This document shows, piece by piece, positions 1 through 64,000 of a stretch of DNA of 64,000 bases. How positions within the stretch are numbered: the stretch's first letter is position 1; the number at the start of each line of letters is the position of its first letter. The position numbers were made by a program, and so were the translations under genes. The DNA is taken from the NCBI RefSeq assembly GCF_023146395.1, contig NZ_JAGLCD010000012.1, positions 62,001-126,000 on the forward strand, written 5' to 3'. Below the pieces are notes generated by a model. It was not told the DNA's origin. It ran no database searches and was given only the letters and a program-made list of their open reading frames with translations. Source of the stretch: Aeromicrobium sp. (lineage in GTDB: Bacteria > Actinomycetota > Actinomycetes > Propionibacteriales > Nocardioidaceae).

Positions 1-6
1 CGGCGC

Positions 7-588
7 ATGAGGATCCTGCGACCGCTCCTCGCCGTGCTCGCCTGCCTCGCCGTCGTGGCCGGCTGCAGCGGGGCCGGCAACAGCGGGTCGACGGGTGGGT
101 ACGTCAGCTCCGACGGCACCGTCACGGTCGTCGACCCCGACGACCGCGAGAAGCTCCCGGAGCTCTCGGGCACCGATCTCGACGGTGACCCGCTCTCGAC
201 CGACGACTTCACCGGCACCGTCATGGTGATCAACGTCTGGGGCTCGTGGTGCCCGCCGTGCCGCGCGGAGGCGCCCGTGCTCAAGGAGCTCTCGGACGCC
301 TATGCCGACGACGTGCAGTTCCTCGGCATCGTCAATCGCAGCAAGGACGCGGCGGCCGAGGCGTTCAACCAGACCTACGGCATCACCTATCCGAGCTTCT
401 CCGACGAGGGCGGCGGGCTCGAGCTCCGCTTCGTCGACTCCTTGCCGTCCCAGGCCATCCCGACGACGTGGGTCATCGATGCCGAGGGCCGCGTCGCGGC
501 CCGCATCCTCGACGAGGTCGACGCCTCGACGCTCGGCGGCATCATCGACGACCTGCTGGCCGAGTCGGGCGCCGAGGGCGGCTCGTGA
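7..588 (+). CDS. resA: TlpA/ResA-type thiol-disulfide oxidoreductase (lipoprotein)
   Basis: Membrane-anchored thioredoxin-like protein of cytochrome c maturation System II, expected to keep apocytochrome haem-binding cysteines reduced on the outer face of the membrane. Residues 1-20 form a lipoprotein signal ending in the lipobox VAGC (lipidated Cys20). A thioredoxin/AhpC-TSA fold covers about residues 50-185, with the active site WGSWCPPC (Cys82 and Cys85) and the cis-proline context AIPTT. 193 aa is a normal family length. The stop overlaps the GTG of ccdA (GTGA), so the two are translationally coupled, and ccdA, resB and resC follow, which fixes the pathway. The precise partner cytochromes cannot be told from sequence. 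Confidence 0.9.
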   Translation: MRILRPLLAVLACLAVVAGCSGAGNSGSTGGYVSSDGTVTVVDPDDREKLPELSGTDLDGDPLSTDDFTGTVMVINVWGSWCPPCRAEAPVLKELSDAYADDVQFLGIVNRSKDAAAEAFNQTYGITYPSFSDEGGGLELRFVDSLPSQAIPTTWVIDAEGRVAARILDEVDASTLGGIIDDLLAESGAEGGS

Positions 589-1331
589 ACGAGTGGCTCC
601 GCGAGACGGTCCTGTCGGGCTCACTCGTGCTCGCGGTTCCCGTCGCGGTCGTCGCTGGCCTGGTCTCGTTCTTCTCGCCCTGCGTGCTGCCGCTGGTGCC
701 GGGCTACCTCTCCTACGTGTCGGGGGTCGGGGTGCAGGACCTCGACCGGGAGTCGCGGCCCCGGATCGTGCTCGGCGCCGTGCTGTTCGTGGTCGGGTTC
801 TCGGCGATCTTCGTCGCGGGTGGTGCGTTGTTCGGTGCGTTCGGCCTGCGGCTCGCGCAGCACCAGCGCACGTTCTCGATCGTCGCGGGCGTCCTGGTGA
901 TCCTGCTGTCCCTGGTCTTCCTCGGCTTCGGGTCGCGGATGCAGCGGGACCTGCGCATCCACGCCGTGCCCACGGTCGGGGTGGCGATCGCGCCGGTGCT
1001 CGGGGTCTTCTTCGGGCTGGGCTGGCTCCCGTGCATCGGCCCCACCCTGGGCGCCGTGCTGGCCCTGGCTGGCAACGAGGCGACGGCGGGACGTGGCGCG
1101 TTCCTGACCCTGGTCTACTGCCTGGGCCTGGGAGTGCCGTTCGTCCTGGCCGCTCTCGGCTTCGCCCGGTTCGCCCGCACGGCCGGATGGGTGCGTCGGC
1201 ACCAGCGCGGGTTCCAGGTCGCCGGCGGTCTACTACTCTTTGTCGTAGGTGTCATGCTCGTGACGGGCCTGTGGGACGCGATCATCGCCGACCTCCAGTC
1301 GTGGGCCGGCGGATTCAGCACCGCCCTGTGA
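585..1331 (+). CDS. ccdA: Cytochrome c biogenesis protein CcdA
   Basis: Polytopic membrane protein that carries reducing equivalents from cytoplasmic thioredoxin to the extracytoplasmic ResA. 248 aa with about six hydrophobic helices. The two hallmark cysteines sit next to prolines in helices 1 and 4: FFSPCVLPLVPGYLSY (Cys33) and GWLPCIGPTLGAVLA (Cys150). I chose the GTG at 585, inside the resA stop, because the upstream part of the open frame is Arg-rich read-through of resA and the first helix begins soon after 585. The gene is second in the resA-ccdA-resB-resC operon. The family assignment is secure. Confidence 0.92.
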   Translation: MNEWLRETVLSGSLVLAVPVAVVAGLVSFFSPCVLPLVPGYLSYVSGVGVQDLDRESRPRIVLGAVLFVVGFSAIFVAGGALFGAFGLRLAQHQRTFSIVAGVLVILLSLVFLGFGSRMQRDLRIHAVPTVGVAIAPVLGVFFGLGWLPCIGPTLGAVLALAGNEATAGRGAFLTLVYCLGLGVPFVLAALGFARFARTAGWVRRHQRGFQVAGGLLLFVVGVMLVTGLWDAIIADLQSWAGGFSTAL

Positions 1332-1344
1332 GAGCAGTGACCAC

Positions 1345-2958
1345 GTGAGCAACGATCGGGACAAGGACGGCCGGGTGAGCAAGCGCGACCGCACGACGGC
1401 GACGGCACCGGCGCTCGGGACCCGCGAGTTCCTGCGGTGGATGTGGACGCAGCTCACCTCGATGCGCACGGCCCTGCTGCTGCTGCTGCTGCTCGCCGTG
1501 GCGTCCCTGCCCGGGTCGTTCGTGCCGCAGCGCGGGGTCGACGCGCGGGCCGTCGAGGCCTTCCGCCTGCGTCATCCCGACCTGTCACCGTGGCTCGAGA
1601 AGCTCGGGGCGTTCAACGTCTACGCGTCCCCCTGGTTCAGCGCGATCTACCTGCTGCTGATGGTCTCGCTGATCGGGTGCATCCTGCCGCGCTCCCGCGT
1701 CTACTGGCGGGCCCTGCGCGCTCGGCCGCCCCAGGCGCCGCGTCGCTTCGACCGGCTGCCGGCCTCCGGCACGTTCGAGACCACGGCCGACGTCGACACC
1801 GTGCTCGCCGCGGCGCGCCGGGTCGTGGGCCGGGCCCGCGTCGACGTCGTGACCGACGACGGCGGCGGCCGCGGCGAGCTGCGCTCCGAGCGCGGGTACC
1901 TGCGCGAGCTCGGCAACCTCGTGTTCCACGTCAGCGTCGTCGTCGTGCTGGTCGGCGTGGCCATCGGCTCGCTGCTGGGATACCGCGGCGCCGTCATCGT
2001 GACGGAGGGCGACCGCTTCTCCAACGTCCTGACCCAGTACGACGAGTTCACGTCCGGCACGTGGTTCGACCCTGACAGCCTGCCGCCGTTCTCGCTCGAG
2101 CTCGACGACCTGATCGCCGAGTTCGACGTCAGCGACGGTCCGCAGCGGGGTGCGCCGCGCCTGTTCCAGGCCGACGGCACGTTCGTCGAGGGCCTCGACG
2201 GCGACGACCAGGACTACTCGATCCGGGTCAACCACCCGCTCTCGATCGGCTCGACCGACATCTTCCTCGTCGGGCAGGGCTATTCGCCCGTCATCCGGGT
2301 CACCGACCCGTCCGGCACGGTCGTGTTCGACGAGGCCGTGCCGTTTTTGCCCGAGGACGCCACGTACACCTCCGGGGGCGTCGTCAAGGTGCCCGACATC
2401 AGCCCCGAGCAGCTCGGACTGCAGGGCTTCTTCCTGCCCACCGCGGCGCGCACGTCGGACGATGCGGCCTCGATCTCGCTCTTCCCGGCCGCCGCGAACC
2501 CGTACGTCGCGCTGCAGGCGTGGACGGGCGACCTGGGCCTGGACGACGGCACGCCGCAGTCGGTCTACGTCCTCGACACGAGCAGGATGACGCAGGTGCT
2601 GGACGAGGACGGCAACCCCTTCCGCATCGAGCTGCAGCCCGGGCAGACGAGCACGCTGCCCGACGGCACGACCGTGGAGTTCACCGAGCTGCGCCAGTTC
2701 GCCCGGTTCCAGATCAGCTCCTCGCCGCTCGCGGGCCTGCCGCTCGGCGGGGTCGCGGTCGGGCTCGGCGGGCTGATCCTCTCGTTGTTCGTCCGCCCCC
2801 GCCGCACGTGGGTGCGTGCCGTCTCGGACGGCTCGCGTACCGTGGTGGAGGCTGCCGCGCTCGACCGCGTCCCGCGCGACGACCTGCCGGACGACCTGAC
2901 GTCCTTCATCGACCGTCTCCGTGACGAGCTCGAGCCCCAGGAGAAGAAGACCCCATGA
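1345..2958 (+). CDS. resB: Cytochrome c biogenesis protein ResB (System II haem lyase subunit)
   Basis: ResB/Ccs1 membrane subunit which, with ResC, exports haem and attaches it to apocytochrome c. 537 aa. Three hydrophobic helices lie in the first 215 residues (TALLLLLLLAVASLPG; IYLLLMVSLIGCIL; LVFHVSVVVVLVGVAIGSLLG). A large extracytoplasmic domain follows, then a last helix near residue 470 (LPLGGVAVGLGGLILSLF) and a charged cytoplasmic tail. The GTG start lies 13 bases after the ccdA stop. The stop overlaps the resC ATG (ATGA), as expected for a tightly coupled complex. Length and topology match actinobacterial ResB. Confidence 0.9.
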   Translation: MSNDRDKDGRVSKRDRTTATAPALGTREFLRWMWTQLTSMRTALLLLLLLAVASLPGSFVPQRGVDARAVEAFRLRHPDLSPWLEKLGAFNVYASPWFSAIYLLLMVSLIGCILPRSRVYWRALRARPPQAPRRFDRLPASGTFETTADVDTVLAAARRVVGRARVDVVTDDGGGRGELRSERGYLRELGNLVFHVSVVVVLVGVAIGSLLGYRGAVIVTEGDRFSNVLTQYDEFTSGTWFDPDSLPPFSLELDDLIAEFDVSDGPQRGAPRLFQADGTFVEGLDGDDQDYSIRVNHPLSIGSTDIFLVGQGYSPVIRVTDPSGTVVFDEAVPFLPEDATYTSGGVVKVPDISPEQLGLQGFFLPTAARTSDDAASISLFPAAANPYVALQAWTGDLGLDDGTPQSVYVLDTSRMTQVLDEDGNPFRIELQPGQTSTLPDGTTVEFTELRQFARFQISSSPLAGLPLGGVAVGLGGLILSLFVRPRRTWVRAVSDGSRTVVEAAALDRVPRDDLPDDLTSFIDRLRDELEPQEKKTP

Positions 2959-3899
2959 CCCTCGCCGACTACGCCGAGTTCTCGAACTACGCCGTCGCCT
3001 CGGGCACCGTCGTGCTCGCGCTGGCGTTCCTCGCCCACCTGGGTGAGCTGCTCTTCGTCCGCCAGGAGGCCGTCGAGCCTGTCGCCGCAGCGGCCGGTTC
3101 CGGCGCGCCCGGGACGGTCGCCGTGGCCCCGCCGGAGGACGACGACGTCCCCCCGCGCAGCGCGGTCCTCAGCCGGGTCGGCGTGGCGCTCACGGTCGTC
3201 GCCACCGGTCTGCTGGTCGCCGGTGTCGTGACCCGCGCGCTCGCCTCGCAGCGCGTGCCGTGGGGCAACATGTACGAGTTCGGGCTCACGGGGGTCTCGA
3301 TCGCCCTGGTCGTGTACCTCGTGCTCGTCCGCATCACGTCGGTGCAGTGGATCGCCCCGCTCGTGACCGGCTTCGGTCTGGCGATCCTCGGACTGGCCTG
3401 GTCGGCCTACGTCCCCGCCGGTCCGCTCGTTCCGGCACTGCACTCCTACTGGCTCGTGATCCACGTCGCCGCCGTCATGATCGCCGGTGCGCTGTTCCTC
3501 GTGGGCGCCTCGGCGTCGCTGCTCTACCTGCTCAAGGAGCGGGCCGAGAACCGGGGCGCAGTCGGTCCGATCCTGCGCCGCGTGCCGACGATCGCCGCGA
3601 TGGACCGCCTGGCCTACCGCACGCACGCGGTCGGCTTCGTGCTCTGGACGTTCGGCGCACTGATCGCCGGGCCGATCTGGGCGCACTACGCGTGGGGCCG
3701 CTACTGGGGCTGGGACCCCAAGGAGGTCTGGGCCTTCGTCACGTGGGTCGTTTACGCCGGCTACCTGCACGCCCGGGCCACGGCCGGCTGGAAGGGTCGC
3801 CGGGCCGCGGTCATCGCCCTGCTCGGCTTCGCGACGTTCCTGTTCAGCTACTACGGCGTCAACATCTTCGTCCCGGGTCTGCACTCGTACGCCAAGTGA
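2955..3899 (+). CDS. resC: Cytochrome c biogenesis protein ResC/CcsB (haem-handling subunit)
   Basis: Haem-handling-protein family membrane subunit of the System II cytochrome c synthase. 314 aa with about eight hydrophobic segments. The diagnostic tryptophan-rich WWD motif is intact: WGRYWGWDPKEVW at about residues 247-259, just before the last helices. Conserved histidines that would ligate haem are present in HSYWLVIHVAA and in the C-terminal LHSYAK. It starts on the ATG that overlaps the resB stop. This is the last gene of the four-gene maturation operon; repeat-containing non-coding DNA follows. Confidence 0.92.
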   Translation: MTLADYAEFSNYAVASGTVVLALAFLAHLGELLFVRQEAVEPVAAAAGSGAPGTVAVAPPEDDDVPPRSAVLSRVGVALTVVATGLLVAGVVTRALASQRVPWGNMYEFGLTGVSIALVVYLVLVRITSVQWIAPLVTGFGLAILGLAWSAYVPAGPLVPALHSYWLVIHVAAVMIAGALFLVGASASLLYLLKERAENRGAVGPILRRVPTIAAMDRLAYRTHAVGFVLWTFGALIAGPIWAHYAWGRYWGWDPKEVWAFVTWVVYAGYLHARATAGWKGRRAAVIALLGFATFLFSYYGVNIFVPGLHSYAK

Positions 3900-3987
3900 G
3901 CTGACGTCGCCAGTCTGACGGACCAGCGGCATGGGCCGCAGCAGGTCGGCCAGGCGAGGCGACGACCGCGCTGAGCCCCCACGACCA

Positions 3988-4065
3988 GGGGGCGGTGAGT
4001 TGTCCGCCATCAGCGGTGAGTCATCCACCCTCTGACGCCTCGTACGGTGGAACACTCACCGCCCC
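3988..4065. repeat. GGCGGTGAGT-family inverted repeat, copy 1
   Basis: Intergenic dyad after resC. The left arm contains GGGGCGGTGAGTT (3988-4001) and the right arm AACACTCACCGCCCC (4051-4065), with a second forward half-copy (GCGGTGAGTCATCCACC) inside. A lead sequence ACCAGCGGC lies upstream near 3922. Related copies lie at 7953-8005 and 38197-38343, each also downstream of a plus-strand stop codon. The 262-base gap between resC and the next gene holds nothing else that I can interpret. Confidence 0.7.
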
Positions 4066-4148
4066 TACCGGCGTCCTGGTCCGTGCTGTTGCTCTGCCAC
4101 CGTTCGATGTCCGACTTTCGGCGGACGCGGGCCGGTGCCCCGTGCCGA

Positions 4149-4154
4149 TAGCGT
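4149..4154 (+). promoter_or_regulatory. Leaderless-type -10 box (TAGCGT)
   Basis: TAGCGT lies 7 bases before the ATG at 4162 and fits the actinobacterial TANNNT -10 consensus. Transcription would begin at or next to the start codon. This supports 4162 rather than the upstream GTG at 4135 as the start of the ABC ATPase. Confidence 0.55.
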
Positions 4155-4161
4155 CGGCACC

Positions 4162-5064
4162 ATGGGAGTCCAGATCGAGGTCGACCAGCTGACGATGCGC
4201 TACGGCGACGTCACGGCGGTCGACGGCATCAGCTTCACGGTCGCGCCGGGCGAGTTCTTCGGTCTGCTCGGGCCGAACGGGGCGGGCAAGACCACCACGC
4301 TCGAGACGATCGAGGGTCTGCGCAGCCCCACCAGTGGCCGCGTGAGCGTCGCGGGCCGCGACCCGGCCCGGCGTGAGCCCGACCTGCAGCGTCGCATCGG
4401 GGTGCAGCTGCAGTCGTCGGCGTTCTTCGAACGGCTCACCGCGGTCGAGCAGCTGCAGACGTTCGGCGCGATCTACGGCGTCCCGGCCGCACGGCTCGAC
4501 GAGCTCCTGGAGCAGGTCGGCCTGACCGAGAAGGCCACGGCCCAGGTCGAGGACCTCTCCGGTGGCCAGAAGCAGCGGCTCTCGATCGCGTGTGCCCTGG
4601 TGCATGATCCCGACGTCGTGTTCCTCGACGAGCCCACGGCGGCGCTCGACCCCCAGGCCCGGCGCAACCTGTGGGACGTCCTGCGCGGCATCAACGACTC
4701 CGGTCGCACGGTCGTGCTCACGACGCACTACATGGAGGAGGCCGAGGAGCTCTGCGACCGGGTCGCGATCGTCGACCACGGCCGTCTCCTCGAGCTCGAC
4801 ACCCCGGGTGCGCTGATCCGCAAGCTCGACGCCGCGACCCGGATCGGGCTCGCGGCCGAGGCCATCGCGCTGGAGGACGCACGGGGGCTGCCCGGCGCGG
4901 AGTCGGTCAGGCTCGACGGCTCGGGTCTGGTCATCCAGACGCGCGAGCCCGCCACGGTCCTGGCCGAGCTCGGACGCCGGGAGGCCCTCGAGGGCCTCAG
5001 CGTCAGCAAGGGCACGCTGGAGGACGTCTTCCTCGACCTGACCGGACGGGAGTACCGCGCATGA
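4162..5064 (+). CDS. ABC transporter ATP-binding protein (DrrA/CcmA-like)
   Basis: Nucleotide-binding subunit of a two-gene ABC-2 exporter. 300 aa. Walker A GPNGAGKTT is at residues 37-45, the Q-loop region is near LQSSAFF, the signature is LSGGQKQRLS, Walker B is VVFLDEPTAALDP, and the H-loop is TTHYMEEAEEL. About 90 residues after the ATPase core resemble the C-terminal domain of DrrA-type drug and lipid exporters. The stop overlaps the permease ATG (ATGA). Substrate unknown: DrrAB-like pairs carry antibiotics or lipids, and nothing nearby identifies the cargo. It is not adjacent to the mce operon and lacks the context expected of the Mce ATPase. Confidence 0.88.
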   Translation: MGVQIEVDQLTMRYGDVTAVDGISFTVAPGEFFGLLGPNGAGKTTTLETIEGLRSPTSGRVSVAGRDPARREPDLQRRIGVQLQSSAFFERLTAVEQLQTFGAIYGVPAARLDELLEQVGLTEKATAQVEDLSGGQKQRLSIACALVHDPDVVFLDEPTAALDPQARRNLWDVLRGINDSGRTVVLTTHYMEEAEELCDRVAIVDHGRLLELDTPGALIRKLDAATRIGLAAEAIALEDARGLPGAESVRLDGSGLVIQTREPATVLAELGRREALEGLSVSKGTLEDVFLDLTGREYRA

Positions 5065-6224
5065 GCACCGAGACCGAGCCCGAGACGGGCACCAGCACGG
5101 CGGCGCCGGACCGGAGCGGTTCCTCCACGGGAGCCGGTGACGCGCGGGCGGCCCGGCCCCTGAAGGCGCTCACCCTCGCGATGTTCAAGGGCTTCGTGCG
5201 CGACCGCATGACCCTGTTCTGGGCCATCGCCTTCCCCCTGATGTTCCTGGTGCTGTTCGGCGGCATCTTCACCGACCAGGGTCAGTCGAGGCCGGCCGAC
5301 GTCATCGTGGTCGGGGACGTCTCGGTCATCGACGACGCACCGACGCAGGCGCGCGAGGCCATCGACCGTGCCATCGCGATCACGCGCGAGGACGATCTCG
5401 ACGCCGCGCTGGCGAAGGTCCGCGACGGTGACGCCACGGCGGTCGTCACGGAGGAGGGCGGCGAGGTCACGGTGCGCTACTCGGCTGCCGACGCGGTGGC
5501 CGGTGCGCAGATCCAGGGGGTCATGCAGGCGATCGTGCAGCAGGCCAACACGGCGGTCTACCAGCAGGCCACGGGCGAGCCGCCGGCCTTCACGTTCACC
5601 GCCAGCCAGGTGGAGGACGAGTCCCTCCAGGCCATCCAGTACGTCACGCCGAGCCTGCTCGGCTGGGCCGTCGCGATGAGTGCGACCTTCGGCGCAGCGG
5701 CCAATCTCGTGATGTGGCGCAAGAGCGGACTGCTGCGGCGACTCCGGCTCGCCCCGGTTCGCACGAGCTCGGTCGTGCTCGCACGCGTCGGCGTGAGCCT
5801 GGTGATCGCGCTCGTGCAGGCGGTCATCTTCATCGGTCTGGGCGTCGGCGCGTTCGGTCTGCAGCTCTCGGGGTGGTGGCCGCTCGTGGTGCCGCTCCTG
5901 CTCGCCGGCACGCTGGCCTTCCTCTCGATCGGCATGCTCGCGGGTGCGGTCTCGAAGACCGAGGAGGGTGCCATCGGTCTGGCCAACTTCATCGTGCTGC
6001 CGATGGCGTTCCTGTCCGGCTCGTTCTTCCCGCTGGACGGGGCACCTGCGTGGCTCCGTGCGGTCAGCAACGCCCTGCCGCTCAAGCACCTCAACCAGGG
6101 CATGCTCGACGTCATGGTGCGCGAACAGGGTCCGTCGGCGATCGTGCTGCCGATCGTGATCCTGCTCGGCTTCGCCGCCGTGTTCGCCACGATCTCGGCG
6201 CGCCTGTTCCGCTGGGAGGCGTGA
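5061..6224 (+). CDS. ABC-2 type transporter permease
   Basis: Membrane subunit partner of the preceding ATPase. 387 aa. A hydrophilic, Thr/Glu-rich N-terminus of about 35 residues precedes the first helix (MTLFWAIAFPLMFLVLFGGIF). An extracytoplasmic domain of about 150 residues follows, then five more helices in the C-terminal half, the ABC-2 (DrrB/NodJ) arrangement. The ATG at 5061 overlaps the ATPase stop. The pair most likely works as an exporter in a 2+2 subunit form; the substrate is not known. Confidence 0.85.
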   Translation: MSTETEPETGTSTAAPDRSGSSTGAGDARAARPLKALTLAMFKGFVRDRMTLFWAIAFPLMFLVLFGGIFTDQGQSRPADVIVVGDVSVIDDAPTQAREAIDRAIAITREDDLDAALAKVRDGDATAVVTEEGGEVTVRYSAADAVAGAQIQGVMQAIVQQANTAVYQQATGEPPAFTFTASQVEDESLQAIQYVTPSLLGWAVAMSATFGAAANLVMWRKSGLLRRLRLAPVRTSSVVLARVGVSLVIALVQAVIFIGLGVGAFGLQLSGWWPLVVPLLLAGTLAFLSIGMLAGAVSKTEEGAIGLANFIVLPMAFLSGSFFPLDGAPAWLRAVSNALPLKHLNQGMLDVMVREQGPSAIVLPIVILLGFAAVFATISARLFRWEA

Positions 6225-6242
6225 CCCCAGGCGCTCAGTCCG

Positions 6243-6265
6243 GCGGCATCGAGCTCAGATGCCGC
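6243..6265. terminator. Short dyad between convergent genes
   Basis: GCGGCATC (6243-6250) pairs with GATGCCGC (6258-6265) around a 7-base loop, overlapping the 3' end of the minus-strand PLDc_N gene. The position between convergent stop codons suits a bidirectional terminator. There is no T-tract, so the call is weak. Confidence 0.35.
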
Positions 6266-6509
6266 GGAGGTAGTCGGGGTCGTCGTCGGGGCCGCGCGGC
6301 GGACGCGGACCGCGGCCGGGCCCGGGACGCAGGCGCTTGGTGCCGGCGAAGATCCAGGCCAGCGCTCCGAGCACCGGCACGATCACGATGAGGAGGAGCC
6401 ACACGGGCTTGGGCAGGAGCTTGACCTGGGAGCGCGGCGTCGCCGCGGCGTCGAAGATGGCGTAGATGACGAGCACGATCGCGACGCCCGCCAGGATGAA
6501 CTTGCCCAT
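6255..6509 (-). CDS. Small PLDc_N-domain membrane protein
   Basis: 84-aa protein with two hydrophobic helices (residues 4-23 and 37-56) and an Arg/Pro/Gly-rich acidic tail ending DDDPDYLRGI. It matches the PLDc_N (phospholipase D nuclease N-terminal) membrane domain common in actinobacteria; there is no catalytic HKD motif, so it is not itself a nuclease. The ATG at 6509 is preceded by a TACGGT box, which supports the short form over longer in-frame starts. It is divergent from the DUF4229 gene. Function unknown. Confidence 0.78.
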   Translation of the reverse strand: MGKFILAGVAIVLVIYAIFDAAATPRSQVKLLPKPVWLLLIVIVPVLGALAWIFAGTKRLRPGPGRGPRPPRGPDDDPDYLRGI

Positions 6510-6516
6510 GGCGCAC

Positions 6517-6522
6517 ACCGTA
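6517..6522 (-). promoter_or_regulatory. Leaderless-type -10 box (TACGGT)
   Basis: On the minus strand TACGGT lies 7 bases before the ATG at 6509, as expected for a leaderless transcript of the PLDc_N gene. Confidence 0.5.
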
Positions 6523-6563
6523 GCGAATCGGCCCAGCGATTCGGCCGTTGCGCGCAGGCTGAC

Positions 6564-6569
6564 TACGCT
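6564..6569 (+). promoter_or_regulatory. Leaderless-type -10 box (TACGCT)
   Basis: TACGCT lies 6 bases before the ATG at 6576 of the DUF4229 gene. Together with the box at 6517-6522 it makes a compact divergent promoter pair. Confidence 0.5.
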
Positions 6570-6575
6570 GGCGTC

Positions 6576-6848
6576 ATGTCGCCGTTCTGGACCTACACGC
6601 TTGCCCGACTCGGACTCCTCGCCGGCACGTACGCCGTGCTCGCGGGTGTCGGGTTCGGATTCGGCCTGCTGGAGTTCAGCGAGATGACCAACCTGGTCGT
6701 CGTGTTCGTCGCGATGGTCGTGTCGTCGGCCCTGGGATTCGTGCTCCTGACCCGCCAGCGCGAGGCGCTCGCGCTGCAGGTCCAGGAGCGGGCGGAGAAG
6801 ATCTCCGCCCGCATCGAGGAGTCGCGCAGTGCCGAAGACGTCGACTGA
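6576..6848 (+). CDS. DUF4229-type small membrane protein
   Basis: 90-aa protein with two helices (about residues 11-32 and 38-58), then a charged amphipathic tail ([21 protein letters not shown]) likely to form a coiled coil. It resembles the actinobacterial DUF4229 family often found beside menaquinone genes, as here with menA nearby. Its 3' end overlaps the start of the next gene by 20 bases, so the two are probably co-translated. Function unknown. Confidence 0.75.
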
Positions 6849-7905
6849 GCAGCGGGCCTGGATCGCCGAGGCGGTCCGGGTCGTCGAGGCCGATGCGAAT
6901 CGCAGCGCCGACACCCACCTGCACGCCGTCGCCCTGCCCACGGCGGGCGTCGATCTCTACCTGAAGGACGAGTCGGTCCACCCGACCGGCAGCCTCAAGC
7001 ACCGGCTCGCCCGGTCGTTGTTCCTCTACGCGATCTGCAACGGCTGGCTCGGACCCGGCTCGACGGTGGTCGAGGCGTCCAGCGGATCGACGGCCGTCAG
7101 CGAGGCGTACTTCGCCCGGCTCCTGGGGTTGCCGTTCGTCGCCGTGATGCCGCGCTCGACGAGCCGGGAGAAGGTCGCGCTGATCGAGTGGCACGGGGGC
7201 CGCTGCCACTTCGTGGAGTCCGCTTCCGACACCTACGACGAGGCCCGTCGACTCGCGGCCGAGTGCGGCGGTCACTACATGGACCAGTTCACGTTCGCCG
7301 AGCGCGCCACGGACTGGCGGGGCAACAACAACATCGCCGAGTCGATCTTCGAGCAGATGGCGGCCGAGTCCCACCCCGTGCCGACCTGGATCGTGGTCGG
7401 CGCCGGCACAGGAGGAACCTCGGCCACGATCGGCCGGTACGTGCGCTACCGCCGCCACGACACGCGGATCCTCGTGGCCGACCCGGAGGGTTCGGCCTTC
7501 CACGCCGGGTGGGCTGCCGACTCCTCCGACGTCGTCACGACCACGACGTCACGGATCGAGGGCATCGGCCGCCCGCGCATCGAGCCGTCCTTCGTCGGCG
7601 GCGTCATCGACGACATGCTGCAGGTGCCCGACGGGGCCTCGCTCGCGGCGATGGCCTGGACGTCGGCGCGGCTCGGTCGAGAGGTCGGGCCCTCCACCGG
7701 CACCAACGTGTGGGCCTCGCTCGTGCTCGCGACGCGCATGGCCGAGGCAGGGGAGTCGGGCAGCATCGTGTCGCTGCTGTGCGACGGGGGCGAGCGCTAC
7801 CGGGCCAGCCACGCCGACCCCGCCTGGGTCACGGCCCAGGGCATCGACCCCGCCCCGTTCGCGGACCAGCTCGCGACCTACGACGCCACCGGTCGGTTGG
7901 CCTGA
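6829..7905 (+). CDS. PLP-dependent cysteine synthase-fold enzyme, Cds1-like cysteine desulfhydrase
   Basis: Fold-type II PLP enzyme of 358 aa. The cofactor lysine is Lys57 in PTGSLKHR, the substrate loop is [13 protein letters not shown], and the phosphate-binding glycine loop is [14 protein letters not shown]. The N-terminal [11 protein letters not shown] stretch and the motifs resemble mycobacterial Cds1, an L-cysteine desulfhydrase releasing H2S, pyruvate and ammonia, rather than CysK/CysM. The specific activity is inferred from family resemblance and not provable here. The GTG start lies inside the DUF4229 gene; a later start would lose the conserved N-terminus. GGCGGTGAGT-family repeat DNA follows its stop. 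Confidence 0.78.
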
Positions 7906-7952
7906 CTCCGTCGTTCTGGGTGAGCGACCAGCGGCCACGGCTCCTCGACGCT

Positions 7953-8005
7953 GGCGGTGAGCACCCAACCTCACCCGCGGCTCAGAGGGTTGCTGATTCA
8001 CCGCC
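7953..8005. repeat. GGCGGTGAGT-family inverted repeat, copy 2
   Basis: The left arm GGCGGTGAGCACCCAACC (7953-7970) and right arm GGGTTGCTGATTCACCGCC (7987-8005) form an imperfect dyad, preceded by the lead ACCAGCGGCCACGG at 7928-7941. It lies between the convergent Cds1-like gene and menA and could act as a bidirectional terminator. Confidence 0.7.
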
Positions 8006-8016
8006 CTCTCGGTGCG

Positions 8017-8916
8017 TCAGGCGAGGCAGAGGCCGACGGTGAGGCCGAGGGCGAAGACGAGCTCGGCGACACCCGTCGACTGGAGCACGGGGATCAGCGC
8101 CGGGCCGGTCGCGCCGGAGGTCACGACCCGCACGCCCCGCACGGCGAGCGGCGCGAACAGCAGGGCGAGGAGGGCCCACGGCGTCGCGGTGACGGCGAGG
8201 GCGGCGGCCGTCGCGACCGCCACGACCACGAGCACCACGTAGAACCCTCGGGTGCGGGCGTCCCCGAGCAGGACTGCGAGGGTGCGCTTGCCCGCCACGG
8301 TGTCGGTCGCGATGTCGCGCAGGTTGTTGGCCACGAGGATCGCGCAGGCCAGGGCGCCGACGCCGACTCCGGCGAGCACGCTGGCCGCCGTGACCTCCTC
8401 GACCTGGACGAAGGTCGTGCCCACGACGGCGACGAGCCCGAAGAACAGGAACACGCTGACCTCGCCGAGCGCGCGGTAGCCGTAGGGGGACGGGCCACCG
8501 GTGTAGGTCCAGGCCGCGACGAGGGCTGCGGCGCCGATCAGCAGGATCCACCACGTCGTCGTGGCGGCGAGCACGAGCCCGAGCGCACCGCCGAGGGCCA
8601 GGAAGCCGAGGGCGGCCGCCTTGACCCGCCTCGCCGGCACGAGGCCGGAACCGACCAGGCGCAGCGGACCCACCCGGTCGTCGTCGGTGCCGCGCACGCC
8701 GTCGGAATAGTCGTTGGCGTAGTTGACCCCGATCTGGAGGGCCAGCGACACCCCGAGGGCGAGCAGGGCCTTCCACCAGACGAATCCGTCGGCGAGCACG
8801 GCCGCGCCGGTGCCGGCGGCGACCGGGGCGACGGCGGCCGGGAGGGTGCGGGGACGCGCGCCCGCGAGCCACAGGGCGAGTCCGCGGGGCATGGAAGACG
8901 TGGGGCCGGCGGTCAT
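8017..8916 (-). CDS. menA: 1,4-dihydroxy-2-naphthoate polyprenyltransferase MenA
   Basis: UbiA-superfamily membrane prenyltransferase that attaches the polyprenyl tail to DHNA to give demethylmenaquinone. 299 aa with about eight or nine hydrophobic helices. The N-terminal GARPRTLPAAVAPV and the Asp-rich Mg-diphosphate motif NYANDYSDGVRGTD are typical of actinobacterial MenA. ATG at 8916 was chosen; MPRG at 8892 is an alternative only 8 codons shorter, and neither has a clear Shine-Dalgarno. It is divergent from the small membrane protein and menE. MenF, MenD, MenC, MenE and MenG are all within 12 kb, and a polyprenyl synthase lies beyond nuo. Confidence 0.92.
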   Translation of the reverse strand: MTAGPTSSMPRGLALWLAGARPRTLPAAVAPVAAGTGAAVLADGFVWWKALLALGVSLALQIGVNYANDYSDGVRGTDDDRVGPLRLVGSGLVPARRVKAAALGFLALGGALGLVLAATTTWWILLIGAAALVAAWTYTGGPSPYGYRALGEVSVFLFFGLVAVVGTTFVQVEEVTAASVLAGVGVGALACAILVANNLRDIATDTVAGKRTLAVLLGDARTRGFYVVLVVVAVATAAALAVTATPWALLALLFAPLAVRGVRVVTSGATGPALIPVLQSTGVAELVFALGLTVGLCLA

Positions 8917-8946
8917 GGACGATGAGTCTGCCAGCCTGCCGCTCGG

Positions 8947-8952
8947 TACGGT
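8947..8952 (+). promoter_or_regulatory. Leaderless-type -10 box (TACGGT)
   Basis: TACGGT lies 6 bases before the GTG at 8959 and probably drives the 73-aa membrane protein and menE as one unit. Confidence 0.5.
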
Positions 8953-8958
8953 GGCGGG

Positions 8959-9180
8959 GTGGACCGACCGTTTCCGTGGGGCCTGCTCGTCATCGCCGTG
9001 CTGCTGGGCTGGGGCACGTTGACGCTCGAGGACGGCTGGGCGCAGTACGGCGGTCTCGCGGCCGTCGTCGTCGTGGCCGGCGCGCTGGCCTACCAGATCA
9101 CCCAGCGCGACCAGGCCCGCGCGGAGGCGAAGCGGCGTGCGGCCGAGGAGGACGCTGCCGACCCGTGGGACGAGGTCTGA
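8959..9180 (+). CDS. Small two-helix membrane protein, function unknown
   Basis: 73 aa: helix 1 (PWGLLVIAVLLGWGTLTL), a short polar loop, helix 2 (GLAAVVVVAGALAYQI), then a charged Arg/Glu/Ala tail ending DPWDEV. I do not recognise a family. The leaderless-type GTG start and 4-base gap before menE suggest co-transcription with menE, so it could be a quinone-pathway accessory; that is inference from position only. Confidence 0.65.
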   Translation: MDRPFPWGLLVIAVLLGWGTLTLEDGWAQYGGLAAVVVVAGALAYQITQRDQARAEAKRRAAEEDAADPWDEV

Positions 9181-9184
9181 CCCC

Positions 9185-10177
9185 GTGACCGCGTCGCTCC
9201 GGCCGGTCTCGGGGACCGTCGACGAGCTCGTGCCGCTGCTGCGCACCTGGATCGAGGGCGACGAGCCCCTGTGGATCCGCACGAGCGGCAGCACGGGGCG
9301 CCCCAAGGACGTCGTGCTCTCGCCGAGCGCGGTCAGGGCCTCGGCGACCGCCACGCACGCCCGACTCGGTGGCCCGGGTCAGTGGCTGCTGGCGGTGCCG
9401 CCGACCGGCGTCGCCGGGCTGCAGGTCGTCGTCCGGTCGTTGCTGACCGGGATCGAGCCGGTCACCTCGATCGACGCGTACTCGGCCGACCGCCGCTACG
9501 CCTCGCTCGTGCCCACCCAGCTGCACCGCCTGCTCGAGGCGGACCGCGCGGGGCCGTGGGCCGAGCTCGACGCCGTGCTGGTCGGAGGCGGACCCGTGCG
9601 TCCGTCGCTGGTCGAGCGGGCCGAGGACGCCGGACTCACGGTCGTGCGGACCTACGGCATGTCGGAGACGTGCGGCGGCTGCGTCTACGACGGCTTCCCG
9701 CTCGACGGCGTGCGGCTGCGGATCGACGACGGCCAGGTCATGGTGGCCGGCGACGTCCTGTTCGACGGGTACCTGGGTGCGCCCCGCACCGACGAGTGGT
9801 TCGCCACGAGCGATCGCGGCGAGCTCGTCGGCGGGGAGCTGAGGGTCCTGGGGCGCATCGACGACGTCGTCCTGAGCGGTGGCGTCAACGTGCCGCTCCC
9901 CGCCGTCACGGAGGCGCTGCAGGACGCCGCGGGAGTCGTCGACGCCCTGGCGGTGGGCGTCGACGACGAGGAGTGGGGGCAGCGCGTCGTCGCGCTCGTG
10001 GTGCCGGCCGACGCCGTGTGCCTCGACGGTCTCTCTGCCGAGCGGCTCCGCGACGCGGTCGAGGCTGCCGGCCACCCGCGCACGTGGGGTCCGCGCGAGG
10101 TCGTGCTGGTCGACGCCGTGCCGATGCTCGCGAACGGCAAGCCCGACCGCATCGCCGCCCGCGCCCTCGCCACCTGA
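9185..10177 (+). CDS. menE: o-Succinylbenzoate-CoA ligase MenE
   Basis: Adenylate-forming enzyme that activates o-succinylbenzoate to its CoA thioester in menaquinone synthesis. 330 aa, short for the superfamily, as is usual for actinobacterial MenE. The ATP/phosphate loop TSGSTGRPK is at residues 33-41, then YGMSETCGGCVYDG, the hinge region LGRIDDVVLSGGVNV, and the catalytic-lysine motif NGKPDR near the C-terminus. GTG at 9185 was chosen because it follows the stop of the preceding gene by 4 bases and the longer frame is Arg-rich read-through. A 22-bp-unit repeat begins 5 bases after its stop. Confidence 0.87.
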   Translation: MTASLRPVSGTVDELVPLLRTWIEGDEPLWIRTSGSTGRPKDVVLSPSAVRASATATHARLGGPGQWLLAVPPTGVAGLQVVVRSLLTGIEPVTSIDAYSADRRYASLVPTQLHRLLEADRAGPWAELDAVLVGGGPVRPSLVERAEDAGLTVVRTYGMSETCGGCVYDGFPLDGVRLRIDDGQVMVAGDVLFDGYLGAPRTDEWFATSDRGELVGGELRVLGRIDDVVLSGGVNVPLPAVTEALQDAAGVVDALAVGVDDEEWGQRVVALVVPADAVCLDGLSAERLRDAVEAAGHPRTWGPREVVLVDAVPMLANGKPDRIAARALAT

Positions 10178-10181
10178 ATCT

Positions 10182-10280
10182 CCGCTCGCGAGAGAGTTTG
10201 TGTGTGCACAGGAGAGAGTTTGTTGCGGCGGTGGACCAACAAAGTCACTCGTGACCACCAACAAAGTCTCTCGCGAGCGG
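10182..10280. repeat. 22-bp-unit repeat element, inverted form (copy A1)
   Basis: The outer arms are inverted: CCGCTCGCGAGAGAGTTTGT at the left and ACAAAGTCTCTCGCGAGCGG at 10261-10280. Between them lie further units pointing inward (GAGAGAGTTTGTTG; ACCAACAAAGTC), with a unit spacing near 22 bp. The element starts 5 bases after the menE stop and ends 6 bases before the stop of the convergent oxidoreductase gene, filling the gap completely. Related copies: 18365-18473, 20466-20533, 56550-56614. Confidence 0.85.
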
Positions 10281-10286
10281 TACGTC

Positions 10287-10955
10287 TCAGTGGGTCCCGG
10301 CGGTGGCCTGGGTGACGGCCTCGAGGACGGGCGTGGTGCCGCCCACGAGGTCCCACTGCTGGCGGACCGAGCGGCCGTCGTCGACGACTGCGGCGATCAT
10401 CGAGGCGACGTCCTCGCGGGGGATCTCACCCCGGGCGACGTCGACGCCGAGCGTGACCTGCCCGGTGCCGGGGTCGTCGGTGAGGCCGCCCGGACGCAGG
10501 ATCGTCCACGAGAGCGATGAGTTGCGCAGGTGCGCGTCCGCGTCGCGCTTCGCCTCGACGTAGACGCGCCACACGTTCTCGACGTCGTCGCCGAGCGGAG
10601 CGTCGACACCGATCGCCGAGACCTGGACGAAGCGCGCGATGCCGAGCGCCTCGGCGGCCTGGGCCGACCGGATCGAGCCTTCGAGGTCGACCGTGCGCTT
10701 GCGGGCAGCGTCACCGTCCGGCCCGCCGCCGGCGGCGAAGACGACCGCGTCGGCACCCTCGAGCGCGGCCTGCAACGCCTCGTCGTCGTCGTTCTCGATG
10801 TCGAACAACCGGGTCTCGACCCCCGCCTGCTCGAGCTCGTCGGCCTGCTCCTGGCGGCGGACGAGCGCGCGCGGCTGGTGGCCGGCATGGATGAGCTTGG
10901 GATGAAGGAGGCGAGCGATCTGGCCCGCCCCTCCGACGACTGCGATGGTGGCCAT
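10287..10955 (-). CDS. NAD(P)-binding NmrA/atypical SDR family protein
   Basis: 222-aa Rossmann protein. The dinucleotide motif GGAGQIA is at residues 8-14, an acidic helix follows (RLFDIENDDDEALQAALEGADAVVFAAG), and VEAKRDADAHLRNSSLSWTILRPGGLTDDP is typical of the NmrA/YwnB group, which often lacks the classical YxxxK activity. Substrate unknown; such proteins reduce small molecules or sense the NADP state. The ATG at 10955 has a TAGGCT box 6 bases upstream. It is convergent with menE and divergent from menC. Confidence 0.8.
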   Translation of the reverse strand: MATIAVVGGAGQIARLLHPKLIHAGHQPRALVRRQEQADELEQAGVETRLFDIENDDDEALQAALEGADAVVFAAGGGPDGDAARKRTVDLEGSIRSAQAAEALGIARFVQVSAIGVDAPLGDDVENVWRVYVEAKRDADAHLRNSSLSWTILRPGGLTDDPGTGQVTLGVDVARGEIPREDVASMIAAVVDDGRSVRQQWDLVGGTTPVLEAVTQATAGTH

Positions 10956-10961
10956 GTCTCG

Positions 10962-10967
10962 AGCCTA
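10962..10967 (-). promoter_or_regulatory. Leaderless-type -10 box (TAGGCT)
   Basis: On the minus strand TAGGCT lies 6 bases before the ATG at 10955. It faces the menC box at 10984-10989, giving a very short divergent promoter region. Confidence 0.5.
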
Positions 10968-10983
10968 CGGTCGCTCGGGTGAC

Positions 10984-10989
10984 TAGGCT
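10984..10989 (+). promoter_or_regulatory. Leaderless-type -10 box (TAGGCT) of menC-menD
   Basis: TAGGCT lies 8 bases before the menC GTG at 10998 and probably drives menC-menD. Confidence 0.5.
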
Positions 10990-10997
10990 CCCTGAGT

Positions 10998-11960
10998 GTG
11001 ACGTCCTCTGCGACACCGATCGTGTTCTCGCTGCCGCTGCGCGACCGCTTCCGCGGCATCACGCGGCGTGAGGGGGTCCTGATCGTGGGCCCGGCCGGCT
11101 GGGGCGAGTTCGCACCGTTCCTGGAGTACGGCGACGCCGAGGCCCGCTCCTGGTGGGCTGCGGCGGAGGAGGCGGCCACACTCGGGTGGCCCGCACCCGT
11201 GCGCGAGCAGGTGCCCGTCAACTGCATCGTCCCGGCCGTCACGGCCGAGCGGGCCGCGGAGATCGTGCGGGCGTCGGGGTGCCGGACTGCCAAGGTCAAG
11301 GTTGCCGAGCAGGGCCAGGGCCTGGCCGACGACCTCGCCCGCGTCGCGGCGGTCCGCGAGGCGCTGGGCCCGGAGGGTCGTGTCCGCGTCGACGCGAACG
11401 GGGGATGGAGCGCTGCCGAGGCCGTGGCCGCCGTCCGCGCGCTCGACGCCGAGGTCGGGCTCGAGTACGTCGAGCAGCCCTGCCAGCGGGTCGAGGACCT
11501 CGCCCGCGTCCGGCGGGAGACCGACGTGCTCGTCGCGGCCGATGAGTCGATCCGCAAGGCCGACGACCCCTATCGCGTGGCCGAGCTCGAGGCCGCCGAC
11601 ATCGCGGTCCTGAAGGTCGCCCCGTTGGGCGGCGTGCGGGCCTGCCTGACGATCGCGGAGCAGATCGGTCTGCCGATCGTGGTCTCCAGTGCGGTCGACT
11701 CCTCCGTGGGCCTGGCTGCGGGGCTCGCGCTCGCTGCCGCGCTGCCCGAGCTGCCCTACGCCTGCGGGCTGGGCACCCAGGCGCTGCTCGAGAACGATGT
11801 CGTCGCGGACCCGCTCGCGCCGGTCGACGGGCTGCTCTCGGTGCGCCGCCCCGTCCCCGACCTGGAGCGCCTGCGTGCCGTCCGGGCCGATGACGAGCGC
11901 ACGGCCTGGTGGCTCGACCGGGTCGCCCGGGTCGCGCCGCTCGCGGGACGGCCGGCATGA
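10998..11960 (+). CDS. menC: o-Succinylbenzoate synthase MenC
   Basis: Enolase-superfamily dehydratase converting SHCHC to o-succinylbenzoate. 320 aa. The N-terminal capping domain contains LRDRFRGITRREGVLI. The barrel carries the acid-base lysine pair KVK at residues 99-101, then VDANGGWS, YVEQPC and ADESIR as metal-binding Asp/Glu positions, and LKVAPLGG as the second-lysine region. This is the actinobacterial short MenC type. The GTG start has a leaderless-type -10 box. The stop overlaps the menD ATG (ATGA), so translation is coupled. Confidence 0.9.
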   Translation: MTSSATPIVFSLPLRDRFRGITRREGVLIVGPAGWGEFAPFLEYGDAEARSWWAAAEEAATLGWPAPVREQVPVNCIVPAVTAERAAEIVRASGCRTAKVKVAEQGQGLADDLARVAAVREALGPEGRVRVDANGGWSAAEAVAAVRALDAEVGLEYVEQPCQRVEDLARVRRETDVLVAADESIRKADDPYRVAELEAADIAVLKVAPLGGVRACLTIAEQIGLPIVVSSAVDSSVGLAAGLALAAALPELPYACGLGTQALLENDVVADPLAPVDGLLSVRRPVPDLERLRAVRADDERTAWWLDRVARVAPLAGRPA

Positions 11961-13498
11961 GTGCCGCTCCGGAGTCGGTGGAGACCGCCCGCCTGCTCGT
12001 CGAGCGCCTCCTGGGGCTCGGCGCGACCGAGGCGGTGCTGGCCCCGGGGTCGCGGTCAGGACCCCTGGCGCTGGCCCTGCACGCGGCCGATGCGCAGGGG
12101 CTGATGCGGTTGCACGTCCGGGTCGACGAGCGGGAGGCCGGGTTCCTCGCGCTGGGGATGTCGAAGGTCACGGGGCTGCCGGTGCCGGTCGTCACGACGT
12201 CGGGCACGGCGGTGGCCAATCTTCACCCGGCGATGCTCGAGGCCTGGCACACCGGCGCGCGGGTCGTCGCCGTCACGGCCGACCGGCCGGCGCGCATGCG
12301 CGGCACGGGCGCCAGCCAGACCACCGACCAGCGCGAGATCTTCCCCCGGGTGAGGTTCGTCGACACGGTCGAGGGGCTCCGGCCGAGCGCCGGACCCGTG
12401 CACCTCAACCTCGAGCTCGACGAGCCCCTGATCGAGAATCGCTCGTGGTACTTCGAGGTGGAGCGGTGCGTGCCGCCGGTCCCGATGCCGATGCCGGGAG
12501 AGCAATTGGCCCCGGGGCCGCGGACGGTCGTGGTCGCCGGCGACGGCGCCGGTCCCGAGGCTCGCCGCATCGCCGACTCCGGAGGGTGGCCGCTGCTGGC
12601 CGAGCCCAGCTCCGGCGCCCGCGACGAGCACGCGATCGGCGCCTACCGGCTGATCCTGGCCGGCCACCCCGTCGCCGACCGGATCGAGCGGGTCGTGTGC
12701 CTCGGCCACCCCACGTTGTCACGGCCCGTGACCTCGCTGCTGCTGCGCGACGACATCGAGGTGGTCCACGTGGGCGGGCGCCACACCTTCCCGGGTCCGG
12801 CGGGACCGAACGTCCGGTTCGTCGATCGGGTCGACGTCGACGAGGCCGACGACACCGACTGGTTCCCCGCGTGGGTCGAGGCGGACCGGGTCGCCGGCGC
12901 GGCGATCGAGGACCTCGCGCCGGCGGCCCACCGGCTCGCTGGCGCCGTGTGGCGGGCGAGCGCCGGCGGCGTCCTCGTGGTGGGTTCGTCGTCGGTGGTC
13001 CGTGACCTCGACCTGCTGCCCCCCGGGCCGGCCCCCGACCTGGTCGTGGCGAACCGGGGCCTGGCCGGCATCGACGGCATGCTCTCGACCGCCGCGGGCG
13101 TCGCCCTCGCGGCCGGGCGACCCGCCACGGCGTTCGTCGGCGACCTGACCTTCCTGCACGGGGCGAACGGACTCCTGATCGGACCCGCCGAGCCTCGCCC
13201 CGACCTGCGCGTGGTCGTCGCGTCCGACGACGGCGGTGCGATCTTCTCACTGCTCGAGCAGGGCGCCCCGCCCTTCGCCGACGCGTTCGAGCGGATCTAC
13301 GGCACGCCCACCGGGGCCGACCTCGCGGCGCTGTGCCGGGCCCACGGGGTGGCCCACGAGATCGTGGCGGTCGACGACCTCGCCCGGGCACTCACCGTGG
13401 CGCCCCGCGGGCTCTCGGTCGTCGAGGTGCCGCTCGACCGGTCGACGCGCCGAGCCGACGCCGCGGCCCTCTCCGCGGCCGCCGTCGCCGCATTCTGA
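11957..13498 (+). CDS. menD: SEPHCHC synthase MenD
   Basis: Thiamine-diphosphate enzyme joining isochorismate and 2-oxoglutarate as the first committed step of menaquinone synthesis. 513 aa. The N-terminal PGSRSGPLALAL and VRVDEREAGFLALGM motifs contain the isochorismate-binding arginines and the glutamate that activates the cofactor. TTSGTAVANLHPA and QTTDQREIF follow, and the C-terminal diphosphate/Mg region is VGDLTFLHGANGLLI. The ATG at 11957 overlaps the menC stop; the in-frame GTG at 11909 lies inside menC and is rejected. Confidence 0.92.
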   Translation: MSAAPESVETARLLVERLLGLGATEAVLAPGSRSGPLALALHAADAQGLMRLHVRVDEREAGFLALGMSKVTGLPVPVVTTSGTAVANLHPAMLEAWHTGARVVAVTADRPARMRGTGASQTTDQREIFPRVRFVDTVEGLRPSAGPVHLNLELDEPLIENRSWYFEVERCVPPVPMPMPGEQLAPGPRTVVVAGDGAGPEARRIADSGGWPLLAEPSSGARDEHAIGAYRLILAGHPVADRIERVVCLGHPTLSRPVTSLLLRDDIEVVHVGGRHTFPGPAGPNVRFVDRVDVDEADDTDWFPAWVEADRVAGAAIEDLAPAAHRLAGAVWRASAGGVLVVGSSSVVRDLDLLPPGPAPDLVVANRGLAGIDGMLSTAAGVALAAGRPATAFVGDLTFLHGANGLLIGPAEPRPDLRVVVASDDGGAIFSLLEQGAPPFADAFERIYGTPTGADLAALCRAHGVAHEIVAVDDLARALTVAPRGLSVVEVPLDRSTRRADAAALSAAAVAAF

Positions 13499-13530
13499 CA
13501 GCGACACTGGCACGGTCAACCGACCGGGAG

Positions 13531-13536
13531 TACGGT
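13531..13536 (+). promoter_or_regulatory. Leaderless-type -10 box (TACGGT)
   Basis: TACGGT lies 6 bases before the GTG at 13543 and supports that start for the GMC oxidoreductase over the 70-codon upstream extension within menD. Confidence 0.5.
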
Positions 13537-13542
13537 GGTGGC

Positions 13543-15120
13543 GTGGGTCACAATTCCGAGGTCTTCGACTACGTCATCATCGGGTCCGGAAGCGCGGGCG
13601 GCGTCATCGCCGCCCGGCTCAGCGAGGACCCGCAGGTCCGGGTGCTGCTGCTCGAGGCAGGGCCCATGGACGACGACGACATGATCCACCTGCCGGCCGG
13701 CTTCTCGACCCTGTTCCGCACCAAGTGGGACTGGGCCTACCGCACGACGCCGCAGAAGATGCTCTCCGGGCGTCGCTCCGACTGGCCCCGGATGAAGGCC
13801 CTCGGCGGCTGCACGTCGATGAACGCGATGATCTACATCCGCGGCAACCGGGCCGACTACGACGAGTGGCGCGACGTCCATGGCGCCGACGGCTGGGGCT
13901 ACGACGACGTCCTGCCGTACTTCAAGCGCTCCGAGGGCAACCAGCGCCTCGGAGGCGAGTACCACGGGTCCGACGGGCCTCTCTGGGTCGAGGACCGCCG
14001 GTACAACCACGAGCTGACGCACGCCTTCGTCGACTCCGCGGTCGCCTCGGGACTCAAGCCCACCGACGACTTCAACGGTGCCGAGCAGGAGGGCGCCGGC
14101 CTCTACCAGGTCACGTGCCGCAAGGGTCGACGCTGGTCGGTCGCCGACGCCTTCATCCGTCCCGCGATGGACCGCCCGAACCTCACGGTGCGCACCGAGG
14201 CGTTCGTCACCAAGATCGAGCTCGACGGCACGCGCGCCACGGGGGTCACGTATCGCCGCCACGGGGTCACCGAGACGGTCAGCGCCGAGGGCGAGATCGT
14301 CCTGTCGGGCGGGGCGGTCAACAGCCCCCAGCTGCTGATGCTGTCGGGCATCGGGCCGGGTGCGCAGCTGCGCGAGCATGGCATCGACGTCGTCGTGGAC
14401 TCCCCGGAGGTCGGCCGCAACCTGCAGGACCACCCCATCACGGCCGTGCTGTTCGACACCAAGAACACGTCCGACCTGGCCGAGAGCCTGAACCTGGTGA
14501 ACCTGCTGAAGGCGCAGAAGCTCGGCCGTGGTCCGCTGAGCTCGAACGTCGCCGAGTCGGGGGCCTTTCTCAAGTCCAGCGACGACCAGCCGGCGCCCGA
14601 CCTGCAGCTGCACGTGCTGCCCACGGGCTTCTGGGACAACGGCCTCCACGAGGTCACCAAGCGCGGACTCGTCATCGCGCCCACCCTCGTGCGGGTCGAG
14701 AGCGTCGGCCAGATCACGCTCCGCTCGGCCGACCCCACCTGGCACCCCGAGATCGATCCGGCCTACTACTCCGAGCCGTCCGACCTGGACCGCATCCTCG
14801 TCGGCATGCGCACGGCCTTCGAGATCGCGTCCACCGGGCCGCTCACCCGCTACGTCGACCGCCCCTGGACGCCGAGCAGCTGGAACCCCACCGACGACGA
14901 GATCATCGCGACGATCTCGCGGCTGGGCCAGACCGTGTACCACCCGGTAGGCACGTGCTCGCTGGGCAAGGTCGTCGACGCCGACCTGCGCGTCATGGGC
15001 GTCGAGGGCCTGCGGGTGGCCGACGCCTCCGTGATGCCCCGCGTCCCGCGCGGCAACACCAACGCCCCGACCATCATGATCGGCGAGAAGGCCGCCGATC
15101 TCATCAAGGAGTCACGATGA
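13543..15120 (+). CDS. GMC-family FAD-dependent alcohol oxidoreductase
   Basis: Glucose-methanol-choline family flavoenzyme of 525 aa. The N-terminal FAD motif is GSGSAGG at residues 14-20, then LLLEAGP, and LGGCTSMNAMIYIRG for flavin contact. The active-site His467 lies in YHPVGTCSLG and the paired Asn507 in GNTNAPTIMIGEKAADLI, both conserved. It resembles choline dehydrogenase-like enzymes, but the substrate cannot be read from sequence. The stop overlaps the ATG of an aldehyde dehydrogenase (ATGA), so the pair probably oxidises an alcohol through its aldehyde to an acid. No betaine transporter or BetI regulator lies nearby. Confidence 0.88.
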   Translation: MGHNSEVFDYVIIGSGSAGGVIAARLSEDPQVRVLLLEAGPMDDDDMIHLPAGFSTLFRTKWDWAYRTTPQKMLSGRRSDWPRMKALGGCTSMNAMIYIRGNRADYDEWRDVHGADGWGYDDVLPYFKRSEGNQRLGGEYHGSDGPLWVEDRRYNHELTHAFVDSAVASGLKPTDDFNGAEQEGAGLYQVTCRKGRRWSVADAFIRPAMDRPNLTVRTEAFVTKIELDGTRATGVTYRRHGVTETVSAEGEIVLSGGAVNSPQLLMLSGIGPGAQLREHGIDVVVDSPEVGRNLQDHPITAVLFDTKNTSDLAESLNLVNLLKAQKLGRGPLSSNVAESGAFLKSSDDQPAPDLQLHVLPTGFWDNGLHEVTKRGLVIAPTLVRVESVGQITLRSADPTWHPEIDPAYYSEPSDLDRILVGMRTAFEIASTGPLTRYVDRPWTPSSWNPTDDEIIATISRLGQTVYHPVGTCSLGKVVDADLRVMGVEGLRVADASVMPRVPRGNTNAPTIMIGEKAADLIKESR

Positions 15121-16679
15121 GTGTTTCGCCCTCTGGTCCCGAGCTGTCCGGCCCGCTGTTCGGCGCGGGCGAGCCCCCGATCTCCTCGCTGCCGGTCCGC
15201 GAGGGCCCCACGTTCGAGTCGCTCGACCCCCGCACCGGCGACGTCGTCGGTGAGCACGCGATCCACAGTGCCGAAGAGGTCGAGGCGGCTGTCGAGCGGT
15301 CGCGCCTGGCCGCGATCTGGTGGCGCGACATCGGCTTCGATGGCCGCAAGGAGTTCCTGCTGCAGTGGCGCAGCGTCATCACCCGGCGCCTCGCCCAGAT
15401 CTCGCACCTGGTGCACCTCGAGACGGGCAAGCCGCACGGCGACGCCCAGCTCGAGATCGGGCTCGCGATCGACCACGTGAACTGGGCGGCCAAGAACGCC
15501 AAGAAGGTCCTGGGGCCGTCGTCGGTCTCCTCCGGAGTCTTCGCGATCAACCACGCCTCGTCGGTGCGCTACAACCCGCTCGGCGTGATCGGGGTCATCG
15601 GACCGTGGAACTACCCGGTCTTCACCCCGCTCGGCTCGATCACGTACGCGCTGGCGGCCGGCAACGGCGTCGTGTTCAAGCCCAGTGAGTACACGCCGGG
15701 GGTCGGCCGCTGGCTCGTCGACACGTTCACCGAGGTTGTCGGTGGTCGCCCGGTCCTGCAGCTCGTCACGGGCTACGGCGAGACCGGTGCGGCGCTGTGT
15801 CGCGCGGGCGTCGACAAGGTCGCGTTCACGGGCTCGGCCAACACCGGCAAGCGCGTCATGTCCGCGTGCGCCGAGAACCTCGTGCCGGTCGTGATCGAGG
15901 CGGGCGGCAAGGACTCGGTCATCGTCGACGAGGATGCCGACCTGGCCGCGGCCGCCGAGGGTGTGCTCTGGTCGGGCATGTCCAACGCGGGGCAGACCTG
16001 CATCGGCGCCGAGCGCGTGTACGTGCACCGGGCGGTCTTCGAGCCGTTCATGACCGAGCTGCTCGAGCAGGCTCGCGCCGTCACGGCGCATGCCGCGCCC
16101 GACTCGCTGATCGGGCCCATCACGATGCCCTCGCAGCTCGACGTCATCCAGCGCCACATCGACGACGCGATCGCCAAGGGGGGCCGCGTGGTCCTCGGTG
16201 GCTCGGACGCGGTCGGCGACCGTTTCGTGCAGCCCACGATCATCACGCACGTGCCGGAGGACTCCCAGGCCGTCACGGAGGAGACCTTCGGGCCCACGCT
16301 CGTGGTCAACCCGGTCGACGACATGGATGAGGCGGTGCAGCTCACGAACGCCACGGCGTACGGCCTCGCGGGCTCGGTCTACGGCAAGCGGCGGGCGGTC
16401 AGCATCGCGGAGCGGATCCGCTCGGGCATGACCTCGATCAATGCCGTCGCGATGTTCGCCGGCGTCCCGTCGCTGCCGTTCGGCGGTGTCGGTGACTCCG
16501 GGTTCGGACGCATCCACGGCGCCGACGGTCTGCGCGAGTTCACGTACGCCAAGTCCATCACGCGTCAACGGTTCAAGCCGCTCCTGAACCTGACCTCGAT
16601 GCAGCGCGACGAGAAGACCGACAAGAACGCGGCCATGTTGATCAACCTGCTCTACGGCGGTCGCAAGACGCTGCGCTGA
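15117..16679 (+). CDS. NAD(P)-dependent aldehyde dehydrogenase
   Basis: Aldehyde dehydrogenase superfamily, 520 aa. The motifs are GPWNYPVFTPLGS (cofactor entry), FTGSANTGKRV (Rossmann), the general base Glu261 in VIEAGGKDS and the nucleophile Cys295 in NAGQTCIGAERV. PFGGVGDSGFGR is near the end. A C-terminal extension (RFKPLLNLTSMQRDEKTDKNAAMLINLLYGG) has a hydrophobic end that could touch the membrane, as in some long-chain or semialdehyde enzymes. Translationally coupled to the GMC oxidoreductase, whose product it likely oxidises. The exact substrate is unknown. Confidence 0.88.
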   Translation: MSVSPSGPELSGPLFGAGEPPISSLPVREGPTFESLDPRTGDVVGEHAIHSAEEVEAAVERSRLAAIWWRDIGFDGRKEFLLQWRSVITRRLAQISHLVHLETGKPHGDAQLEIGLAIDHVNWAAKNAKKVLGPSSVSSGVFAINHASSVRYNPLGVIGVIGPWNYPVFTPLGSITYALAAGNGVVFKPSEYTPGVGRWLVDTFTEVVGGRPVLQLVTGYGETGAALCRAGVDKVAFTGSANTGKRVMSACAENLVPVVIEAGGKDSVIVDEDADLAAAAEGVLWSGMSNAGQTCIGAERVYVHRAVFEPFMTELLEQARAVTAHAAPDSLIGPITMPSQLDVIQRHIDDAIAKGGRVVLGGSDAVGDRFVQPTIITHVPEDSQAVTEETFGPTLVVNPVDDMDEAVQLTNATAYGLAGSVYGKRRAVSIAERIRSGMTSINAVAMFAGVPSLPFGGVGDSGFGRIHGADGLREFTYAKSITRQRFKPLLNLTSMQRDEKTDKNAAMLINLLYGGRKTLR

Positions 16680-16780
16680 CCCGGTCCGCGGGCGGCCCCG
16701 GGCCCGGCGGGCGACGAGAGTTGCCCGTCGGGTCACGTGTCGTTCACCGGCCGCCTGGCGGTGGGCCGCGTGTCGCCCCG

Positions 16781-16786
16781 TAGCCT
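16781..16786 (+). promoter_or_regulatory. Leaderless-type -10 box (TAGCCT)
   Basis: TAGCCT lies 6 bases before the GTG at 16793 of the first SGNH hydrolase. Confidence 0.5.
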
Positions 16787-16792
16787 GCAGGG

Positions 16793-17740
16793 GTGACGAG
16801 GCGGATCATCCACCGGCGGTTTGTCGCCCTCGGTGACTCCTTCACCGAGGGAATGGGCGACCCCGATCCCCAGCGACCCAACGGTGTGCGCGGGTGGGCC
16901 GACCGGGTCGCCGAGCAGATGTCGGCCGTGACGCCGGGCGTGCAGTACGCCAACCTCGCGATCCGCGGCAAGCGCCTCGAGCAGATCGTCGCGGAGCAGC
17001 TCGGGCCGGCGCTCGCGCTGCGCCCCGACCTCGTCGCGATGTTCGCCGGGGTCAACGACCTGATGCACCTGCGGGTCCGCATGGACGAGCTCATGGCGGT
17101 CTACGAGGACGTCGTCGTCACGGTCCGCGCCACGGGTGCTCGAGTGCTGCTGTTCACGATCAGCGACCCCGAGCCGGTGTGGATCTTCCGTCCCTTCCGG
17201 GGGCGCATCGCAATCTACAACGAGCTCGTCCGGCGGATCGCGCGTCGCCACGGTGCCACCGTCGTCGACCTCTGGGACGTGCTCGATCTGGGTGACCGCC
17301 GGTTGTGGGGCGACGATCGTCTGCACCTGGCCGCGCCGGGGCACGAGATCGTGGCTGGTGCGGTCTGCGAGGCGATCGGCCTCGGGCCCATGGTGCCGGC
17401 CGAGCCGTCGTCGGTGCTCGCTCCGCGCGGGCGCCGGCACCGACTGGCGTGGTTGGCCCGGCACGCGTTCCCGTGGTTCGTGCGCCGTCTGCGCGGGCGG
17501 TCGCTCGGCGACGGCCTCTCGCCGCGGTACCCCGCCCTGACGCCGCCGGTGCTCTCGGGTGCCCCGGTCGTCGGGGCCGAGGTGGCGTCTAGCCTTGCCG
17601 GATGCGATTCCGCCGCTACGTCGCCCTCGGCGACTCCTTCACCGAAGGCGTCGGCGACGCCGACCCCACCCGCCCCAACGGGGTACACGGATGGGCCGAC
17701 CGATGTGCCGCCGCCCTCGCGCAGCACGATCCCGAGCTGA
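16793..17740 (+). CDS. SGNH/GDSL-type hydrolase (tandem copy 1)
   Basis: 315-aa SGNH esterase/lipase-fold protein. The Ser16 nucleophile is in GDSFTEG, the Gly block is YANLAIRG, the Asn block FAGVNDL, and Asp175/His178 lie in DDRLH. There is no signal peptide, so it is probably cytoplasmic; substrate unknown. It is clearly paralogous to the next gene. The frame runs 139 bases into that gene, and its last 46 residues are Ser/Thr/Pro-rich and encoded on top of the paralogue's start in another frame, so the native C-terminus may once have ended near 17590. Confidence 0.85.
   Translation: MTRRIIHRRFVALGDSFTEGMGDPDPQRPNGVRGWADRVAEQMSAVTPGVQYANLAIRGKRLEQIVAEQLGPALALRPDLVAMFAGVNDLMHLRVRMDELMAVYEDVVVTVRATGARVLLFTISDPEPVWIFRPFRGRIAIYNELVRRIARRHGATVVDLWDVLDLGDRRLWGDDRLHLAAPGHEIVAGAVCEAIGLGPMVPAEPSSVLAPRGRRHRLAWLARHAFPWFVRRLRGRSLGDGLSPRYPALTPPVLSGAPVVGAEVASSLAGCDSAATSPSATPSPKASATPTPPAPTGYTDGPTDVPPPSRSTIPS
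17590..17595 (+). promoter_or_regulatory. Leaderless-type -10 box (TAGCCT) inside the upstream gene
   Basis: TAGCCT lies 6 bases before the ATG at 17602, within the 3' part of the first SGNH gene. The second SGNH gene may thus have its own promoter. Confidence 0.5.
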
Positions 17741-18360
17741 CTTACGCGAACCTCGCGATCCGCGGCCGCAAGATGCGGTCGATCCTGGCCGAACAGGTCG
17801 CGCCGGCCCTGGCACTGGAGCCGGATCTCGTGTCGGTCTACGCGGGCGCGAACGACGTGCTGCGGCCCCGGATCGACATCGACGCCCTCGTGGCGGAGTA
17901 CGACACCGCCGTGGCGCGACTCTCGGAGCAGGCGCACGTCGTGATGTTCACGGCGTACGACCCGGGTGAGTCGCCGGTGTTCGCGTTCCTGCGCGGCCGG
18001 TTCGCGATCTACAACGAGCTCGTGCGCGAGGTCGCGGAGCGGCACGGGGCCACGTTGGTCGACTTCTGGCGTCTGCGGGAGTATCGCGACGACCGGTACT
18101 GGGACGTCGATCGCCTGCACATGTCACGGGCTGGCCACGAGCGCATGGCGGCCGCGGTGCTCGACGCGCTCGGCGTCGAGCACGACCTCCGGCCGCCGGT
18201 GCTGCCGCCGCCCCCGCCGCTGACGCCGGCGGAGCGCCGCTCGGCCCATCTCGCCTGGGCCCGCGAGCACGCCGGCCCGTGGGTCGGTCGTCGCCTCCGC
18301 GGCACCTCCTCCGGCGACACCCTCACCCCCCGGTGGCCCACCCCCGTCACCCCCACCTGA
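17602..18360 (+). CDS. SGNH/GDSL-type hydrolase (tandem copy 2)
   Basis: 252-aa paralogue of the preceding gene. Ser12 lies in GDSFTEG, then YANLAIRG, YAGANDVL and the Asp170/His173 dyad in DRLH. Long stretches match copy 1 (RPNGV.GWADR, IYNELVR..A.RHGAT), so this is a tandem duplication that has diverged. A proline-rich linker (PPVLPPPPPLTP) precedes a basic C-terminal tail. No secretion signal. Substrate unknown. A 22-bp-unit repeat starts 5 bases after its stop. Confidence 0.87.
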   Translation: MRFRRYVALGDSFTEGVGDADPTRPNGVHGWADRCAAALAQHDPELTYANLAIRGRKMRSILAEQVAPALALEPDLVSVYAGANDVLRPRIDIDALVAEYDTAVARLSEQAHVVMFTAYDPGESPVFAFLRGRFAIYNELVREVAERHGATLVDFWRLREYRDDRYWDVDRLHMSRAGHERMAAAVLDALGVEHDLRPPVLPPPPPLTPAERRSAHLAWAREHAGPWVGRRLRGTSSGDTLTPRWPTPVTPT

Positions 18361-18364
18361 GTAA

Positions 18365-18473
18365 CGCTCGCGAGAGACTTTGTTGGTGGCCACGAGAGAG
18401 TTTGTTGGTGGTCAGGAGAGACTTCGTGCCAACGACGTCTCTCGCCGGTACCAACAATCTCTCTCGCGAGCGG
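18365..18473. repeat. 22-bp-unit repeat element, inverted form (copy A2)
   Basis: The left arm begins CGCTCGCGAGAGACTTTGTT and carries two further direct units (CACGAGAGAGTTTGTTGG; CAGGAGAGACTTCGTG). The right arm ends with the inverted unit CAATCTCTCTCGCGAGCGG. It lies 5 bases after the SGNH stop and 4 bases before the menF stop, exactly filling a convergent intergenic gap. Confidence 0.85.
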
Positions 18474-18477
18474 AACT

Positions 18478-19734
18478 TCAGTCGCGGGGGGAGAGGGCCG
18501 CGCGGACCGGGATGAGCTTGGCGTCGGACTCCGCGAGCTCGTCGGCGGGCACCGAGCCGGCGACGATGCCGCAGCCGGCGAAGAGTCGGGCCGAGCGGGC
18601 GTCCGGGGCCAGCTCGGCCGAGCGCAGCCCGATGCCCCACTCGCCGTCGCCGTTGCCGTCGATCCAGCCGACCGGACCGGCGTAGCGCCCGCGGTCGAGC
18701 CCCTCGATCTGCGCGATCAGCTCGACCGCGTCGGCCGTGGGAGTGCCGCCGACCGCGGCCGACGGGTGGAGGTCGGCCACGACCGAGAGCACCGACGTGC
18801 CCGCGGGGACCACCCCGGCGACGTCGGTGGCGAGGTGCATGACGTTGGGCAGGTGCAGCACGAAGGGTGACTCCGAGCGCTGCACCGCCGAGCAGTGGGT
18901 GTGGAGTGCGTCGGCGACCGACCGCACGGCGTACTCGTGCTCCTCGAGGTCCTTGCTGGACCGCGCGAGCGATCCAGCCAGGGCCGCGTCGTGCGCGTCG
19001 TCACCCGTGCGGCGGATCGTGCCGGCGAGCACCCGCGAGGTCACGAGGCCGCGATCAAGCCGCACGAGCATCTCCGGAGTCGAGCCGAAGAAGCCGTCGA
19101 CGTGGAACGTCCAGCAGGCCGGGTAGTCGCGGGCGAGCCGGCTCAGCGGCCAGCGGACGTCGAGCGGTCGCTCGAACTCGGCGCGGCTGGCTCGCGCGAG
19201 CACGACCTTGTCCAGCTCGTCGGCGTCGATGCGCCGGACCGCCGCGCCGACGGCATCGGTCCAGGCGTCGACGTCGCCGTCGTCGAAGGTGACCGCTCCG
19301 GGCCGCTGGGGGCGGTCGCCGGGGTGCAGGTCGGGGACGGGAGCCAGGGCCGTGCCGATCGTGGAGACCCAGGCGCGCCCGTCCCGGCGGCCCACGACGA
19401 CCTCCGGCACGGTCAGGTGGGCGGCCCCGTCGGCGGCGAAGTCGAACGTGCCGAACGCCACGAGCCCCGAGCCCGGCGCCTCGAGGTCGTCCCGCACGAC
19501 GGCCTGGTGGCGCACGGTGTCCCACCAGCGCGAGGCCTCGTCGAACCGATCGGCACCGGTGACGTCGAAGCTCGCCGCCCGGCCCCAGCCCACGAGGCCG
19601 TCGCCATCGTGCACCCAGGCGAGGAAGTCGCGCTCGGGCACGAGGTCCAGGAGGTCGTCGACCTCGACCTGGTGGGTGCGAACCAGCAGGCGCACGGGGG
19701 CGTCCGAGGCAGCGGGTTCGGCGGGGTTGGTCAC
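18478..19734 (-). CDS. menF: Isochorismate synthase MenF
   Basis: Chorismate-utilising enzyme making isochorismate for menaquinone. 418 aa. The C-terminal chorismate-binding domain has [50 protein letters not shown], the HLATDVAGV region, [14 protein letters not shown] and a final [14 protein letters not shown]...[10 protein letters not shown]. The GTG at 19734 was chosen because a TATCGT box sits 8 bases upstream and the longer frame runs into menG. The menaquinone context favours MenF over a siderophore-type EntC. Confidence 0.88.
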
Positions 19735-19742
19735 GACGATCC

Positions 19743-19748
19743 ACGATA
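19743..19748 (-). promoter_or_regulatory. Leaderless-type -10 box (TATCGT) of menF
   Basis: On the minus strand TATCGT lies 8 bases before the menF GTG at 19734, inside the 33-base gap to divergent menG. Confidence 0.4.
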
Positions 19749-19767
19749 CCCGTGGGAGAGTGATCCG

Positions 19768-20463
19768 GTGAGTCGAGCCGACCTGGACAAGGACCCCCGC
19801 GAGGTCGCGAGCATGTTCGACCAGGTCGCCGCGCGGTACGACCTCACCAACGACGTGCTGTCGCTCGGACAGGACCGGCGCTGGCGTCGCGCCGTCGTTG
19901 CCCTCGTCGACCCGCAGCCGGGTGAGCGGGTCCTCGACCTCGCAGCCGGCACCGGCACCTCGTCTGAACCCTTCGCGGCAGCGGGTGCGCACGTCGTGCC
20001 GTGCGACTTCTCGCTTGGCATGCTGCGGGTCGGCAAGCGGCAGTTCCCCGACCTGCCGTTCACGGCGGGCGACGGCATGCGGCTGCCCTTCGCCGACGAC
20101 TCCTTCGACGCCGTCACGATCTCGTTCGGTCTGCGCAACATCCACGACCCGGTCGAGGGCCTGCGCGAGCTGCTGCGGGTCACCCGGCCGGGCGGGCGCA
20201 TCGTGGTGTGCGAGTTCAGCACGCCCACGTGGGCGCCGTTCCGCGGGCTCTACGTCAACTACCTGATGCGGGCCCTGCCGCCGGTCGCCCGGGCCGTGTC
20301 GTCGAATCCCGACTCGTACGTCTACCTCGCCGAGTCCATCCGTGCGTGGCCCGACCAGAAGGGGCTCGCGCTGCGGTTCGTCGAGGCGGGCTGGGGGCGA
20401 GTCGAGTGGCACAACCTCACCGGCGGCATCGTCGTCCTGCACCACTCCGTCAAGCCGGGCTGA
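19768..20463 (+). CDS. menG: Demethylmenaquinone methyltransferase MenG/UbiE
   Basis: SAM-dependent C-methyltransferase completing menaquinone. 231 aa. The N-terminal signature is [32 protein letters not shown] motif I is DLAAGTGT at residues 57-64, then [27 protein letters not shown] and the UbiE/MenG C-terminal signature ending [22 protein letters not shown] at 19768 is the first start giving the family N-terminus. Divergent from menF. A 22-bp-unit repeat begins 3 bases after the stop. Confidence 0.93.
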
Positions 20464-20465
20464 CG

Positions 20466-20533
20466 GCCAACAAAGTCGCTCGCGACCACCAACAAGGTCG
20501 CTCCTGACCACCAACAAAGTCTCTCGCGAGCGG
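20466..20533. repeat. 22-bp-unit repeat element, half form (copy A3)
   Basis: Three direct 22-base units run head to tail (CCAACAAAGTCGCTCGCGACCA and two variants), the last ending in the terminal CTCTCGCGAGCGG arm. Only the right-hand orientation is present. It begins 3 bases after the menG stop and ends 22 bases before the convergent P-loop gene. Confidence 0.85.
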
Positions 20534-20555
20534 AACCTCGAGGGTGTGGCGGAAC

Positions 20556-21092
20556 CTAGAGGGTCGTGAGGAAGGCGTCGGCGGCCGTCTGGCTCCGGAG
20601 GTGGACCAGGGCGAGGTCGGGATGGCTGAGCTGAGCCTCGGGGACGAGCGTGCGGTAGTCGTGGCGGGTGCGCCAGGCCCACCGGATGATGTGGTTCGGC
20701 TCGGTGACGATGGTGCGCAACGGAGGCTCGACGTTGCCGGCCCACAGCTCGGTGCGGTGGCGCACGCGTCCGACGGTGCGCCGGGTCAGGCGCGTCATCG
20801 TGACCCGCAGCGGCAGGTCGAGCCAGACCAGCAGCTGCGCGCGGGCCGCCAGCACAGGACGAGCCTGCGGGTACTGCCACTCGGTGACCCAGGCGTCGGA
20901 CTCGGCCAGCGCGAGCACCTCGGCGTCGAACTCGGGTCGCGGTGTCCAGGCGGGGCCGTGGTGGAGCGCGTCGAGCTCGGTGTAGGGAAGGTCCGCGGCA
21001 TCGGCGATACGCCGGGCCAGGGTGGACTTGCCGGCGCCCGGGCGCCCCGCGACGAGAACCCGTCGGACGGGGCTTTCCGGACCGGGGTGCAC
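20556..21092 (-). CDS. P-loop NTPase, adenylate/shikimate kinase-like
   Basis: 178-aa P-loop protein. Walker A is GRPGAGKS at residues 16-23; YTELDALHHGPAWTPR follows, a pattern seen in small kinases annotated as adenylate kinase-like or topology-modulation proteins. LLVWLDLPLRVTMTRLTRRTVGR gives the lid/arginine region. Acceptor substrate unknown. The GTG start at 21092 lies 54 bases from the first CRP-like site of the nuo promoter, so the two divergent promoters may share control. Convergent with menG. Confidence 0.75.
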   Translation of the reverse strand: MHPGPESPVRRVLVAGRPGAGKSTLARRIADAADLPYTELDALHHGPAWTPRPEFDAEVLALAESDAWVTEWQYPQARPVLAARAQLLVWLDLPLRVTMTRLTRRTVGRVRHRTELWAGNVEPPLRTIVTEPNHIIRWAWRTRHDYRTLVPEAQLSHPDLALVHLRSQTAADAFLTTL

Positions 21093-21145
21093 GGGTCCAT
21101 CCTGCCGCAGCCGGACCCCGCCGGCGGACCCCGCGACACGCTTAG

Positions 21146-21161
21146 TGTGACCTAAGTTACA
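21146..21161. promoter_or_regulatory. CRP/GlxR-like site 1 upstream of nuo
   Basis: TGTGACCTAAGTTACA matches the actinobacterial CRP/GlxR consensus TGTGANNTANNTCACA at all but one fixed position. Its centre is about 40 bases before a transcription start inferred from the TAGCGT hexamer at 21181-21186, a position typical of activation. Confidence 0.6.
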
Positions 21162-21180
21162 AGGGACCCCCAGGCGGGCG

Positions 21181-21186
21181 TAGCGT
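21181..21186 (+). promoter_or_regulatory. Possible nuo operon -10 box (TAGCGT)
   Basis: TAGCGT lies between the two CRP-like palindromes. Transcription would start near 21193, giving a leader of about 65 bases with a good Shine-Dalgarno (GGGAGG, 21248-21253) before the nuoA ATG. Confidence 0.4.
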
Positions 21187-21201
21187 GTGCTTCGACGTGG
21201 A

Positions 21202-21217
21202 TGTGACCCGGTTCACA
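21202..21217. promoter_or_regulatory. CRP/GlxR-like site 2 upstream of nuo
   Basis: TGTGACCCGGTTCACA is a perfect TGTGA-N6-TCACA palindrome, 56 bases downstream of site 1. If the promoter lies at 21181 this copy is in the leader, where binding would repress. The pair suggests cAMP- or redox-linked control of Complex I. Confidence 0.65.
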
Positions 21218-21257
21218 GCCCGTCGATCATCCGACCGAATGCCCTGCGGGAGGTGCG

Positions 21258-21617
21258 ATGGACGCCTACACCCCGGTCCTGGTGCTGGGCGCGCTCGCCG
21301 CGGGCTTTGCCGTGTTCAGCATCGCGATCGCGCCGCTCACCGGCCCGCGCCGGTACAACCGCGCCAAGCTCGACCGGTACGAGTCGGGCATCTCGCCGAG
21401 CCCCCTGCCCGACGGTGGCGGCAAGGTCAGCGTCAAGTACTTCTTCACCGCGATGATGTTCATCGTCTTCGACATCGAGATCGTCTTCCTGTACCCGTTC
21501 GCGGTCGCCTTCGACCAGCTCACGTGGTTCGCGGTCCTCGCGGTGCTGCTCTTCCTCGTCAACCTCACGATCGTCTACGCCTACGAGTGGCGTCGCGGTG
21601 GAATGGAGTGGACCTGA
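21258..21617 (+). CDS. nuoA: NADH-quinone oxidoreductase subunit A
   Basis: Small membrane subunit of Complex I. 119 aa with three helices and the characteristic loop [13 protein letters not shown] followed by [23 protein letters not shown], which lies at the quinone-site interface. The ATG has a clear GGGAGG ribosome site. First gene of nuoA-N. The stop and the nuoB ATG share one base (TGATG). Confidence 0.95.
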
Positions 21618-22171
21618 TGGGTCTGGAGGAGAAGCTCCCCAGCGGAGTCCTGCTGTCGACCGTCGAAGGCCTCGCGGGCTACATGCGCAAGGCCTCGTTC
21701 TGGCCGGCCACGTTCGGCCTGGCGTGCTGCGCGATCGAGATGATGACGTTCGGTGCGCCGCGGTTCGACTCGTCACGTTTCGGCATGGAGGTCTTCCGGC
21801 CCAGCCCCCGTCAGGCCGACCTGATGATCGTGGCGGGCCGGGTCAGCAACAAGATGGCGCCCGTCCTGCGGCAGATCTACGACCAGATGGCCGAGCCGAA
21901 GTACGTGCTGGCGATGGGCGTGTGCGCGAGCTCGGGCGGCATGTTCAACAACTACGCGATCGTGCAGGGGGTCGACCACGTCGTGCCGGTCGACATGTAC
22001 CTCCCGGGCTGCCCGCCGCGTCCGGAGATGCTGATCGACGCCGTGCTCAAGCTGCACGACAAGATCCAGCACACCAAGCTCGGCGTGAACCGCGAGAACG
22101 AGATCACCGAGCTCGAGACCGTCGCGCTGTCCGCCACCCCGACCCTGGCGCAGAAGGGCTTGCTGAGGTGA
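21617..22171 (+). CDS. nuoB: NADH-quinone oxidoreductase subunit B
   Basis: Peripheral subunit carrying cluster N2, the 4Fe-4S centre that reduces quinone. 184 aa. The tandem cysteines Cys37-Cys38 (LACCAIEMM), Cys103 ([10 protein letters not shown]) and Cys132 (LPGCPPRPE) are all present. Starts inside the nuoA stop and its own stop overlaps the nuoC GTG. The longer upstream frame belongs to nuoA. Confidence 0.95.
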
Positions 22172-22890
22172 CCGACGAGACGGCCACGCCCGGCTCGGTG
22201 CCGGGGGACGACGTCGTGCCCAGCGACGCCCAGCAGCTCGAGGTCATCGGGGTGCGCGAAGGCGCCTTCGGGGTCTCCGGTTCCGGTGACACCAGCGGCT
22301 TCGGTGGCCTGACCCGTCCGGTCGTGATGCCGCCGGCGAGCACGGCGCCGTTCGGGGGCTGGTTCGACGAGGTCGCCGAGCACCTGGTCGACGGAGTGGG
22401 GGAGGCCGGGACCGGCGGCGCGATCGAGAAGGTCGTGGTCGACCGCGGCGAGATCACGTTCCACGTCCGCCGCGAGCTGCTCGTCGAGACCGCACGACAC
22501 CTGCGCGACGACCCGACTCTGCGCTTCGAGCTGTGCTCGTCGCTGTCGGCCGTGCACTACCCGGGCGAGGTCGGCCGCGAGCTGCACGTCGTGATCCACC
22601 TGACCTCGATGAGCTTCCGGCGTCGGATCCGCGTCGAGGTCTCGGTCGCCGACGCCGATCCGCACCTGCCGAGCATCGTGGGCGTGTACCCGACGGCGGA
22701 CTGGCACGAGCGTGAGGCGTGGGACATGTTCGGCATCGTCTTCGACGGCCACCCGGGCCTGACCCGCATCCTGATGCCGGACGACTGGCCCGGGCACCCG
22801 CAGCGCAAGGACTACCCCCTGGGCGGCATCCCGGTCGAGTACAAGGGTGCGACGATCCCGGCCCCCGACGAGCGCCGGAGGTACAGCTGA
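22168..22890 (+). CDS. nuoC: NADH-quinone oxidoreductase subunit C
   Basis: 30-kDa subunit of the Complex I peripheral arm. 240 aa. The first 60 residues are a low-complexity, acidic/Gly-rich extension common in actinobacterial NuoC. The conserved core follows, with [20 protein letters not shown] and the signature [32 protein letters not shown] start overlapping nuoB; the stop shares one base with the nuoD ATG. Confidence 0.93.
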
Positions 22891-24224
22891 TGACGACCAC
22901 GAACGACCCGTACGCGGGCACGACCGAGTCGGCCGACGGACCCGTCTTCACCGTGACCGGTCAGGACTGGGACACGATCGACCCGTCCCTGGCCGACGGC
23001 GACCACATCGTCGTCAACATGGGCCCGCAGCACCCGTCGACCCACGGCGTGCTCCGCCTCGTGCTCGAGATCGACGGCGAGTCCGTCACCGACGCGCGCG
23101 CCGGCATCGGCTACCTGCACACGGGCATCGAGAAGAACATGGAGTACCGCACGTGGACGCAGGGCGTCACGTTCTGCACCCGCATGGACTACGTGGCGCC
23201 CTTCTCCAACGAGGCGGCGTACGTCGCGGCGGTCGAGCGGCTGCTGCAGATCGAGGACCAGGTGCCCCAGCGGGCGCAGGACATCCGCATCCTGATGCTC
23301 GAGCTCAATCGCATCAGCTCCCACCTGGTGTGCATCGCCACGGGCGGCATGGAGATCGGCGCACTGACCGTCATGACGTGCGGCTTCCGCGACCGTGAGC
23401 TGATCCTGGACTGCTTCGAGGCGATCAGCGGCCTGCGCATGAACCACGCGTACTTCCGGCCCGGCGGCGTCGCGCTCGACCTGCCCGACGACGGACTCCA
23501 GCGGGTCCGCGACACCGTGGCGGTGCTGCGCAAGCGCCTGCCGGAGTATGCCGCGCTGTGCAACGCCAACCCGATCTTCAAGCGCCGGCTCAAGGGAGTC
23601 GGCCACCTCGAGCTCTCCGGCTGCCTCGCGCTCGGCCTGACCGGTCCGGTGCTGCGCGCCACCGGCTACGACTGGGACCTGCGGCGCACCCAGCCCTACT
23701 GGGGCTACGACACGTACGACTTCGACGTCGTCACGTGGGACGAGCCCGACGCCTACGGTCGCTTCCGCGTCCGCCTCGACGAGATGTGGGAGTCGCTGCG
23801 CATCGTGGAGCAGTGCCTCGCCCGCCTGGCTGACTCCCAGGGTGAGCCGACCATGGTCGCCGACCGCAAGATCGCCTGGCCCTCGCAGCTCTCGGTCGGC
23901 GCCGACGGCCAGGGCAACTCCGCCGAGCACATCGCCCACATCATGGGCGAGTCGATGGAGGCCCTGATCCACCACTTCAAGCTCGTGACGGAAGGCTTCC
24001 GGGTGCCGCCCGGACAGGTCTACACCGCGGTCGAGTCGCCGCGCGGCGAGATCGGCTGCCACGCGGTCTCCGACGGCGGCACCCGCCCGTACCGCGTGCA
24101 CTTCCGCGATCCCTCGTTCGTCAACCTGCAGGGCACCTCGATCATGAGCGAGGGCAGCATGATCTCCGACGTCATCGTCGCCGTCGCCAGCATCGACCCC
24201 GTCATGGGCGGTGTCGACCGATGA
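22890..24224 (+). CDS. nuoD: NADH-quinone oxidoreductase subunit D
   Basis: 49-kDa subunit forming the quinone pocket with NuoB. 444 aa. [22 protein letters not shown] contains the quinone-contact His; [16 protein letters not shown] and [29 protein letters not shown] follow, with a C-terminal [23 protein letters not shown]. After its stop the operon is interrupted by about 193 bases of repeat-like DNA before nuoE. Confidence 0.95.
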
Positions 24225-24417
24225 GCCTGCTCGCTTCGCATCGCAGTCTCACCGGCCGCCTCGCGGCTTCGCCGCGCCGTGCTTCGCACGGACCGCTGCC
24301 TCGCTTCGCTCGGCCGATGGTGGCGGCCAGTGGTGGCGGCCCGCTGGAAGCGTTGCCGCGCTTCGCGCGGACCACTGCCTCGCTTCGCTCGGCCCTCGGA
24401 TCCTCCGGGGGTTGCTC
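24225..24417. repeat. CTTCGC-rich repeat insert between nuoD and nuoE
   Basis: Low-complexity, dyad-rich DNA with many CTTCGC/GCGAAG motifs. Two near-identical blocks contain CTGCCTCGCTTCGCTCGGCC (around 24296-24315 and 24375-24394). The reverse complement of the same motif occurs at 56990-57007. The insert has no stop in the nuoE frame, but the translation is Arg/Ala/Ser-rich and unlike NuoE. A typical nuoD-nuoE junction has no such gap, so I read it as an inserted repeat. Confidence 0.65.
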
Positions 24418-25245
24418 ATGAGCGTCTTCGATGAGGCGACGGTGGGGGAGCTGCGGGAGCTGATGGGGCGGTACCCGCAGGCGCGGTCGGCGCTGCTGCC
24501 GATGCTGCACCTCCTGCAGTCGGTCGAGGGTCACGTGTCCACCGCCGGCATCGAGCTGTGCGCCGAGCTGCTGGACCTGAGCGCAGCGGAGGTGTCAGGT
24601 GTTGCGACGTTCTACACGATGTACAAGCGCCGCCCGATGGGCACGCACCACGTGGGGGTCTGTACCAACACGCTGTGCGCCGTGATGGGTGGCGACGCGA
24701 TCTTCGAGCGGCTCAGCGACCACCTCGGCGTGGGGCACGACGAGACCACGGAGGACGGCCAGGTCACGCTCGAGCGCGTCGAGTGCAACGCCGCGTGCGA
24801 CTTCGCACCGGTCATGATGGTCAACTGGGAGTTTTTCGACCGCCAGGACCCCGCGAGCGCGGTCGAGCTGGTCGACCGCCTGCGTGACGGCGAGCAGGTG
24901 GCCTCGCCACGGGGCGCCGAGATCACCTCCTGGCGCGAGGCCGAGCGGGTGCTCGCCGGCTTCGAGGACGGGCGCGTCGACGAGGGCCCGGCCGCGGGTG
25001 ACGCCTCGCTCGTCGGCCTCGAGATCGCGAACGAGCGCGGCTGGTCGGCGCCGGTCGCCGACTCCGCCGCGTCCGCGGCACAGGAGTCGAAGGGCGAGGC
25101 CGTCGCCGAGGCTGACACCCAGCGAGCCGAGTCGGAGACCGTGGCCGAGGAGTCCGGGGCCGACGTCGAGGGGGGCGCGGGAGATCGGCAGGAAGCCTCC
25201 GGCGGGGGTTCCGAGCCGCAGGCGGAAGGGAAGGCCGATGACTGA
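24418..25245 (+). CDS. nuoE: NADH-quinone oxidoreductase subunit E
   Basis: 24-kDa subunit with the N1a 2Fe-2S centre. 275 aa. The cluster ligands are Cys82 and Cys87 (VCTNTLCAVMGG) and Cys123 and Cys127 (ECNAACDFAPVMMVN). The conserved domain ends near residue 170. About 100 extra residues are Ala/Glu-rich and finish with SGGGSEPQAEG, a repeat-derived segment like that in NuoJ. The ATG at 24418 starts the family sequence MSVFDEATVGELRELMGRYP; an in-frame GTG at 24211 would only add the repeat insert. The stop overlaps the nuoF ATG region. Confidence 0.92.
   Translation: MSVFDEATVGELRELMGRYPQARSALLPMLHLLQSVEGHVSTAGIELCAELLDLSAAEVSGVATFYTMYKRRPMGTHHVGVCTNTLCAVMGGDAIFERLSDHLGVGHDETTEDGQVTLERVECNAACDFAPVMMVNWEFFDRQDPASAVELVDRLRDGEQVASPRGAEITSWREAERVLAGFEDGRVDEGPAAGDASLVGLEIANERGWSAPVADSAASAAQESKGEAVAEADTQRAESETVAEESGADVEGGAGDRQEASGGGSEPQAEGKADD
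25196..25231. repeat. GGCGGGGGTTCC repeat unit in the nuoE tail
   Basis: A unit GGCGGGGGTTCCGAGCCGCA followed by GGCGGAAGG encodes GGGSEPQAEG. It is a diverged copy of the unit repeated in the 3' end of nuoJ (31786-31925). Confidence 0.6.
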
Positions 25246-26563
25246 CGTGCTGACACCCGTGCTGAGCGCGGGCTGGGCCGACGACCGGGCCTGGACGCTC
25301 GACGCCTACACCCGGCGCGGGGGCTACCGCGCCCTCGCGAAGGCCCTCACGACGACCCCGGCCGAGCTCATCGACCTCGTCAAGGAGTCGGGTCTGCGCG
25401 GTCGCGGCGGGGCCGGCTTCCCCACCGGCATGAAGTGGTCGTTCATCCCGAAGGACAACCCCAATCCCACGTACCTCGTGGTCAACGCCGACGAGTCCGA
25501 GCCGGGCACCTGCAAGGACATCCCGCTCATGATGGCCAGCCCGCACACGCTCGTGGAAGGCGTCATCATCGCCTCGCGTGCGATCGAGGCCGAGCGGGCC
25601 TTCATCTACGTGCGTGGCGAGGTGCTGCACGTCGTGCGCCGCCTCCGGGCGGCCGTGCGCGAGGCGTACGAGGCCGGTCACCTCGGCCGCGACATCGGCG
25701 GCTCGGGCATGAACCTCGACGTCGTGGTGCACGCCGGTGCCGGCGCCTACATCTGCGGCGAGGAGACCGCGCTGCTGGACTCGCTCGAGGGGCGGCGCGG
25801 TCAGCCGCGTCTGCGGCCCCCGTTCCCCGCCGTCGCGGGCCTGTACGCCTCGCCGACCGTCATCAACAACGTCGAGTCGATCGCCTCGGTGCCGGCCATC
25901 GTCGAGCACGGGATCGAGTGGTTCGGCTCGATGGGCACCGAGAAGAGCAAGGGCTTCACGCTCTACTCGCTCTCGGGGCACGTCAAGCGGCCGGGCCAGT
26001 ACGAGGCGCCGCTCGGCATCACCCTGCGCGAGCTGCTGGAGCTCGGCGGCGGCATGCGCCCCAGTCCTGACGGCACTGACGCGGAGCTGAAGTTCTGGAC
26101 CCCGGGCGGGTCCTCCACCCCGATCCTCACGGCCGAGCACCTCGACGTGCCGCTCGACTACGAGGGCGTGGGCGCCGCCGGGTCGATGCTCGGCACGAAG
26201 GCGCTCCAGGTCTTCGACCAGACCACGTCGGTCGTGCGCTGCGTGCTGCGCTGGACCGAGTTCTACAAGCACGAGTCGTGCGGCAAGTGCACCCCGTGCC
26301 GCGAGGGCACGTGGTGGCTCGTGCAGGTGCTGCGCCGCCTCGACTCCGGCCAGGGCCGCGCGGGCGACATCGAGCTGCTGCAGGAGCTGTGCGGCAACAT
26401 CCTCGGCCGGTCCTTCTGCGCCCTCGGCGACGGCGCCACGAGCCCCATCACCTCGGCGATCCAGTACTTCCGCGACGAGTTCGAGTCCGGCATGCACACC
26501 CCGTCGGCCGAGCTCTTCCCGCCGGTCGCGTCGACCCTCTTCGCTACGGAGGCCACGGCATGA
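25238..26563 (+). CDS. nuoF: NADH-quinone oxidoreductase subunit F
   Basis: NADH- and FMN-binding 51-kDa subunit. 441 aa. GLRGRGGAGFPTGMKW is the FMN/NADH glycine loop, NADESEPGTCKD follows, GAGAYICGEETALLDSLEG is the second nucleotide motif, and ESCGKCTPCREG supplies the N3 4Fe-4S ligands Cys348, Cys351 and Cys354 with a later cysteine in GRSFCALGDGA. It starts inside the nuoE stop. After it, a 139-base repeat-containing gap precedes nuoG. Confidence 0.95.
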   Translation: MTDVLTPVLSAGWADDRAWTLDAYTRRGGYRALAKALTTTPAELIDLVKESGLRGRGGAGFPTGMKWSFIPKDNPNPTYLVVNADESEPGTCKDIPLMMASPHTLVEGVIIASRAIEAERAFIYVRGEVLHVVRRLRAAVREAYEAGHLGRDIGGSGMNLDVVVHAGAGAYICGEETALLDSLEGRRGQPRLRPPFPAVAGLYASPTVINNVESIASVPAIVEHGIEWFGSMGTEKSKGFTLYSLSGHVKRPGQYEAPLGITLRELLELGGGMRPSPDGTDAELKFWTPGGSSTPILTAEHLDVPLDYEGVGAAGSMLGTKALQVFDQTTSVVRCVLRWTEFYKHESCGKCTPCREGTWWLVQVLRRLDSGQGRAGDIELLQELCGNILGRSFCALGDGATSPITSAIQYFRDEFESGMHTPSAELFPPVASTLFATEATA

Positions 26564-26702
26564 CCCGCATCACCGCTGGTCGAGCTCGTCCCGAGGGACG
26601 AGGGACGAGTATCGAGACCATCCAGCACCTGACCGGGTCTCGACACACCGGCTCAAGCCTCGCCAGTGCTCGGCCAGCGGCAAGCCCGGGGGAGGAGATC
26701 CG
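26564..26702. repeat. GGTCGAG/GAGACC palindromic repeat between nuoF and nuoG
   Basis: Contains CTGGTCGAGCTCGTCCC, then GGGACGAGTATCGAGACCAT, forming an imperfect dyad. A second GGGTCTCGACAC block and a purine-rich Shine-Dalgarno stretch just before the nuoG ATG follow. The same TGGTCGAG...TCGAGACCA pattern recurs between nuoI and nuoJ. Palindromes of this kind are familiar as interspersed repeats in actinobacteria. Confidence 0.6.
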
Positions 26703-29108
26703 ATGACCATCGAGGCCAACCACGAGACCCAGGCCCCGGTCGAGCTCGTGACGCTCACGATCGACGACGTCAGCGTCAGCGTCCCGAAGGGCACGCTCGT
26801 GATCCGCGCGGCCGAGGTCGTCGGCATCGAGATCCCGCGCTTCTGCGACCACCCGCTGCTCGAGCCGGTGGGCGCGTGCCGCCAGTGCCTGGTCGACATC
26901 CCGGACGCCGGCAACGGTCGCGGCTTCCCCAAGCCGCAGGCCTCCTGCACGATCGAGGCGGCGCCCGGCATGGTCGTGCGCACCCACCTCACGTCCGACG
27001 TCGCCGCCACGGCGCAGCGCGGGAACATGGAGTTCCTGCTCGTCAACCACCCGCTCGACTGCCCGGTCTGCGACAAGGGCGGGGAGTGCCCGCTGCAGAA
27101 CCAGGCCATGAGCCACGGCCGGGGCGAGTCGCGGTTCCACGAGACCAAGCGCACCTTCGCCAAGCCTGTGCCGGTCTCGGCCCAGGTCCTGCTCGACCGG
27201 GAGCGCTGCGTGCTTTGCGCGCGCTGCACGCGGTTCTCCGAGCAGGTCGCCGGCGACCCGTTCATCGCGCTGGTCGAGCGCGGCGCCCAGCAGCAGGTCG
27301 GCATCGGCCCGTCGTCCGACGGCGCCGAGGGGGCGCCGTTCCACTCGTACTTCTCGGGCAACACGATCCAGATCTGCCCCGTGGGCGCCCTGACGAGCGC
27401 CGACTACCGGTTCCGGTCGCGGCCGTTCGACCTCGTCTCGGTGCCCTCGGTCGCCGAGCACGACGCGTGCGGCGCCGCGATCCGCGTCGACCACCGCCGC
27501 GGCGCGGTCATGCGACGTCTGGCCGGGGACGATCCCGAGGTCAACGAGGAGTGGATCAGCGACAAGGACCGCTTCGCGTTCACCTGGAGCCGTCAGGACG
27601 ATCGCCTGCGGACCCCGCTAGTACGTGACGAGAACGGTGACCTGCAGCCGACGTCGTGGCCCGGGGCGCTCGCGGTGGCCGGTCGTCTGCTCGAGTCGGT
27701 CCGTGGGTCCGTCGGCGTGCTGCCGGGTGGGCGCCTGACGCTCGAGGACGCCCACGCCTGGTCGGCCTTCGCCCGTGTCGCGCTCGGCACCAACGACGTC
27801 GACTTCCGGTCGCGGGCGACCGGCCCGGAGGAGGCCGACTTCCTGGCGTCCCACGTGGCCGGGTCGGGCCTGGGCGTCACGTACGACCAGCTCGCCCGCG
27901 CGCGCCGGGTCGTGCTCGTCGCGCTGGAGCCCGAGGACGAGGCCGCCACGATCTTCCTGCGCCTGCGCAAGGCGGTGCGGGCCGCGAAGACCCAGGTCGT
28001 CACGATCGCGAGCCACCTCAGCCGCGGCAGCGAGAAGCTCGGGGCGACCCTGGTGCCCGCCGTGCCGGGCCAGGAGGTCGCCGCCCTGGCCGGGCTCGAG
28101 CTCGGTGCCGGTGACGTCGTGCTGGTGGGGGAGCGGGCGGCGCTCGTCCCGGGTCTGCTGTCGGCGCTCGCGACCCTCGGCGCAGGGGTCCGGCTCGCCT
28201 GGGTTCCGCGGCGCGCGGGTGACCGAGCCGCCGTCGAGGCCGGCCTCCTGCCGAACCTGCTGCCGGGTGCGCGACCCGTGGCCGTGGCCGAGGCGCGGGC
28301 CGACCTCGCGGCGGCCTGGGGCGTGGCGGGAGTCCCGGGGGTCCGCGGACGTGACCTCGCGACGATCGTCGACGACGCCGCCGACCACGCGGTGCTCGGC
28401 CTCCTCGTCGGTGGCGTCGAGATCGCCGACCTGCCCGATCCGGCGCGGGCGCGCGCGGCTCTTGCCGCGGCCCCGGTCGTCATCAGCCTCGAGGTGCGGC
28501 GCAGCGAGGTCACCGAGCACGCCGACGTCGTCCTCCCGGTGGCTCCGCCGGTCGAGAAGTCCGGCACGTTCGTCACCTGGGAGGGCCGCCGCCGCGGCTT
28601 CGCGACGGCCCTGCACGAACCGGGCTCGGTCACCGACACCCGCGTCCTGGCCGGCATCGCCGAGGAGATGGGACGCCCCCTGACCTTCCGCACCCCGGCG
28701 GACGCCCTGGTCGACCACGACTCGATCGGTCGCTGGGACGGCGCAGCCGCGGGCGGACCGTCCGCGGCCCCGACCGCGCCGGCCGGGCCCCCCGCGGGGC
28801 ACGTTGTGATCTCGACCTGGCGTCAGCTCATCGACGACGGGCGTGGCCAGGAGGGGCAGGCGGAGTACTCCGCCACCGCGCGGCCCGCCGTGGCCCGCGC
28901 GAGCGCGGCGACCTGGTCGTCGCTCGGCGTGCCCGAGACCGGCACCGTGGTGCTCGGCGGCTCGGCCACGTTCTCGGTCGTGGTCGACGACCTCCCCGAC
29001 GGCGTCGTCTGGGTGCCGGGCAACAACGGGGTCAACCTGCGGGAGCTCGGCATCGGCCACGGCAGCGTCACGACCGCGACGACGGGGGCGGAGTCGACGC
29101 ATGAGTGA
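26703..29108 (+). CDS. nuoG: NADH-quinone oxidoreductase subunit G
   Basis: Largest peripheral-arm subunit, carrying the N1b, N4 and N5 clusters. 801 aa. The N-terminal 2Fe-2S domain has Cys48, Cys59 and Cys62 ([16 protein letters not shown]). [26 protein letters not shown] and [14 protein letters not shown] supply further ligands, and a molybdopterin-oxidoreductase-like domain fills the C-terminal half. The ATG has a strong GGAGGAG site. The stop overlaps the nuoH ATG by 8 bases. Confidence 0.94.
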
Positions 29109-30327
29109 GATCTTCGGGAACGAGCCGTTCTGGGTCGTCGCGCTGAAGGCGGCGCTGATCTTCGTGATCCTCGTCGTCTACACGCTGTTCAACATCTGGC
29201 TCGAGCGCCGGGTCGTGGCGCGCATGCAGCATCGCGTGGGCCCCAACGTCCATGGTCCGTTCGGTCTGCTGCAGAGCCTTGCCGACGGTGTGAAGCTCGC
29301 GCTGAAGGAGGACATCGTCGTCAAGGCGGCCGACAAGGTCGTCTACGTCCTCGCGCCGATCCTCGCCACGATCCCGGCCTTCCTGGCCTGGTCGGTCATC
29401 CCGTTCGGTCCCGAGGTCACGATCCCGTTCACCGACACGGTCACGCCGCTGCAGCTGACCGACATGCCGGTCGCGGTCCTGTACGTCCTGGCGGTCACCT
29501 CGATCGGCGTGTACGGCATCGTGCTCGCCGGCTGGTCGTCCGGCTCGACCTACGCCCTGCTTGGCGGCCTGCGCTCGAGCGCCCAGGTCATCAGCTACGA
29601 GGTCGCGATGGGCCTCAGCTTCGTGACGGTGTTCCTCTACGCCGGCACGATGTCGACCTCCGAGATCGTCGCGGCCCAGACCGACCTCTGGTACTTCCTG
29701 CCGCTGCTGCCGTCGTTCGTCGTCTACGTCATCTCGATGGTCGGCGAGACCAACCGCGCACCCTTCGACCTGCCGGAGGCCGAGGGCGAGCTCGTCGGCG
29801 GCTTCCACACCGAGTACAGCTCGTTGAAGTTCGCCCTGTTCTTCCTGGCGGAGTACATCAACATGGTCACGGTCTCCGCCCTGGCCACGACCCTGTTCCT
29901 CGGTGGCTGGCGGGCGCCGTTCGGCATCGCCCAGGTGTGGGAGGGCGCCAACGAGGGCTACTGGCCCGTCCTGTGGTTCCTCGGCAAGACGCTGTTCTTC
30001 ATCTTCGTGTTCATCTGGCTGCGCGGCACCCTGCCGCGCATGCGCTACGACCAGTTCATGGCGTTCGGCTGGAAGATCCTGATCCCGGTGTCGCTGGGCT
30101 GGATCTTCGTCGTGATCGTGCTGCGCAAGCTGCAGAACGAGGGCTCGATCGACGAAGCGGTCGTGAACTGGGCCGGTGTCGTCGCGGCGGTGCTGCTGAT
30201 CGCGGTCATCGCCCTGCGTCGCGAGAAGCCCGCCCCCGAGCGCCCCGAGCAGGCCACCGGATCAGCCCACGAGGGTTATCCCGTGCCCCTGCCCTTCGAC
30301 GACTCCGAGAAGGAGGAGGCACGATGA
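29101..30327 (+). CDS. nuoH: NADH-quinone oxidoreductase subunit H
   Basis: Membrane subunit next to the quinone cavity. 408 aa with eight or more helices. [26 protein letters not shown] is the family signature, and [27 protein letters not shown] holds the conserved acidic loop of the proton path. A hydrophilic tail of about 40 residues is typical of actinobacteria. The ATG at 29101 lies within the nuoG end; the stop overlaps the nuoI ATG. Confidence 0.95.
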
Positions 30328-30884
30328 GCATCAAAGGCAACCTGTGGGACCCGGTCGCCGGTTTCGGCGTCACGTTCCGGACGATGTTCAAGAAGGTCGT
30401 CACGGAGCAGTACCCCTTCGAGAAGGTGCCCACGGCCCCGCGCTTCCATGGTCGGCACCAGCTGAACCGCTGGCCCGACGGGCTCGAGAAGTGCATCGGC
30501 TGCGAGCTGTGCGCCTGGGCGTGCCCGGCCGACGCGATCTACGTCGAGGGCGCGTCGAACGTCGACGTCCTGCCCGACGGGAGCCCCGACGAGTCGGGAC
30601 GCTTCAGCCCGGGGGAGCGGTACGGCCGCGTCTACCAGATCAACTACCTGCGCTGCATCCTGTGCGGTCTGTGCATCGAGGCGTGCCCGACCCGGGCGCT
30701 GACGATGACCAACGAGTACGAGCTGGCCGACGACAGCCGGGAGGCGCTGATCTACGAGAAGTCCGACCTGCTCGCGCCCCTGCTGCCCGGCATGACCGAG
30801 CCGCCGCACGCGATGATGATCAGCGACGATCACCAGGACTACTACCGCGGGAAGCAGCTGCCGATCGTGGAGGCGGACGAGTGA
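30324..30884 (+). CDS. nuoI: NADH-quinone oxidoreductase subunit I
   Basis: Ferredoxin-like subunit with clusters N6a and N6b. 186 aa. The two 4Fe-4S motifs are complete: Cys57, 60, 63 and 67 ([12 protein letters not shown]) and Cys111, 114, 117 and 121 ([12 protein letters not shown]). A strong AGGAGG site precedes the ATG. A repeat-bearing gap of about 165 bases follows. Confidence 0.95.
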
Positions 30885-31050
30885 GCGGCGGCACCATGAT
30901 GCCCGCCTCTGGTGGTCGAGTGGGGTCCGAGGAACGAGGACCCCGTGTCGAGACCACGGTGAGGTCCGGTGCCTCGTCAGCCCGCCGGATGAGCGGATCT
31001 CGATACGCCTCGCTCGATCAGCGGTTTGCCGGTGTGGCAGGAGTCGTCGA
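30885..31050. repeat. GGTCGAG/GAGACC palindromic repeat between nuoI and nuoJ
   Basis: An imperfect dyad: TGGTCGAGTGGGGTCC pairs with GGACCCCGTGTCGAGACCA around a GAGGAACGA loop. A second part follows (CGGATCTCGATACGCCTCGC...CGATCAGCGG). It is related to the nuoF-nuoG insert and lies where Complex I operons normally have no gap. Confidence 0.65.
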
Positions 31051-31947
31051 ATGACGGCGTTCGGGGTCGTCGCGCCGATCGTCGTGATCGCCGCGCTGGG
31101 CCTGCTGTTCGCCCGCAAGGCGGTGCACGCCGCCCTGTCGTTGGCGGTCGTGATGATCGGCCTCGCCGTGCTCTACGCCGCGAACGGGGCACCGTTCCTG
31201 TTCGCGGTGCAGATCATCGTCTACACGGGCGCGATCATGATGCTGTTCCTGTTCGTCGTGATGCTCGTGGGTGTGGAGGCCGGGCCCGAGGCGGTCACGG
31301 AGCCGCTCCCGGGCCAGCGCGTCGCCGCGGCCCTGGTGGGTCTGGGCTTCGGCGCGATGCTCGTCGTGGGCATCGGCCAGGTCGTCGCGAACGGCTTCTC
31401 GATGCCGGTCGCCGCGGTCGAGGACGACAACGTCGAGGGGCTCGCGGCCCTGATGTTCGGGCCCTACGTGCTGGCCTTCCAGTTCACCGCTGCCCTGCTG
31501 GTGACCGCGGTGCTCGGGGCCATGGTCCTGGCCCACCAGGAGCGGCTCACCGCCCAGCCGAGCCAGGCCGAGCGCGCGGCGCAGCGCATCCGCGACTTCG
31601 GCGCGGAGGGTCGCCACCCCGGCAACGCACCCACCCCGGGTGTCTACGCCCGGCACAACGCGGTCGACGCGCCGGCCTTGCTGCCCGACGGCACTCCCTT
31701 GGAGTCCTCGGTGCCCGGCGCGCTCGTGCGCCGCGGGCAGGTCATCCGCCCGCCGATCACGGGGCCGGGTCTCGGTGACGGCACTGGCGGGGGTTCCGGG
31801 CCACGGGCGGAGAAGGGATCTGGCGGGGGTTCCGGCGGGGGTTCCGGGCCACGGGCGGAAGACGATACTGAGCCCCGGGCGGAAGACGGTACCGGCGGGG
31901 GTTCCGGGCCACGGGCGGAAAAAGGCGCCGAGGAGGAGTCGTCGTGA
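31051..31947 (+). CDS. nuoJ: NADH-quinone oxidoreductase subunit J
   Basis: Membrane subunit with five helices in the first 170 residues, including [20 protein letters not shown], the pi-bulge helix signature. 298 aa, long for NuoJ. The last 55 residues are not family sequence: they are repeats of GGGSGPRAE with acidic spacers, encoded by tandem DNA units at 31786-31925. The tail is presumably a flexible cytoplasmic extension. The stop overlaps the nuoK GTG. Confidence 0.92.
31786..31925. repeat. GGCGGGGGTTCC tandem/dispersed repeat inside nuoJ
   Basis: Three units of GGCGGGGGTTCCGGGCCACG plus GGCGGAAG, a truncated GGCGGGGGTTCC and a partial CCCCGGGCGGAAGAC, all kept in frame, encode the Gly/Ser/Pro/Arg/Ala/Glu tail of NuoJ. 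Each unit contains a small TTCCG...CGGAA dyad. A diverged unit ends nuoE. Confidence 0.7.
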
Positions 31948-32237
31948 GCGATCTCCTGACCCTGTCGATGATCCTGTTCACGATCGGCGCCGTCGGCGTG
32001 CTCGTGCGCCGCAACGCCCTGATCGTGTTCATGTGCGTCGAGCTGATGCTCAACGCCACCAATCTGGCCTTCGTGGCGTTCGCCCGTGAGCACGGCAATC
32101 TCGACGGCCAGCTCGCCGCCTTCCTGGTCATGGTCGTCGCGGCGGCCGAGGTCGTGGTCGGGCTGGCCATCATCATCGCGATCCACCGCTCCCGGGGATC
32201 GGTCAGCGTCGACGAGGTCAGGCAGGTTCGCGGATGA
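31944..32237 (+). CDS. nuoK: NADH-quinone oxidoreductase subunit K
   Basis: Antiporter-related membrane subunit of 97 aa with three helices. The glutamates of the proton path are conserved in [17 protein letters not shown] and [17 protein letters not shown]. The GTG start has a GAGGAGG site inside the nuoJ end. The stop overlaps the nuoL ATG. Confidence 0.95.
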
Positions 32238-34126
32238 TGATCTGGCTGCTCGTCGCGTTCCCGGCCCTGGGCGCGGCGCTCCTGCTGACGTCGGGCAGGA
32301 GGTCGGACCGGCACGGGCACCTCGTCGCCACGGCGGCCTCGGCGGCGTCCTTCGTGTGGGGCCTGGTGCTGTTCTTCCGGCTGCTGGCGCGGGACTCGGG
32401 CGACCGCACGGTCACCGAGTCGTTGTTCACGTGGATCTCCACGGGCCAGGGGCCCGGCAGCTTCCACGTCGAGATGTCGTTGGTGTTCGACCCGCTCGCG
32501 GCCCTGTTCGTGCTGCTCATCACCGGGGTCGGCACGCTGATCCACGTCTACTCGATCGGCTACATGGAGCACGACGAGCGGCGCCGCCGCTTCTTCGCGT
32601 TCCTCAACCTGTTCATCGCCGCGATGCTGGTGCTGGTCCTGGCCGGCGACTACCTCGTGCTCTTCCTCGGCTGGGAGGGCGTGGGCCTGGCCTCGTACCT
32701 GCTGATCGGGTTCTGGCAGCACAAGCCGTCGGCCGCCGCAGCCGCCAAGAAGGCGTTCGTCGTCAACCGCGTCGGCGACATCGGCATGGCGCTCGCGATC
32801 ATGCTGATGTTCAAGGAGTTCGGCACGACCGAGATCGCCGCGGTCGGTGACTCGGTGGCCGGCACCGCGGCGAGCACGATCACGGTGCTCGGACTGCTGC
32901 TGCTCCTCGGTGCGTGCGGCAAGTCGGCCCAGGTGCCGCTGCAGGGCTGGCTGCTCGACGCGATGGAGGGCCCGACCCCGGTCTCGGCCCTGATCCACGC
33001 CGCCACGATGGTCACGGCCGGCGTGTACCTGATCGTGCGCAGCAACGCGATCTTCGACGCCTCGGAGACCGCCCGCACCGCGGTCGTGGTCGTGGGCCTC
33101 GTGACCCTGATCGCGGGCGCGATCATCGGCTGCGCGAAGGACGACATCAAGAAGGCGCTCGCGGGCTCCACGATGAGCCAGATCGGCTACATGATGCTGG
33201 CCGCGGGCCTCGGCCCGGCCGGCTACGCGTTCGCGATCTTCCACCTCGTGACGCACGGCTTCTTCAAGGCCAACATGTTCCTCGGCGCGGGCTCGGTCAT
33301 GCACGCGATGGACGACGACGTCAACATGCGCCACTACGGCGCGCTGCGCACGGCGCTGCCCGTCACGTTCGCGACCTTCGGCCTGGGCTATCTCGCGATC
33401 ATCGGCTTCCCCGGGTTCTCGGGCTTCTTCAGCAAGGACAAGATCATCGAGGCGGCACTGGCCCACAACGTCTGGGTCGGCCTCGCGGCCGTCGCGGGCG
33501 CGGGCATCACGGCGTTCTACATGACACGACTGGTGACGATGACGTTCGCGGGCCAGAAGCGGTGGCGCGAGGAGGTGCACCCGCACGAGTCGCCCCGGGT
33601 CATGACGGTGCCGCTGATCGTGCTGGCGGCCGCCTCGGTCCTGGGCGGGCTCCTGGTGCTAAGTGACTGGATCACCGACTGGCTCGAGCCCGTCGTCGGT
33701 CACACCGAGCACCATCACGTCGAGATCCTCGGGGCCGAGTGGCCGCCCATCGCGGTCTCGGTCCTGGTCACAGCCGTCGTCGCGGCGGGTGTCGCGCTCG
33801 GGTGGTTCACGTACGGCCGCAAGCCCATCGCGAGCGAGACCCCGGAGCGGGTCTCGGTCCTGACCCGTGCCGCGCGCGCCGACCTCTACGGCGACACGAT
33901 CAACGAGTGGGTCGCGGTCCGGCCCACCGTGACTCTCGCGCGGGGCGTCGCGTGGTTCGACCAGTTCGGCCTGCACCGCGCGGTCACCGGCTTCGTGACC
34001 CTGATCGGGGACGGTGCCGCCGCGATGCGGACCTGGCAGAACGGCTTCGTCCGCAGCTATGCGCTCGGGGTGTTCGTCGGTGCGCTCGTGCTGACCCTCG
34101 GCCTGCTGGCGGTGATCTGGCGATGA
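32234..34126 (+). CDS. nuoL: NADH-quinone oxidoreductase subunit L
   Basis: Distal proton-pumping subunit, 630 aa with about sixteen helices including a long C-terminal lateral helix. [18 protein letters not shown] holds the key Glu of the Lys/Glu pair. [41 protein letters not shown] is the antiporter-family core, and [22 protein letters not shown] follows. Coupled by overlap to nuoM. Confidence 0.95.
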
Positions 34127-35601
34127 TCACCCTCCTCGCGCTGGTGCCGATCGTCGGTGCCCTCCTCGTCACCCTGCTGCCGCGTGCCTCGCGAGGTCAG
34201 CAGCTCCTCGCGCGGCACGTCGCCCTGGGCGCCAGCGGGGTCGCGCTCGTCGTGGCCCTCGTCATCGCGGCCCGGTTCGACGCCGGCGAGGGCGGCTACC
34301 AGATGGTGCAGGAACATGCCTGGATCGAGCCGCTGGGGGCCACCTACTCGGTGGGCCTGAACGGCATCGGGCTGGCCCTCGTCCTGCTGACCGTCATCCT
34401 GACGCCGGTCGTGCTGCTCGCGGCGTACCGTGACGAGCTGCCCGGCTACCGCAGCGCCAACTCCTACGTCGCCTGGATGCTGGTGCTCGAGGGTCTGGCG
34501 ATCCTCGTGTTCACCGCGACCGACGCCTTCCTGTTCTACGTCGCCTTCGAGGCCACCCTGGTGCCGATCTACTTCCTGATCGGCAGCTACGGAGGCGAGG
34601 GTCGGCAGAAGGCCGCGACGACGTTCCTGCTCTACAACCTGCTCGGCGGGCTGCTGATGCTGGCGGCGATCGTCGGGCTGTACGTCGTCTCGTCGGACGC
34701 CGGCGAGGCGAGCTATCGACTCGCCGACCTCGCGAACCTGCCGTTCGCCGAGGACACCGAGAGGCTGCTCTTCCTGGGCTTCATGGCCGCGTTCGCCGTG
34801 AAGGCGCCGCTGTGGCCCTTCCACACCTGGCTGCCGGAGGCCGCCGCCTCGGCCACCCCGGCGACGTCGGTGCTGATGGTCAGCGTGATCGACAAGGTCG
34901 GCACGTTCGGCATGATCCGGTGGGGTCTGGAGCTGTTCCCCGGGGCGGCCGACTGGGCCTCGCCGACGATCATGGCGCTGGCCGTCGTGAGCATCGTCTA
35001 CGGAGCGCTCGCGGCGATCGGCTCGACCGACATCCGCCGGCTCGTGGCGTACACGTCGGTCTCGCACTTCGGGTTCATCATCCTGGGCATCTTCGCGTTC
35101 ACGCAGACCTCGACCTCGGGGTCGGTGCTCTACATGTTCAACCACGGGCTCTCGACCGCGGCGCTGTTCCTCGTGACCGGCATCATGATCAGTCGCCGCG
35201 GCTCGGCCGAGATCTCCGCCTTCGGGGGCGTGCAGAAGATCGCCCCCGTGATGGCGGGCGTCCTGCTCATCGCCGGTCTGTCGAGCCTCTCGCTGCCGGG
35301 CCTGGCCCCGTTCGTGAGCGAGTTCCTCGTGCTGGCCGGCACGTTCACGGTCAACGTCCCGCTGGCGGTGATCGCGACGCTCGGCATCGTCCTGGCCGCG
35401 GTCTACGTCCTGGTGCTGTACCAACGCACCATGACCGGCCCGCTCGTCGAGCAGTCCAGGGTCGTGACCGAGCTGACGACTCGTGAGGTCGTCGTGCTGG
35501 CGCCGCTCGTCGTCATCATCATCGGGCTGGGCCTGTTCCCGCAGCCGATGCTCGACCTCGTCAATCCGGCCGTGGCCGTCGTCCTGGGAGGTCTGCCGTG
35601 A
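34123..35601 (+). CDS. nuoM: NADH-quinone oxidoreductase subunit M
   Basis: Proton-pumping antiporter-like subunit, 492 aa. [17 protein letters not shown] contains the conserved channel Glu. [26 protein letters not shown] and [17 protein letters not shown] are family motifs. About fourteen helices. The ATG at 34123 overlaps the nuoL stop; the longer upstream frame is nuoL read-through. Confidence 0.95.
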
Positions 35602-37106
35602 TCCCGGCTCCGGAGCTCGACTACGCCCTGCTGTCACCGCTGCTGATCGTGGCCGCGGCGGCGCTCCTCGGGGTGCTCGTCGAGGCCTTCTGCCCCCGCG
35701 GGCCCCGATTCGTCGTCCAGACGGCGCTGGCGACCGCAGCGACCGTCGCGGCCCTGGTCGCGAGCATCGTGGTCTACGCCGGCGGCGACCTGGGCCTGAC
35801 CGACGAGCCGGGCCGGACGGTCGTGGCCGACGAGGCCGCGGTCATCACCTGGATGATGCTGGCGATCTTCGCGATCCTGGGTGTCGCGCTGTTCGCCGAC
35901 CGGCGCCTCGACGGCGGCCTGAGCGCGTTCACCGGCCGCGCCGCCGACCGTCCCGGGTCGGACGCGGAGGCCGAGGCGCTGCGCCTGCGCGTGGAGCACA
36001 CCGAGATCTTCCCGCTCGCGATGTTCGCCCTGCTCGGCATGATGCTGTTCGCGGCGAGCGCCGACCTGCTCACGATGTTCGTGGCACTCGAGGTCCTGAG
36101 CCTCCCGCTCTACCTGCTGTGCGGCATCGCCCGGCGGCGTCGCCTGCTCAGCCAGGAGGCCGCGCTCAAGTACTTCGTGCTCGGGGCCTTCAGCTCGGCC
36201 TTCTTCCTGTACGGCATCGCGCTCGCCTACGGCTACTCCGGCTCGTTCGCGATCGGGGCCCTCGGCGAGCTGCACGACGACACGGAGCTGCGCGTCGCCG
36301 CGGTGGCGCTCATGGCCGTCGGCCTGCTGTTCAAGGTCGGAGCGGTGCCGTTCCACACCTGGACGCCCGACGTGTACGTCGGTGCCCCGACACCCGTCAC
36401 GGCCTTCATGGCCGCCGGCACGAAGGCCGCCGCCTTCGTCGCGCTGATGCGGGTGCTGTTCGCGTCCACCGAGACCGACTGGCAGCCCATGATCGCCGTC
36501 GTCGCCGTCGTCACGATGGTGGTCGGGTCGCTGCTGGCGATCGCCCAGACCGACGTCAAGCGCATGCTGGCCTACTCCTCGGTCGCCCATGCCGGCTTCC
36601 TGCTGACCGGCGTGCTCGGGGGCAGTGACGCCGCGTCGGTGCTGTTCTACCTGGCGACGTACGGTCTGGCGTCGATCGGCGCGTTCGCCGTCGTGATGCT
36701 GGTGCGCGACGCCGGCGGCGAGGCCACGGCCTCGGCGCGGTGGGCGGGCCTCGGGCGGGAGAACCCCGTGCTGGGCGTGAGCTTCGCGATCTTCATGCTC
36801 TCGTTCGCCGGCATCCCGCTGACCGGTGGCTTCGTCGGCAAGCTGTCGGTCTTCATCGAGGCCGGCGGTGCCGGATACGGTCCCGTGGTCGTGGTCGGCG
36901 TGCTCGTCAGTGCCGTCGCCGCGTTCTTCTACGTCCGCATGATCACCGTGATGTTCTTCGCCGAACCCGACGGCGTGGCGGTCGCCTCGGGCGCTGTGGT
37001 CACCACGGCTGTCGTCGTGCTGGCCGCCGTCGGTACGGTGATCCTCGGCATCGCTCCGGGCCCTGTGCTTGAGTTGGTGCAGCAGACCGGTTCCCTCATC
37101 CCCTGA
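35598..37106 (+). CDS. nuoN: NADH-quinone oxidoreductase subunit N
   Basis: Third antiporter-like subunit and last nuo gene, 502 aa. FVALEVLSLPLYLLCGIARR, LFKVGAVPFHTWTPDVYVGAPTPVTAFMA and MLAYSSVAHAGFLLTGVLGG are diagnostic of NuoN. The GTG start overlaps the nuoM stop. The gap to the polyprenyl synthase is 29 bases with no terminator, so that gene is probably co-transcribed. Confidence 0.95.
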   Translation: MIPAPELDYALLSPLLIVAAAALLGVLVEAFCPRGPRFVVQTALATAATVAALVASIVVYAGGDLGLTDEPGRTVVADEAAVITWMMLAIFAILGVALFADRRLDGGLSAFTGRAADRPGSDAEAEALRLRVEHTEIFPLAMFALLGMMLFAASADLLTMFVALEVLSLPLYLLCGIARRRRLLSQEAALKYFVLGAFSSAFFLYGIALAYGYSGSFAIGALGELHDDTELRVAAVALMAVGLLFKVGAVPFHTWTPDVYVGAPTPVTAFMAAGTKAAAFVALMRVLFASTETDWQPMIAVVAVVTMVVGSLLAIAQTDVKRMLAYSSVAHAGFLLTGVLGGSDAASVLFYLATYGLASIGAFAVVMLVRDAGGEATASARWAGLGRENPVLGVSFAIFMLSFAGIPLTGGFVGKLSVFIEAGGAGYGPVVVVGVLVSAVAAFFYVRMITVMFFAEPDGVAVASGAVVTTAVVVLAAVGTVILGIAPGPVLELVQQTGSLIP

Positions 37107-37135
37107 GGAAGCCGCCAGACCGAGCAGGAGGACCT

Positions 37136-38134
37136 GTGCAGACCTCGTCGTCGGCCCTGCCCGTCGCGGTCGCCGACCCCGCGCTGGAGGCGCGGATCGT
37201 CGCGGGCGTGTCGGAGATCGAGCGACAGCTGGCCGAGGCCGCGCACAGCGACGAGCCGTTCGTCGCCGAGGCGGCGACCCACCTGCTGCGCGCCGGGGGC
37301 AAGCGCTTCCGACCGCTCCTGGTCACGCTCGCGGCCGAGTTCGGTGACCCGGCGGCGCCCGGTGTCGTCCCCTCGGCGGTCGTGGTCGAGCTGACCCACC
37401 TGGCCACGCTGTACCACGACGACGTCATGGACGAGGCCGACAAGCGGCGCGGTGCCGTGAGCGCCAACGCCCGCTGGGACAACACCCTCGCGATCCTGGT
37501 CGGCGACTTCCTGTTCGCGCAGGCCTCCGAGATCGTGGCCTCGCTCGGGCCCGAGGCCGTGCGCATCCAGGCCCGCACGTTCTCCCGCCTGGTGCACGGC
37601 CAGATCCGCGAGACGATCGGCCCCGGCGACGGCGACCCGCTCGCGCACTACCTCGGGGTCGTCGCCGACAAGACCGGCTCGCTGATCGCCACGGCCGCGC
37701 GGTTCGGCGCCATGATGGCGGCCGCTCCGGTCGAGGTCGAGCGGGCGCTGACCGAGTTCGGCGAGCGCATCGGCGCGGCGTTCCAGCTGCGCGACGACAT
37801 CATCGACATCGCGAGCGAGACGGGGGAGTCGGGCAAGACCCCCGGCACCGACCTGCGGGAGGGCGTCCCGACGTTGCCGGTGCTGCTCGCCCTGGCCTCG
37901 ACCGACCCGGCCGATGCGCGGCTCCAGGAGCTGCTGTCCAAGCCGCTCGTCGACGACGCCGAGCACGCCGAGGCGCTCGCGGCCCTGCGTCGCCACCCGG
38001 CGATGGACGAGGCTCGCGCCCACGTGCAGGCCGAGGCCGACGCGGCCCGCGCGCTGCTGCACACGCTTCCCGACATCCCGGCCCGGGCGACGCTCGAGCA
38101 GCTCTGCGACGCCGTCGCGACCCGCCTGGGCTGA
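37136..38134 (+). CDS. Polyprenyl diphosphate synthase (trans-type, probably menaquinone side chain)
   Basis: Chain-elongating isoprenyl diphosphate synthase of 332 aa. The first aspartate-rich motif is DDVMDEADKRRG (Asp95, 96 and 99) and the second is RDDIIDIASETGESGKTPGTD (Asp220, 221 and 224). GGKRFRPLL and KTGSLIATA are also conserved. Small residues before the first motif (HLATLYHDD) are compatible with long C35-C45 products, but chain length is not certain. The position after nuoN and the men genes point to the menaquinone tail. Homologues in other actinobacteria are called GrcC or heptaprenyl synthase component II. GTG start. Confidence 0.88.
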   Translation: MQTSSSALPVAVADPALEARIVAGVSEIERQLAEAAHSDEPFVAEAATHLLRAGGKRFRPLLVTLAAEFGDPAAPGVVPSAVVVELTHLATLYHDDVMDEADKRRGAVSANARWDNTLAILVGDFLFAQASEIVASLGPEAVRIQARTFSRLVHGQIRETIGPGDGDPLAHYLGVVADKTGSLIATAARFGAMMAAAPVEVERALTEFGERIGAAFQLRDDIIDIASETGESGKTPGTDLREGVPTLPVLLALASTDPADARLQELLSKPLVDDAEHAEALAALRRHPAMDEARAHVQAEADAARALLHTLPDIPARATLEQLCDAVATRLG

Positions 38135-38196
38135 AACTGCGCGCCTCGGCTCAGCGATGAGTTGAGGACAAGCGGCCACGGACCGAGCGCGGTCGC

Positions 38197-38343
38197 CGGG
38201 GCGGTGAGTCAGCAACCGTTCCCGCGGGCTGAAGGGTGCTCGGTGACCGCTGCTCGAAGGTGGGGGTGAGTAGGCAACCTCATCCGACAGGGAGAAGGTT
38301 GCTGGCTCACCGCCCACCCGGGCGAGAGGTTGTTGGCTCACCG
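38197..38343. repeat. GGCGGTGAGT-family repeat cluster, copy 3
   Basis: Five half-units: forward GGCGGTGAGTCAGCAACC (about 38200) and GGGGGTGAGTAGGCAACC (about 38262); reverse GGTGCTCGGTGACCGC, GGTTGCTGGCTCACCGCC (about 38296) and GGTTGTTGGCTCACCGC (about 38327). The lead AGCGGCCACGG lies at 38171-38181. The whole 286-base gap between the prenyl synthase and convergent rarD holds only this cluster. Confidence 0.75.
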
Positions 38344-38420
38344 CTCCCACGCATCACGTCTGGTCCATGCCGCTTGTCCGCCAGCGCCGCGCCCAGTCGG
38401 CTGCGGCTGGTTGTGGCGAG

Positions 38421-39419
38421 CTACACGGGCAGCGGCTCCACGGGGACGGGGCGCTTCCGGTTCCGGAGGGCGTCGGTCGTGAACAGCACGAGGGCGAGCC
38501 ACACGAGCCCGAAGCCGGCCCAGCGCGCGGGCGTCATGGTCTCGTGGAACACCACGAGTCCGAAGATGAACTGCAGGGCCGGGCCGAGGTACTGCAGCAG
38601 GCCGATCGTCGTGAGGTTCAGCCGGGTGGCCGCCGCGCCGAACAGCAGCAGCGGAATGGCGGTGACGACGCCGGTGCCGGCCAGGAGCAGGGCATTGCCC
38701 GGCCCCGCGTGGCCGAAGACCAGCGTGCCGTTGAACGCCAGCCAGGTCAGGAACGCCAGCGCGAACGGGGTCAGCAGGAGCGTCTCCATGCCGAGTCCCT
38801 CGATCGTGCCGAGGTCGACCTTCTTCTTGAGGAACCCGTAGGCGGCGAAGGAGAACGCGACCGAGAGCGCCACGATCGGCAGTCGGCCGTAGTCGACGGT
38901 CAGCACCACGACCGCCACGGCGCCGATCGCGACGGCGGTCCACTGCAGCCGTCGGAGCCGTTCGCCCAGCACCACGACGCCGAGCATGACCGTGACGAGG
39001 GGGTTGATGAAGTAGCCGAGCGAGGTCTCGATGACCCGGTCGTTGGTGACGCCGTAGATGAACGTGCCCCAGTTGATCGCGATGACGATCGACGCGGCGA
39101 ACAGCAGCGCCACGACGCGCGGCCGGCGGGTGATCGCGAGGAACGAGCCCCACCGCCGGGTGACGGTGAGCAGCAGGGCCACGAACACCAGCGACCACAC
39201 GACCCGGTGGGCGAGCGCCTCGAGCGGCCCGGCCGGGTCCAGCAGCGGCCAGTACAGCGGGAAGAAGCCCCAGCACAGGTACGCGGCGGCGCCGAAGGCG
39301 ATCCCACCCCCGCCTCGGTCGATCCGCCCCTCCGGCGCGTTCCCGGTCGCCGCCGTCGTCTGGTCCACGCGAGCAGTCAACACCCACCGCGGACGATTCC
39401 TTCCCGTCGAACCATTCAT
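38421..39419 (-). CDS. rarD: RarD-type EamA transporter
   Basis: Ten-helix DMT-superfamily transporter, 332 aa. The motifs GGGGIAFGAAAYLCWGFFPLYWPLL, AHRVVWSLVFVALLL, NWGTFIYGVTNDRVIETSLGYFINPLVTVMLGVVVLGERL and GLLQYLGPALQFIFGLVVFHE are characteristic of RarD (chloramphenicol-sensitive protein). Substrate not established for the family. The ATG at 39419 was chosen; a GTG 12 codons later is possible. Divergent from the mce operon, sharing the 84-base region with the CRP-like palindrome. Confidence 0.88.
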   Translation of the reverse strand: MNGSTGRNRPRWVLTARVDQTTAATGNAPEGRIDRGGGGIAFGAAAYLCWGFFPLYWPLLDPAGPLEALAHRVVWSLVFVALLLTVTRRWGSFLAITRRPRVVALLFAASIVIAINWGTFIYGVTNDRVIETSLGYFINPLVTVMLGVVVLGERLRRLQWTAVAIGAVAVVVLTVDYGRLPIVALSVAFSFAAYGFLKKKVDLGTIEGLGMETLLLTPFALAFLTWLAFNGTLVFGHAGPGNALLLAGTGVVTAIPLLLFGAAATRLNLTTIGLLQYLGPALQFIFGLVVFHETMTPARWAGFGLVWLALVLFTTDALRNRKRPVPVEPLPV

Positions 39420-39424
39420 GAGTG

Positions 39425-39430
39425 TACGGT
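39425..39430 (+). promoter_or_regulatory. Possible -10 box (TACGGT) of the mce operon
   Basis: TACGGT lies upstream of the palindrome at 39447-39462 and about 74 bases before the yrbEA ATG. If used, the palindrome would sit in the leader. Confidence 0.3.
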
Positions 39431-39446
39431 GCTGACAGGCCCAGGA

Positions 39447-39462
39447 CGTGACCCGCGTCACG
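39447..39462. promoter_or_regulatory. CRP/GlxR-like palindrome upstream of mce
   Basis: CGTGACCCGCGTCACG is a perfect 16-base inverted repeat around GTGA-N6-TCAC, the core of the CRP/GlxR consensus. It lies between divergent rarD and yrbEA. Confidence 0.5.
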
Positions 39463-39503
39463 GATCGTCGTTGGGGGTGCAGCGGGCGAGCGAGGAGGTG
39501 GTG

Positions 39504-40325
39504 ATGGCCGGAAGCGTGGCGAGTGCACGGCGTGTCGCCGATCGTTCACCCCTCTCGACTCAGATCCGCGACCTTCTCGCCGGCATCGGCGACTTCGTCG
39601 ACTTCGTGCTCGCGATCTGCCGGGCCGTGCCCCGGCGAAACTTCAACACCCCCGAGCTGATCCGCGAGGCGTGGAAGCTCGCCGGCATCGTCATCGTCCC
39701 GACCGCGCTCGTCTCGATCCCCCTGGGCGCCGTCGTCGCGCTGCAGATCGGCAGCCTGACGCAGCAGCTGGGAGCACAGAGCTTCGCCGGTGCAGCCTCG
39801 GTCGTGGCGATCGTCCGCGAGGGCGCGCCCATCGCGACGGCGCTGCTGCTCGCCGGTGCCGGCGGATCGGCGATCTGTGCCGACTTCGGCTCGCGCAAGA
39901 TCCGCGAGGAGATCGACGCGCTCGAGGTGCTCGGCGTCGACGTGATCCACCGCTTCGTTCTGCCACGGGTCGTCGCGGCGGCGATCGTCGCGGTCCTGCT
40001 GACGTCGGTCGTGATGGGCGTCGGCATCGCAGGCGGCTACCTCTTCAACGTGATGCTGCAGGGCGGCACGTCCGGCGTCTACGTGCAGTCCTTCGCGACC
40101 CTCGCGACGATCCCCGACCTGTGGTCGAGCCTCGTCAAGGGGCTGGTGTTCGGGATCATCGCCGGCGTCGTCGGCTCGTACAAGGGCCTGCACGCGAGCG
40201 GCGGGCCGAAGGGCGTGGGACAGGCCGTGAACGAGACCGTGGTTATGACCTTCCTGCTGCTCTTCACCGTCAACTACTTCCTGACCACCGCATATTTCGC
40301 CCTGTTTCCGCAGGTCGGCGGATGA
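39504..40325 (+). CDS. yrbEA: MlaE/YrbE-type ABC permease, first mce permease
   Basis: One of the paired inner-membrane permeases of an Mce lipid importer, MlaE superfamily. 273 aa, five or six helices. GAPIATALLLAGAGGSAICADFGSRKIREEIDALEVLGVDVIHRFVLPRV is the conserved EQ-loop that would contact the ATPase. The ATG at 39504 has a strong GGAGG site 6 bases upstream; the longer frame runs back through rarD. The stop overlaps yrbEB. Numbering of the mce locus (mce1-4 type) cannot be assigned by eye. Confidence 0.92.
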   Translation: MAGSVASARRVADRSPLSTQIRDLLAGIGDFVDFVLAICRAVPRRNFNTPELIREAWKLAGIVIVPTALVSIPLGAVVALQIGSLTQQLGAQSFAGAASVVAIVREGAPIATALLLAGAGGSAICADFGSRKIREEIDALEVLGVDVIHRFVLPRVVAAAIVAVLLTSVVMGVGIAGGYLFNVMLQGGTSGVYVQSFATLATIPDLWSSLVKGLVFGIIAGVVGSYKGLHASGGPKGVGQAVNETVVMTFLLLFTVNYFLTTAYFALFPQVGG

Positions 40326-41131
40326 GCCGGCCCGGCCTGCCCCAGCTGGAGCACCTGGGGCACCAGCTGCGCTTCTACGCCACGGCCGTGCGCTGGACGC
40401 CGCGCACGCTGGCCCGGTACCGCCGTGAGGTCGCCGACGTGCTCTCCGACGTCGCCTTCGGCTCCGGGGGCCTGGCCGTGGTCGGGGGAACCGTCGGCGT
40501 CATGATCGCGTTGTCGTTCGCGGTCGGCGCCGAGGTCGGGCTGCAGAGCCACGCCTCGCTCGACCAGATCGGTGCCACCAACTTCTCGGCCTTCCTCTCG
40601 GCCTACTTCAACACGCGGGAGGCGGCGCCGCTGATCGCGGGCGTGGCCCTGGCCGCCACGATCGGCTGCGGTTTCACGGCGCAGCTCGGGGCCATGCGGA
40701 TCAACGAGGAAGTCGACGCGCTCGAGGTCATGGGCATTCCGTCGATCCCGTTCCTCGTCACGAGCCGGATGATCGCGGCGGTCGTCGCGATCGTGCCGCT
40801 CTACGCGATCGGGCTGTTCTCGTCCTATCTGGCGACCCGCATCGTCACGACCGGCGTGCACGGGCAGTCGACCGGCACGTACGACCACTACTTCCTGCAG
40901 TACCTGGCTCCCGTCGACGTGCTGTGGTCGTTCGCCAAGGTGCTCGTATTCGCCGTCGCGATCATCGTCATCCACTGCTACTACGGCTACTTCGCGAGCG
41001 GAGGTCCGGCGGGAGTCGGTCTCGCGGTCGGCCGAGCGATCCGCACGTCGATCGTCGTGCTCACCGTCAGCGACTTCTTCATCAGCTTCGCTATCTGGGG
41101 CTCGACGACGACGGTGAGGATCACCGGATGA
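40322..41131 (+). CDS. yrbEB: MlaE/YrbE-type ABC permease, second mce permease
   Basis: Second permease of the Mce importer, 269 aa. IGCGFTAQLGAMRINEEVDALEVMGIPSIPFLVTSRMIAAVVAIVPLY is the ATPase-contact loop, and HCYYGYFASGGPAGVGLAVGRAIR with the C-terminal FFISFAIWG are typical. Starts inside the yrbEA stop (ATGA) and its stop overlaps the mceA ATG. Confidence 0.92.
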   Translation: MSRPGLPQLEHLGHQLRFYATAVRWTPRTLARYRREVADVLSDVAFGSGGLAVVGGTVGVMIALSFAVGAEVGLQSHASLDQIGATNFSAFLSAYFNTREAAPLIAGVALAATIGCGFTAQLGAMRINEEVDALEVMGIPSIPFLVTSRMIAAVVAIVPLYAIGLFSSYLATRIVTTGVHGQSTGTYDHYFLQYLAPVDVLWSFAKVLVFAVAIIVIHCYYGYFASGGPAGVGLAVGRAIRTSIVVLTVSDFFISFAIWGSTTTVRITG

Positions 41132-42321
41132 GCACCGATCTCGCCTCGAGCCTGGCGTCCCCCGCCCAGACCCGGCGGCTGCGCCTGCTCGGCGTCGTCT
41201 GGTTGCTCGTCGTCGCCAGCTTGCTGTGGCTCTCGATCGCGGCCTACCGACACGTCTTCAGCGACGAGACGACCGTGACGGTCGAGGCCTCCCAGGTGGG
41301 TGCCCAGCTCAACGCCGGTGGAGACGTGCGGATGAACGGGGCGATCGTCGGTCGGGTCGTGTCGGTGCGGCCGGGTTCGGGCGGTCCCACCGGGGGAGCG
41401 AGCGTCGAGCTCGCGATCGATCGGCAGGCCGCCGACCGCATCCCCGCCGACGTCACGGCACGCGTCCTACCGACCACGTTGTTCGGCCAGAAGTACGTCG
41501 AGCTCCTGTCCGACTCCGACCCGGCCGACGACGTCGTCTCCGACGGCGCGCGCATCCCTCTCGACACGACTCGGGAGACCGTCGAGATCACCGACGTCCT
41601 GAACCGTCTCGAGCCGCTGCTCACGGCCGTCGAGCCCGACGACCTCGCGGCGACGCTGTCGGCTCTCACGACGGCGCTCGACGGGCGCGGAGCGGAGATC
41701 GGCCAGCTGATCAACGAGGCCGGGCCCTACCTCGCCTCGCTCAACGACCTCGCCCCACAGTTCGTGCGTGACCTCGAGCTCGTGTCCGAGGTCTCGTCCG
41801 ACTACGCCGACGTGATGCCCTCGATCGTCACGGTGCTCACGAACGGTGCCGTGACGGCCCAGACGCTCGCGGACCGCTCCGGGGACGTCGCGACCTTCAC
41901 GAGCACCACGACCCAGGCGGCAGGGGCCGTCGAGGCACTCCTCGCCGCCAGTGGCGAGAACCTCGTGCGGGCGAACGCGGTGGCCCGGCCGACCCTGGAG
42001 ATGCTCGCGACGTACTCGCCCGAGATCGTGTGCCTGCTCGACGGCTTCTACGGGCTCAACCGCTCGTCGGCATCGTCGGCGTACGACGACAGGATCTTCG
42101 GACGGTTGCAGTTCGGTCCGCAGACCACGGGGTACACCGCGGCGGACGCGCTGGCCTTCGGTGACGCCGGGTACGGACCAGACTGCCGAGGGCTGCCGGA
42201 TCCGCCCATCCCGTACCCGGGGGTCGTGACGAAGGACGGCGTCGAGCCGAGGCCCGGACCCGCGGCGGGTTCGACCGATCTGCTCTCGATCCTGATGCCG
42301 ACGGAGACGGGTGCGCCGTGA
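41128..42321 (+). CDS. mceA: Mce family protein, MceA
   Basis: First of six Mce subunits, thought to form the hydrophobic tunnel that carries lipids across the envelope. 397 aa. One N-terminal membrane helix (LLGVVWLLVVASLLWLSIAAY), then the MlaD/MCE domain (about residues 45-125, with VRMNGAIVGRVVSVRPG), a helical region with little sequence conservation, and a C-terminal YGPDCRGLPDPPIPYPG element typical of MceA. Substrate (sterol, fatty acid or other) unknown. GTG of mceB overlaps the stop. Confidence 0.9.
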   Translation: MSTDLASSLASPAQTRRLRLLGVVWLLVVASLLWLSIAAYRHVFSDETTVTVEASQVGAQLNAGGDVRMNGAIVGRVVSVRPGSGGPTGGASVELAIDRQAADRIPADVTARVLPTTLFGQKYVELLSDSDPADDVVSDGARIPLDTTRETVEITDVLNRLEPLLTAVEPDDLAATLSALTTALDGRGAEIGQLINEAGPYLASLNDLAPQFVRDLELVSEVSSDYADVMPSIVTVLTNGAVTAQTLADRSGDVATFTSTTTQAAGAVEALLAASGENLVRANAVARPTLEMLATYSPEIVCLLDGFYGLNRSSASSAYDDRIFGRLQFGPQTTGYTAADALAFGDAGYGPDCRGLPDPPIPYPGVVTKDGVEPRPGPAAGSTDLLSILMPTETGAP

Positions 42322-43388
42322 ACCGGGAAGCCCTCTGGATCCCGGCCCTCAAGCTGGTGGTCTTCGCCATGGTGGCGACGTTCGTGCTCCTGACGATCGC
42401 GGGCACGATCACGCCGATCGGGTCGGCCGGCTCGCGCACGACCTTCACGGCGGAGTTCACCTCGGCCAGCCGCCTCGTCCCAGGCGACGACGTGCGGGTC
42501 GCCGGAGTTCCCGCCGGATCGGTTGTTGACGTCTCGGTCACGAGCGACGGACAGGCACGGGTCGAGATCGAGGTCGACGACGACCTGACCGTCACGACCA
42601 TGACGCGGGTCGAGATCCGTTACCTGAACCTCGTCGGTGACCGGTACGTCGCCCTCGTCGAGGACGGCGGGAAGGACGGCGATGCAGCGGCCGCACCGCA
42701 GGACCCGCGGACGCCCATCGGTGTCGATCGCACGGCTCCTGCCCTGGACCTGAATGCCGTGCTGGGCGGATTCAAGCCGCTGTTCCAGGCGCTCGAACCT
42801 GGCCAGGTCAACGCTCTCGCGCTCGACATCGTCCAGACCCTGCAGGGCGACGGTGCGACGGTGCAGGCGCTCATCAGCCACACCGCCGACCTCACGACCG
42901 GGCTGGCCGAACGCGACCAGCTGATCTCCGACACGATCGCATCGCTCGACGCCGGGGTGGGCACGGTCTCGCAGCGTCACACCGAGCTCGCCGAGATCGT
43001 CTCGGCGCTGCAGACCTTCGTCGGCAGTCTCGACGGCCAGCGACAGACCGTCGCCGACGCCGTGGTGCACCTGGAGGAGACGACCCGGATCACCGCTGAC
43101 CTGTTGCAGGGGGCCAACCCGCCGATCACCGCCGACGTCGCCGCGCTCGGCGAGATCGCCGCGACGCTCGTCGAGCCGGCCAACCGCGAGATGGTCGAGC
43201 ACGTCCTCGACCACGTCCCCGACAAGCTCGCACGGCTCACTCGCACCGCCTCCTACGGGTCCTTCTTCAACTACTACCTGTGCGCGGTTCGCTTCACGAT
43301 CGACTCCTCGGGTGACTCGCTCCTGGCACCGCTCCAGCAGGCACTCGATCCCATCGTGATCGTCGACCCCTCCCCGAGGTGTGACTGA
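42318..43388 (+). CDS. mceB: Mce family protein, MceB
   Basis: 356 aa. N-terminal helix LKLVVFAMVATFVLLTIAGTI, then the MlaD domain with VPGDDVRVAGVPAGSVVDVSV and RYLNLVGDRYVALVED, and a long helical region. The C-terminal SFFNYYLCAVRFTID is a MceB signature, with a cysteine repeated in the final CD. GTG start overlapping mceA; its last base is the A of the mceC ATG. Confidence 0.9.
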   Translation: MNREALWIPALKLVVFAMVATFVLLTIAGTITPIGSAGSRTTFTAEFTSASRLVPGDDVRVAGVPAGSVVDVSVTSDGQARVEIEVDDDLTVTTMTRVEIRYLNLVGDRYVALVEDGGKDGDAAAAPQDPRTPIGVDRTAPALDLNAVLGGFKPLFQALEPGQVNALALDIVQTLQGDGATVQALISHTADLTTGLAERDQLISDTIASLDAGVGTVSQRHTELAEIVSALQTFVGSLDGQRQTVADAVVHLEETTRITADLLQGANPPITADVAALGEIAATLVEPANREMVEHVLDHVPDKLARLTRTASYGSFFNYYLCAVRFTIDSSGDSLLAPLQQALDPIVIVDPSPRCD

Positions 43389-44368
43389 TGGCCGCGCGGA
43401 ACCGCAACGCTGCGGCGCGACGGGGTCTGGTGGCCGCGGCCGTCGTCGTGCTCCTGGCGGTCATGGTGTTCAACCTGCACCGCATGCCCTTCGTGGGGGC
43501 AGGCGGCCGGACCGTGTCGGCCGAGTTCTCCGAGGTCGGGAGCCTGCACGTCGGCGACCCCGTGCAGATCGCGGGCGTCGACGTCGGCACGGTGAAGTCG
43601 ATCGACCTCGGACGAGGGCACGTGCTGGTCCGGTTCACGATCGAGGACCACGTCGAGCTGGGGACGTCGACGTCAGCAGCGATTCGCGTCAGCAACCTGC
43701 TGGGCAGCTCGTTCCTCGAAGTCCTGCCCGCCGGATCGGGGCAGCTCGACACGTCCGAGGCCATCCCCGTGTCGCGCACCGAACCGCCCTTCGACGTGGT
43801 CGCGGCGTTCGGCGGGCTCACCGAGACGATCGAAGGCATCGACACCGCTCAGCTCCAGGCGGCCTTGGCGTCCGTCACCGACACGTTCCGCGAATCTCCC
43901 GCCGACGTGCAGGCCGCAGTTCAGGGCTTGAGCGAGGTGTCGAGCACGATCGCCGATCGGGATGCCGAGGTCGCGAGCCTCCTGCAGGAGTCGTCGACGC
44001 TGAGCTCGACGTTGGCCGCGAGCAGCGCCGACGTGGCCGGCCTCATCGAAGCGGCCGCGGGTCTGGTCGCCGTGCTCGACGACCGGCGTGCAGCGATCTC
44101 GTCACTGCTGACTAGCACCCAGGCACTCGCGGCGGAGCTGCAGACGCTCGTGACCGACAACCAGACCCAGCTGGCACCGGCGCTGACCGACCTCGAGGCC
44201 ACCGTCACGCTCTTGCAGCAGCGGCAGACCGACCTGACCGCGATCGCGGCGAACCTGTCGACGTTCGCCCGGGTCTTCAGCGATGCGATCGGGACCGGAC
44301 CCTGGTTCGACTCCTTCATCCCGAACGTGCCGACGCAGATCCAGATCGGGGAGGTGGCTGTCCCGTGA
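43388..44368 (+). CDS. mceC: Mce family protein, MceC
   Basis: 326 aa. N-terminal basic residues and a helix (GLVAAAVVVLLAVMVFNLH), the MlaD domain (SLHVGDPVQIAGVDVGTVKSIDLG; RVSNLLGSSFLEVLPAGSG), then about 200 residues of Ala/Leu/Thr-rich helical sequence. It lacks the proline-rich tail of some MceC proteins. Coupled to mceB and mceD by overlapping codons. Confidence 0.88.
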   Translation: MAARNRNAAARRGLVAAAVVVLLAVMVFNLHRMPFVGAGGRTVSAEFSEVGSLHVGDPVQIAGVDVGTVKSIDLGRGHVLVRFTIEDHVELGTSTSAAIRVSNLLGSSFLEVLPAGSGQLDTSEAIPVSRTEPPFDVVAAFGGLTETIEGIDTAQLQAALASVTDTFRESPADVQAAVQGLSEVSSTIADRDAEVASLLQESSTLSSTLAASSADVAGLIEAAAGLVAVLDDRRAAISSLLTSTQALAAELQTLVTDNQTQLAPALTDLEATVTLLQQRQTDLTAIAANLSTFARVFSDAIGTGPWFDSFIPNVPTQIQIGEVAVP

Positions 44369-45621
44369 GGAGCCTGTCGAGCTGGGCTGTCGAGTCGTTG
44401 CAGCGTCTGCGTGGGGTCGTGGTGCCGGTCGTCGCGGTCTGCGTCGTGGTGGCCGGAGTCGTGTGGTGGTCCGGCGACGACGTCCGCACGGTCACGGCAC
44501 GGTTCGACCGCACGGTGGGCGTCTTCGTGGGCTCGGACGTCAAGGTCATGGGGGTCACGGTCGGCCGGGTAGAGTCGCTCGAGCCCCAGCCCGACGGGGT
44601 CGAGGTCACGATGACCTACGACGCCGACCTCGACCTGCCGTCCGACGTCAAGGCGGTCATCGTCGCGCCGTCGGTCATCGCCGACCGCTACGTGCAGCTC
44701 ACGCCCGCCTACGTCGAGGGCCCCGTCCTGGCCGACGGTGCGCGGCTCGACCTGGACGACACCGCGGTGCCGGTCGAGCTCGACCGGTCGTTCGAGGCGA
44801 CGCAGGAGCTCGTGGACGCGCTCGGTCCGGACGGTGCCAATGCCGAAGGGGCCCTGTCGGACGTCTTGGCGGTCGGAGCCGCGACGCTCGACGGTCAGGG
44901 CGAGGACATCGGCACGTCGATCGACGCCTTGGCCGACCTCTCCCAGGTCGCGGCCGACGGATCGGATGACCTGAGCTCCACGATCAGCGGTCTCTCGACG
45001 TTCACCGGCACGCTGGCCGAGCACGACACGGCGCTGAGCGGTCTCATCACCGATCTCGCCTCGCTCTCGACGAGCCTCGCCGCAGATGACGACAACCTCG
45101 ATCTGCTGCTCCAGACGCTCTCGGGTGCGCTCGGGCAGGTCGCCACGTTCGTCCAGACCAATCGCGCCGACCTCGTGGACAACGTCGAGTCGCTCCAGTC
45201 CGTCGCGGCGGCACTCATGACGGAGCAGGACTCGCTCGCGCAGGTGCTGGAGCTGGCGCCGCTCGGCCTGACCAACCTGACGCAGGCCTACGAGCCGGTC
45301 ACGAAGGACGTGCGCACGCGGGCCAACCTCGTCGAGGTCCTCCGCAATGCAGACGGTCTGCTCTGCCAGGCGATCTCGTCGCAGTCGCCGGTCGACCCGG
45401 GCGCGCTCTGCACGCTGCTGTCGGGGGCGTTCGCGCTCCTGCCCCTCGAGGGAGGCGTCGACGTGGACGGCAGCTCGGCCGTGCCGCCGGTGCCGGTCCC
45501 CGGCGCCGCCGACCTGCTGCCGCAGGCATCGGTGACCGATCCTGGCAGCGTCGACTGGTCCGGTCTCCTGTCGACCCTCACCGGGCCACTCGGGACCACG
45601 ACTGCGGGGGTGGCGCCATGA
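44365..45621 (+). CDS. mceD: Mce family protein, MceD
   Basis: 418 aa. Helix VVVPVVAVCVVVAGVVWW, MlaD domain (GVFVGSDVKVMGVTVGRVESLEPQPDG; PSVIADRYVQLTPAY), a long helical region, and a C-terminal part with Cys pairs in LLCQAISSQSPVDPGALCTLLSGAF that could form a disulfide outside the membrane. GTG start inside the mceC stop; overlaps mceE. Confidence 0.88.
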   Translation: MRSLSSWAVESLQRLRGVVVPVVAVCVVVAGVVWWSGDDVRTVTARFDRTVGVFVGSDVKVMGVTVGRVESLEPQPDGVEVTMTYDADLDLPSDVKAVIVAPSVIADRYVQLTPAYVEGPVLADGARLDLDDTAVPVELDRSFEATQELVDALGPDGANAEGALSDVLAVGAATLDGQGEDIGTSIDALADLSQVAADGSDDLSSTISGLSTFTGTLAEHDTALSGLITDLASLSTSLAADDDNLDLLLQTLSGALGQVATFVQTNRADLVDNVESLQSVAAALMTEQDSLAQVLELAPLGLTNLTQAYEPVTKDVRTRANLVEVLRNADGLLCQAISSQSPVDPGALCTLLSGAFALLPLEGGVDVDGSSAVPPVPVPGAADLLPQASVTDPGSVDWSGLLSTLTGPLGTTTAGVAP

Positions 45622-46790
45622 TCCGCACACGACGGACGATCGTTGCGGCCGTGGTGAGCGCCGTGCTCGCCTCGGGGTGTGGCTACGGCGGCCTGAACGA
45701 CCTTCCCCTCCCCGGTGCGCCGGACGTCGGTGACGACCCATACCGGCTCGAGCTGACCTTCGAGGACGTGCGCGACCTCGCGCCCAGCTCCACGGTGCGC
45801 CTCGACGGAGTGACGGTCGGTCGGGTCGACACGATCCGCCGAGAGGGTTGGACGGCGGTCGTCACGGTGTTGGTCGACGACGAGACGACGATCCCGTCCG
45901 ACGCTGTCGCGCGCGTCTCGCAGACGAGCCTGCTCGGGGAGAAGTTCGTCGAGTTCGTGGTGCCCCCGGGATCCGCCGCCGCACCACTCGCCGACGGCGA
46001 CGCCGTGACCCTCGCCTCCACGGGCCGGGGGGTCGAGGTCGAGGAGGTGCTGGGAGCGCTCTCGCTGCTGCTGAACGGCGGAGGCATCGCGCAGCTCCAG
46101 ACGATCAGCAGCGAGCTGCACCAGGCGCTCGACGCCGGCACGGTCGACACCACGACGTTCCTGACCGAGCTGGACGCCTTCGTGGGAACGCTCGACGAGA
46201 ACCGCGGCACGATCATCGCCGCGATGGAGGACGTGCAGCGGCTCGGTGACCGGGTGTCCGCGAATCGCGCACAGATCCAGACCTCGATCGACGCGATCGA
46301 GGCGGGCACGCAGGTGCTCGCGGGCCAGAGCGGCGAGATCGCCGTGATGATCACGGCGCTCGACTCGTTCGGCGCCACCGCGAGCGACGTCGTATCGGCC
46401 GCCAGTGCGGATCTTCAGGCGAACCTCCAGTCGCTCCAACCCGTCCTGGAGCAGCTGGCCCTCGCGGGGGACCGACTTCCGCGCGCGCTCGAGATCATCC
46501 TGACCTTCCCGTTCCCCGACGAGATGCTCGGTGCGCTGAAGGGTGACTACGTGAACCTCGACCTGGAGATCGACCTGACGCCCCTGCTCCTGCTGTCGAA
46601 CCTGCTCTCGCCCGAGGCGCTGCTCGAGACGGCGACCTCGCTCCCAGGCCTCTTCACGGTGCCCCCGACCCCGACCGACACCGACGGGGCCCCCGCGCCG
46701 GCTGCCGCTGGGGCGCCGTCACCGGCACCTGCTGGGTCGAACCAGGTGCTGCCCGAACTGCTCAGCCTGCTGCTCGGGGGCGGCCGATGA
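45618..46790 (+). CDS. mceE: Mce family lipoprotein, MceE
   Basis: 390 aa. Unlike the other Mce subunits it has a lipoprotein signal ending in LASGC (Cys21), the normal state for MceE (LprK-type). The MlaD domain follows (LAPSSTVRLDGVTVGRVDTIRREG; RVSQTSLLGEKFVEFVVPPG). The C-terminus has a Pro/Ala/Thr-rich linker (PPTPTDTDGAPAPAAAGAP). Overlaps mceF by ATGA. Confidence 0.9.
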   Translation: MIRTRRTIVAAVVSAVLASGCGYGGLNDLPLPGAPDVGDDPYRLELTFEDVRDLAPSSTVRLDGVTVGRVDTIRREGWTAVVTVLVDDETTIPSDAVARVSQTSLLGEKFVEFVVPPGSAAAPLADGDAVTLASTGRGVEVEEVLGALSLLLNGGGIAQLQTISSELHQALDAGTVDTTTFLTELDAFVGTLDENRGTIIAAMEDVQRLGDRVSANRAQIQTSIDAIEAGTQVLAGQSGEIAVMITALDSFGATASDVVSAASADLQANLQSLQPVLEQLALAGDRLPRALEIILTFPFPDEMLGALKGDYVNLDLEIDLTPLLLLSNLLSPEALLETATSLPGLFTVPPTPTDTDGAPAPAAAGAPSPAPAGSNQVLPELLSLLLGGGR

Positions 46791-47968
46791 GGGCCGTGAC
46801 GCGACGTCGTCTGCTGCTGTTCCTCGTGATCGGGGCCATCGCGGTCGCGAACGCAGGGGCTCGCTACGCGGGGCTGACCGATCTCGTCGGTGACGACTCG
46901 TACTCGGTGGCCGTCGAGCTCGAGGACAGCGGCGGCCTCTACGAGGCGGCCGAGGTCACGTACCGCGGCGTGCGCATCGGCTCGGTCGAGCGGGTCGAGT
47001 TCCGCCGCGACGGCGTCACGGCCCATCTCCGCATCGACGAGGACATGCGCGTGCCACGTGACCTGGTGGCCGAGGTGCACAACCGCTCCGCGGTCGGCGA
47101 GCAGTACGTGGACCTCGTCCCGCGCTCCGCTGACGGCCCGATGCTCGCCGACGGCGACGTCGTGCGGCCGGCTGACACGACGACCCCGGTCGCGGAGGAG
47201 GACCTCCTGCTCTCGATCGACCGTCTCGTGACCTCGATCGACACCGGCGACCTCTCGACCGTCGTGACCGAGCTCGGCACCGCGCTCGGCGGCCGGGGCG
47301 AGGACGTCGGCCGGATCATCGACAACGCTGGCGTGCTGCTCGATGCGGGCCAGGCGTCGCTGCCGGACCTGACCACGCTGCTCGCGAGCGGCGAGGTCGT
47401 GCTGCAGACGCAGGCCGATCTCACGCCGGCGATCGCCGCGACGCTCTCCTCGCTCGCGGTCGTGACCGACGTCGTGGCGCGGGACGATGCTGCGGTCCGG
47501 CAGATCCTGACCAGCGGTGCTGACGCGGGCGCAGCGCTCGACGGGCTCGCGGCGGACCTGACGCCGGTGCTCCCGTCGTTGCTCGCCGACGTGGCGGGGC
47601 TCGCGACGGTCACGAGCGACCGGCTCACGTCGCTGGAGCAGACGCTCGTCGTCGCCCCGCTCGCGCTCGCCAGTGGCGTGACGCCGGGACGCGACAACAA
47701 GTCGCACTTCGCCCTGGCCATGGCTCAGGCCCCCGACGTGTGCCGGGAGGGGTTCATCCCTGCTTCGGAGTGGCGGTCGCCGAACGACTTCAGCGCGGCC
47801 GAGGTGCCTGAGGGCATCGGGTGCGCCGAGGGTCTGCCGGCCACTCCGCGCGGTGGCACCCAGCTCGTCCGGGGCAACGACCCGAGCCGCTTCACGACGC
47901 CCCTCAACCGGACGACGGTGGATCGCTCGGGCCCGCCCCTGCTGAGCCTGCTCCTCGACACGGTCTGA
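46787..47968 (+). CDS. mceF: Mce family protein, MceF
   Basis: 393 aa, last gene of the mce operon. Helix LLLFLVIGAIAVANAGARYAG, MlaD domain (GLYEAAEVTYRGVRIGSVERVEFRRDG; NRSAVGEQYVDLVP), helical region and a C-terminus with two cysteines. No mceG-type ATPase or Mas accessory gene follows; the ATPase is presumably elsewhere in the genome, as is common. A hairpin at 48072-48119 lies downstream. Confidence 0.9.
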   Translation: MRAVTRRRLLLFLVIGAIAVANAGARYAGLTDLVGDDSYSVAVELEDSGGLYEAAEVTYRGVRIGSVERVEFRRDGVTAHLRIDEDMRVPRDLVAEVHNRSAVGEQYVDLVPRSADGPMLADGDVVRPADTTTPVAEEDLLLSIDRLVTSIDTGDLSTVVTELGTALGGRGEDVGRIIDNAGVLLDAGQASLPDLTTLLASGEVVLQTQADLTPAIAATLSSLAVVTDVVARDDAAVRQILTSGADAGAALDGLAADLTPVLPSLLADVAGLATVTSDRLTSLEQTLVVAPLALASGVTPGRDNKSHFALAMAQAPDVCREGFIPASEWRSPNDFSAAEVPEGIGCAEGLPATPRGGTQLVRGNDPSRFTTPLNRTTVDRSGPPLLSLLLDTV

Positions 47969-48071
47969 GCGGCCGGCTGACCGGTCGCCGGCTGACCGGT
48001 GCACGACGAAGCTCCGGGGGTCGTGGTCGTGGTGGCGACCGTCAACCCGGGACCTTGGTCGGGCCCACGTC

Positions 48072-48119
48072 AAGATCCCGGGATCGCGGCCGTCGGAGCG
48101 GCCACGATCCCGGGATCTT
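48072..48119. terminator. Long hairpin between convergent mceF and the CrtC/AttH-like gene
   Basis: AAGATCCCGGGATCG at the left pairs with CGATCCCGGGATCTT at the right (15 bp); inside are CGGCC/GGCCA pairs around a short loop. It lies between convergent genes and could end transcription from both sides. Each arm contains its own GATCCCGGGATC palindrome, so an alternative cruciform of two small hairpins is possible. No T-tract. Confidence 0.5.
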
Positions 48120-48128
48120 CGTCGTCGT

Positions 48129-49187
48129 TCAGCCGAGGGCCACCATTTCGTGCAGGGTCGAGCCCGTCAGCTTCTCGTCGAGGCCGTCAACGTTGATCGT
48201 GAGCTCGTAGTCGGACTCGAACCGGAAGTACCCGGGCCGGCCGATGAGGGCTCGCACGAGCGGTTTGACCGCCCGGTTCCGCACGACCGGCATGTCGTCG
48301 AGCAGGTCGTGGGCGTGGGAGATCCGGCGGACGTCGAGGCGGAGATCGAACTCGCCGGGCGCGCTCAGCCGGATCCACTCCGGGCGGGCGCGGTGCGCGA
48401 CGTCGTCGTACGGCATCGGCCCCTCGGTCAGCTCGAACTCGCCCGAGCTCAAGATGACCTTGTCGCCCTGGGCGATCATCGCGGCGGTGGTCATGTGGCG
48501 GTCCCACCGCTTCTGCGTCAGGACCGTCGCGAAGAGCATCGTGAACTCGGGGGTGTAGAGGCGACCCCAGTGCCACCGGTCGATGATGCGGGGCATCTGA
48601 CCGACGCCCCAGTTGTGGTCGTGGTAGCCGATGCCGGTCGCGTCGATCGTCTCGCCGCCGATCTGCACCGAGCCGGTGACCTTCGCGCGCGGGCCCGGCA
48701 CGACCCAGCCGAAGTACTGCTTGGCCCCGTAGGTCGTCCGTCCGGAGCCGGGCATCCAGCTCGGCATCTCGTTGGCGAACGTCAGGTCGAAGACGAGTCC
48801 GTCACCCTCGAGATGCACGTGGTGCACCGGCAGCCCGTCCGAGGGGTACTCGCTGCGGATCGAGTTGGGACCGATCTTCACGTCGGCCGACTCGGTCGAG
48901 AACGACGCCTGGCTCTTCGGGTAGGAGGCGTTGACCTGCGTGCGCGTTCCATCGGGGTGGTAGACGAGCATCTCGATCGACGGGTCGCATCCCGGGCGCT
49001 GCTCCGGGCGACGCTTGGTCAGGAAGCCGATCACGGTGTGACCGGAGTCCAGGTGCGCGTCGACGTACCAGTGCTCGAAGGCCCCGGCGTCGGTCGCGTG
49101 CAGTGCGTTGTCGCGCGGGCTGACGATGGTGAGCTCGCCGTCGCGGCCTCCTGGGCCGTTCCAGGCGTCGACGATGGTCTTGTCCAT
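48129..49187 (-). CDS. CrtC/AttH-like lipocalin-fold protein
   Basis: 352 aa, resembling the AttH/hydroxyneurosporene-synthase (CrtC-like) family: a double lipocalin-like beta fold with the signature GIGYHDHNWGVGQMPRIIDRWHWGRLYTP and an N-terminal FEHWYVDAHLDSGHTVIGFL. No signal peptide is obvious. CrtC hydrates carotenoid double bonds; many relatives act on, or carry, terpenoid or lipid substrates, so a hydrophobic ligand is a fair guess. It is the last gene of a minus-strand group headed by a DUF2236 oxygenase. The ATG at 49187 follows a 26-bp tandem repeat. Confidence 0.72.
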   Translation of the reverse strand: MDKTIVDAWNGPGGRDGELTIVSPRDNALHATDAGAFEHWYVDAHLDSGHTVIGFLTKRRPEQRPGCDPSIEMLVYHPDGTRTQVNASYPKSQASFSTESADVKIGPNSIRSEYPSDGLPVHHVHLEGDGLVFDLTFANEMPSWMPGSGRTTYGAKQYFGWVVPGPRAKVTGSVQIGGETIDATGIGYHDHNWGVGQMPRIIDRWHWGRLYTPEFTMLFATVLTQKRWDRHMTTAAMIAQGDKVILSSGEFELTEGPMPYDDVAHRARPEWIRLSAPGEFDLRLDVRRISHAHDLLDDMPVVRNRAVKPLVRALIGRPGYFRFESDYELTINVDGLDEKLTGSTLHEMVALG

Positions 49188-49230
49188 GAGGGTCTCCGTG
49201 GGGTGGGTGGTGAAGGAAGGTCAGCGCCGC

Positions 49231-49334
49231 AGCGCTGGATTCGCGGCTACCGCCGCAGCGCTGGATTCGCGGCTACCGCCGCAGCGCTGGATTCGCGGCT
49301 ACCACCGCAGCGCTGGATTCGCGGCTACCGCCGC
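49231..49334. repeat. 26-bp tandem repeat, four copies
   Basis: Units start at 49231, 49257, 49283 and 49309; the core is AGCGCTGGATTCGCGGCTAC plus CGCCGC, with one base changed (CACCGC) in the third unit. It lies between two minus-strand genes, and the last unit runs into the stop codon and final arginines of the DUF2236 gene. Each unit contains AGCGCT and GCGGCTACCGCCGC palindromes. There are no unique spacers. Confidence 0.85.
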
Positions 49335-50599
49335 AGGGCGCTGCTGGCGTCGAACTCGGCCTGGCGACCGTCCATCTGCGCCTCGTACCAGTTGCGGCGG
49401 TGCCGGTCGACGACTCGCGCGTGCAGCTGACGGAGTCCGGGGATCCGGCGCAGCAGCTCGACGGTGTGCATGAGCGGCAGGCGCAGGACGACGACGAGCA
49501 GGCCGAGCCACGGTGACGGCATGTCGTAGCCCTTGCGGGTCCCTGGTGCCATCCAGAGCGCGCAGTAGGCCGCGTACACGCGGTGGTTGTAGCGGGCCCG
49601 GAGTCGGGCGAGGCCCTTCTGCCCAGGGCGCGGTGCGAACGCGGCGGGGAAGGACTCGATGAGCTCCTTGCCGGCCGTGCCGGAGTCGTACGTCCGTGCG
49701 GCCGTGGCCATCGCCAGGACCTGCAGCTGTTCGCGGATCGTCGTCGTGGCCCAGCGGGGCTGCACGCCGATCAGATGACCCATGTACCGGTTGAAGTGGA
49801 TCAGGGCGCGCATCTCCGAGGGCGTCGTGTGGACGCCAGCAAGCCACAAGGCGAGGGCCGGTGCGACCGCGCCACCGATCTGCGTCATCTGCTCGTACGT
49901 CTGACTGATCGGCAGGCCCCACGCCTCGGTGTCCCAGTCAGGGTGCTCCCCGACCCGCTTGCGCACCGAGACGTGCATGACTCGCACCATCATGGCGGTC
50001 GTCCGGGCGGCGGACCCGGGCGTCATGATCTGGCCCGGTTCGGACATGTCGATCCAGAACTTCGAGGTCTCGAGGAAGCGGCGCAGGGCGTTGTCGCCCG
50101 CGTAGCCGCCCGCCAGCGACAGCGGCATCGCGACGGCGCCCTCGGTGTAGATCTCGAGCGTGATGACTCCGGCGACGCTGAAGAGCATGGTGCCCCACCG
50201 CCGCCACACCTCGGCACCCTGCGCGACCAGGGCGGGGTCGACCCAGTCGGGGACGGTCTCGAACTCGGCGAACAGCGCGCGCATCGACTCGGGCGCGTCG
50301 GGCACGGAGTCGACACCGTGCTGGAGCGCGTGCATCAGCATCTCGCGCCCCCGGCGGTGACCGATCTCGCCGAAGAACACCTCGGCGACGAAGCGTTCCG
50401 CGACCGGGTCGCCGGCGAACAGGTCCTCGCACAGCAGCGCGGCCTGCTCATCGGTCGGGAACAGGTCGTGTCGGAAGAGTCTCTTGGCCAGGCGTTCGCG
50501 CTTCTTCCAGGCGGGCGTCTCCTTGGCTCTCCAGTAACCAAAGTTCGTCGGGCAGCGCACGTCGTCGCTGAGCGCGCGATCGGGGGAGGTCGTGGTCAT
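49325..50599 (-). CDS. DUF2236 / MpaB-type oxygenase family protein
   Basis: 424 aa, of the family now grouped with ER-bound oxygenase MpaB and latex-clearing rubber oxygenase (former DUF2236), probably a b-type haem protein. Conserved features: GEIGHRRGREML, the central RTTAMMVRVMHVSVRKRV with candidate haem-ligand His and Arg, and LIHFNRYMGHLIGVQPRW. MpaB-like enzymes cleave prenyl or polyisoprene chains. With the CrtC/AttH-like neighbour this suggests an isoprenoid or other hydrophobic substrate, which is inference. No signal peptide. The last codons belong to the tandem repeat region. Function in this organism unknown. Confidence 0.75.
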   Translation of the reverse strand: MTTTSPDRALSDDVRCPTNFGYWRAKETPAWKKRERLAKRLFRHDLFPTDEQAALLCEDLFAGDPVAERFVAEVFFGEIGHRRGREMLMHALQHGVDSVPDAPESMRALFAEFETVPDWVDPALVAQGAEVWRRWGTMLFSVAGVITLEIYTEGAVAMPLSLAGGYAGDNALRRFLETSKFWIDMSEPGQIMTPGSAARTTAMMVRVMHVSVRKRVGEHPDWDTEAWGLPISQTYEQMTQIGGAVAPALALWLAGVHTTPSEMRALIHFNRYMGHLIGVQPRWATTTIREQLQVLAMATAARTYDSGTAGKELIESFPAAFAPRPGQKGLARLRARYNHRVYAAYCALWMAPGTRKGYDMPSPWLGLLVVVLRLPLMHTVELLRRIPGLRQLHARVVDRHRRNWYEAQMDGRQAEFDASSALRR

Positions 50600-50609
50600 G
50601 GCTGTCCTG

Positions 50610-51048
50610 TCACGGGGCGGGGTTCGGGGCGGGGGTCCGGAAACGGAGCATCAGGTCGTGGTCCTCGTGGTCGAGGATGTGGCAGTGCCAGACGTCGTCC
50701 TGGATCTGCTCCAGGTGTCCGCCGTGGCCTGGGTCGCCGGCCTGGCGACCGCGCCGTGAGGTCGGAACGTGGCGTCCGGGTCGACGTCGAGCTCGTTCTC
50801 GGTCGGCCAGTGCATGACCTCCCCCCGAGCGCGACGCCGTGCAGCGCGCGATCGACGTCCTGGGTGAAGGGGGTGGGCGCCGAGTCGGGTGGAACTGGTG
50901 TCGCGTCGTGCGCGCCGTGACGGTGGCCGAGAAGCCGTCCCACACCGGCAGGATCGGGAGCGCGTCGTGGAACGGCCGCATTGTCGGCGGGGTGGAGAGC
51001 AGTGGCCGCGTCGATCAGTGAACGACGGCTCACGGGTCCTGCTGCCAC
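50610..51048 (-). pseudogene. Internally deleted, frameshifted CotA-type multicopper oxidase
   Basis: The 3' end encodes QIQDDVWHCHILDHEDHDLMLRFR, the classical type 1/type 3 copper motif HCHxxxHxxxxM of the last cupredoxin domain. Near the 5' end the same frame (50981 inwards) reads MRPFHDALPILPVWDG...TARTTRHQFHP, which matches the N-terminus of CotA-like oxidases (FVDALPIP...QLHxDLPPT). Only about 145 codons separate the two ends where over 450 are expected, and different frames are open in between. A GTG at 51048 with a GAGGAGG site still exists. The gene appears to have lost its middle and be dead. The rest of 50600-51179 is the divergent promoter region. Confidence 0.62.
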
Positions 51049-51074
51049 GGCACCTCCTCGTGTCCGACACGATG

Positions 51075-51096
51075 AACCATACATAGGTGTACGGTT
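51075..51096. promoter_or_regulatory. Palindromic TetR-type operator
   Basis: A 22-base dyad of form AACC-N-TACA-N4-TGTA-N-GGTT between the multicopper-oxidase remnant and the divergent TetR gene. Size and position suit autoregulation and control of the minus-strand DUF2236/CrtC-like group by the adjacent TetR. Confidence 0.6.
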
Positions 51097-51101
51097 TGGA
51101 T

Positions 51102-51117
51102 TGTGACAGCCCTCACA
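51102..51117. promoter_or_regulatory. CRP/GlxR-like palindrome upstream of the TetR gene
   Basis: TGTGACAGCCCTCACA is a perfect TGTGA-N6-TCACA. It is centred about 50 bases before the transcription start inferred from the TAGGCT box at 51148. Confidence 0.55.
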
Positions 51118-51147
51118 GTGGTCGGGCAAGGCCCTGCCGGTCCCGAC

Positions 51148-51153
51148 TAGGCT
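51148..51153 (+). promoter_or_regulatory. Probable -10 box (TAGGCT) of the TetR gene
   Basis: TAGGCT with transcription expected near 51160, leaving a 20-base leader that carries the GGGGGAGG ribosome site of the TetR gene. Confidence 0.45.
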
Positions 51154-51179
51154 GGGCCGCGACCGAATGGGGGAGGGTG

Positions 51180-51737
51180 ATGGCACCGCGAACCGCGCGG
51201 CTCAGCGCGCAGGACTGGACCCGTGGAGCACTCGACCTGCTCATGGCCGAGGGTGTCGCCGCGCTGCAGATCAATCGACTCTGCGCCGACCTCGGAGTGA
51301 CTCGTGGCAGCTTCTACTGGCACTTCGCCGATCTCACCGAGCTGGAGGCGGCGGTCGCAGAGCGATGGTGCGAAGAGACTCGGGAGCGCCTCGACCAGTT
51401 GGCCGAGCTCGACCGCCTGCCGCCACGCGAGCGACTCCGGATCATGACACTGCACCTGATCGACGATGCGAGCTGGAGCGTCGAACGCGCGCTGCGCGAG
51501 TGGGCCCGGAGCACCCCTCAGGTCGCTGCGGTCGTCGGCGAGTCCGACCAACACGTCTTCGAGTTGGTCGAGCGGGCCATCGTTGAGCTCGGTCACGACC
51601 CGACGGTGGCGCGCACGAGGGCCGGCCTGCTGGTCTATGCCGGCATCGGGTTCGCCCACGGGCAGTCGACGCTCCCCAAGCCCACCGAGGCCGACGTCGA
51701 CCAACTGCTCGACTTCCTTGCCGAGCCGGCGAGCTGA
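51180..51737 (+). CDS. TetR/AcrR-family transcriptional regulator
   Basis: 185 aa. The N-terminal helix-turn-helix is INRLCADLGVTRGSFYWHFADLTEL, the canonical TetR DNA-binding signature. The C-terminal ligand domain (SVERALREWARSTPQVAAVV; LLVYAGIGFAHGQ) is not conserved enough to name an effector. The ATG at 51180 has a purine-rich GGGGGAGG site. It is divergent from the oxidase remnant/DUF2236/CrtC-like group, with a palindromic operator between, so that group is its likely target. Confidence 0.88.
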   Translation: MAPRTARLSAQDWTRGALDLLMAEGVAALQINRLCADLGVTRGSFYWHFADLTELEAAVAERWCEETRERLDQLAELDRLPPRERLRIMTLHLIDDASWSVERALREWARSTPQVAAVVGESDQHVFELVERAIVELGHDPTVARTRAGLLVYAGIGFAHGQSTLPKPTEADVDQLLDFLAEPAS

Positions 51738-51759
51738 TGATCCCGTGGCCCGCTGATCG

Positions 51760-52518
51760 TCAGGAGCGGCGCAGCAGGGGCCCGCGGTGGACCTTCTTGT
51801 TGCTGGCCTGCGCGAGCGGGCGCACGACGAGCAGGTCGACGTTGACGTGCGCCGGTCGACCCACGACCCAGCCGATCGTCTGGGCGATGTCCTCGGCCGA
51901 CAGCGGGTCCTCGACGCCCTCGTAGACCGCGTCGGCACGCTCCTGCGAGCCCAGGCGCACGAGGGAGAACTCCTCGGTCTGCACCATGCCGGGGGCGATC
52001 TCGGTGACTCGGACCGGACGACCGTTGAGCTCCAGGCGAAGCGTCTCGGTGGCGGCGGCCACGGCGTGCTTGGCCGCGACGTAGCCGCCGCCGCCCTCGT
52101 ACACCCAGTGGCCGGCCGTCGAGCCGACGTTGACGATCGTGCCCGCGCCGCTGGCGTCGAGGGCCGGCACCAGCGCCCGGGTGACCTGGACCATGCCGAT
52201 CACGTTGATCTCGTACATGCGGCGCCACTGGTCGACATCGGCCTCGGCGACCGGGTCGACGCCGAGCGCGCCCCCGGCGTTGTTGACGAGTACGTCGAGC
52301 GTGTCGCCGACGGTCTCGGCGAGCCGGGCCACGGCGGCGGCGTCGGTGACGTCGCACGCGACGGCCGTGCCGCCGATCTCTGCGGCCAGGGCCTCGAGGC
52401 GGTCCACGCGACGGGCTGCGCAGAAGACGCGGAAGCCGGCGGCGGCGAGCTCGCGGGCGGTGGCGGCGCCGATGCCGCTGCTGGCTCCGGTGACGACGGC
52501 GGTGCGGGGACGGGTCAT
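51760..52518 (-). CDS. Short-chain dehydrogenase/reductase
   Basis: 252-aa classical SDR. The NAD(P) motif TGASSGIG is near residue 11, then NNAGGALG, the serine of NVGSTAG, and the catalytic pair YVAAK. An Arg-rich segment after the second beta strand ([12 protein letters not shown]) suggests NADP preference. It resembles serine/3-hydroxy acid dehydrogenase-like SDRs (YdfG type); substrate not known. Convergent with the TetR gene and divergent from mshA. Confidence 0.85.
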
Positions 52519-52658
52519 GTCACCATCGTGCCGCGCCGCCGTGGCCGGTGCCTGCCGGGGTCAGCGCGCGGCGTCCGCGAGCGTGCCGGGAGGCCCGGGA
52601 CGCCCGGGCCGCGAGAGCCGCAGGTAGCGGATTTCGGCGCGTGGGAGATGATGGCCAG

Positions 52659-53915
52659 GTGAGTGTTCGACGGGTGGCCATGCTGTCGGCCCACACCTCA
52701 CCGCTCGCGCAGCCGGGTGACGGTGACGCCGGCGGCATGAACGTCTACGTCATGGAGCTCTCGCGCCGACTCGCCGCCCGCGGCGTCGAGGTCGAGATGT
52801 TCACCCGTGCGACCTCGCGCCACCAGGAGTCGTGGGCCCAGGTGGCCCCGGGCATCACGGTGCGTCACGTCGCCGCCGGTCCGTTCGAGGGCCTGCGCAA
52901 GGAGGACCTCCCGGCGCAGCAGTGCGCCTTCGTCCGCGACGTGCTGCGGGTCGAGGCCGAGCACGGTCCCGACTACTTCGACCTCGTGCACTCGCACTAC
53001 TGGTTGTCAGGCCAGGTCGGCACCGTGGTCCGCGACCGCTGGGGCCTGCCGCTGGTGCACTCGATGCACACCATGGCCAAGGTCAAGAACGCGCTGCTCG
53101 CCTCCGGCGACGCCCCCGAGCCCCTCGGACGGGTCCGCGGCGAGGAGGAGATCGTCCGCCTCGCCGACCGCCTCGTGGCCAACACCGACGACGAGCGGGC
53201 GCAGCTCATCGGCCTGTACGACGCCGATCCCGAGCGGGTCGACGTCGTGCACCCCGGCGTCGACCTCGACCGCTTCCGGGCGGGCCGTCGGGCCGAGGCC
53301 CGCCGCCGGCTCGGCATCGCCCCCGACGTCGCTCTGGTGCTCTTCGCCGGCCGGATCCAACCGCTCAAGGCGCCCGACCTCGTCGTGCGGGCGGCCGCCC
53401 GACTGCTCGCCGACGACCCGGGCCTGCGCTCGCGTCTGCAGGTCGCCGTCGTGGGTGGTGCCTCCGGGTCCGGGCTCGAGCGCCCCACCTCGCTCGCCGA
53501 TCTCACCGACCGGCTGGGGCTGACCGATGTCGTGTCGTTCGTGCCCACGGTGCCCCAGGCCGAGCTCGCCGACTGGTACGCCGCGGCCACGGTGGTGTGC
53601 GTGCCGTCGCACAACGAGTCGTTCGGTCTCGTCGCGATCGAGGCCCAGGCGTGTGGCACCCCGGTCGTGGCGGCGCGGGTCGGGGGACTCCCCACCGCGG
53701 TGGCCGACGGTGTCAGCGGGGTCCTCGTCGATCGTCAGGACCCGGCCGCCTACGCGGCCGCCCTGCGGCCGTTCGTGCTGGATCCGGGCCTGCGCGACGC
53801 GATGGGGGCCAAGGCCGTCCTGCACGCCGAGGGCTTCAGCTGGGACATGACCGCCGAGAGCACCCTCGCGTCCTACGCCGCCGCCAGCCAAGGAGTCGTC
53901 CGTGTCCCCAGCTGA
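52659..53915 (+). CDS. mshA: D-inositol-3-phosphate glycosyltransferase MshA
   Basis: First enzyme of mycothiol synthesis, transferring GlcNAc from UDP-GlcNAc to 1L-inositol-1-phosphate. 418 aa, GT-B fold (GT4). The signatures are close to mycobacterial Msh[78 protein letters not shown] and the nucleotide-sugar site [26 protein letters not shown]. The GTG at 52659 gives the family N-terminus. ybjN overlaps its 3' end by 14 bases, as in many actinobacteria. Confidence 0.93.
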
Positions 53916-54405
53916 TCCGTCACCGCGCGAGGTCATCCTCCACGCGCTCACCGAGGCCGAGCTCGATCACACCGAGCACTCGCCCGGGGTGTTCGACGTC
54001 GACCTGCCAGGTGAGCGCAAGCTCACGACCTCCGTCCGGCTCGAGGTCGGACGCCACTCGCTCGGCATCCACGCCTTCGTCGCGCGGCGTCCGGACGAGA
54101 ACCACGAGGGCGTCTACCGGTGGCTCCTGGAGCGCAACCTCAAGCTGTTCGGGGTGGCCTTCGCCGTCGACGCCGCGGGTGACATCTACCTCGACGGCCG
54201 GCTGCCGCTGCACGCCGTGACGCCCGACGAGATCGACCGGCTGCTCGGCGCGGTCCTGACCTACGCCGACGAGTCGTTCAACGTGATCCTCGAGCTCGGC
54301 TTCGCCTCGTCGATCCGCAAGGAGTGGGCGTGGCGCGAGTCGCGCGGCGAGTCGACCCGCAATCTCGAGGCGTTCACGCACCTGCGGCCCGACAGCAGCA
54401 GCTGA
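53902..54405 (+). CDS. YbjN-domain protein
   Basis: 167 aa of the YbjN family (type III secretion chaperone-like fold). [49 protein letters not shown] and [22 protein letters not shown] are characteristic. The exact role is unknown; the linkage mshA-ybjN-gpm is conserved in actinobacteria, as in Mycobacterium tuberculosis. The GTG start has AAGGAG upstream, inside the mshA end. Confidence 0.82.
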
Positions 54406-54466
54406 CCGACGCCGGCGTCGCTCGGGGCAGGCTCCCGCCACGACCCGCGTGACCGGCGTGACTCGC

Positions 54467-55069
54467 TCAGCCGTGCACGGCGCCGTTCGTCAGCACCGCC
54501 TGCACGAACTCACGGGCGTAGCCCTGCTCGCGCAGGTCCTTGAAACCGTTCTGCGTGAACCGGTTGACGCGCTCCCGGCTGACCGTGCAGCGCACCGGGC
54601 CCATGGGTCCGTTCAGCTCGACGTCGCCCTTGGGCGCGAGCGCGCTGAGCTGCCGGATCCGCAGGTGCGTGCACGGCACCTGCCAGTCGGGGGCGTCGGC
54701 ACCGTCGCGCGTGAAGGCCAACCGGCCACCGACGAGGTCGATCCGGCCGAACGTCGCGTTGAGCGAGCCACCCATCGCGCCCAGGAAGCCGCCGCCGGGG
54801 ATCATGGCGTCCCACGTGCCGTCGACCGCCCCAGGTCGTGGGGGTGGCGCGACCGAGCCGTCCGGGGCGGGGCCGGGGCCCACGGGAGGCCGTGGTCCGA
54901 GGTCGGGCCGCGTCCGCCGCGTCGCCGAGAGCGTGAAGACCGTGACGAGCAGCACGATGAGGGCCGACGCCCCCAGGGCGACGAGCACCACGACCCCCGT
55001 CACCGGTCGACCTCGTCCACGGGCCCATTCTCCCAGGCCGCTCGCGGCCCGCGCGGCGCGTGGCGTCAC
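54467..55069 (-). CDS. Hypothetical single-pass membrane protein
   Basis: 200 aa from the GTG at 55069; a GTG at 55003, closer to the helix and preceded by GAGG, is a good alternative start. One hydrophobic helix (VTGVVVLVALGASALIVLLVTVFTL), a Pro/Arg-rich linker (about residues 50-80), then a C-terminal globular region with LNATFGRIDLVGGRLAFTRDGADAPDWQVPCTHLRIRQL and the tail EFVQAVLTNGAVHG. I do not recognise the family. Divergent from the DsbA-fold gene. Confidence 0.65.
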   Translation of the reverse strand: MTPRAARAASGLGEWARGRGRPVTGVVVLVALGASALIVLLVTVFTLSATRRTRPDLGPRPPVGPGPAPDGSVAPPPRPGAVDGTWDAMIPGGGFLGAMGGSLNATFGRIDLVGGRLAFTRDGADAPDWQVPCTHLRIRQLSALAPKGDVELNGPMGPVRCTVSRERVNRFTQNGFKDLREQGYAREFVQAVLTNGAVHG

Positions 55070-55079
55070 GCCCCGCCGG

Positions 55080-55085
55080 TAGCGT
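55080..55085 (+). promoter_or_regulatory. Leaderless-type -10 box (TAGCGT)
   Basis: TAGCGT lies 7 bases before the ATG at 55093 and supports that start. Confidence 0.5.
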
Positions 55086-55092
55086 GGGACCC

Positions 55093-55773
55093 ATGAAGGC
55101 CACGCTGTTCGTCGATGTCACCGACCCGTGGTCGTTCATCGGCGCCACGCGGTTCACCCGGGCGGCGGCGACCTACACGATCCTGACCGGTGAGCCCGTC
55201 CGCACGACGCTGCGGGCGCACCTGCTCGAGCCGGACGTCGTGTCCCAGGGTCGTCCGCTCATGACGGCGCTGGCCGAGCGGCTCGGCGGCGCCGACAAGG
55301 CCGAGCTCATGAACATCCGGGTCACCGGAGCGGCACGCATCACCGGGATCGACCTGAACTTCGAGGACGCCGTCGAGGCGAACTCCTTCGACGCCTGGCG
55401 CCTGCTCACATGGGCCGACGAGGCCGGACCCGGCGTGCAGTACGACCTGGCCCAGCAGCTCTGGCGGGCCCACCTGCTCGAGGGAGCCGACATCGCCGAC
55501 CACCTCGTGCTGGCCACGCGGGCCGCGCTGGTGGGCCTGGACCTCGAGACCGCGGAGGCGCTCCTGGCGAGCACCGAGTACGCCGACGCGGTCCACGCCC
55601 AGCACGCCGCCTCGCTCGAGATCGGTGCGCTCGACGTGGGATTCGACCAGCTCCCGGCCATCGTCGTCGACGACGAGTGGTCGCTCTCGGGCGTGTACTC
55701 CCAGCACGACTACGTGCAGTCGCTCGAGAAGGTCCGCAACGAGCGTGGCGAGCCCTGGCCGGAGAACCGCTAG
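55093..55773 (+). CDS. DsbA-fold (FrnE/GST-kappa-like) protein lacking the CxxC motif
   Basis: 226 aa with the thioredoxin-plus-helical-insertion layout of the DSBA/FrnE family. Where FrnE proteins have DVxCPWCxIG, this one reads DVTDPWSFIG (residues 8-17), so both redox cysteines are replaced by Asp11 and Ser14. A serine there is reminiscent of kappa-class GST. The cis-proline region FDQLPAIVVDDEWSLSGVYSQ is present. It cannot be a classical disulfide oxidoreductase; a thiol-conjugate role (mycothiol, given nearby mshA) is only a suggestion. Confidence 0.75.
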   Translation: MKATLFVDVTDPWSFIGATRFTRAAATYTILTGEPVRTTLRAHLLEPDVVSQGRPLMTALAERLGGADKAELMNIRVTGAARITGIDLNFEDAVEANSFDAWRLLTWADEAGPGVQYDLAQQLWRAHLLEGADIADHLVLATRAALVGLDLETAEALLASTEYADAVHAQHAASLEIGALDVGFDQLPAIVVDDEWSLSGVYSQHDYVQSLEKVRNERGEPWPENR

Positions 55774-55787
55774 ACCTTCCGGATCGG

Positions 55788-55793
55788 TAGGCT
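55788..55793 (+). promoter_or_regulatory. Leaderless-type -10 box (TAGGCT) of gpmA
   Basis: TAGGCT lies 7 bases before the gpmA ATG at 55801. Confidence 0.5.
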
Positions 55794-55800
55794 CGCGGTC

Positions 55801-56547
55801 ATGACTTACACGCTCGTCCTGCTGCGCCACGGGCACAGCGAGTGGAACGCCAAGAACCTGTTCACCGGTTGGGTCGACGTCGACCTCAACGAGCAGGGCG
55901 TCGAGGAGGCGGGCCGCGGTGCCACGCTCCTGGCCGATGCGGGTCTCGCGCCGGACGTGTCGCACACGTCGCTGCTGCGCCGGGCCATCCGGACCTCGCA
56001 GATCGTCCTGGACGGCATCGACCGGCACTGGATCCCGGTCAAGCGCTCCTGGCGGCTCAACGAGCGTCACTACGGCGCGCTCCAGGGCAAGGACAAGAAG
56101 GCCACGCTGGAGGAGTTCGGCGAGGAGCAGTTCATGACGTGGCGCCGGTCGTACACGACCCCGCCGCCGCCCCTGGCCGACGACTCGGAGTTCAGCCAGG
56201 CCGAGGACCCGCGCTACGCCGCGCTGCCGGACGAGCTCCTGCCGCGTACCGAGTGCCTGGCCGACGTGCTCGACCGGATGCTGCCCTACTGGTACGACGA
56301 GATCGTGCCGGACCTGCTCGACGGCCGCACGGTGCTCGTCACGGCGCACGGCAACTCCTTGCGGGCGCTCGTCAAGCACCTCGACGGGCTCGGCGAGGAC
56401 GAGGTCGTGGGTCTCAACATCCCCACGGGCATCCCGCTGGTCTACGAGCTCGACGCCGACCTGCGCCCCACGGTGCCCGGTGGCACCTACCTCGACCCCT
56501 CCGCCGCGGAGGCCGCCATCGCCGCCGTCGCCAACCAGGGCCGCTAG
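55801..56547 (+). CDS. gpmA: 2,3-bisphosphoglycerate-dependent phosphoglycerate mutase
   Basis: Glycolytic interconversion of 3- and 2-phosphoglycerate. 248 aa. [23 protein letters not shown] contains the phosphohistidine His10; [42 protein letters not shown] and [17 protein letters not shown] (second catalytic His) follow. This is the dPGM type. Synteny with mshA-ybjN and senX3-regX3 matches mycobacteria. A 22-bp-unit repeat begins 3 bases after the stop. Confidence 0.95.
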
Positions 56548-56549
56548 TA

Positions 56550-56614
56550 CCGCTCGCGAGAGAGTTTGTTGGTGGTCACGAGAGACTTCGTTGGTGGTCA
56601 CGAGAGACTTCGTG
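56550..56614. repeat. 22-bp-unit repeat element, half form (copy A4)
   Basis: Left-hand orientation only: the terminal arm CCGCTCGCGAGAGAGTTTGT followed by two 22-base units of form GGTCACGAGAGACTTCGTTG. It begins 3 bases after the gpmA stop and ends about 25 bases before the start of the tandem TfoX-N gene, so this copy is not between convergent genes. Confidence 0.85.
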
Positions 56615-56638
56615 CGTGATCGGCGCCAGGATTGAGCC

Positions 56639-57112
56639 ATGGCCAGCGACCCGGAGCTCGTGGAGCGTCTGCGTGAGTGGTTCGCCGAACGCGGCGTGAC
56701 CGACGAACGACGCATGTTCGGCGGGCACGCCTTTCTCGACGCGGGCCGCATGACCGCCTGCGCGAACTCGCGAGGTGAGCTCATGGTGCGCTGCGACCCG
56801 GACACCACCGACCAGCTGGCCGCAGAGCCCGGTGTCGTCCAGACCGAGATGCGGGGCCGCCCGATGAAGGGCTGGCTCGACATCGAACCGGCAGCGGTCA
56901 CCGACGACGTCGATCTCGCTCGTTGGCTGTCCCTGGCCCTCACCTACGCCCGGAGCCTCCCCCGACCTAAGGGCCCGCGCGGATCCATGGGCCGAGCGAA
57001 GCGAGGCAGGCGCCCGGGCGAAGCCCGGCAGCGACGAGGAACGAGTCGCTGGACGAGCGAAGCGAGGCGCCCTACCCGTCCAGCTTGTAGCCGAGGCCGC
57101 GCACGGTCGTGA
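56639..57112 (+). CDS. TfoX-N-domain protein with a repeat-derived C-terminus
   Basis: 157 aa. Residues 1-105 form a TfoX/Sxy N-terminal domain (ERGVTDERRMFGGHAFL; GELMVRCDPDTTDQL; MRGRPMKGWLDI). TfoX regulates competence in proteobacteria, but stand-alone N-domains in actinobacteria have no known role. The last 45 residues are Arg/Gly/Ser-rich and come from GGCCGAGCGAAGCGAGGC-type repeat DNA (56990-57070); the frame then overlaps the convergent regX3 3' end by 41 bases. The original stop was probably lost to the repeat. Confidence 0.72.
   Translation: MASDPELVERLREWFAERGVTDERRMFGGHAFLDAGRMTACANSRGELMVRCDPDTTDQLAAEPGVVQTEMRGRPMKGWLDIEPAAVTDDVDLARWLSLALTYARSLPRPKGPRGSMGRAKRGRRPGEARQRRGTSRWTSEARRPTRPACSRGRARS
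56990..57070. repeat. GAGCGAAGCGAGGC repeat (CTTCGC family)
   Basis: GGCCGAGCGAAGCGAGGC at 56990-57007 and GACGAGCGAAGCGAGGCGCC at 57052-57071, with GCCCGGGCGAAGCCCGGC between. It is the reverse complement of the motif in the nuoD-nuoE insert. Confidence 0.6.
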
Positions 57113-57752
57113 GGGTGACGGGGTTGGCCGGATCGTGCTCGATCTTGGCGCGCAGCCGCTTGACGTGGACGTCGAGAGTCTTGGTGTCGCCCACGTAGTC
57201 GGCCCCCCACACCCGGTCGATCAGCTGCCCGCGGGTCAGCACGCGCCCGGGGTTGCGCAGGAAGAACTCGAGCAGCTCGAACTCCTTGAGCGGCAGCCGC
57301 ACCTCGGTGCCGTCGACGCTCACGAGGTGACGGTCGACGTCCATGCGGATGCGGCCCACCTCCAGGGAGGCGGTGTCGTCGATCTCGTCGACCGTGCCGC
57401 GGCGCAGCACGGCGCGGATGCGGGCCACGAGCTCGCGCGGCGAGTACGGCTTGGTGACGTAGTCGTCGGCGCCCAGCTCCAGACCCACGACCTTGTCGAC
57501 CTCGGTGTCCTTGGCGCTGACCATGATGATCGGCACCGACGAGGACTGGCGGATCTGTCGGCACACCTCGGTGCCCGAGAGCCCGGGCAGCATCAGGTCG
57601 AGCAGCACGATGTCGGCGCCGTTGCGGTCGAACTCCAGCAGCGCGTCGGGACCCGTCTCGGCGACGGCCACGTCGAAGCCCTCCTTGCGGAGCACGTAGG
57701 AGAGGGCCTCGCTGTAGCTGGTCTCGTCCTCGACCACCAGAACCTTGGTCAC
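57072..57752 (-). CDS. regX3: Phosphate-responsive response regulator RegX3/PhoP
   Basis: OmpR-family regulator, 226 aa. The receiver domain has acidic pocket VVEDE, phosphoacceptor Asp52 in LLDLMLPG and Lys101 in VTKPYSPREL. The winged-helix C-terminal domain contains VRLPLKEFELLEFFLRNPGRVLTRGQLIDRVWG. Paired with senX3 and adjacent to phoU and gpmA, it matches RegX3 of mycobacteria (PhoP of Streptomyces), which controls phosphate uptake. The GTG start directly abuts the senX3 stop. GTTCAC repeats upstream of senX3 are probable targets. Confidence 0.92.
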   Translation of the reverse strand: MTKVLVVEDETSYSEALSYVLRKEGFDVAVAETGPDALLEFDRNGADIVLLDLMLPGLSGTEVCRQIRQSSSVPIIMVSAKDTEVDKVVGLELGADDYVTKPYSPRELVARIRAVLRRGTVDEIDDTASLEVGRIRMDVDRHLVSVDGTEVRLPLKEFELLEFFLRNPGRVLTRGQLIDRVWGADYVGDTKTLDVHVKRLRAKIEHDPANPVTLTTVRGLGYKLDG

Positions 57753-58889
57753 TTACTTCTCCTCATCGACTTCGGGATCGAAGGCCGGGAGCACCAACGT
57801 GAACGTCGAACCGAGTCCCGGTTCGCTCCAGACCTCGACCGAGCCACCGTTGCTGGCGGCCACGTGCTTGACGATGGACAGGCCGAGGCCCGTCCCTCCG
57901 GTCGACCGCGCCCGTGCGGGATCGACCCGGTAGAACCGCTCGAAGATCCGCTCGAGCTCGGAGGCGGGGATTCCCACGCCGTTGTCCGACACCGTGATCT
58001 TGACGTCGTCGTCGACCCGCTTGGCCGTGACGGCGACCCGTGACTCCTCGGGGGAGTAGGTCACGGCGTTCTCGACCAGGTTGCTGACCGCGGCGTGCAG
58101 CTGGGCGCGGTCGCCGAGGACGTAGAGGTCGCCGTCGACCGTCGAGCGCAGGTCGATCTGCTTGGCCTCGGCCTCGGTCAGCGAGTGCTCACAGGCCTCG
58201 GCGACGAGCTCGCCCACCTTCATCGTGACGGCGTCCTCGCTGAGGGTGTCGGCCTGCAGCCGGGACAGGTCGATGATCTGCTGCACCAGGCGGGTGAGGC
58301 GGTCGGCCTCGTCGGACATGCGGGCCGAGAAGTGGGCGACGGCCTCGGGGTCGTCGGTCGCCTCCGCCACGGCCTCGGCGAGGAGCTTGATCGCGCCGAT
58401 CGGAGTCTTGAGCTCGTGACTGACGTTGGCGACGAAGTCGCGCCGGATCATGTCGAGCCGCTGGGCGGCGGTGCGGTCCTCGGCCAGCACCAGCACGAGG
58501 CGGGACGTGAGCGGCGCGATGCGGACGTGCACCTGGAGCGGTGCCGAGCGCCGGATCGGCACCTCGACGTCGGCATCGCGGATCTGACCGTCGCGTCGCA
58601 CCTGACGCACGAGCGCGAGCAGCTCCTCAGGATGCAGATGACCGTCGCGGACGATGCCGAGCGCCACAGCCGGTGCGGAGGCGTGGTCGACCCGGTCGTC
58701 GACGTCGACGATGACGGCCGAGGAGGACAGCACGCGCAGCACCGCCTCGGCGCCGCTCGGCACCAGGGGTGCCTCGACGACCTCCGGTTCCTCGCGTCGT
58801 CGTTCGTCGAACCTCCAGATGAAGGTGATCGCGGCCCCGAGCACGAGTCCGGCGGCGCCGGACAGCACCCAGGCGACTTCTGTGTCCAC
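57753..58889 (-). CDS. senX3: Sensor histidine kinase SenX3/PhoR
   Basis: Membrane sensor of the phosphate two-component system, 378 aa. One N-terminal helix (AWVLSGAAGLVLGAAITFIWRF), a PAS-like linker (about residues 45-145), H-box FVANVSHELKTPIG with His158, N-box NLVENAVTYSPEE, G1 DNGVGIPASELERIFERFYR and G2 GGTGLGLSIVKHV. The GTG at 58889 has a TACGAT box 7 bases upstream. It heads the senX3-regX3 operon, divergent from phoU. Confidence 0.92.
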   Translation of the reverse strand: MDTEVAWVLSGAAGLVLGAAITFIWRFDERRREEPEVVEAPLVPSGAEAVLRVLSSSAVIVDVDDRVDHASAPAVALGIVRDGHLHPEELLALVRQVRRDGQIRDADVEVPIRRSAPLQVHVRIAPLTSRLVLVLAEDRTAAQRLDMIRRDFVANVSHELKTPIGAIKLLAEAVAEATDDPEAVAHFSARMSDEADRLTRLVQQIIDLSRLQADTLSEDAVTMKVGELVAEACEHSLTEAEAKQIDLRSTVDGDLYVLGDRAQLHAAVSNLVENAVTYSPEESRVAVTAKRVDDDVKITVSDNGVGIPASELERIFERFYRVDPARARSTGGTGLGLSIVKHVAASNGGSVEVWSEPGLGSTFTLVLPAFDPEVDEEK

Positions 58890-58896
58890 AAGCGCG

Positions 58897-58902
58897 ATCG
58901 TA
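58897..58902 (-). promoter_or_regulatory. Leaderless-type -10 box (TACGAT) of senX3
   Basis: On the minus strand TACGAT lies 7 bases before the senX3 GTG at 58889. Confidence 0.5.
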
Positions 58903-58909
58903 CGGTGCC

Positions 58910-59001
58910 GTTCACCTCAAGATCGCTTGCCGACCCCTGTCATCGCGGGTCTTTCGGCGGCCGTTCACGTCTCGTTCACCGGGGGTCGCTCCTCGTTCAC
59001 C
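58910..59001. promoter_or_regulatory. PHO-box-like GTTCAC repeats between senX3 and phoU
   Basis: GTTCACC at 58910, GTTCACG at 58963, GTTCACC at 58974 and GTTCACC at 58995, with a degenerate GTCGCTC at 58985. The last four are spaced 10-11 bases, one helical turn, as in actinobacterial PHO boxes bound by PhoP/RegX3. The cluster sits just upstream of the phoU -10 box, consistent with activation of phoU under phosphate limitation and possible autoregulation of senX3-regX3. Confidence 0.65.
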
Positions 59002-59010
59002 GCATCGGAC

Positions 59011-59016
59011 TAGCCT
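59011..59016 (+). promoter_or_regulatory. Leaderless-type -10 box (TAGCCT) of phoU
   Basis: TAGCCT lies 7 bases before the phoU ATG at 59024 and 10 bases after the last GTTCACC repeat ends. Confidence 0.55.
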
Positions 59017-59023
59017 CAGGGTC

Positions 59024-59674
59024 ATGCGTGATCTCTACTACGAGCAGCTCGACGCGATCGTCGACGACATGGTGACCCTCACGGGCTCCGTGCGTCGCGC
59101 CGTCGCCGCTGCCACCGCCGCCCTCCTCAACGCCGACGCACCGCTTGCCGAGCAGGTCATCGACGGCGACAAGGTCATCGACGAGACCATCGAGGGCATC
59201 GAGGAGCGCGCGCTCCTGCTCCTCGCCACCCAGCAGCCGGTCGCCACCGACCTGCGCCAGCTCGTCGCGACCTTGCGCATGCTCACCGATCTGGAGCGCA
59301 TGGGCGACCTGTCGGTCCACGTGGCCAAGGTCGCCCGCCTGCGCATGCCGGAGGTCGCCGTCCCGACCAGCCTGCAGCCCACCATCATGGCGATGGCCTC
59401 CGTGGCCGACCAGATGATCCACGCCGCATCGCGCATCGTGGCGAACCGCGACCTGGTGGCCGCCGAGAAGCTCGAGGACACCGACGACGAGATGGACAAG
59501 CTCCGCAAGGAGCTCTTCCGCGTGCTCCTCGGCGACAGCTGGGACCACGGGGTGGAGCCGGCGATCGACCTGGCGCTGCTCGGGCGCTACTACGAGCGCA
59601 TCGGCGACCACGCGGTCTCGATGGCGCGCCGCGTCGTCTACCTGGTCACCGGTGAGGTCCCCTCGCACGAGTGA
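59024..59674 (+). CDS. phoU: Phosphate signalling complex protein PhoU
   Basis: Negative modulator linking the Pst transporter to SenX3-RegX3. 216 aa with two three-helix PhoU domains and the metal-binding E/D motifs, for example VIDGDKVIDETIEGIEERALLLLATQQPVATDLRQLVATLRMLTDLERMGDLSVHVAK and its partner RYYERIGDHAVSMARRVVYLVTGE. pstSCAB is not in the window. A perfect hairpin terminator follows. Confidence 0.93.
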   Translation: MRDLYYEQLDAIVDDMVTLTGSVRRAVAAATAALLNADAPLAEQVIDGDKVIDETIEGIEERALLLLATQQPVATDLRQLVATLRMLTDLERMGDLSVHVAKVARLRMPEVAVPTSLQPTIMAMASVADQMIHAASRIVANRDLVAAEKLEDTDDEMDKLRKELFRVLLGDSWDHGVEPAIDLALLGRYYERIGDHAVSMARRVVYLVTGEVPSHE

Positions 59675-59688
59675 TCACCCGCCGATCG

Positions 59689-59732
59689 AACGACGACGGG
59701 CCCCCACCACGCGGTGGGGGCCCGTCGTCGTT
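59689..59732. terminator. Perfect 20-bp stem terminator after phoU
   Basis: AACGACGACGGGCCCCCACC pairs perfectly with GGTGGGGGCCCGTCGTCGTT around the loop ACGC. The A-tract and T-tract ends serve both directions, between convergent phoU and the lipoprotein gene. Confidence 0.85.
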
Positions 59733-59747
59733 GCGGGGAGCGTCACG

Positions 59748-60353
59748 TCAGTGCGACGAGGAGCCCTCCCGCTCGGCGTTCTTCTGGGTCGCCTCGAAGC
59801 CGGGCTGCTTGAGGTTGCCGCCCGGGTCGGCGCCCGGCGGCAGTGCGACGTCGGCGTAGACCGACGTCCGCGTGACCGACGGGATGCGGATCTCGACGTC
59901 GTCGGCGCCGTTGAAGGTCAGCGTCAAGGTGTAGTACAGGCCGATGAGGTCGATGCCGGAGGTCGTGTAGACCTTGCTCGGCGACTGGCGGGCCGCCTCC
60001 TCGGTCTGGCCGAGCGTGCGGGCCTGGCCGGGAACGATCTCGAGATCCTCGGAGTCGGTGCTCACCAGCTCGAGCTCGTTGCCCTCGCCGTCGACGAGGG
60101 TGGCCGAGGTGAGGCGCTGGTCGCTGTCGGTCTTGTTGACCAGGGTGGCCGAGAGGGTCGCGGCGCCGTTGGTGCTCACCACGAGCAGGGCGTTCAGGAC
60201 CTGGATGTCGGCCTCCCGGTCGTCGGCGCCCACGGCCGCCTGGTACTGCTGGTTCGTCTGGGCGTTGAAGCTGGTGCCGCAGGCGCCGGTGGACAGCACG
60301 GCGGCCACGACAGCGGTCGCAACGAGAGTTCGGCGGTGGCGGGGCAGACGCAC
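59748..60353 (-). CDS. Hypothetical lipoprotein
   Basis: 201 aa from the GTG at 60353. The basic N-terminus, hydrophobic core and lipobox STGAC form a lipoprotein signal. The mature part is a beta-rich domain (VLNALLVVSTNGAATLSATLVNKTDSDQRLTSATLVDGEGN) typical of extracytoplasmic Ig-like or copper-chaperone-like folds in actinobacteria, with no clear metal motif. Function unknown. Divergent from carD; an earlier in-frame ATG would add an Arg/Pro-rich stretch incompatible with a signal. Confidence 0.75.
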   Translation of the reverse strand: MRLPRHRRTLVATAVVAAVLSTGACGTSFNAQTNQQYQAAVGADDREADIQVLNALLVVSTNGAATLSATLVNKTDSDQRLTSATLVDGEGNELELVSTDSEDLEIVPGQARTLGQTEEAARQSPSKVYTTSGIDLIGLYYTLTLTFNGADDVEIRIPSVTRTSVYADVALPPGADPGGNLKQPGFEATQKNAEREGSSSH

Positions 60354-60516
60354 GGCGAGGGCCTTTCGCGGGGGGCGGGCAACGGGGCCGATCCTATCCA
60401 ATTCCGGCATCCGGCCACGCACCGACCGGCGATCGTCGCCGTCGGCATGAAAAACGGCCAAGAAGGGCCTGAGTTCCGCGTGGTAAACTGGGCTTTCTAG
60501 GAAAGGTGCTTTCTCT

Positions 60517-61002
60517 ATGACTTTTACGGTCGGCGAAACGGTGGTCTACCCGAACCACGGGGCGGCAGTGATCGAGGACATCGAGACCAGGAAGATCAAG
60601 GGAGAGGATCGTGACTACCTCGTGCTGCGCATCATCGCGCAGAACGACCTCGTCGTCCGCGTCCCCGCCTGCAACCTCGATCTCGTGGGGGTGCGCGACG
60701 TCGTCGACGCCGACGGCCTCGAGCGGGTCTTCAGCGTCCTGCGTGCCGAGCACGTCGAGGAGCCGACCAACTGGTCGCGCCGGTACAAGGCGAACCTCGA
60801 GAAGCTGCACTCCGGCGACGTCATGAAGGTCTCGGAGGTCGTGCGCGACCTCTGGCGCCGCGGCAACGACCGCGGCCTCTCCGCCGGCGAGAAGCGCATG
60901 CTCGCCAAGGCCCGTCAGATCCTGGTCTCCGAGCTCGCGCTCGCCGAGAACACCAACGAGGACAAGGCCGAGGCCCGCCTCGACGAGGTCCTCGCCAGCT
61001 GA
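60517..61002 (+). CDS. carD: CarD-family RNA polymerase-binding regulator
   Basis: 161 aa. The N-terminal Tudor-like RNA-polymerase-interaction domain ([38 protein letters not shown]) is followed by the helical DNA-binding domain with [31 protein letters not shown] and a basic [16 protein letters not shown]. CarD stabilises open complexes, especially at rRNA promoters, and is essential in mycobacteria. Good AGGAAAGG site; a TAAACT hexamer at 60484-60489 could be the -10. A terminator follows, separating it from ispF. Confidence 0.95.
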
Positions 61003-61018
61003 TCGTCAGCCAGCAGAG

Positions 61019-61059
61019 CTCGACCACCGTGCGGTTCGCCGCCGGTGGTCGAGTTTTTT
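61019..61059 (+). terminator. Rho-independent terminator after carD
   Basis: CTCGACCACCG (61019-61029) pairs with CGGTGGTCGAG (61043-61053) and is followed by six T (61054-61059): a classical intrinsic terminator. Confidence 0.85.
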
Positions 61060-61189
61060 GTGGGGGCCCGGCCGGCGGTCCCGGCCGTGGTTCGACCGAA
61101 CCTGAGGGAATGCGGGTGTCCCGGCCCCCTCAACCCCTCAGACTGCGTCGCGCAGCAGCCACAAACCCTCAGACTCCGTCGTCGGGGGC

Positions 61190-61657
61190 TCAGGCGAGCG
61201 TGAGCAGGGCGGTCGCGATCGCGGCCACCCCCTCGCCGCGGCCGGTGAGGCCGAGGCCGTCGGTCGTGGTGCCCGAGACGCTCACGGGGGCGCCGATCGC
61301 CTGGCCGAGCACCTGTTGGGCCTCGTCGCGGCGTGAGCCCACCCGTGGCTGGTTGCCGATGACCTGGACCGCGACGTTGGCGATCTCGAAACCGGCGGCC
61401 CGGACCCGGTTGGCGGTCTCGTCCAGGAACTCCACCCCGGAGGCTCCGGAGCGGCGCGGATCGTCGACCCCGAAGACCGAGCCGATGTCGCCGAGCCCGG
61501 CGGCGCTGAGCAGCGCGTCGACCATGGCGTGGGCCGCGCAGTCGCCGTCGGAGTGTCCGTCGAGGCCCCGGGGCGCGTCCGGCCAGAGCAGGCCGGCGAC
61601 CCACAACGGGCGGCCGTCGACGAGCCGGTGCACGTCGGTGCCGATCCCGGTTCTCAT
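61190..61657 (-). CDS. ispF: 2-C-methyl-D-erythritol 2,4-cyclodiphosphate synthase
   Basis: MEP-pathway enzyme making the cyclic diphosphate precursor of isoprenoids. 155 aa. The zinc ligands are Asp8 and His10 (GIGTDVHRL) and His43; [26 protein letters not shown] is the family signature, with [14 protein letters not shown] at the C-terminus. In most actinobacteria ispD lies between carD and ispF on the same strand; here ispD is absent and ispF is reversed. ATG at 61657. Confidence 0.93.
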
Positions 61658-61719
61658 GGCTCGATCATGCCGTACGCTCCCCGCCCCCCGCGGGGGACGG
61701 GGAGAGGGCGCCGGGCCGA

Positions 61720-61725
61720 TAGACT
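61720..61725 (+). promoter_or_regulatory. Leaderless-type -10 box (TAGACT) of cysS
   Basis: TAGACT lies 7 bases before the cysS GTG at 61733. A strong GC dyad (CTCCCCG...CGGGGAG, 61677-61704) lies upstream of it, between the divergent ispF and cysS promoters. Confidence 0.5.
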
Positions 61726-61732
61726 CGTGCGT

Positions 61733-63139
61733 GTGACGGTGCGCCTGTACGACTCTGCGACCCGGGAGACGACCGACCTCGTGCCGGTGGTGCCCGGGCA
61801 GGTGAGCATCTACCACTGCGGTCTCACGGTGCAGGGCCCTCCGCACCTGGGCCACATCCGCAAGGAGGTCGTCTTCGACGTCCTGCGGCGCTGGCTCGAG
61901 CGGGCCGGCTACGAGGTCACGATCATCGCCAACGTCACCGACGTCGACGACAAGATCATCGCGAAGGGCCGCGAGCAGGGGCGCCCCTGGTACGCGGTCG
62001 CCTACGAGAACGAGCGGGCGCTGCACGCGGCGTACGAGGTGCTGGGCTGCACAGCGCCCACCTACGAGCCGCGCGCCACGGGGCACGTGCCCGAGATGAT
62101 CGAGATGATGCAGACGCTGATCGAGCGCGGCCACGCGTACGCGGCCGACGACGGTTCGGGCGACGTCTACTTCGACGTGCGCTCGTGGCCCGCCTACGGC
62201 GCGCTCAGCAACCAGAAGGTCGACGAAATGCAGGCCGCCGAGGACGCGCCGCCCGAGGGCAAGCGCGACCCCCGCGACTTCGCGCTCTGGAAGGGCAGCA
62301 AGGCGGGGGAGCCTGAGACCGCAAGCTGGCCCACCCCCTGGGGTCGCGGGCGCCCCGGCTGGCACCTGGAGTGCTCGGCCATGGCCGCGAAGTACCTCGG
62401 CCACGAGTTCGACATCCACGGCGGCGGGCTCGACCTGCGCTTCCCGCACCACGAGAACGAGCTGGCCCAGTCCTCGGCCGCGGGGCAGGCGTTCGCCCGG
62501 CGCTGGATGCACAACGCGATGCTTAACCTCGGCGGCGCCAAGATGTCCAAGAGCGTCGGCAACACGCTGTCGGTCAGCGAGGTCGTCAAGCGCTTCCCGG
62601 CCATCGCGGTGCGCTACTACCTGCTCGCGGCGCACTACCGCTCGGTCATCGAGTACTCCGAGGAGGCCCTGGCCGAGACCGCCGTGGCCGTCGAGCGGAT
62701 CACCGGTTTCGTGACCCGCGCGGCCGAGCTCGTGGGCCCGGGCGAGCCGGGCGAGGTCCCAGCGGAGTTCGCGGCCGCGATGGACGACGACCTCGCGGTG
62801 CCGGCGGCGCTCGCGATCCTGAACGGGTCGGTCACCCGGGGCAACGGGCAGCTCGCCACCGGGGGACCGGAGCTGGCGGCCACGCTCGCCGAGGTGCGGG
62901 GCATGCTCGACGTGCTCGGCGTCGACCCGCTGTCTCCGGTCTGGGTCGCCCGCGGTGGCGCATCGGGCGCCGACGCGGCGCTCGACAGCCTGATCGGTGA
63001 CCTGCTGGACCAGCGCGCGACCGCGCGCGCTGACAAGGACTTCGCGGCAGCCGACCGGGTGCGCGATCAGCTCACGGCCGCCGGGATCGAGATCGAGGAC
63101 ACCCCCCACGGACCTCGGTGGACGGTGAAGGGACAGTAA
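61733..63139 (+). CDS. cysS: Cysteinyl-tRNA synthetase
   Basis: Class I aminoacyl-tRNA synthetase charging tRNA-Cys. 468 aa. The zinc-ligand Cys29 and HIGH-like motif [13 protein letters not shown] lie at residues 29-41; [41 protein letters not shown] and KMSKS (residues 270-274) are intact, so this is CysS, not the mycothiol ligase MshC. GTG start supported by a leaderless -10 box. The stop shares its last base with the rlmB ATG (TAATG). Confidence 0.95.
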
Positions 63140-64000
63140 TGCCAGGCAACAGCCAGCGCCGAGGCGCCATCAAGAAGTCCGGCAAGGGCAATCCCACGGC
63201 CGGATCGGGAGGGCGTCGCCGCCAGGGCCTGGAGGGCAAGGGGCCCACGCCGCGCGCCGAGGAGCGTCCGAACCACAAGGCCTACAAGATGGCCAAGGCC
63301 GCCGACAAGCGCCAGGCCGCCCGGCCCAAGCGCAAGGGCAGTGACGGCGGGCCGGAGTGGGTCGCCGGCCGCAACTCGGTCGTCGAGCTGCTGCGCGCGA
63401 AGGTGCCCGTGGCGGGTCTGTACATCGCCGAGGGCATCGAGCGCGACGAGCGGCTCCGTGAGATCTTCCGGCTGTCGTCGGAGCACCACGTGCCGATGCT
63501 GGAGATCACGCGCGGCGAGCTCGACCGGCTCACGACCGGTGCGGTCCACCAGGGCATCGCGGCCAAGCTCAACGCCTACGAGTACGCCCACCCCGACGAC
63601 CTGCTCGACCTGGCCGCCGAGCGCGGCGAGGACCCGCTCATCGTCGTCCTCGACGGCGTCACGGACCCCCGCAACCTCGGCGCCGTCGTGCGGTCGGCTT
63701 CCGGCTTCGGCGCCCACGGCGTCGTGATCCCGGAGCGACGCTCGGCCCAGATGACCGCGTCGGCGTGGAAGACCTCCGCCGGTGCCGCAGCGCGCGTGCG
63801 CGTCGCCCGCGCGACCAACCTCACGCGGCAGATCAAGGCGTACCAGGAGGCGGGCGTCATGGTCGTCGGCCTGGCCGCCGACGGCGACGTCTCGCTGCCC
63901 GACCTCGAGCTCGCCGACGGGCCGCTCGTGGTCGTGATCGGCAGCGAGGGCAAGGGCATCTCGCGTCTGGTGGCCGAGAACTGCGACCAGCTCGTCAGCA
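63139..64000 (+). CDS. rlmB: 23S rRNA 2'-O-methyltransferase RlmB (3' end outside the window)
   Basis: TrmH/SpoU-family methyltransferase expected to modify G2251 of 23S rRNA. 287 codons are visible and the frame is still open at the window end. A basic, low-complexity N-terminus (residues 1-70) precedes the substrate-binding domain ([28 protein letters not shown]) and the SPOUT domain with [26 protein letters not shown] and the knot motif [14 protein letters not shown]. Coupled to cysS by TAATG. Confidence 0.92.

Follow-up and report, generated by a model that had tools for sequence, protein, structure and literature searches.

What is the repeat that recurs a few nucleotides behind stop codons in the Aeromicrobium sp. 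DNA analysed here, a stretch of 64,000 nucleotides (hereafter the window), and in which form would it act? Four copies lie in the window exactly where a sequence-only reading had placed them, and the stop codons and distances it had given for menE, an SGNH gene, menG and gpmA agree with ours. The unit is 22 bp long, TRF reported a period of 22 at three of the four copies, and the copies are capped by CCGCTCGCGAGAGA. When up to three mismatches were allowed, a 21-letter pattern of the unit matched 10 times in the window, compared with 0.02 matches expected from dinucleotide shuffles.

Two copies are, as had been proposed, inverted pairs occupying the space between two convergent stop codons. 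The full element at 10182..10280, to which no strand is assigned, carries 2+2 units, with a left arm at 10182-10225, an 11-nt centre at 10226-10236 and a right arm at 10237-10280; it is flanked by the menE stop (10175-10177) and by a convergent minus-strand NAD_binding_10 gene whose stop begins at 10287. The second full element (18365..18473, likewise strandless) consists of about 3+2 units and is enclosed by the stops of two convergent genes, the SGNH/GDSL gene (18358-18360) and a minus-strand chorismate-binding gene (from 18478). The other two copies are half elements, as had been described, with the unit count corrected to three each. The plus-strand half element at 56550..56614 has its cap 2-4 nt past the gpmA stop (56545-56547), and the downstream gene starts at 56639. 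The minus-strand half element at 20466..20533 does adjoin the menG stop (20461-20463), but it is the uncapped end that lies 2 nt past this stop, whereas the cap faces the opposite, minus-strand gene, which ends at 20556. The 24-nt distance between this cap and the opposing stop would be accounted for by a 19-bp tandem duplication (20532..20573, no strand) lying between them.

Placement and build of the family

Rather than only these four copies, the window's genome assembly (2.8 Mb, 83% complete) holds 17, and the gene-end position holds in this assembly and in three related species. The 84 copies examined are short, extragenic repeats dispersed at gene junctions, a few of which overlap called genes according to our own gene calls. 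They are not placed at random relative to genes: 52 lie at convergent, 32 at tandem and none at divergent junctions, compared with 27, 182 and 79, respectively, among other junctions, and 91 of the 142 outer caps lie no more than 12 nt past a sense stop codon, a zone that holds 4.7% of intergenic positions. Distances from cap to stop are most often 5-6 and 2 nt and are not spread over the gap, and the end of an element can itself supply the stop codon (TGACC). In 14 of the 84 copies no cap lies 12 nt or less from a stop. Copy numbers exclude two isolated three-mismatch matches (G042:C1:495421 and G040:C1:109242), which were dropped before counting without being fetched, and in genome G031 11 of about 23 match clusters were fetched.

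The caps are nearly invariant among the 142 examined from four species, and their 8-nt core, CTCGCGAG, is the only self-palindromic part. The end consensus reads CGTACC, ATTACC or ATGACC, and six-letter ends starting with CGTC are rare. Unit-to-unit spacing is 22 bp in 137 of 142 cases, and within an arm the unit recurs every 22, not 11, bp. Inverted arms occur in 58 of the 84 copies, a full copy carrying 3 to 6 counted units. Among these 58 full elements the cap-to-cap length (84 to 149 bp, with a centre of 0 to 43) falls into classes with a period of 10.7 bp (R 0.94; 10.50-10.92 in a bootstrap over 27 site groups). Several centres read GTGGACAGGAG. The 11-nt centres were at first taken for unrelated sequence, and many of them turned out to be half a unit, which weakens the argument from phasing. 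The two arms of an element do not covary; they match worse than shuffled arms (18.28 versus 18.75 of 21), none of 5000 shuffles was as low, and the same result was obtained with one element per site group.

Folded as RNA, full elements reached a median z of -9.1 (n = 18), and the two in the window -6.5 and -10.2. Half elements folded little better than shuffles (median z -1.4, n = 26), and the two in the window gave -1.8 and -0.9. A T-run terminator scan found no G+C-rich hairpin followed by a T-run at the four window copies, a weak negative because the scan exceeded chance nowhere in the scanned parts (3 and 2 sites versus 2.7 and 3.1 in shuffles).

A different repeat, inverted and with a constant 36-nt step, was found in G007, G019, G027 and G039, first 11 nt past a stop in G019. 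As a parallel family it was rejected; among the loci listed most lie tens to hundreds of nucleotides from called genes, although some are closer. Its constant step means that a fixed length alone is no proof of helical selection.

Distribution and comparison between species

A sequence-only profile built from 58 of the 142 arms was run against 49 genomes of the genus, 123 candidates being scored per genome under stricter filters. The family was present in four related Aeromicrobium species, with 28, 40, 40 and 88 matches, and the other 45 genomes gave none, apart from G043, where a single match was borderline (E 0.006). With 44 of the 49 genomes lacking any match and this single borderline one, a diverged version in other species was set aside. 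The four carriers form one clade; one is the named strain Aeromicrobium sp. Leaf350, and two of the four genomes are only 83-84% complete.

Most sites are common to several species, but the number of units, the number of arms and the sequence of the unit vary. Of the 23 sites in G040, 19 recur in G042, and of the 17 in G000, 15 recur in G040; half elements are also held in common (e2/e33/e66, e6/e27/e77 and e3/e32). At four sites the block is missing from a relative, which shows that it was added there; no target-site duplication was evident by eye. Furthermore, e21 and e30, at different loci of one genome, are 99% identical while their orthologues differ, and G042 has its own unit version. 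The proposal of a non-autonomous element inserted at gene ends thus stands as far as block addition at four sites goes, with no mobility protein found in a search that covered the REP-associated tyrosine transposase (PF01797): none of nine genomes, including the four carriers (two of them at 83-84% completeness), had a match.

In one place two half elements flank a gene of 310 aa that has no Pfam or NCBIfam match. Each half sits behind the stop of an outer neighbour (a DUF349 and a RelA/SpoT gene), and therefore an autonomous element around this gene is not claimed.

Known systems and alternative explanations

The impression that the repeat belongs to no named family was borne out in the collections queried. 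The window had no Rfam match at gathering scores, and a known RNA family was rejected on this result; one copy had no match in plasmid and phage collections, nor an 18-letter pattern in viral contigs, and on these searches a plasmid, phage or viral origin was rejected. Literature searches returned no title naming this repeat, although an earlier description may still exist. Iterons of plasmid replication origins also consist of tandem units of close to 22 bp, or some two turns of the helix. Unlike iterons, the present elements are dispersed at gene ends, often as facing pairs, and the one copy queried had no similar stretch in the plasmid collection.

REP and BIME repeats are the nearest in kind. 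They too are short repeats dispersed between convergent or tandem genes, where they occur alone or as two that face each other. Passages of PMC3733652 place most convergent REPs of P. entomophila and S. wittichii less than 20 bp from a 3' end and describe GTAG ends as a frequent source of the stop codon, just as the element end can supply it here. In contrast to the single hairpins of REPs, the present units stand in tandem at 22 bp, their end consensus has no GTAG or CGTC tag, and half elements do not behave as 20-40 bp imperfect palindromes. A classic REP was rejected on this folding, on the end tag and on the lack of a PF01797 match in the nine genomes. Since REP and BIME repeats also lie near stop codons, we call the family related in kind to something known, yet a distinct variant. 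The DNA uptake sequences that serve as terminators in Neisseria and Pasteurellaceae likewise place a short conserved repeat downstream of genes as inverted pairs; those signals are 9-11 nt long and number about 1000 or more per genome (passages of PMC1852404), whereas the assembly here has 17 elements, built of 22-bp units and in some cases lacking an inverted counterpart.

Several explanations were weighed. A selfish REP- or MITE-like repeat without host function, which would have spread in a common ancestor of the four carriers, surviving mainly between gene ends where an insertion does least harm and homogenised by exchange between loci, is a somewhat doubtful candidate: the four sites with a block-free relative, the near-identical e21 and e30, the unit version peculiar to G042 and the restriction to one clade all accord with it. 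Against it, cap distances are most often 5-6 and 2 nt instead of being gap-wide, the high proportion of shared sites indicates little movement since the split, and PF01797, the only transposase family searched, had no match in the nine genomes. We regard as unlikely an RNA signal at 3' ends, in which the long hairpin of a full element would end transcription without a T-run, block 3' decay or affect the terminating ribosome near the stop. The strong folding of full elements agrees with this, as does ribosome stalling reported for REPs within 15 nt of a stop (passages of PMC12306157). Three results nevertheless count against selection acting on an RNA stem, namely the poor folding of half elements that are even so common to several species, the arm mismatch and the steps of ~10.7 bp; the terminator scan, itself no better than chance, lent no support. 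Of the 3'-end RNA signal suggested by the sequence-only reading, a 3'-end signal may stand, its RNA form being weakened by poor half-element folding and by arms without covariation.

The remaining alternative, that the element is a strong DNA gyrase site at gene ends which, like E. coli BIME-2, relieves positive supercoiling between converging genes, appears improbable. BIME-2 is likewise a mosaic of opposed repeats at gene ends, convergent ends dominate here, and the 10.7-bp length period comes near the GC periodicity of 10.75 bp seen in the flanks of the 130-bp motif for gyrase in E. coli (passages of PMC6379681). However, the element varies in length and centre where a gyrase site would have a fixed central segment, units within an arm recur at 22 rather than 11 bp, and the gyrase motif is degenerate whereas the caps are nearly invariant.

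A candidate boundary behind stop codons

Our tentative preference is for clade-specific gene-end elements acting as double-stranded DNA, as phased arrays of factor sites that form a two-way boundary; the factor, its binding and its effect on transcription we infer. Each half would consist of a cap and a tandem array of 22-bp sites recognised by a putative sequence-specific DNA-binding factor, and a full element of two such arrays facing each other in helical register. Bound right behind a stop codon, an array may serve as a roadblock against RNA polymerase entering the next gene, and where genes converge it would act from both sides. We counted for this boundary model the gene-end placement, the near-invariant caps, the 22-bp steps, the 10.7-bp period, the arm mismatch and the poorly folding half elements common to species. 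We counted against it the strong RNA folding of full elements, length steps that may also arise by copying of 22-bp units or half-unit centres between elements, the constant 36-nt step of an unrelated repeat in the genus, the 14 copies without a cap near a stop, and the near-identity of some copies from separate loci of one genome, which a spreading repeat would show. A more specific version, which we consider unlikely as it stands, is a dedicated protein-dependent punctuation of gene ends, in which a clade protein would bind the phased 22-bp arrays right behind stop codons as a two-way roadblock between convergent genes and would co-evolve with its sites, so that units at a given gene end would differ by lineage.

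There is not yet a settled account of how gene ends are marked in high-GC bacteria where classical T-run terminators are missing. The four closely related species offer a natural series, in which the same gene ends occur with no element (in relatives), with a half element or with a full element, and with this series the idea that a DNA-bound array terminates transcription at gene ends can be put to a direct test. If instead the selfish repeat is the true explanation, the family would exemplify cleanly how a repeat can keep to the ends of genes with no REP transposase.

Copies, anatomy, and placement of the element

The sequence-only reading had reported four copies of a 22-bp-unit repeat in the window, at 10182-10280 (menE), 18365-18473 (an SGNH gene), 20466-20533 (menG), and 56550-56614 (gpmA), and all four were found at these places; the unit pattern gave 10 matches in the window versus 0.02 expected. 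In the assembly that contains the window (G000; 2.82 Mb, 21 contigs, 83% complete), 42 matches with at most three mismatches were detected, compared with none for the reversed control, and they grouped into 17 elements, each of which was inspected with its flanks. Together with 23 copies from G040, 33 from G042, and 11 of about 23 from G031, three related Aeromicrobium genomes, the collection comprised 84 copies. Each half element consisted of a cap, at its conserved outer end, and two or three units, while 58 of the 84 copies were full elements, with two arms facing each other across a centre. The unit step was 22 bp in 137/142 spacings (the remaining five were 4, 4, 4, 18, and 21), and centres measured 0-2, 10-12, 20-22, or 33-34 bases in 55 of the 58 full elements and 7, 29, and 43 in the other three. 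Beside the window copies, a 19-bp tandem duplication lay between the menG half-element cap and the opposing stop (20532-20573), and a TfoX_N-domain gene (56639-57112) immediately followed the gpmA half element.

Outer caps lay no more than 12 nt behind a sense stop codon in 91 of 142 cases, a placement shared by 4.7% of intergenic and 0.8% of all positions in the same stretches; 70 of the 84 copies had at least one such cap and 14 had none, with genes called by our own codon-bias script, so that single stops may be wrong, and with copies at shared sites not independent. Copies occupied 52 convergent, 32 tandem, and no divergent junctions, and the other junctions of these stretches numbered 27, 182, and 79, respectively. 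The conserved end extends about six bases past the cap core and often reads CGTACC, CGTTCC, ATTACC, ATGACC, or CTGACC. Therefore, at the commonest cap-to-stop distance of 6 nt (34/142 caps) the element starts directly behind the stop codon, and the 13 caps lying at 2 nt belong to copies whose end itself provides the stop codon.

Distribution and site variation among carriers

Across 49 genomes of the genus, the unit pattern matched 42 times in G000, 52 in G031, 59 in G040, and 74 in G042, and 0-2 times in all others. Family-wide, among 341 genomes and with at most two mismatches, matches occurred only in these four carriers, plus a single one in G041; an element profile search agreed, with one borderline match in G043. 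One exact 29-letter pattern recovered 16 stretches from named genomes, four in Aeromicrobium sp. Leaf350 and 12 in MAG nzgw105, records very near the window's genome possibly being excluded. In a 22-row tree of gltD (a presumptive name, like corA, uppP, and DUF255-type below, given from the sequences), the four carriers formed one branch (support 100/98), and G042 fell outside the other three at 94/86, under the tool's mark for firm support.

Most sites were shared: 19 of 23 G040 copies had a copy at the orthologous G042 gene end, and 15 of 17 G000 copies had one in G040. Unit number, arm number, and unit sequence could nevertheless vary between species at a given site. The site of copy e1 held a full element in G000 and G042 and a half in G040, and that of e12 a full element in G042 and a half in three species; G042 also had its own unit version, 39 of 57 outer units there carrying TTAC rather than TTGG. 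Copies e21 and e30, at different loci of one genome, were 99% identical, and their orthologues differed, a sequence pattern that points to exchange between element copies.

Sites without the element were compared as well. The gpmA 3′ end bore none in G042, and gpmA itself was not found in G031 in the search made. In the noncarrier G011, 6 nt separated gltD from the GTGACTCG motif before the next gene, where carriers have an element, and the corA/uppP stops, with a full element between them in G042, were 1 nt apart; G031 and G040, also compared at this locus, had other downstream sequence. The DUF255-type gene was 15 nt from the opposing stop in G011 and 49 nt in G018. No clear target-site duplication was seen at the sites compared with and without the element. 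That the family is simply a selfish repeat appears rather unlikely to us.

At two loci, a reading frame lay between two copies. In G042, an extra 226-aa frame without a match in a family search was flanked by two full elements, 96% alike (L118 2479-4218), and G000, G040, and G031 had one element only at this site. A gene of about 310 aa, matching nothing in Pfam or NCBIfam, lay between two half elements in G040, G000, and G042 (L093 2521-3619, L041 2495-3593, and L106 2430-3570, respectively), with a DUF349 gene on one side and a RelA/SpoT gene on the other; its product may resemble AbiEi/DUF559-type proteins.

Arm sequences and length steps

Full elements folded strongly as RNA (median z -9.1; 18 of 58 folded) as is inevitable for an inverted pair, and half elements folded weakly (median z -1.4, n = 26), including those in the window. 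If a stem were selected, the arms of one element should match better than random arms. The match within elements was lower than in shuffled pairs (18.28 versus 18.75 of 21), a value reached by none of 5000 shuffles, and the result was the same when each site group contributed a single element; position 13 was unequal between arms in 16 of 19 groups of the three related carriers, and only one of 58 full elements had identical outer arms. An RNA signal is an unlikely explanation. Perfect palindromes are unstable in DNA, and their avoidance could explain the poor arm match. In the hairpin formed by a second, unrelated repeat of the genus, letters of the inner stem seem, by eye, to vary in pairs, whereas the element shows no arm covariation.

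The cap-to-cap lengths of the 58 full elements fell into classes of 84-86, 94-96, 106, 116-118, 127, 139, and 148-149, with a best period of 10.7 (R 0.94; bootstrap over site groups, 10.50-10.92). When each of the 27 site groups was represented by a single element, the mean best R was 0.95, compared with 0.61 for the best of 2000 random sets, and all 53 between-species pairs at one site gave length differences of 0-2, 10-11, 21-24, or 31-33. Such steps are what a face-of-the-helix constraint predicts. Alternatively, 22-bp units and half-unit centres copied between elements would give steps of 11, and several centres indeed read as half units (GTGGACAGGAG); this modular origin fits slightly worse (rms 0.76 versus 0.58; R 0.911 versus 0.944), although the margin is small.

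Relation to other repeats and a candidate role

The intergenic, convergent, and stop-adjacent habit is common to REPs and this family: passages of PMC3733652 describe GTAG REP ends that often provide the stop codon, and passages of PMC12306157 report that REPs no more than 15 nt from a stop stall ribosomes. The placement at stops, the most striking point of the sequence-only reading, is therefore also documented in a repeat of another kind. Because these habits are shared, whereas a self-palindromic unit, an end tag, and a RAYT transposase (no PF01797 match in nine genomes) are lacking, the family may work somewhat like a BIME and is not classed as a member.

Other repeats were also noticed. 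The unrelated hairpin repeat mentioned above, CATCGGTGGATCCTCAAC ... GTTGAGGATCCACCGATG, with a 36-nt step and some copies in tandem arrays, matched between 11 and 82 times per genome in another group of Aeromicrobium genomes (G007, G019, G027, and G039; e.g., L209, L213, and L227). In the window, a tandem array of the 26-bp unit CGCCGCAGCGCTGGATTCGCGGCTAC (49225-49336; 4.3 copies, 97% matches) lay near a minus-strand gene's 3′ end, and another intergenic repeat, GCCGAGCGAAGCGAGGCAG, occurred at 24276-24410 and 56974-57070, with a similar string behind gpmA in G018.

A gyrase role has some appeal, since passages of PMC6379681 give a period of 10.75 bp for the E. coli gyrase motif and describe BIME-2 as a target of the enzyme, but element length is variable and the caps are strict, which makes this role improbable. 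The near-invariant caps, phased units, stable half elements, and lack of arm covariation point instead to double-stranded DNA recognized by a putative protein. RNA polymerase can be blocked by DNA-bound proteins, as passages of PMC10310618 describe. The location at gene ends suggests that such a DNA array may form a boundary between transcription units, the explanation that we favour tentatively, at somewhat less than even confidence.
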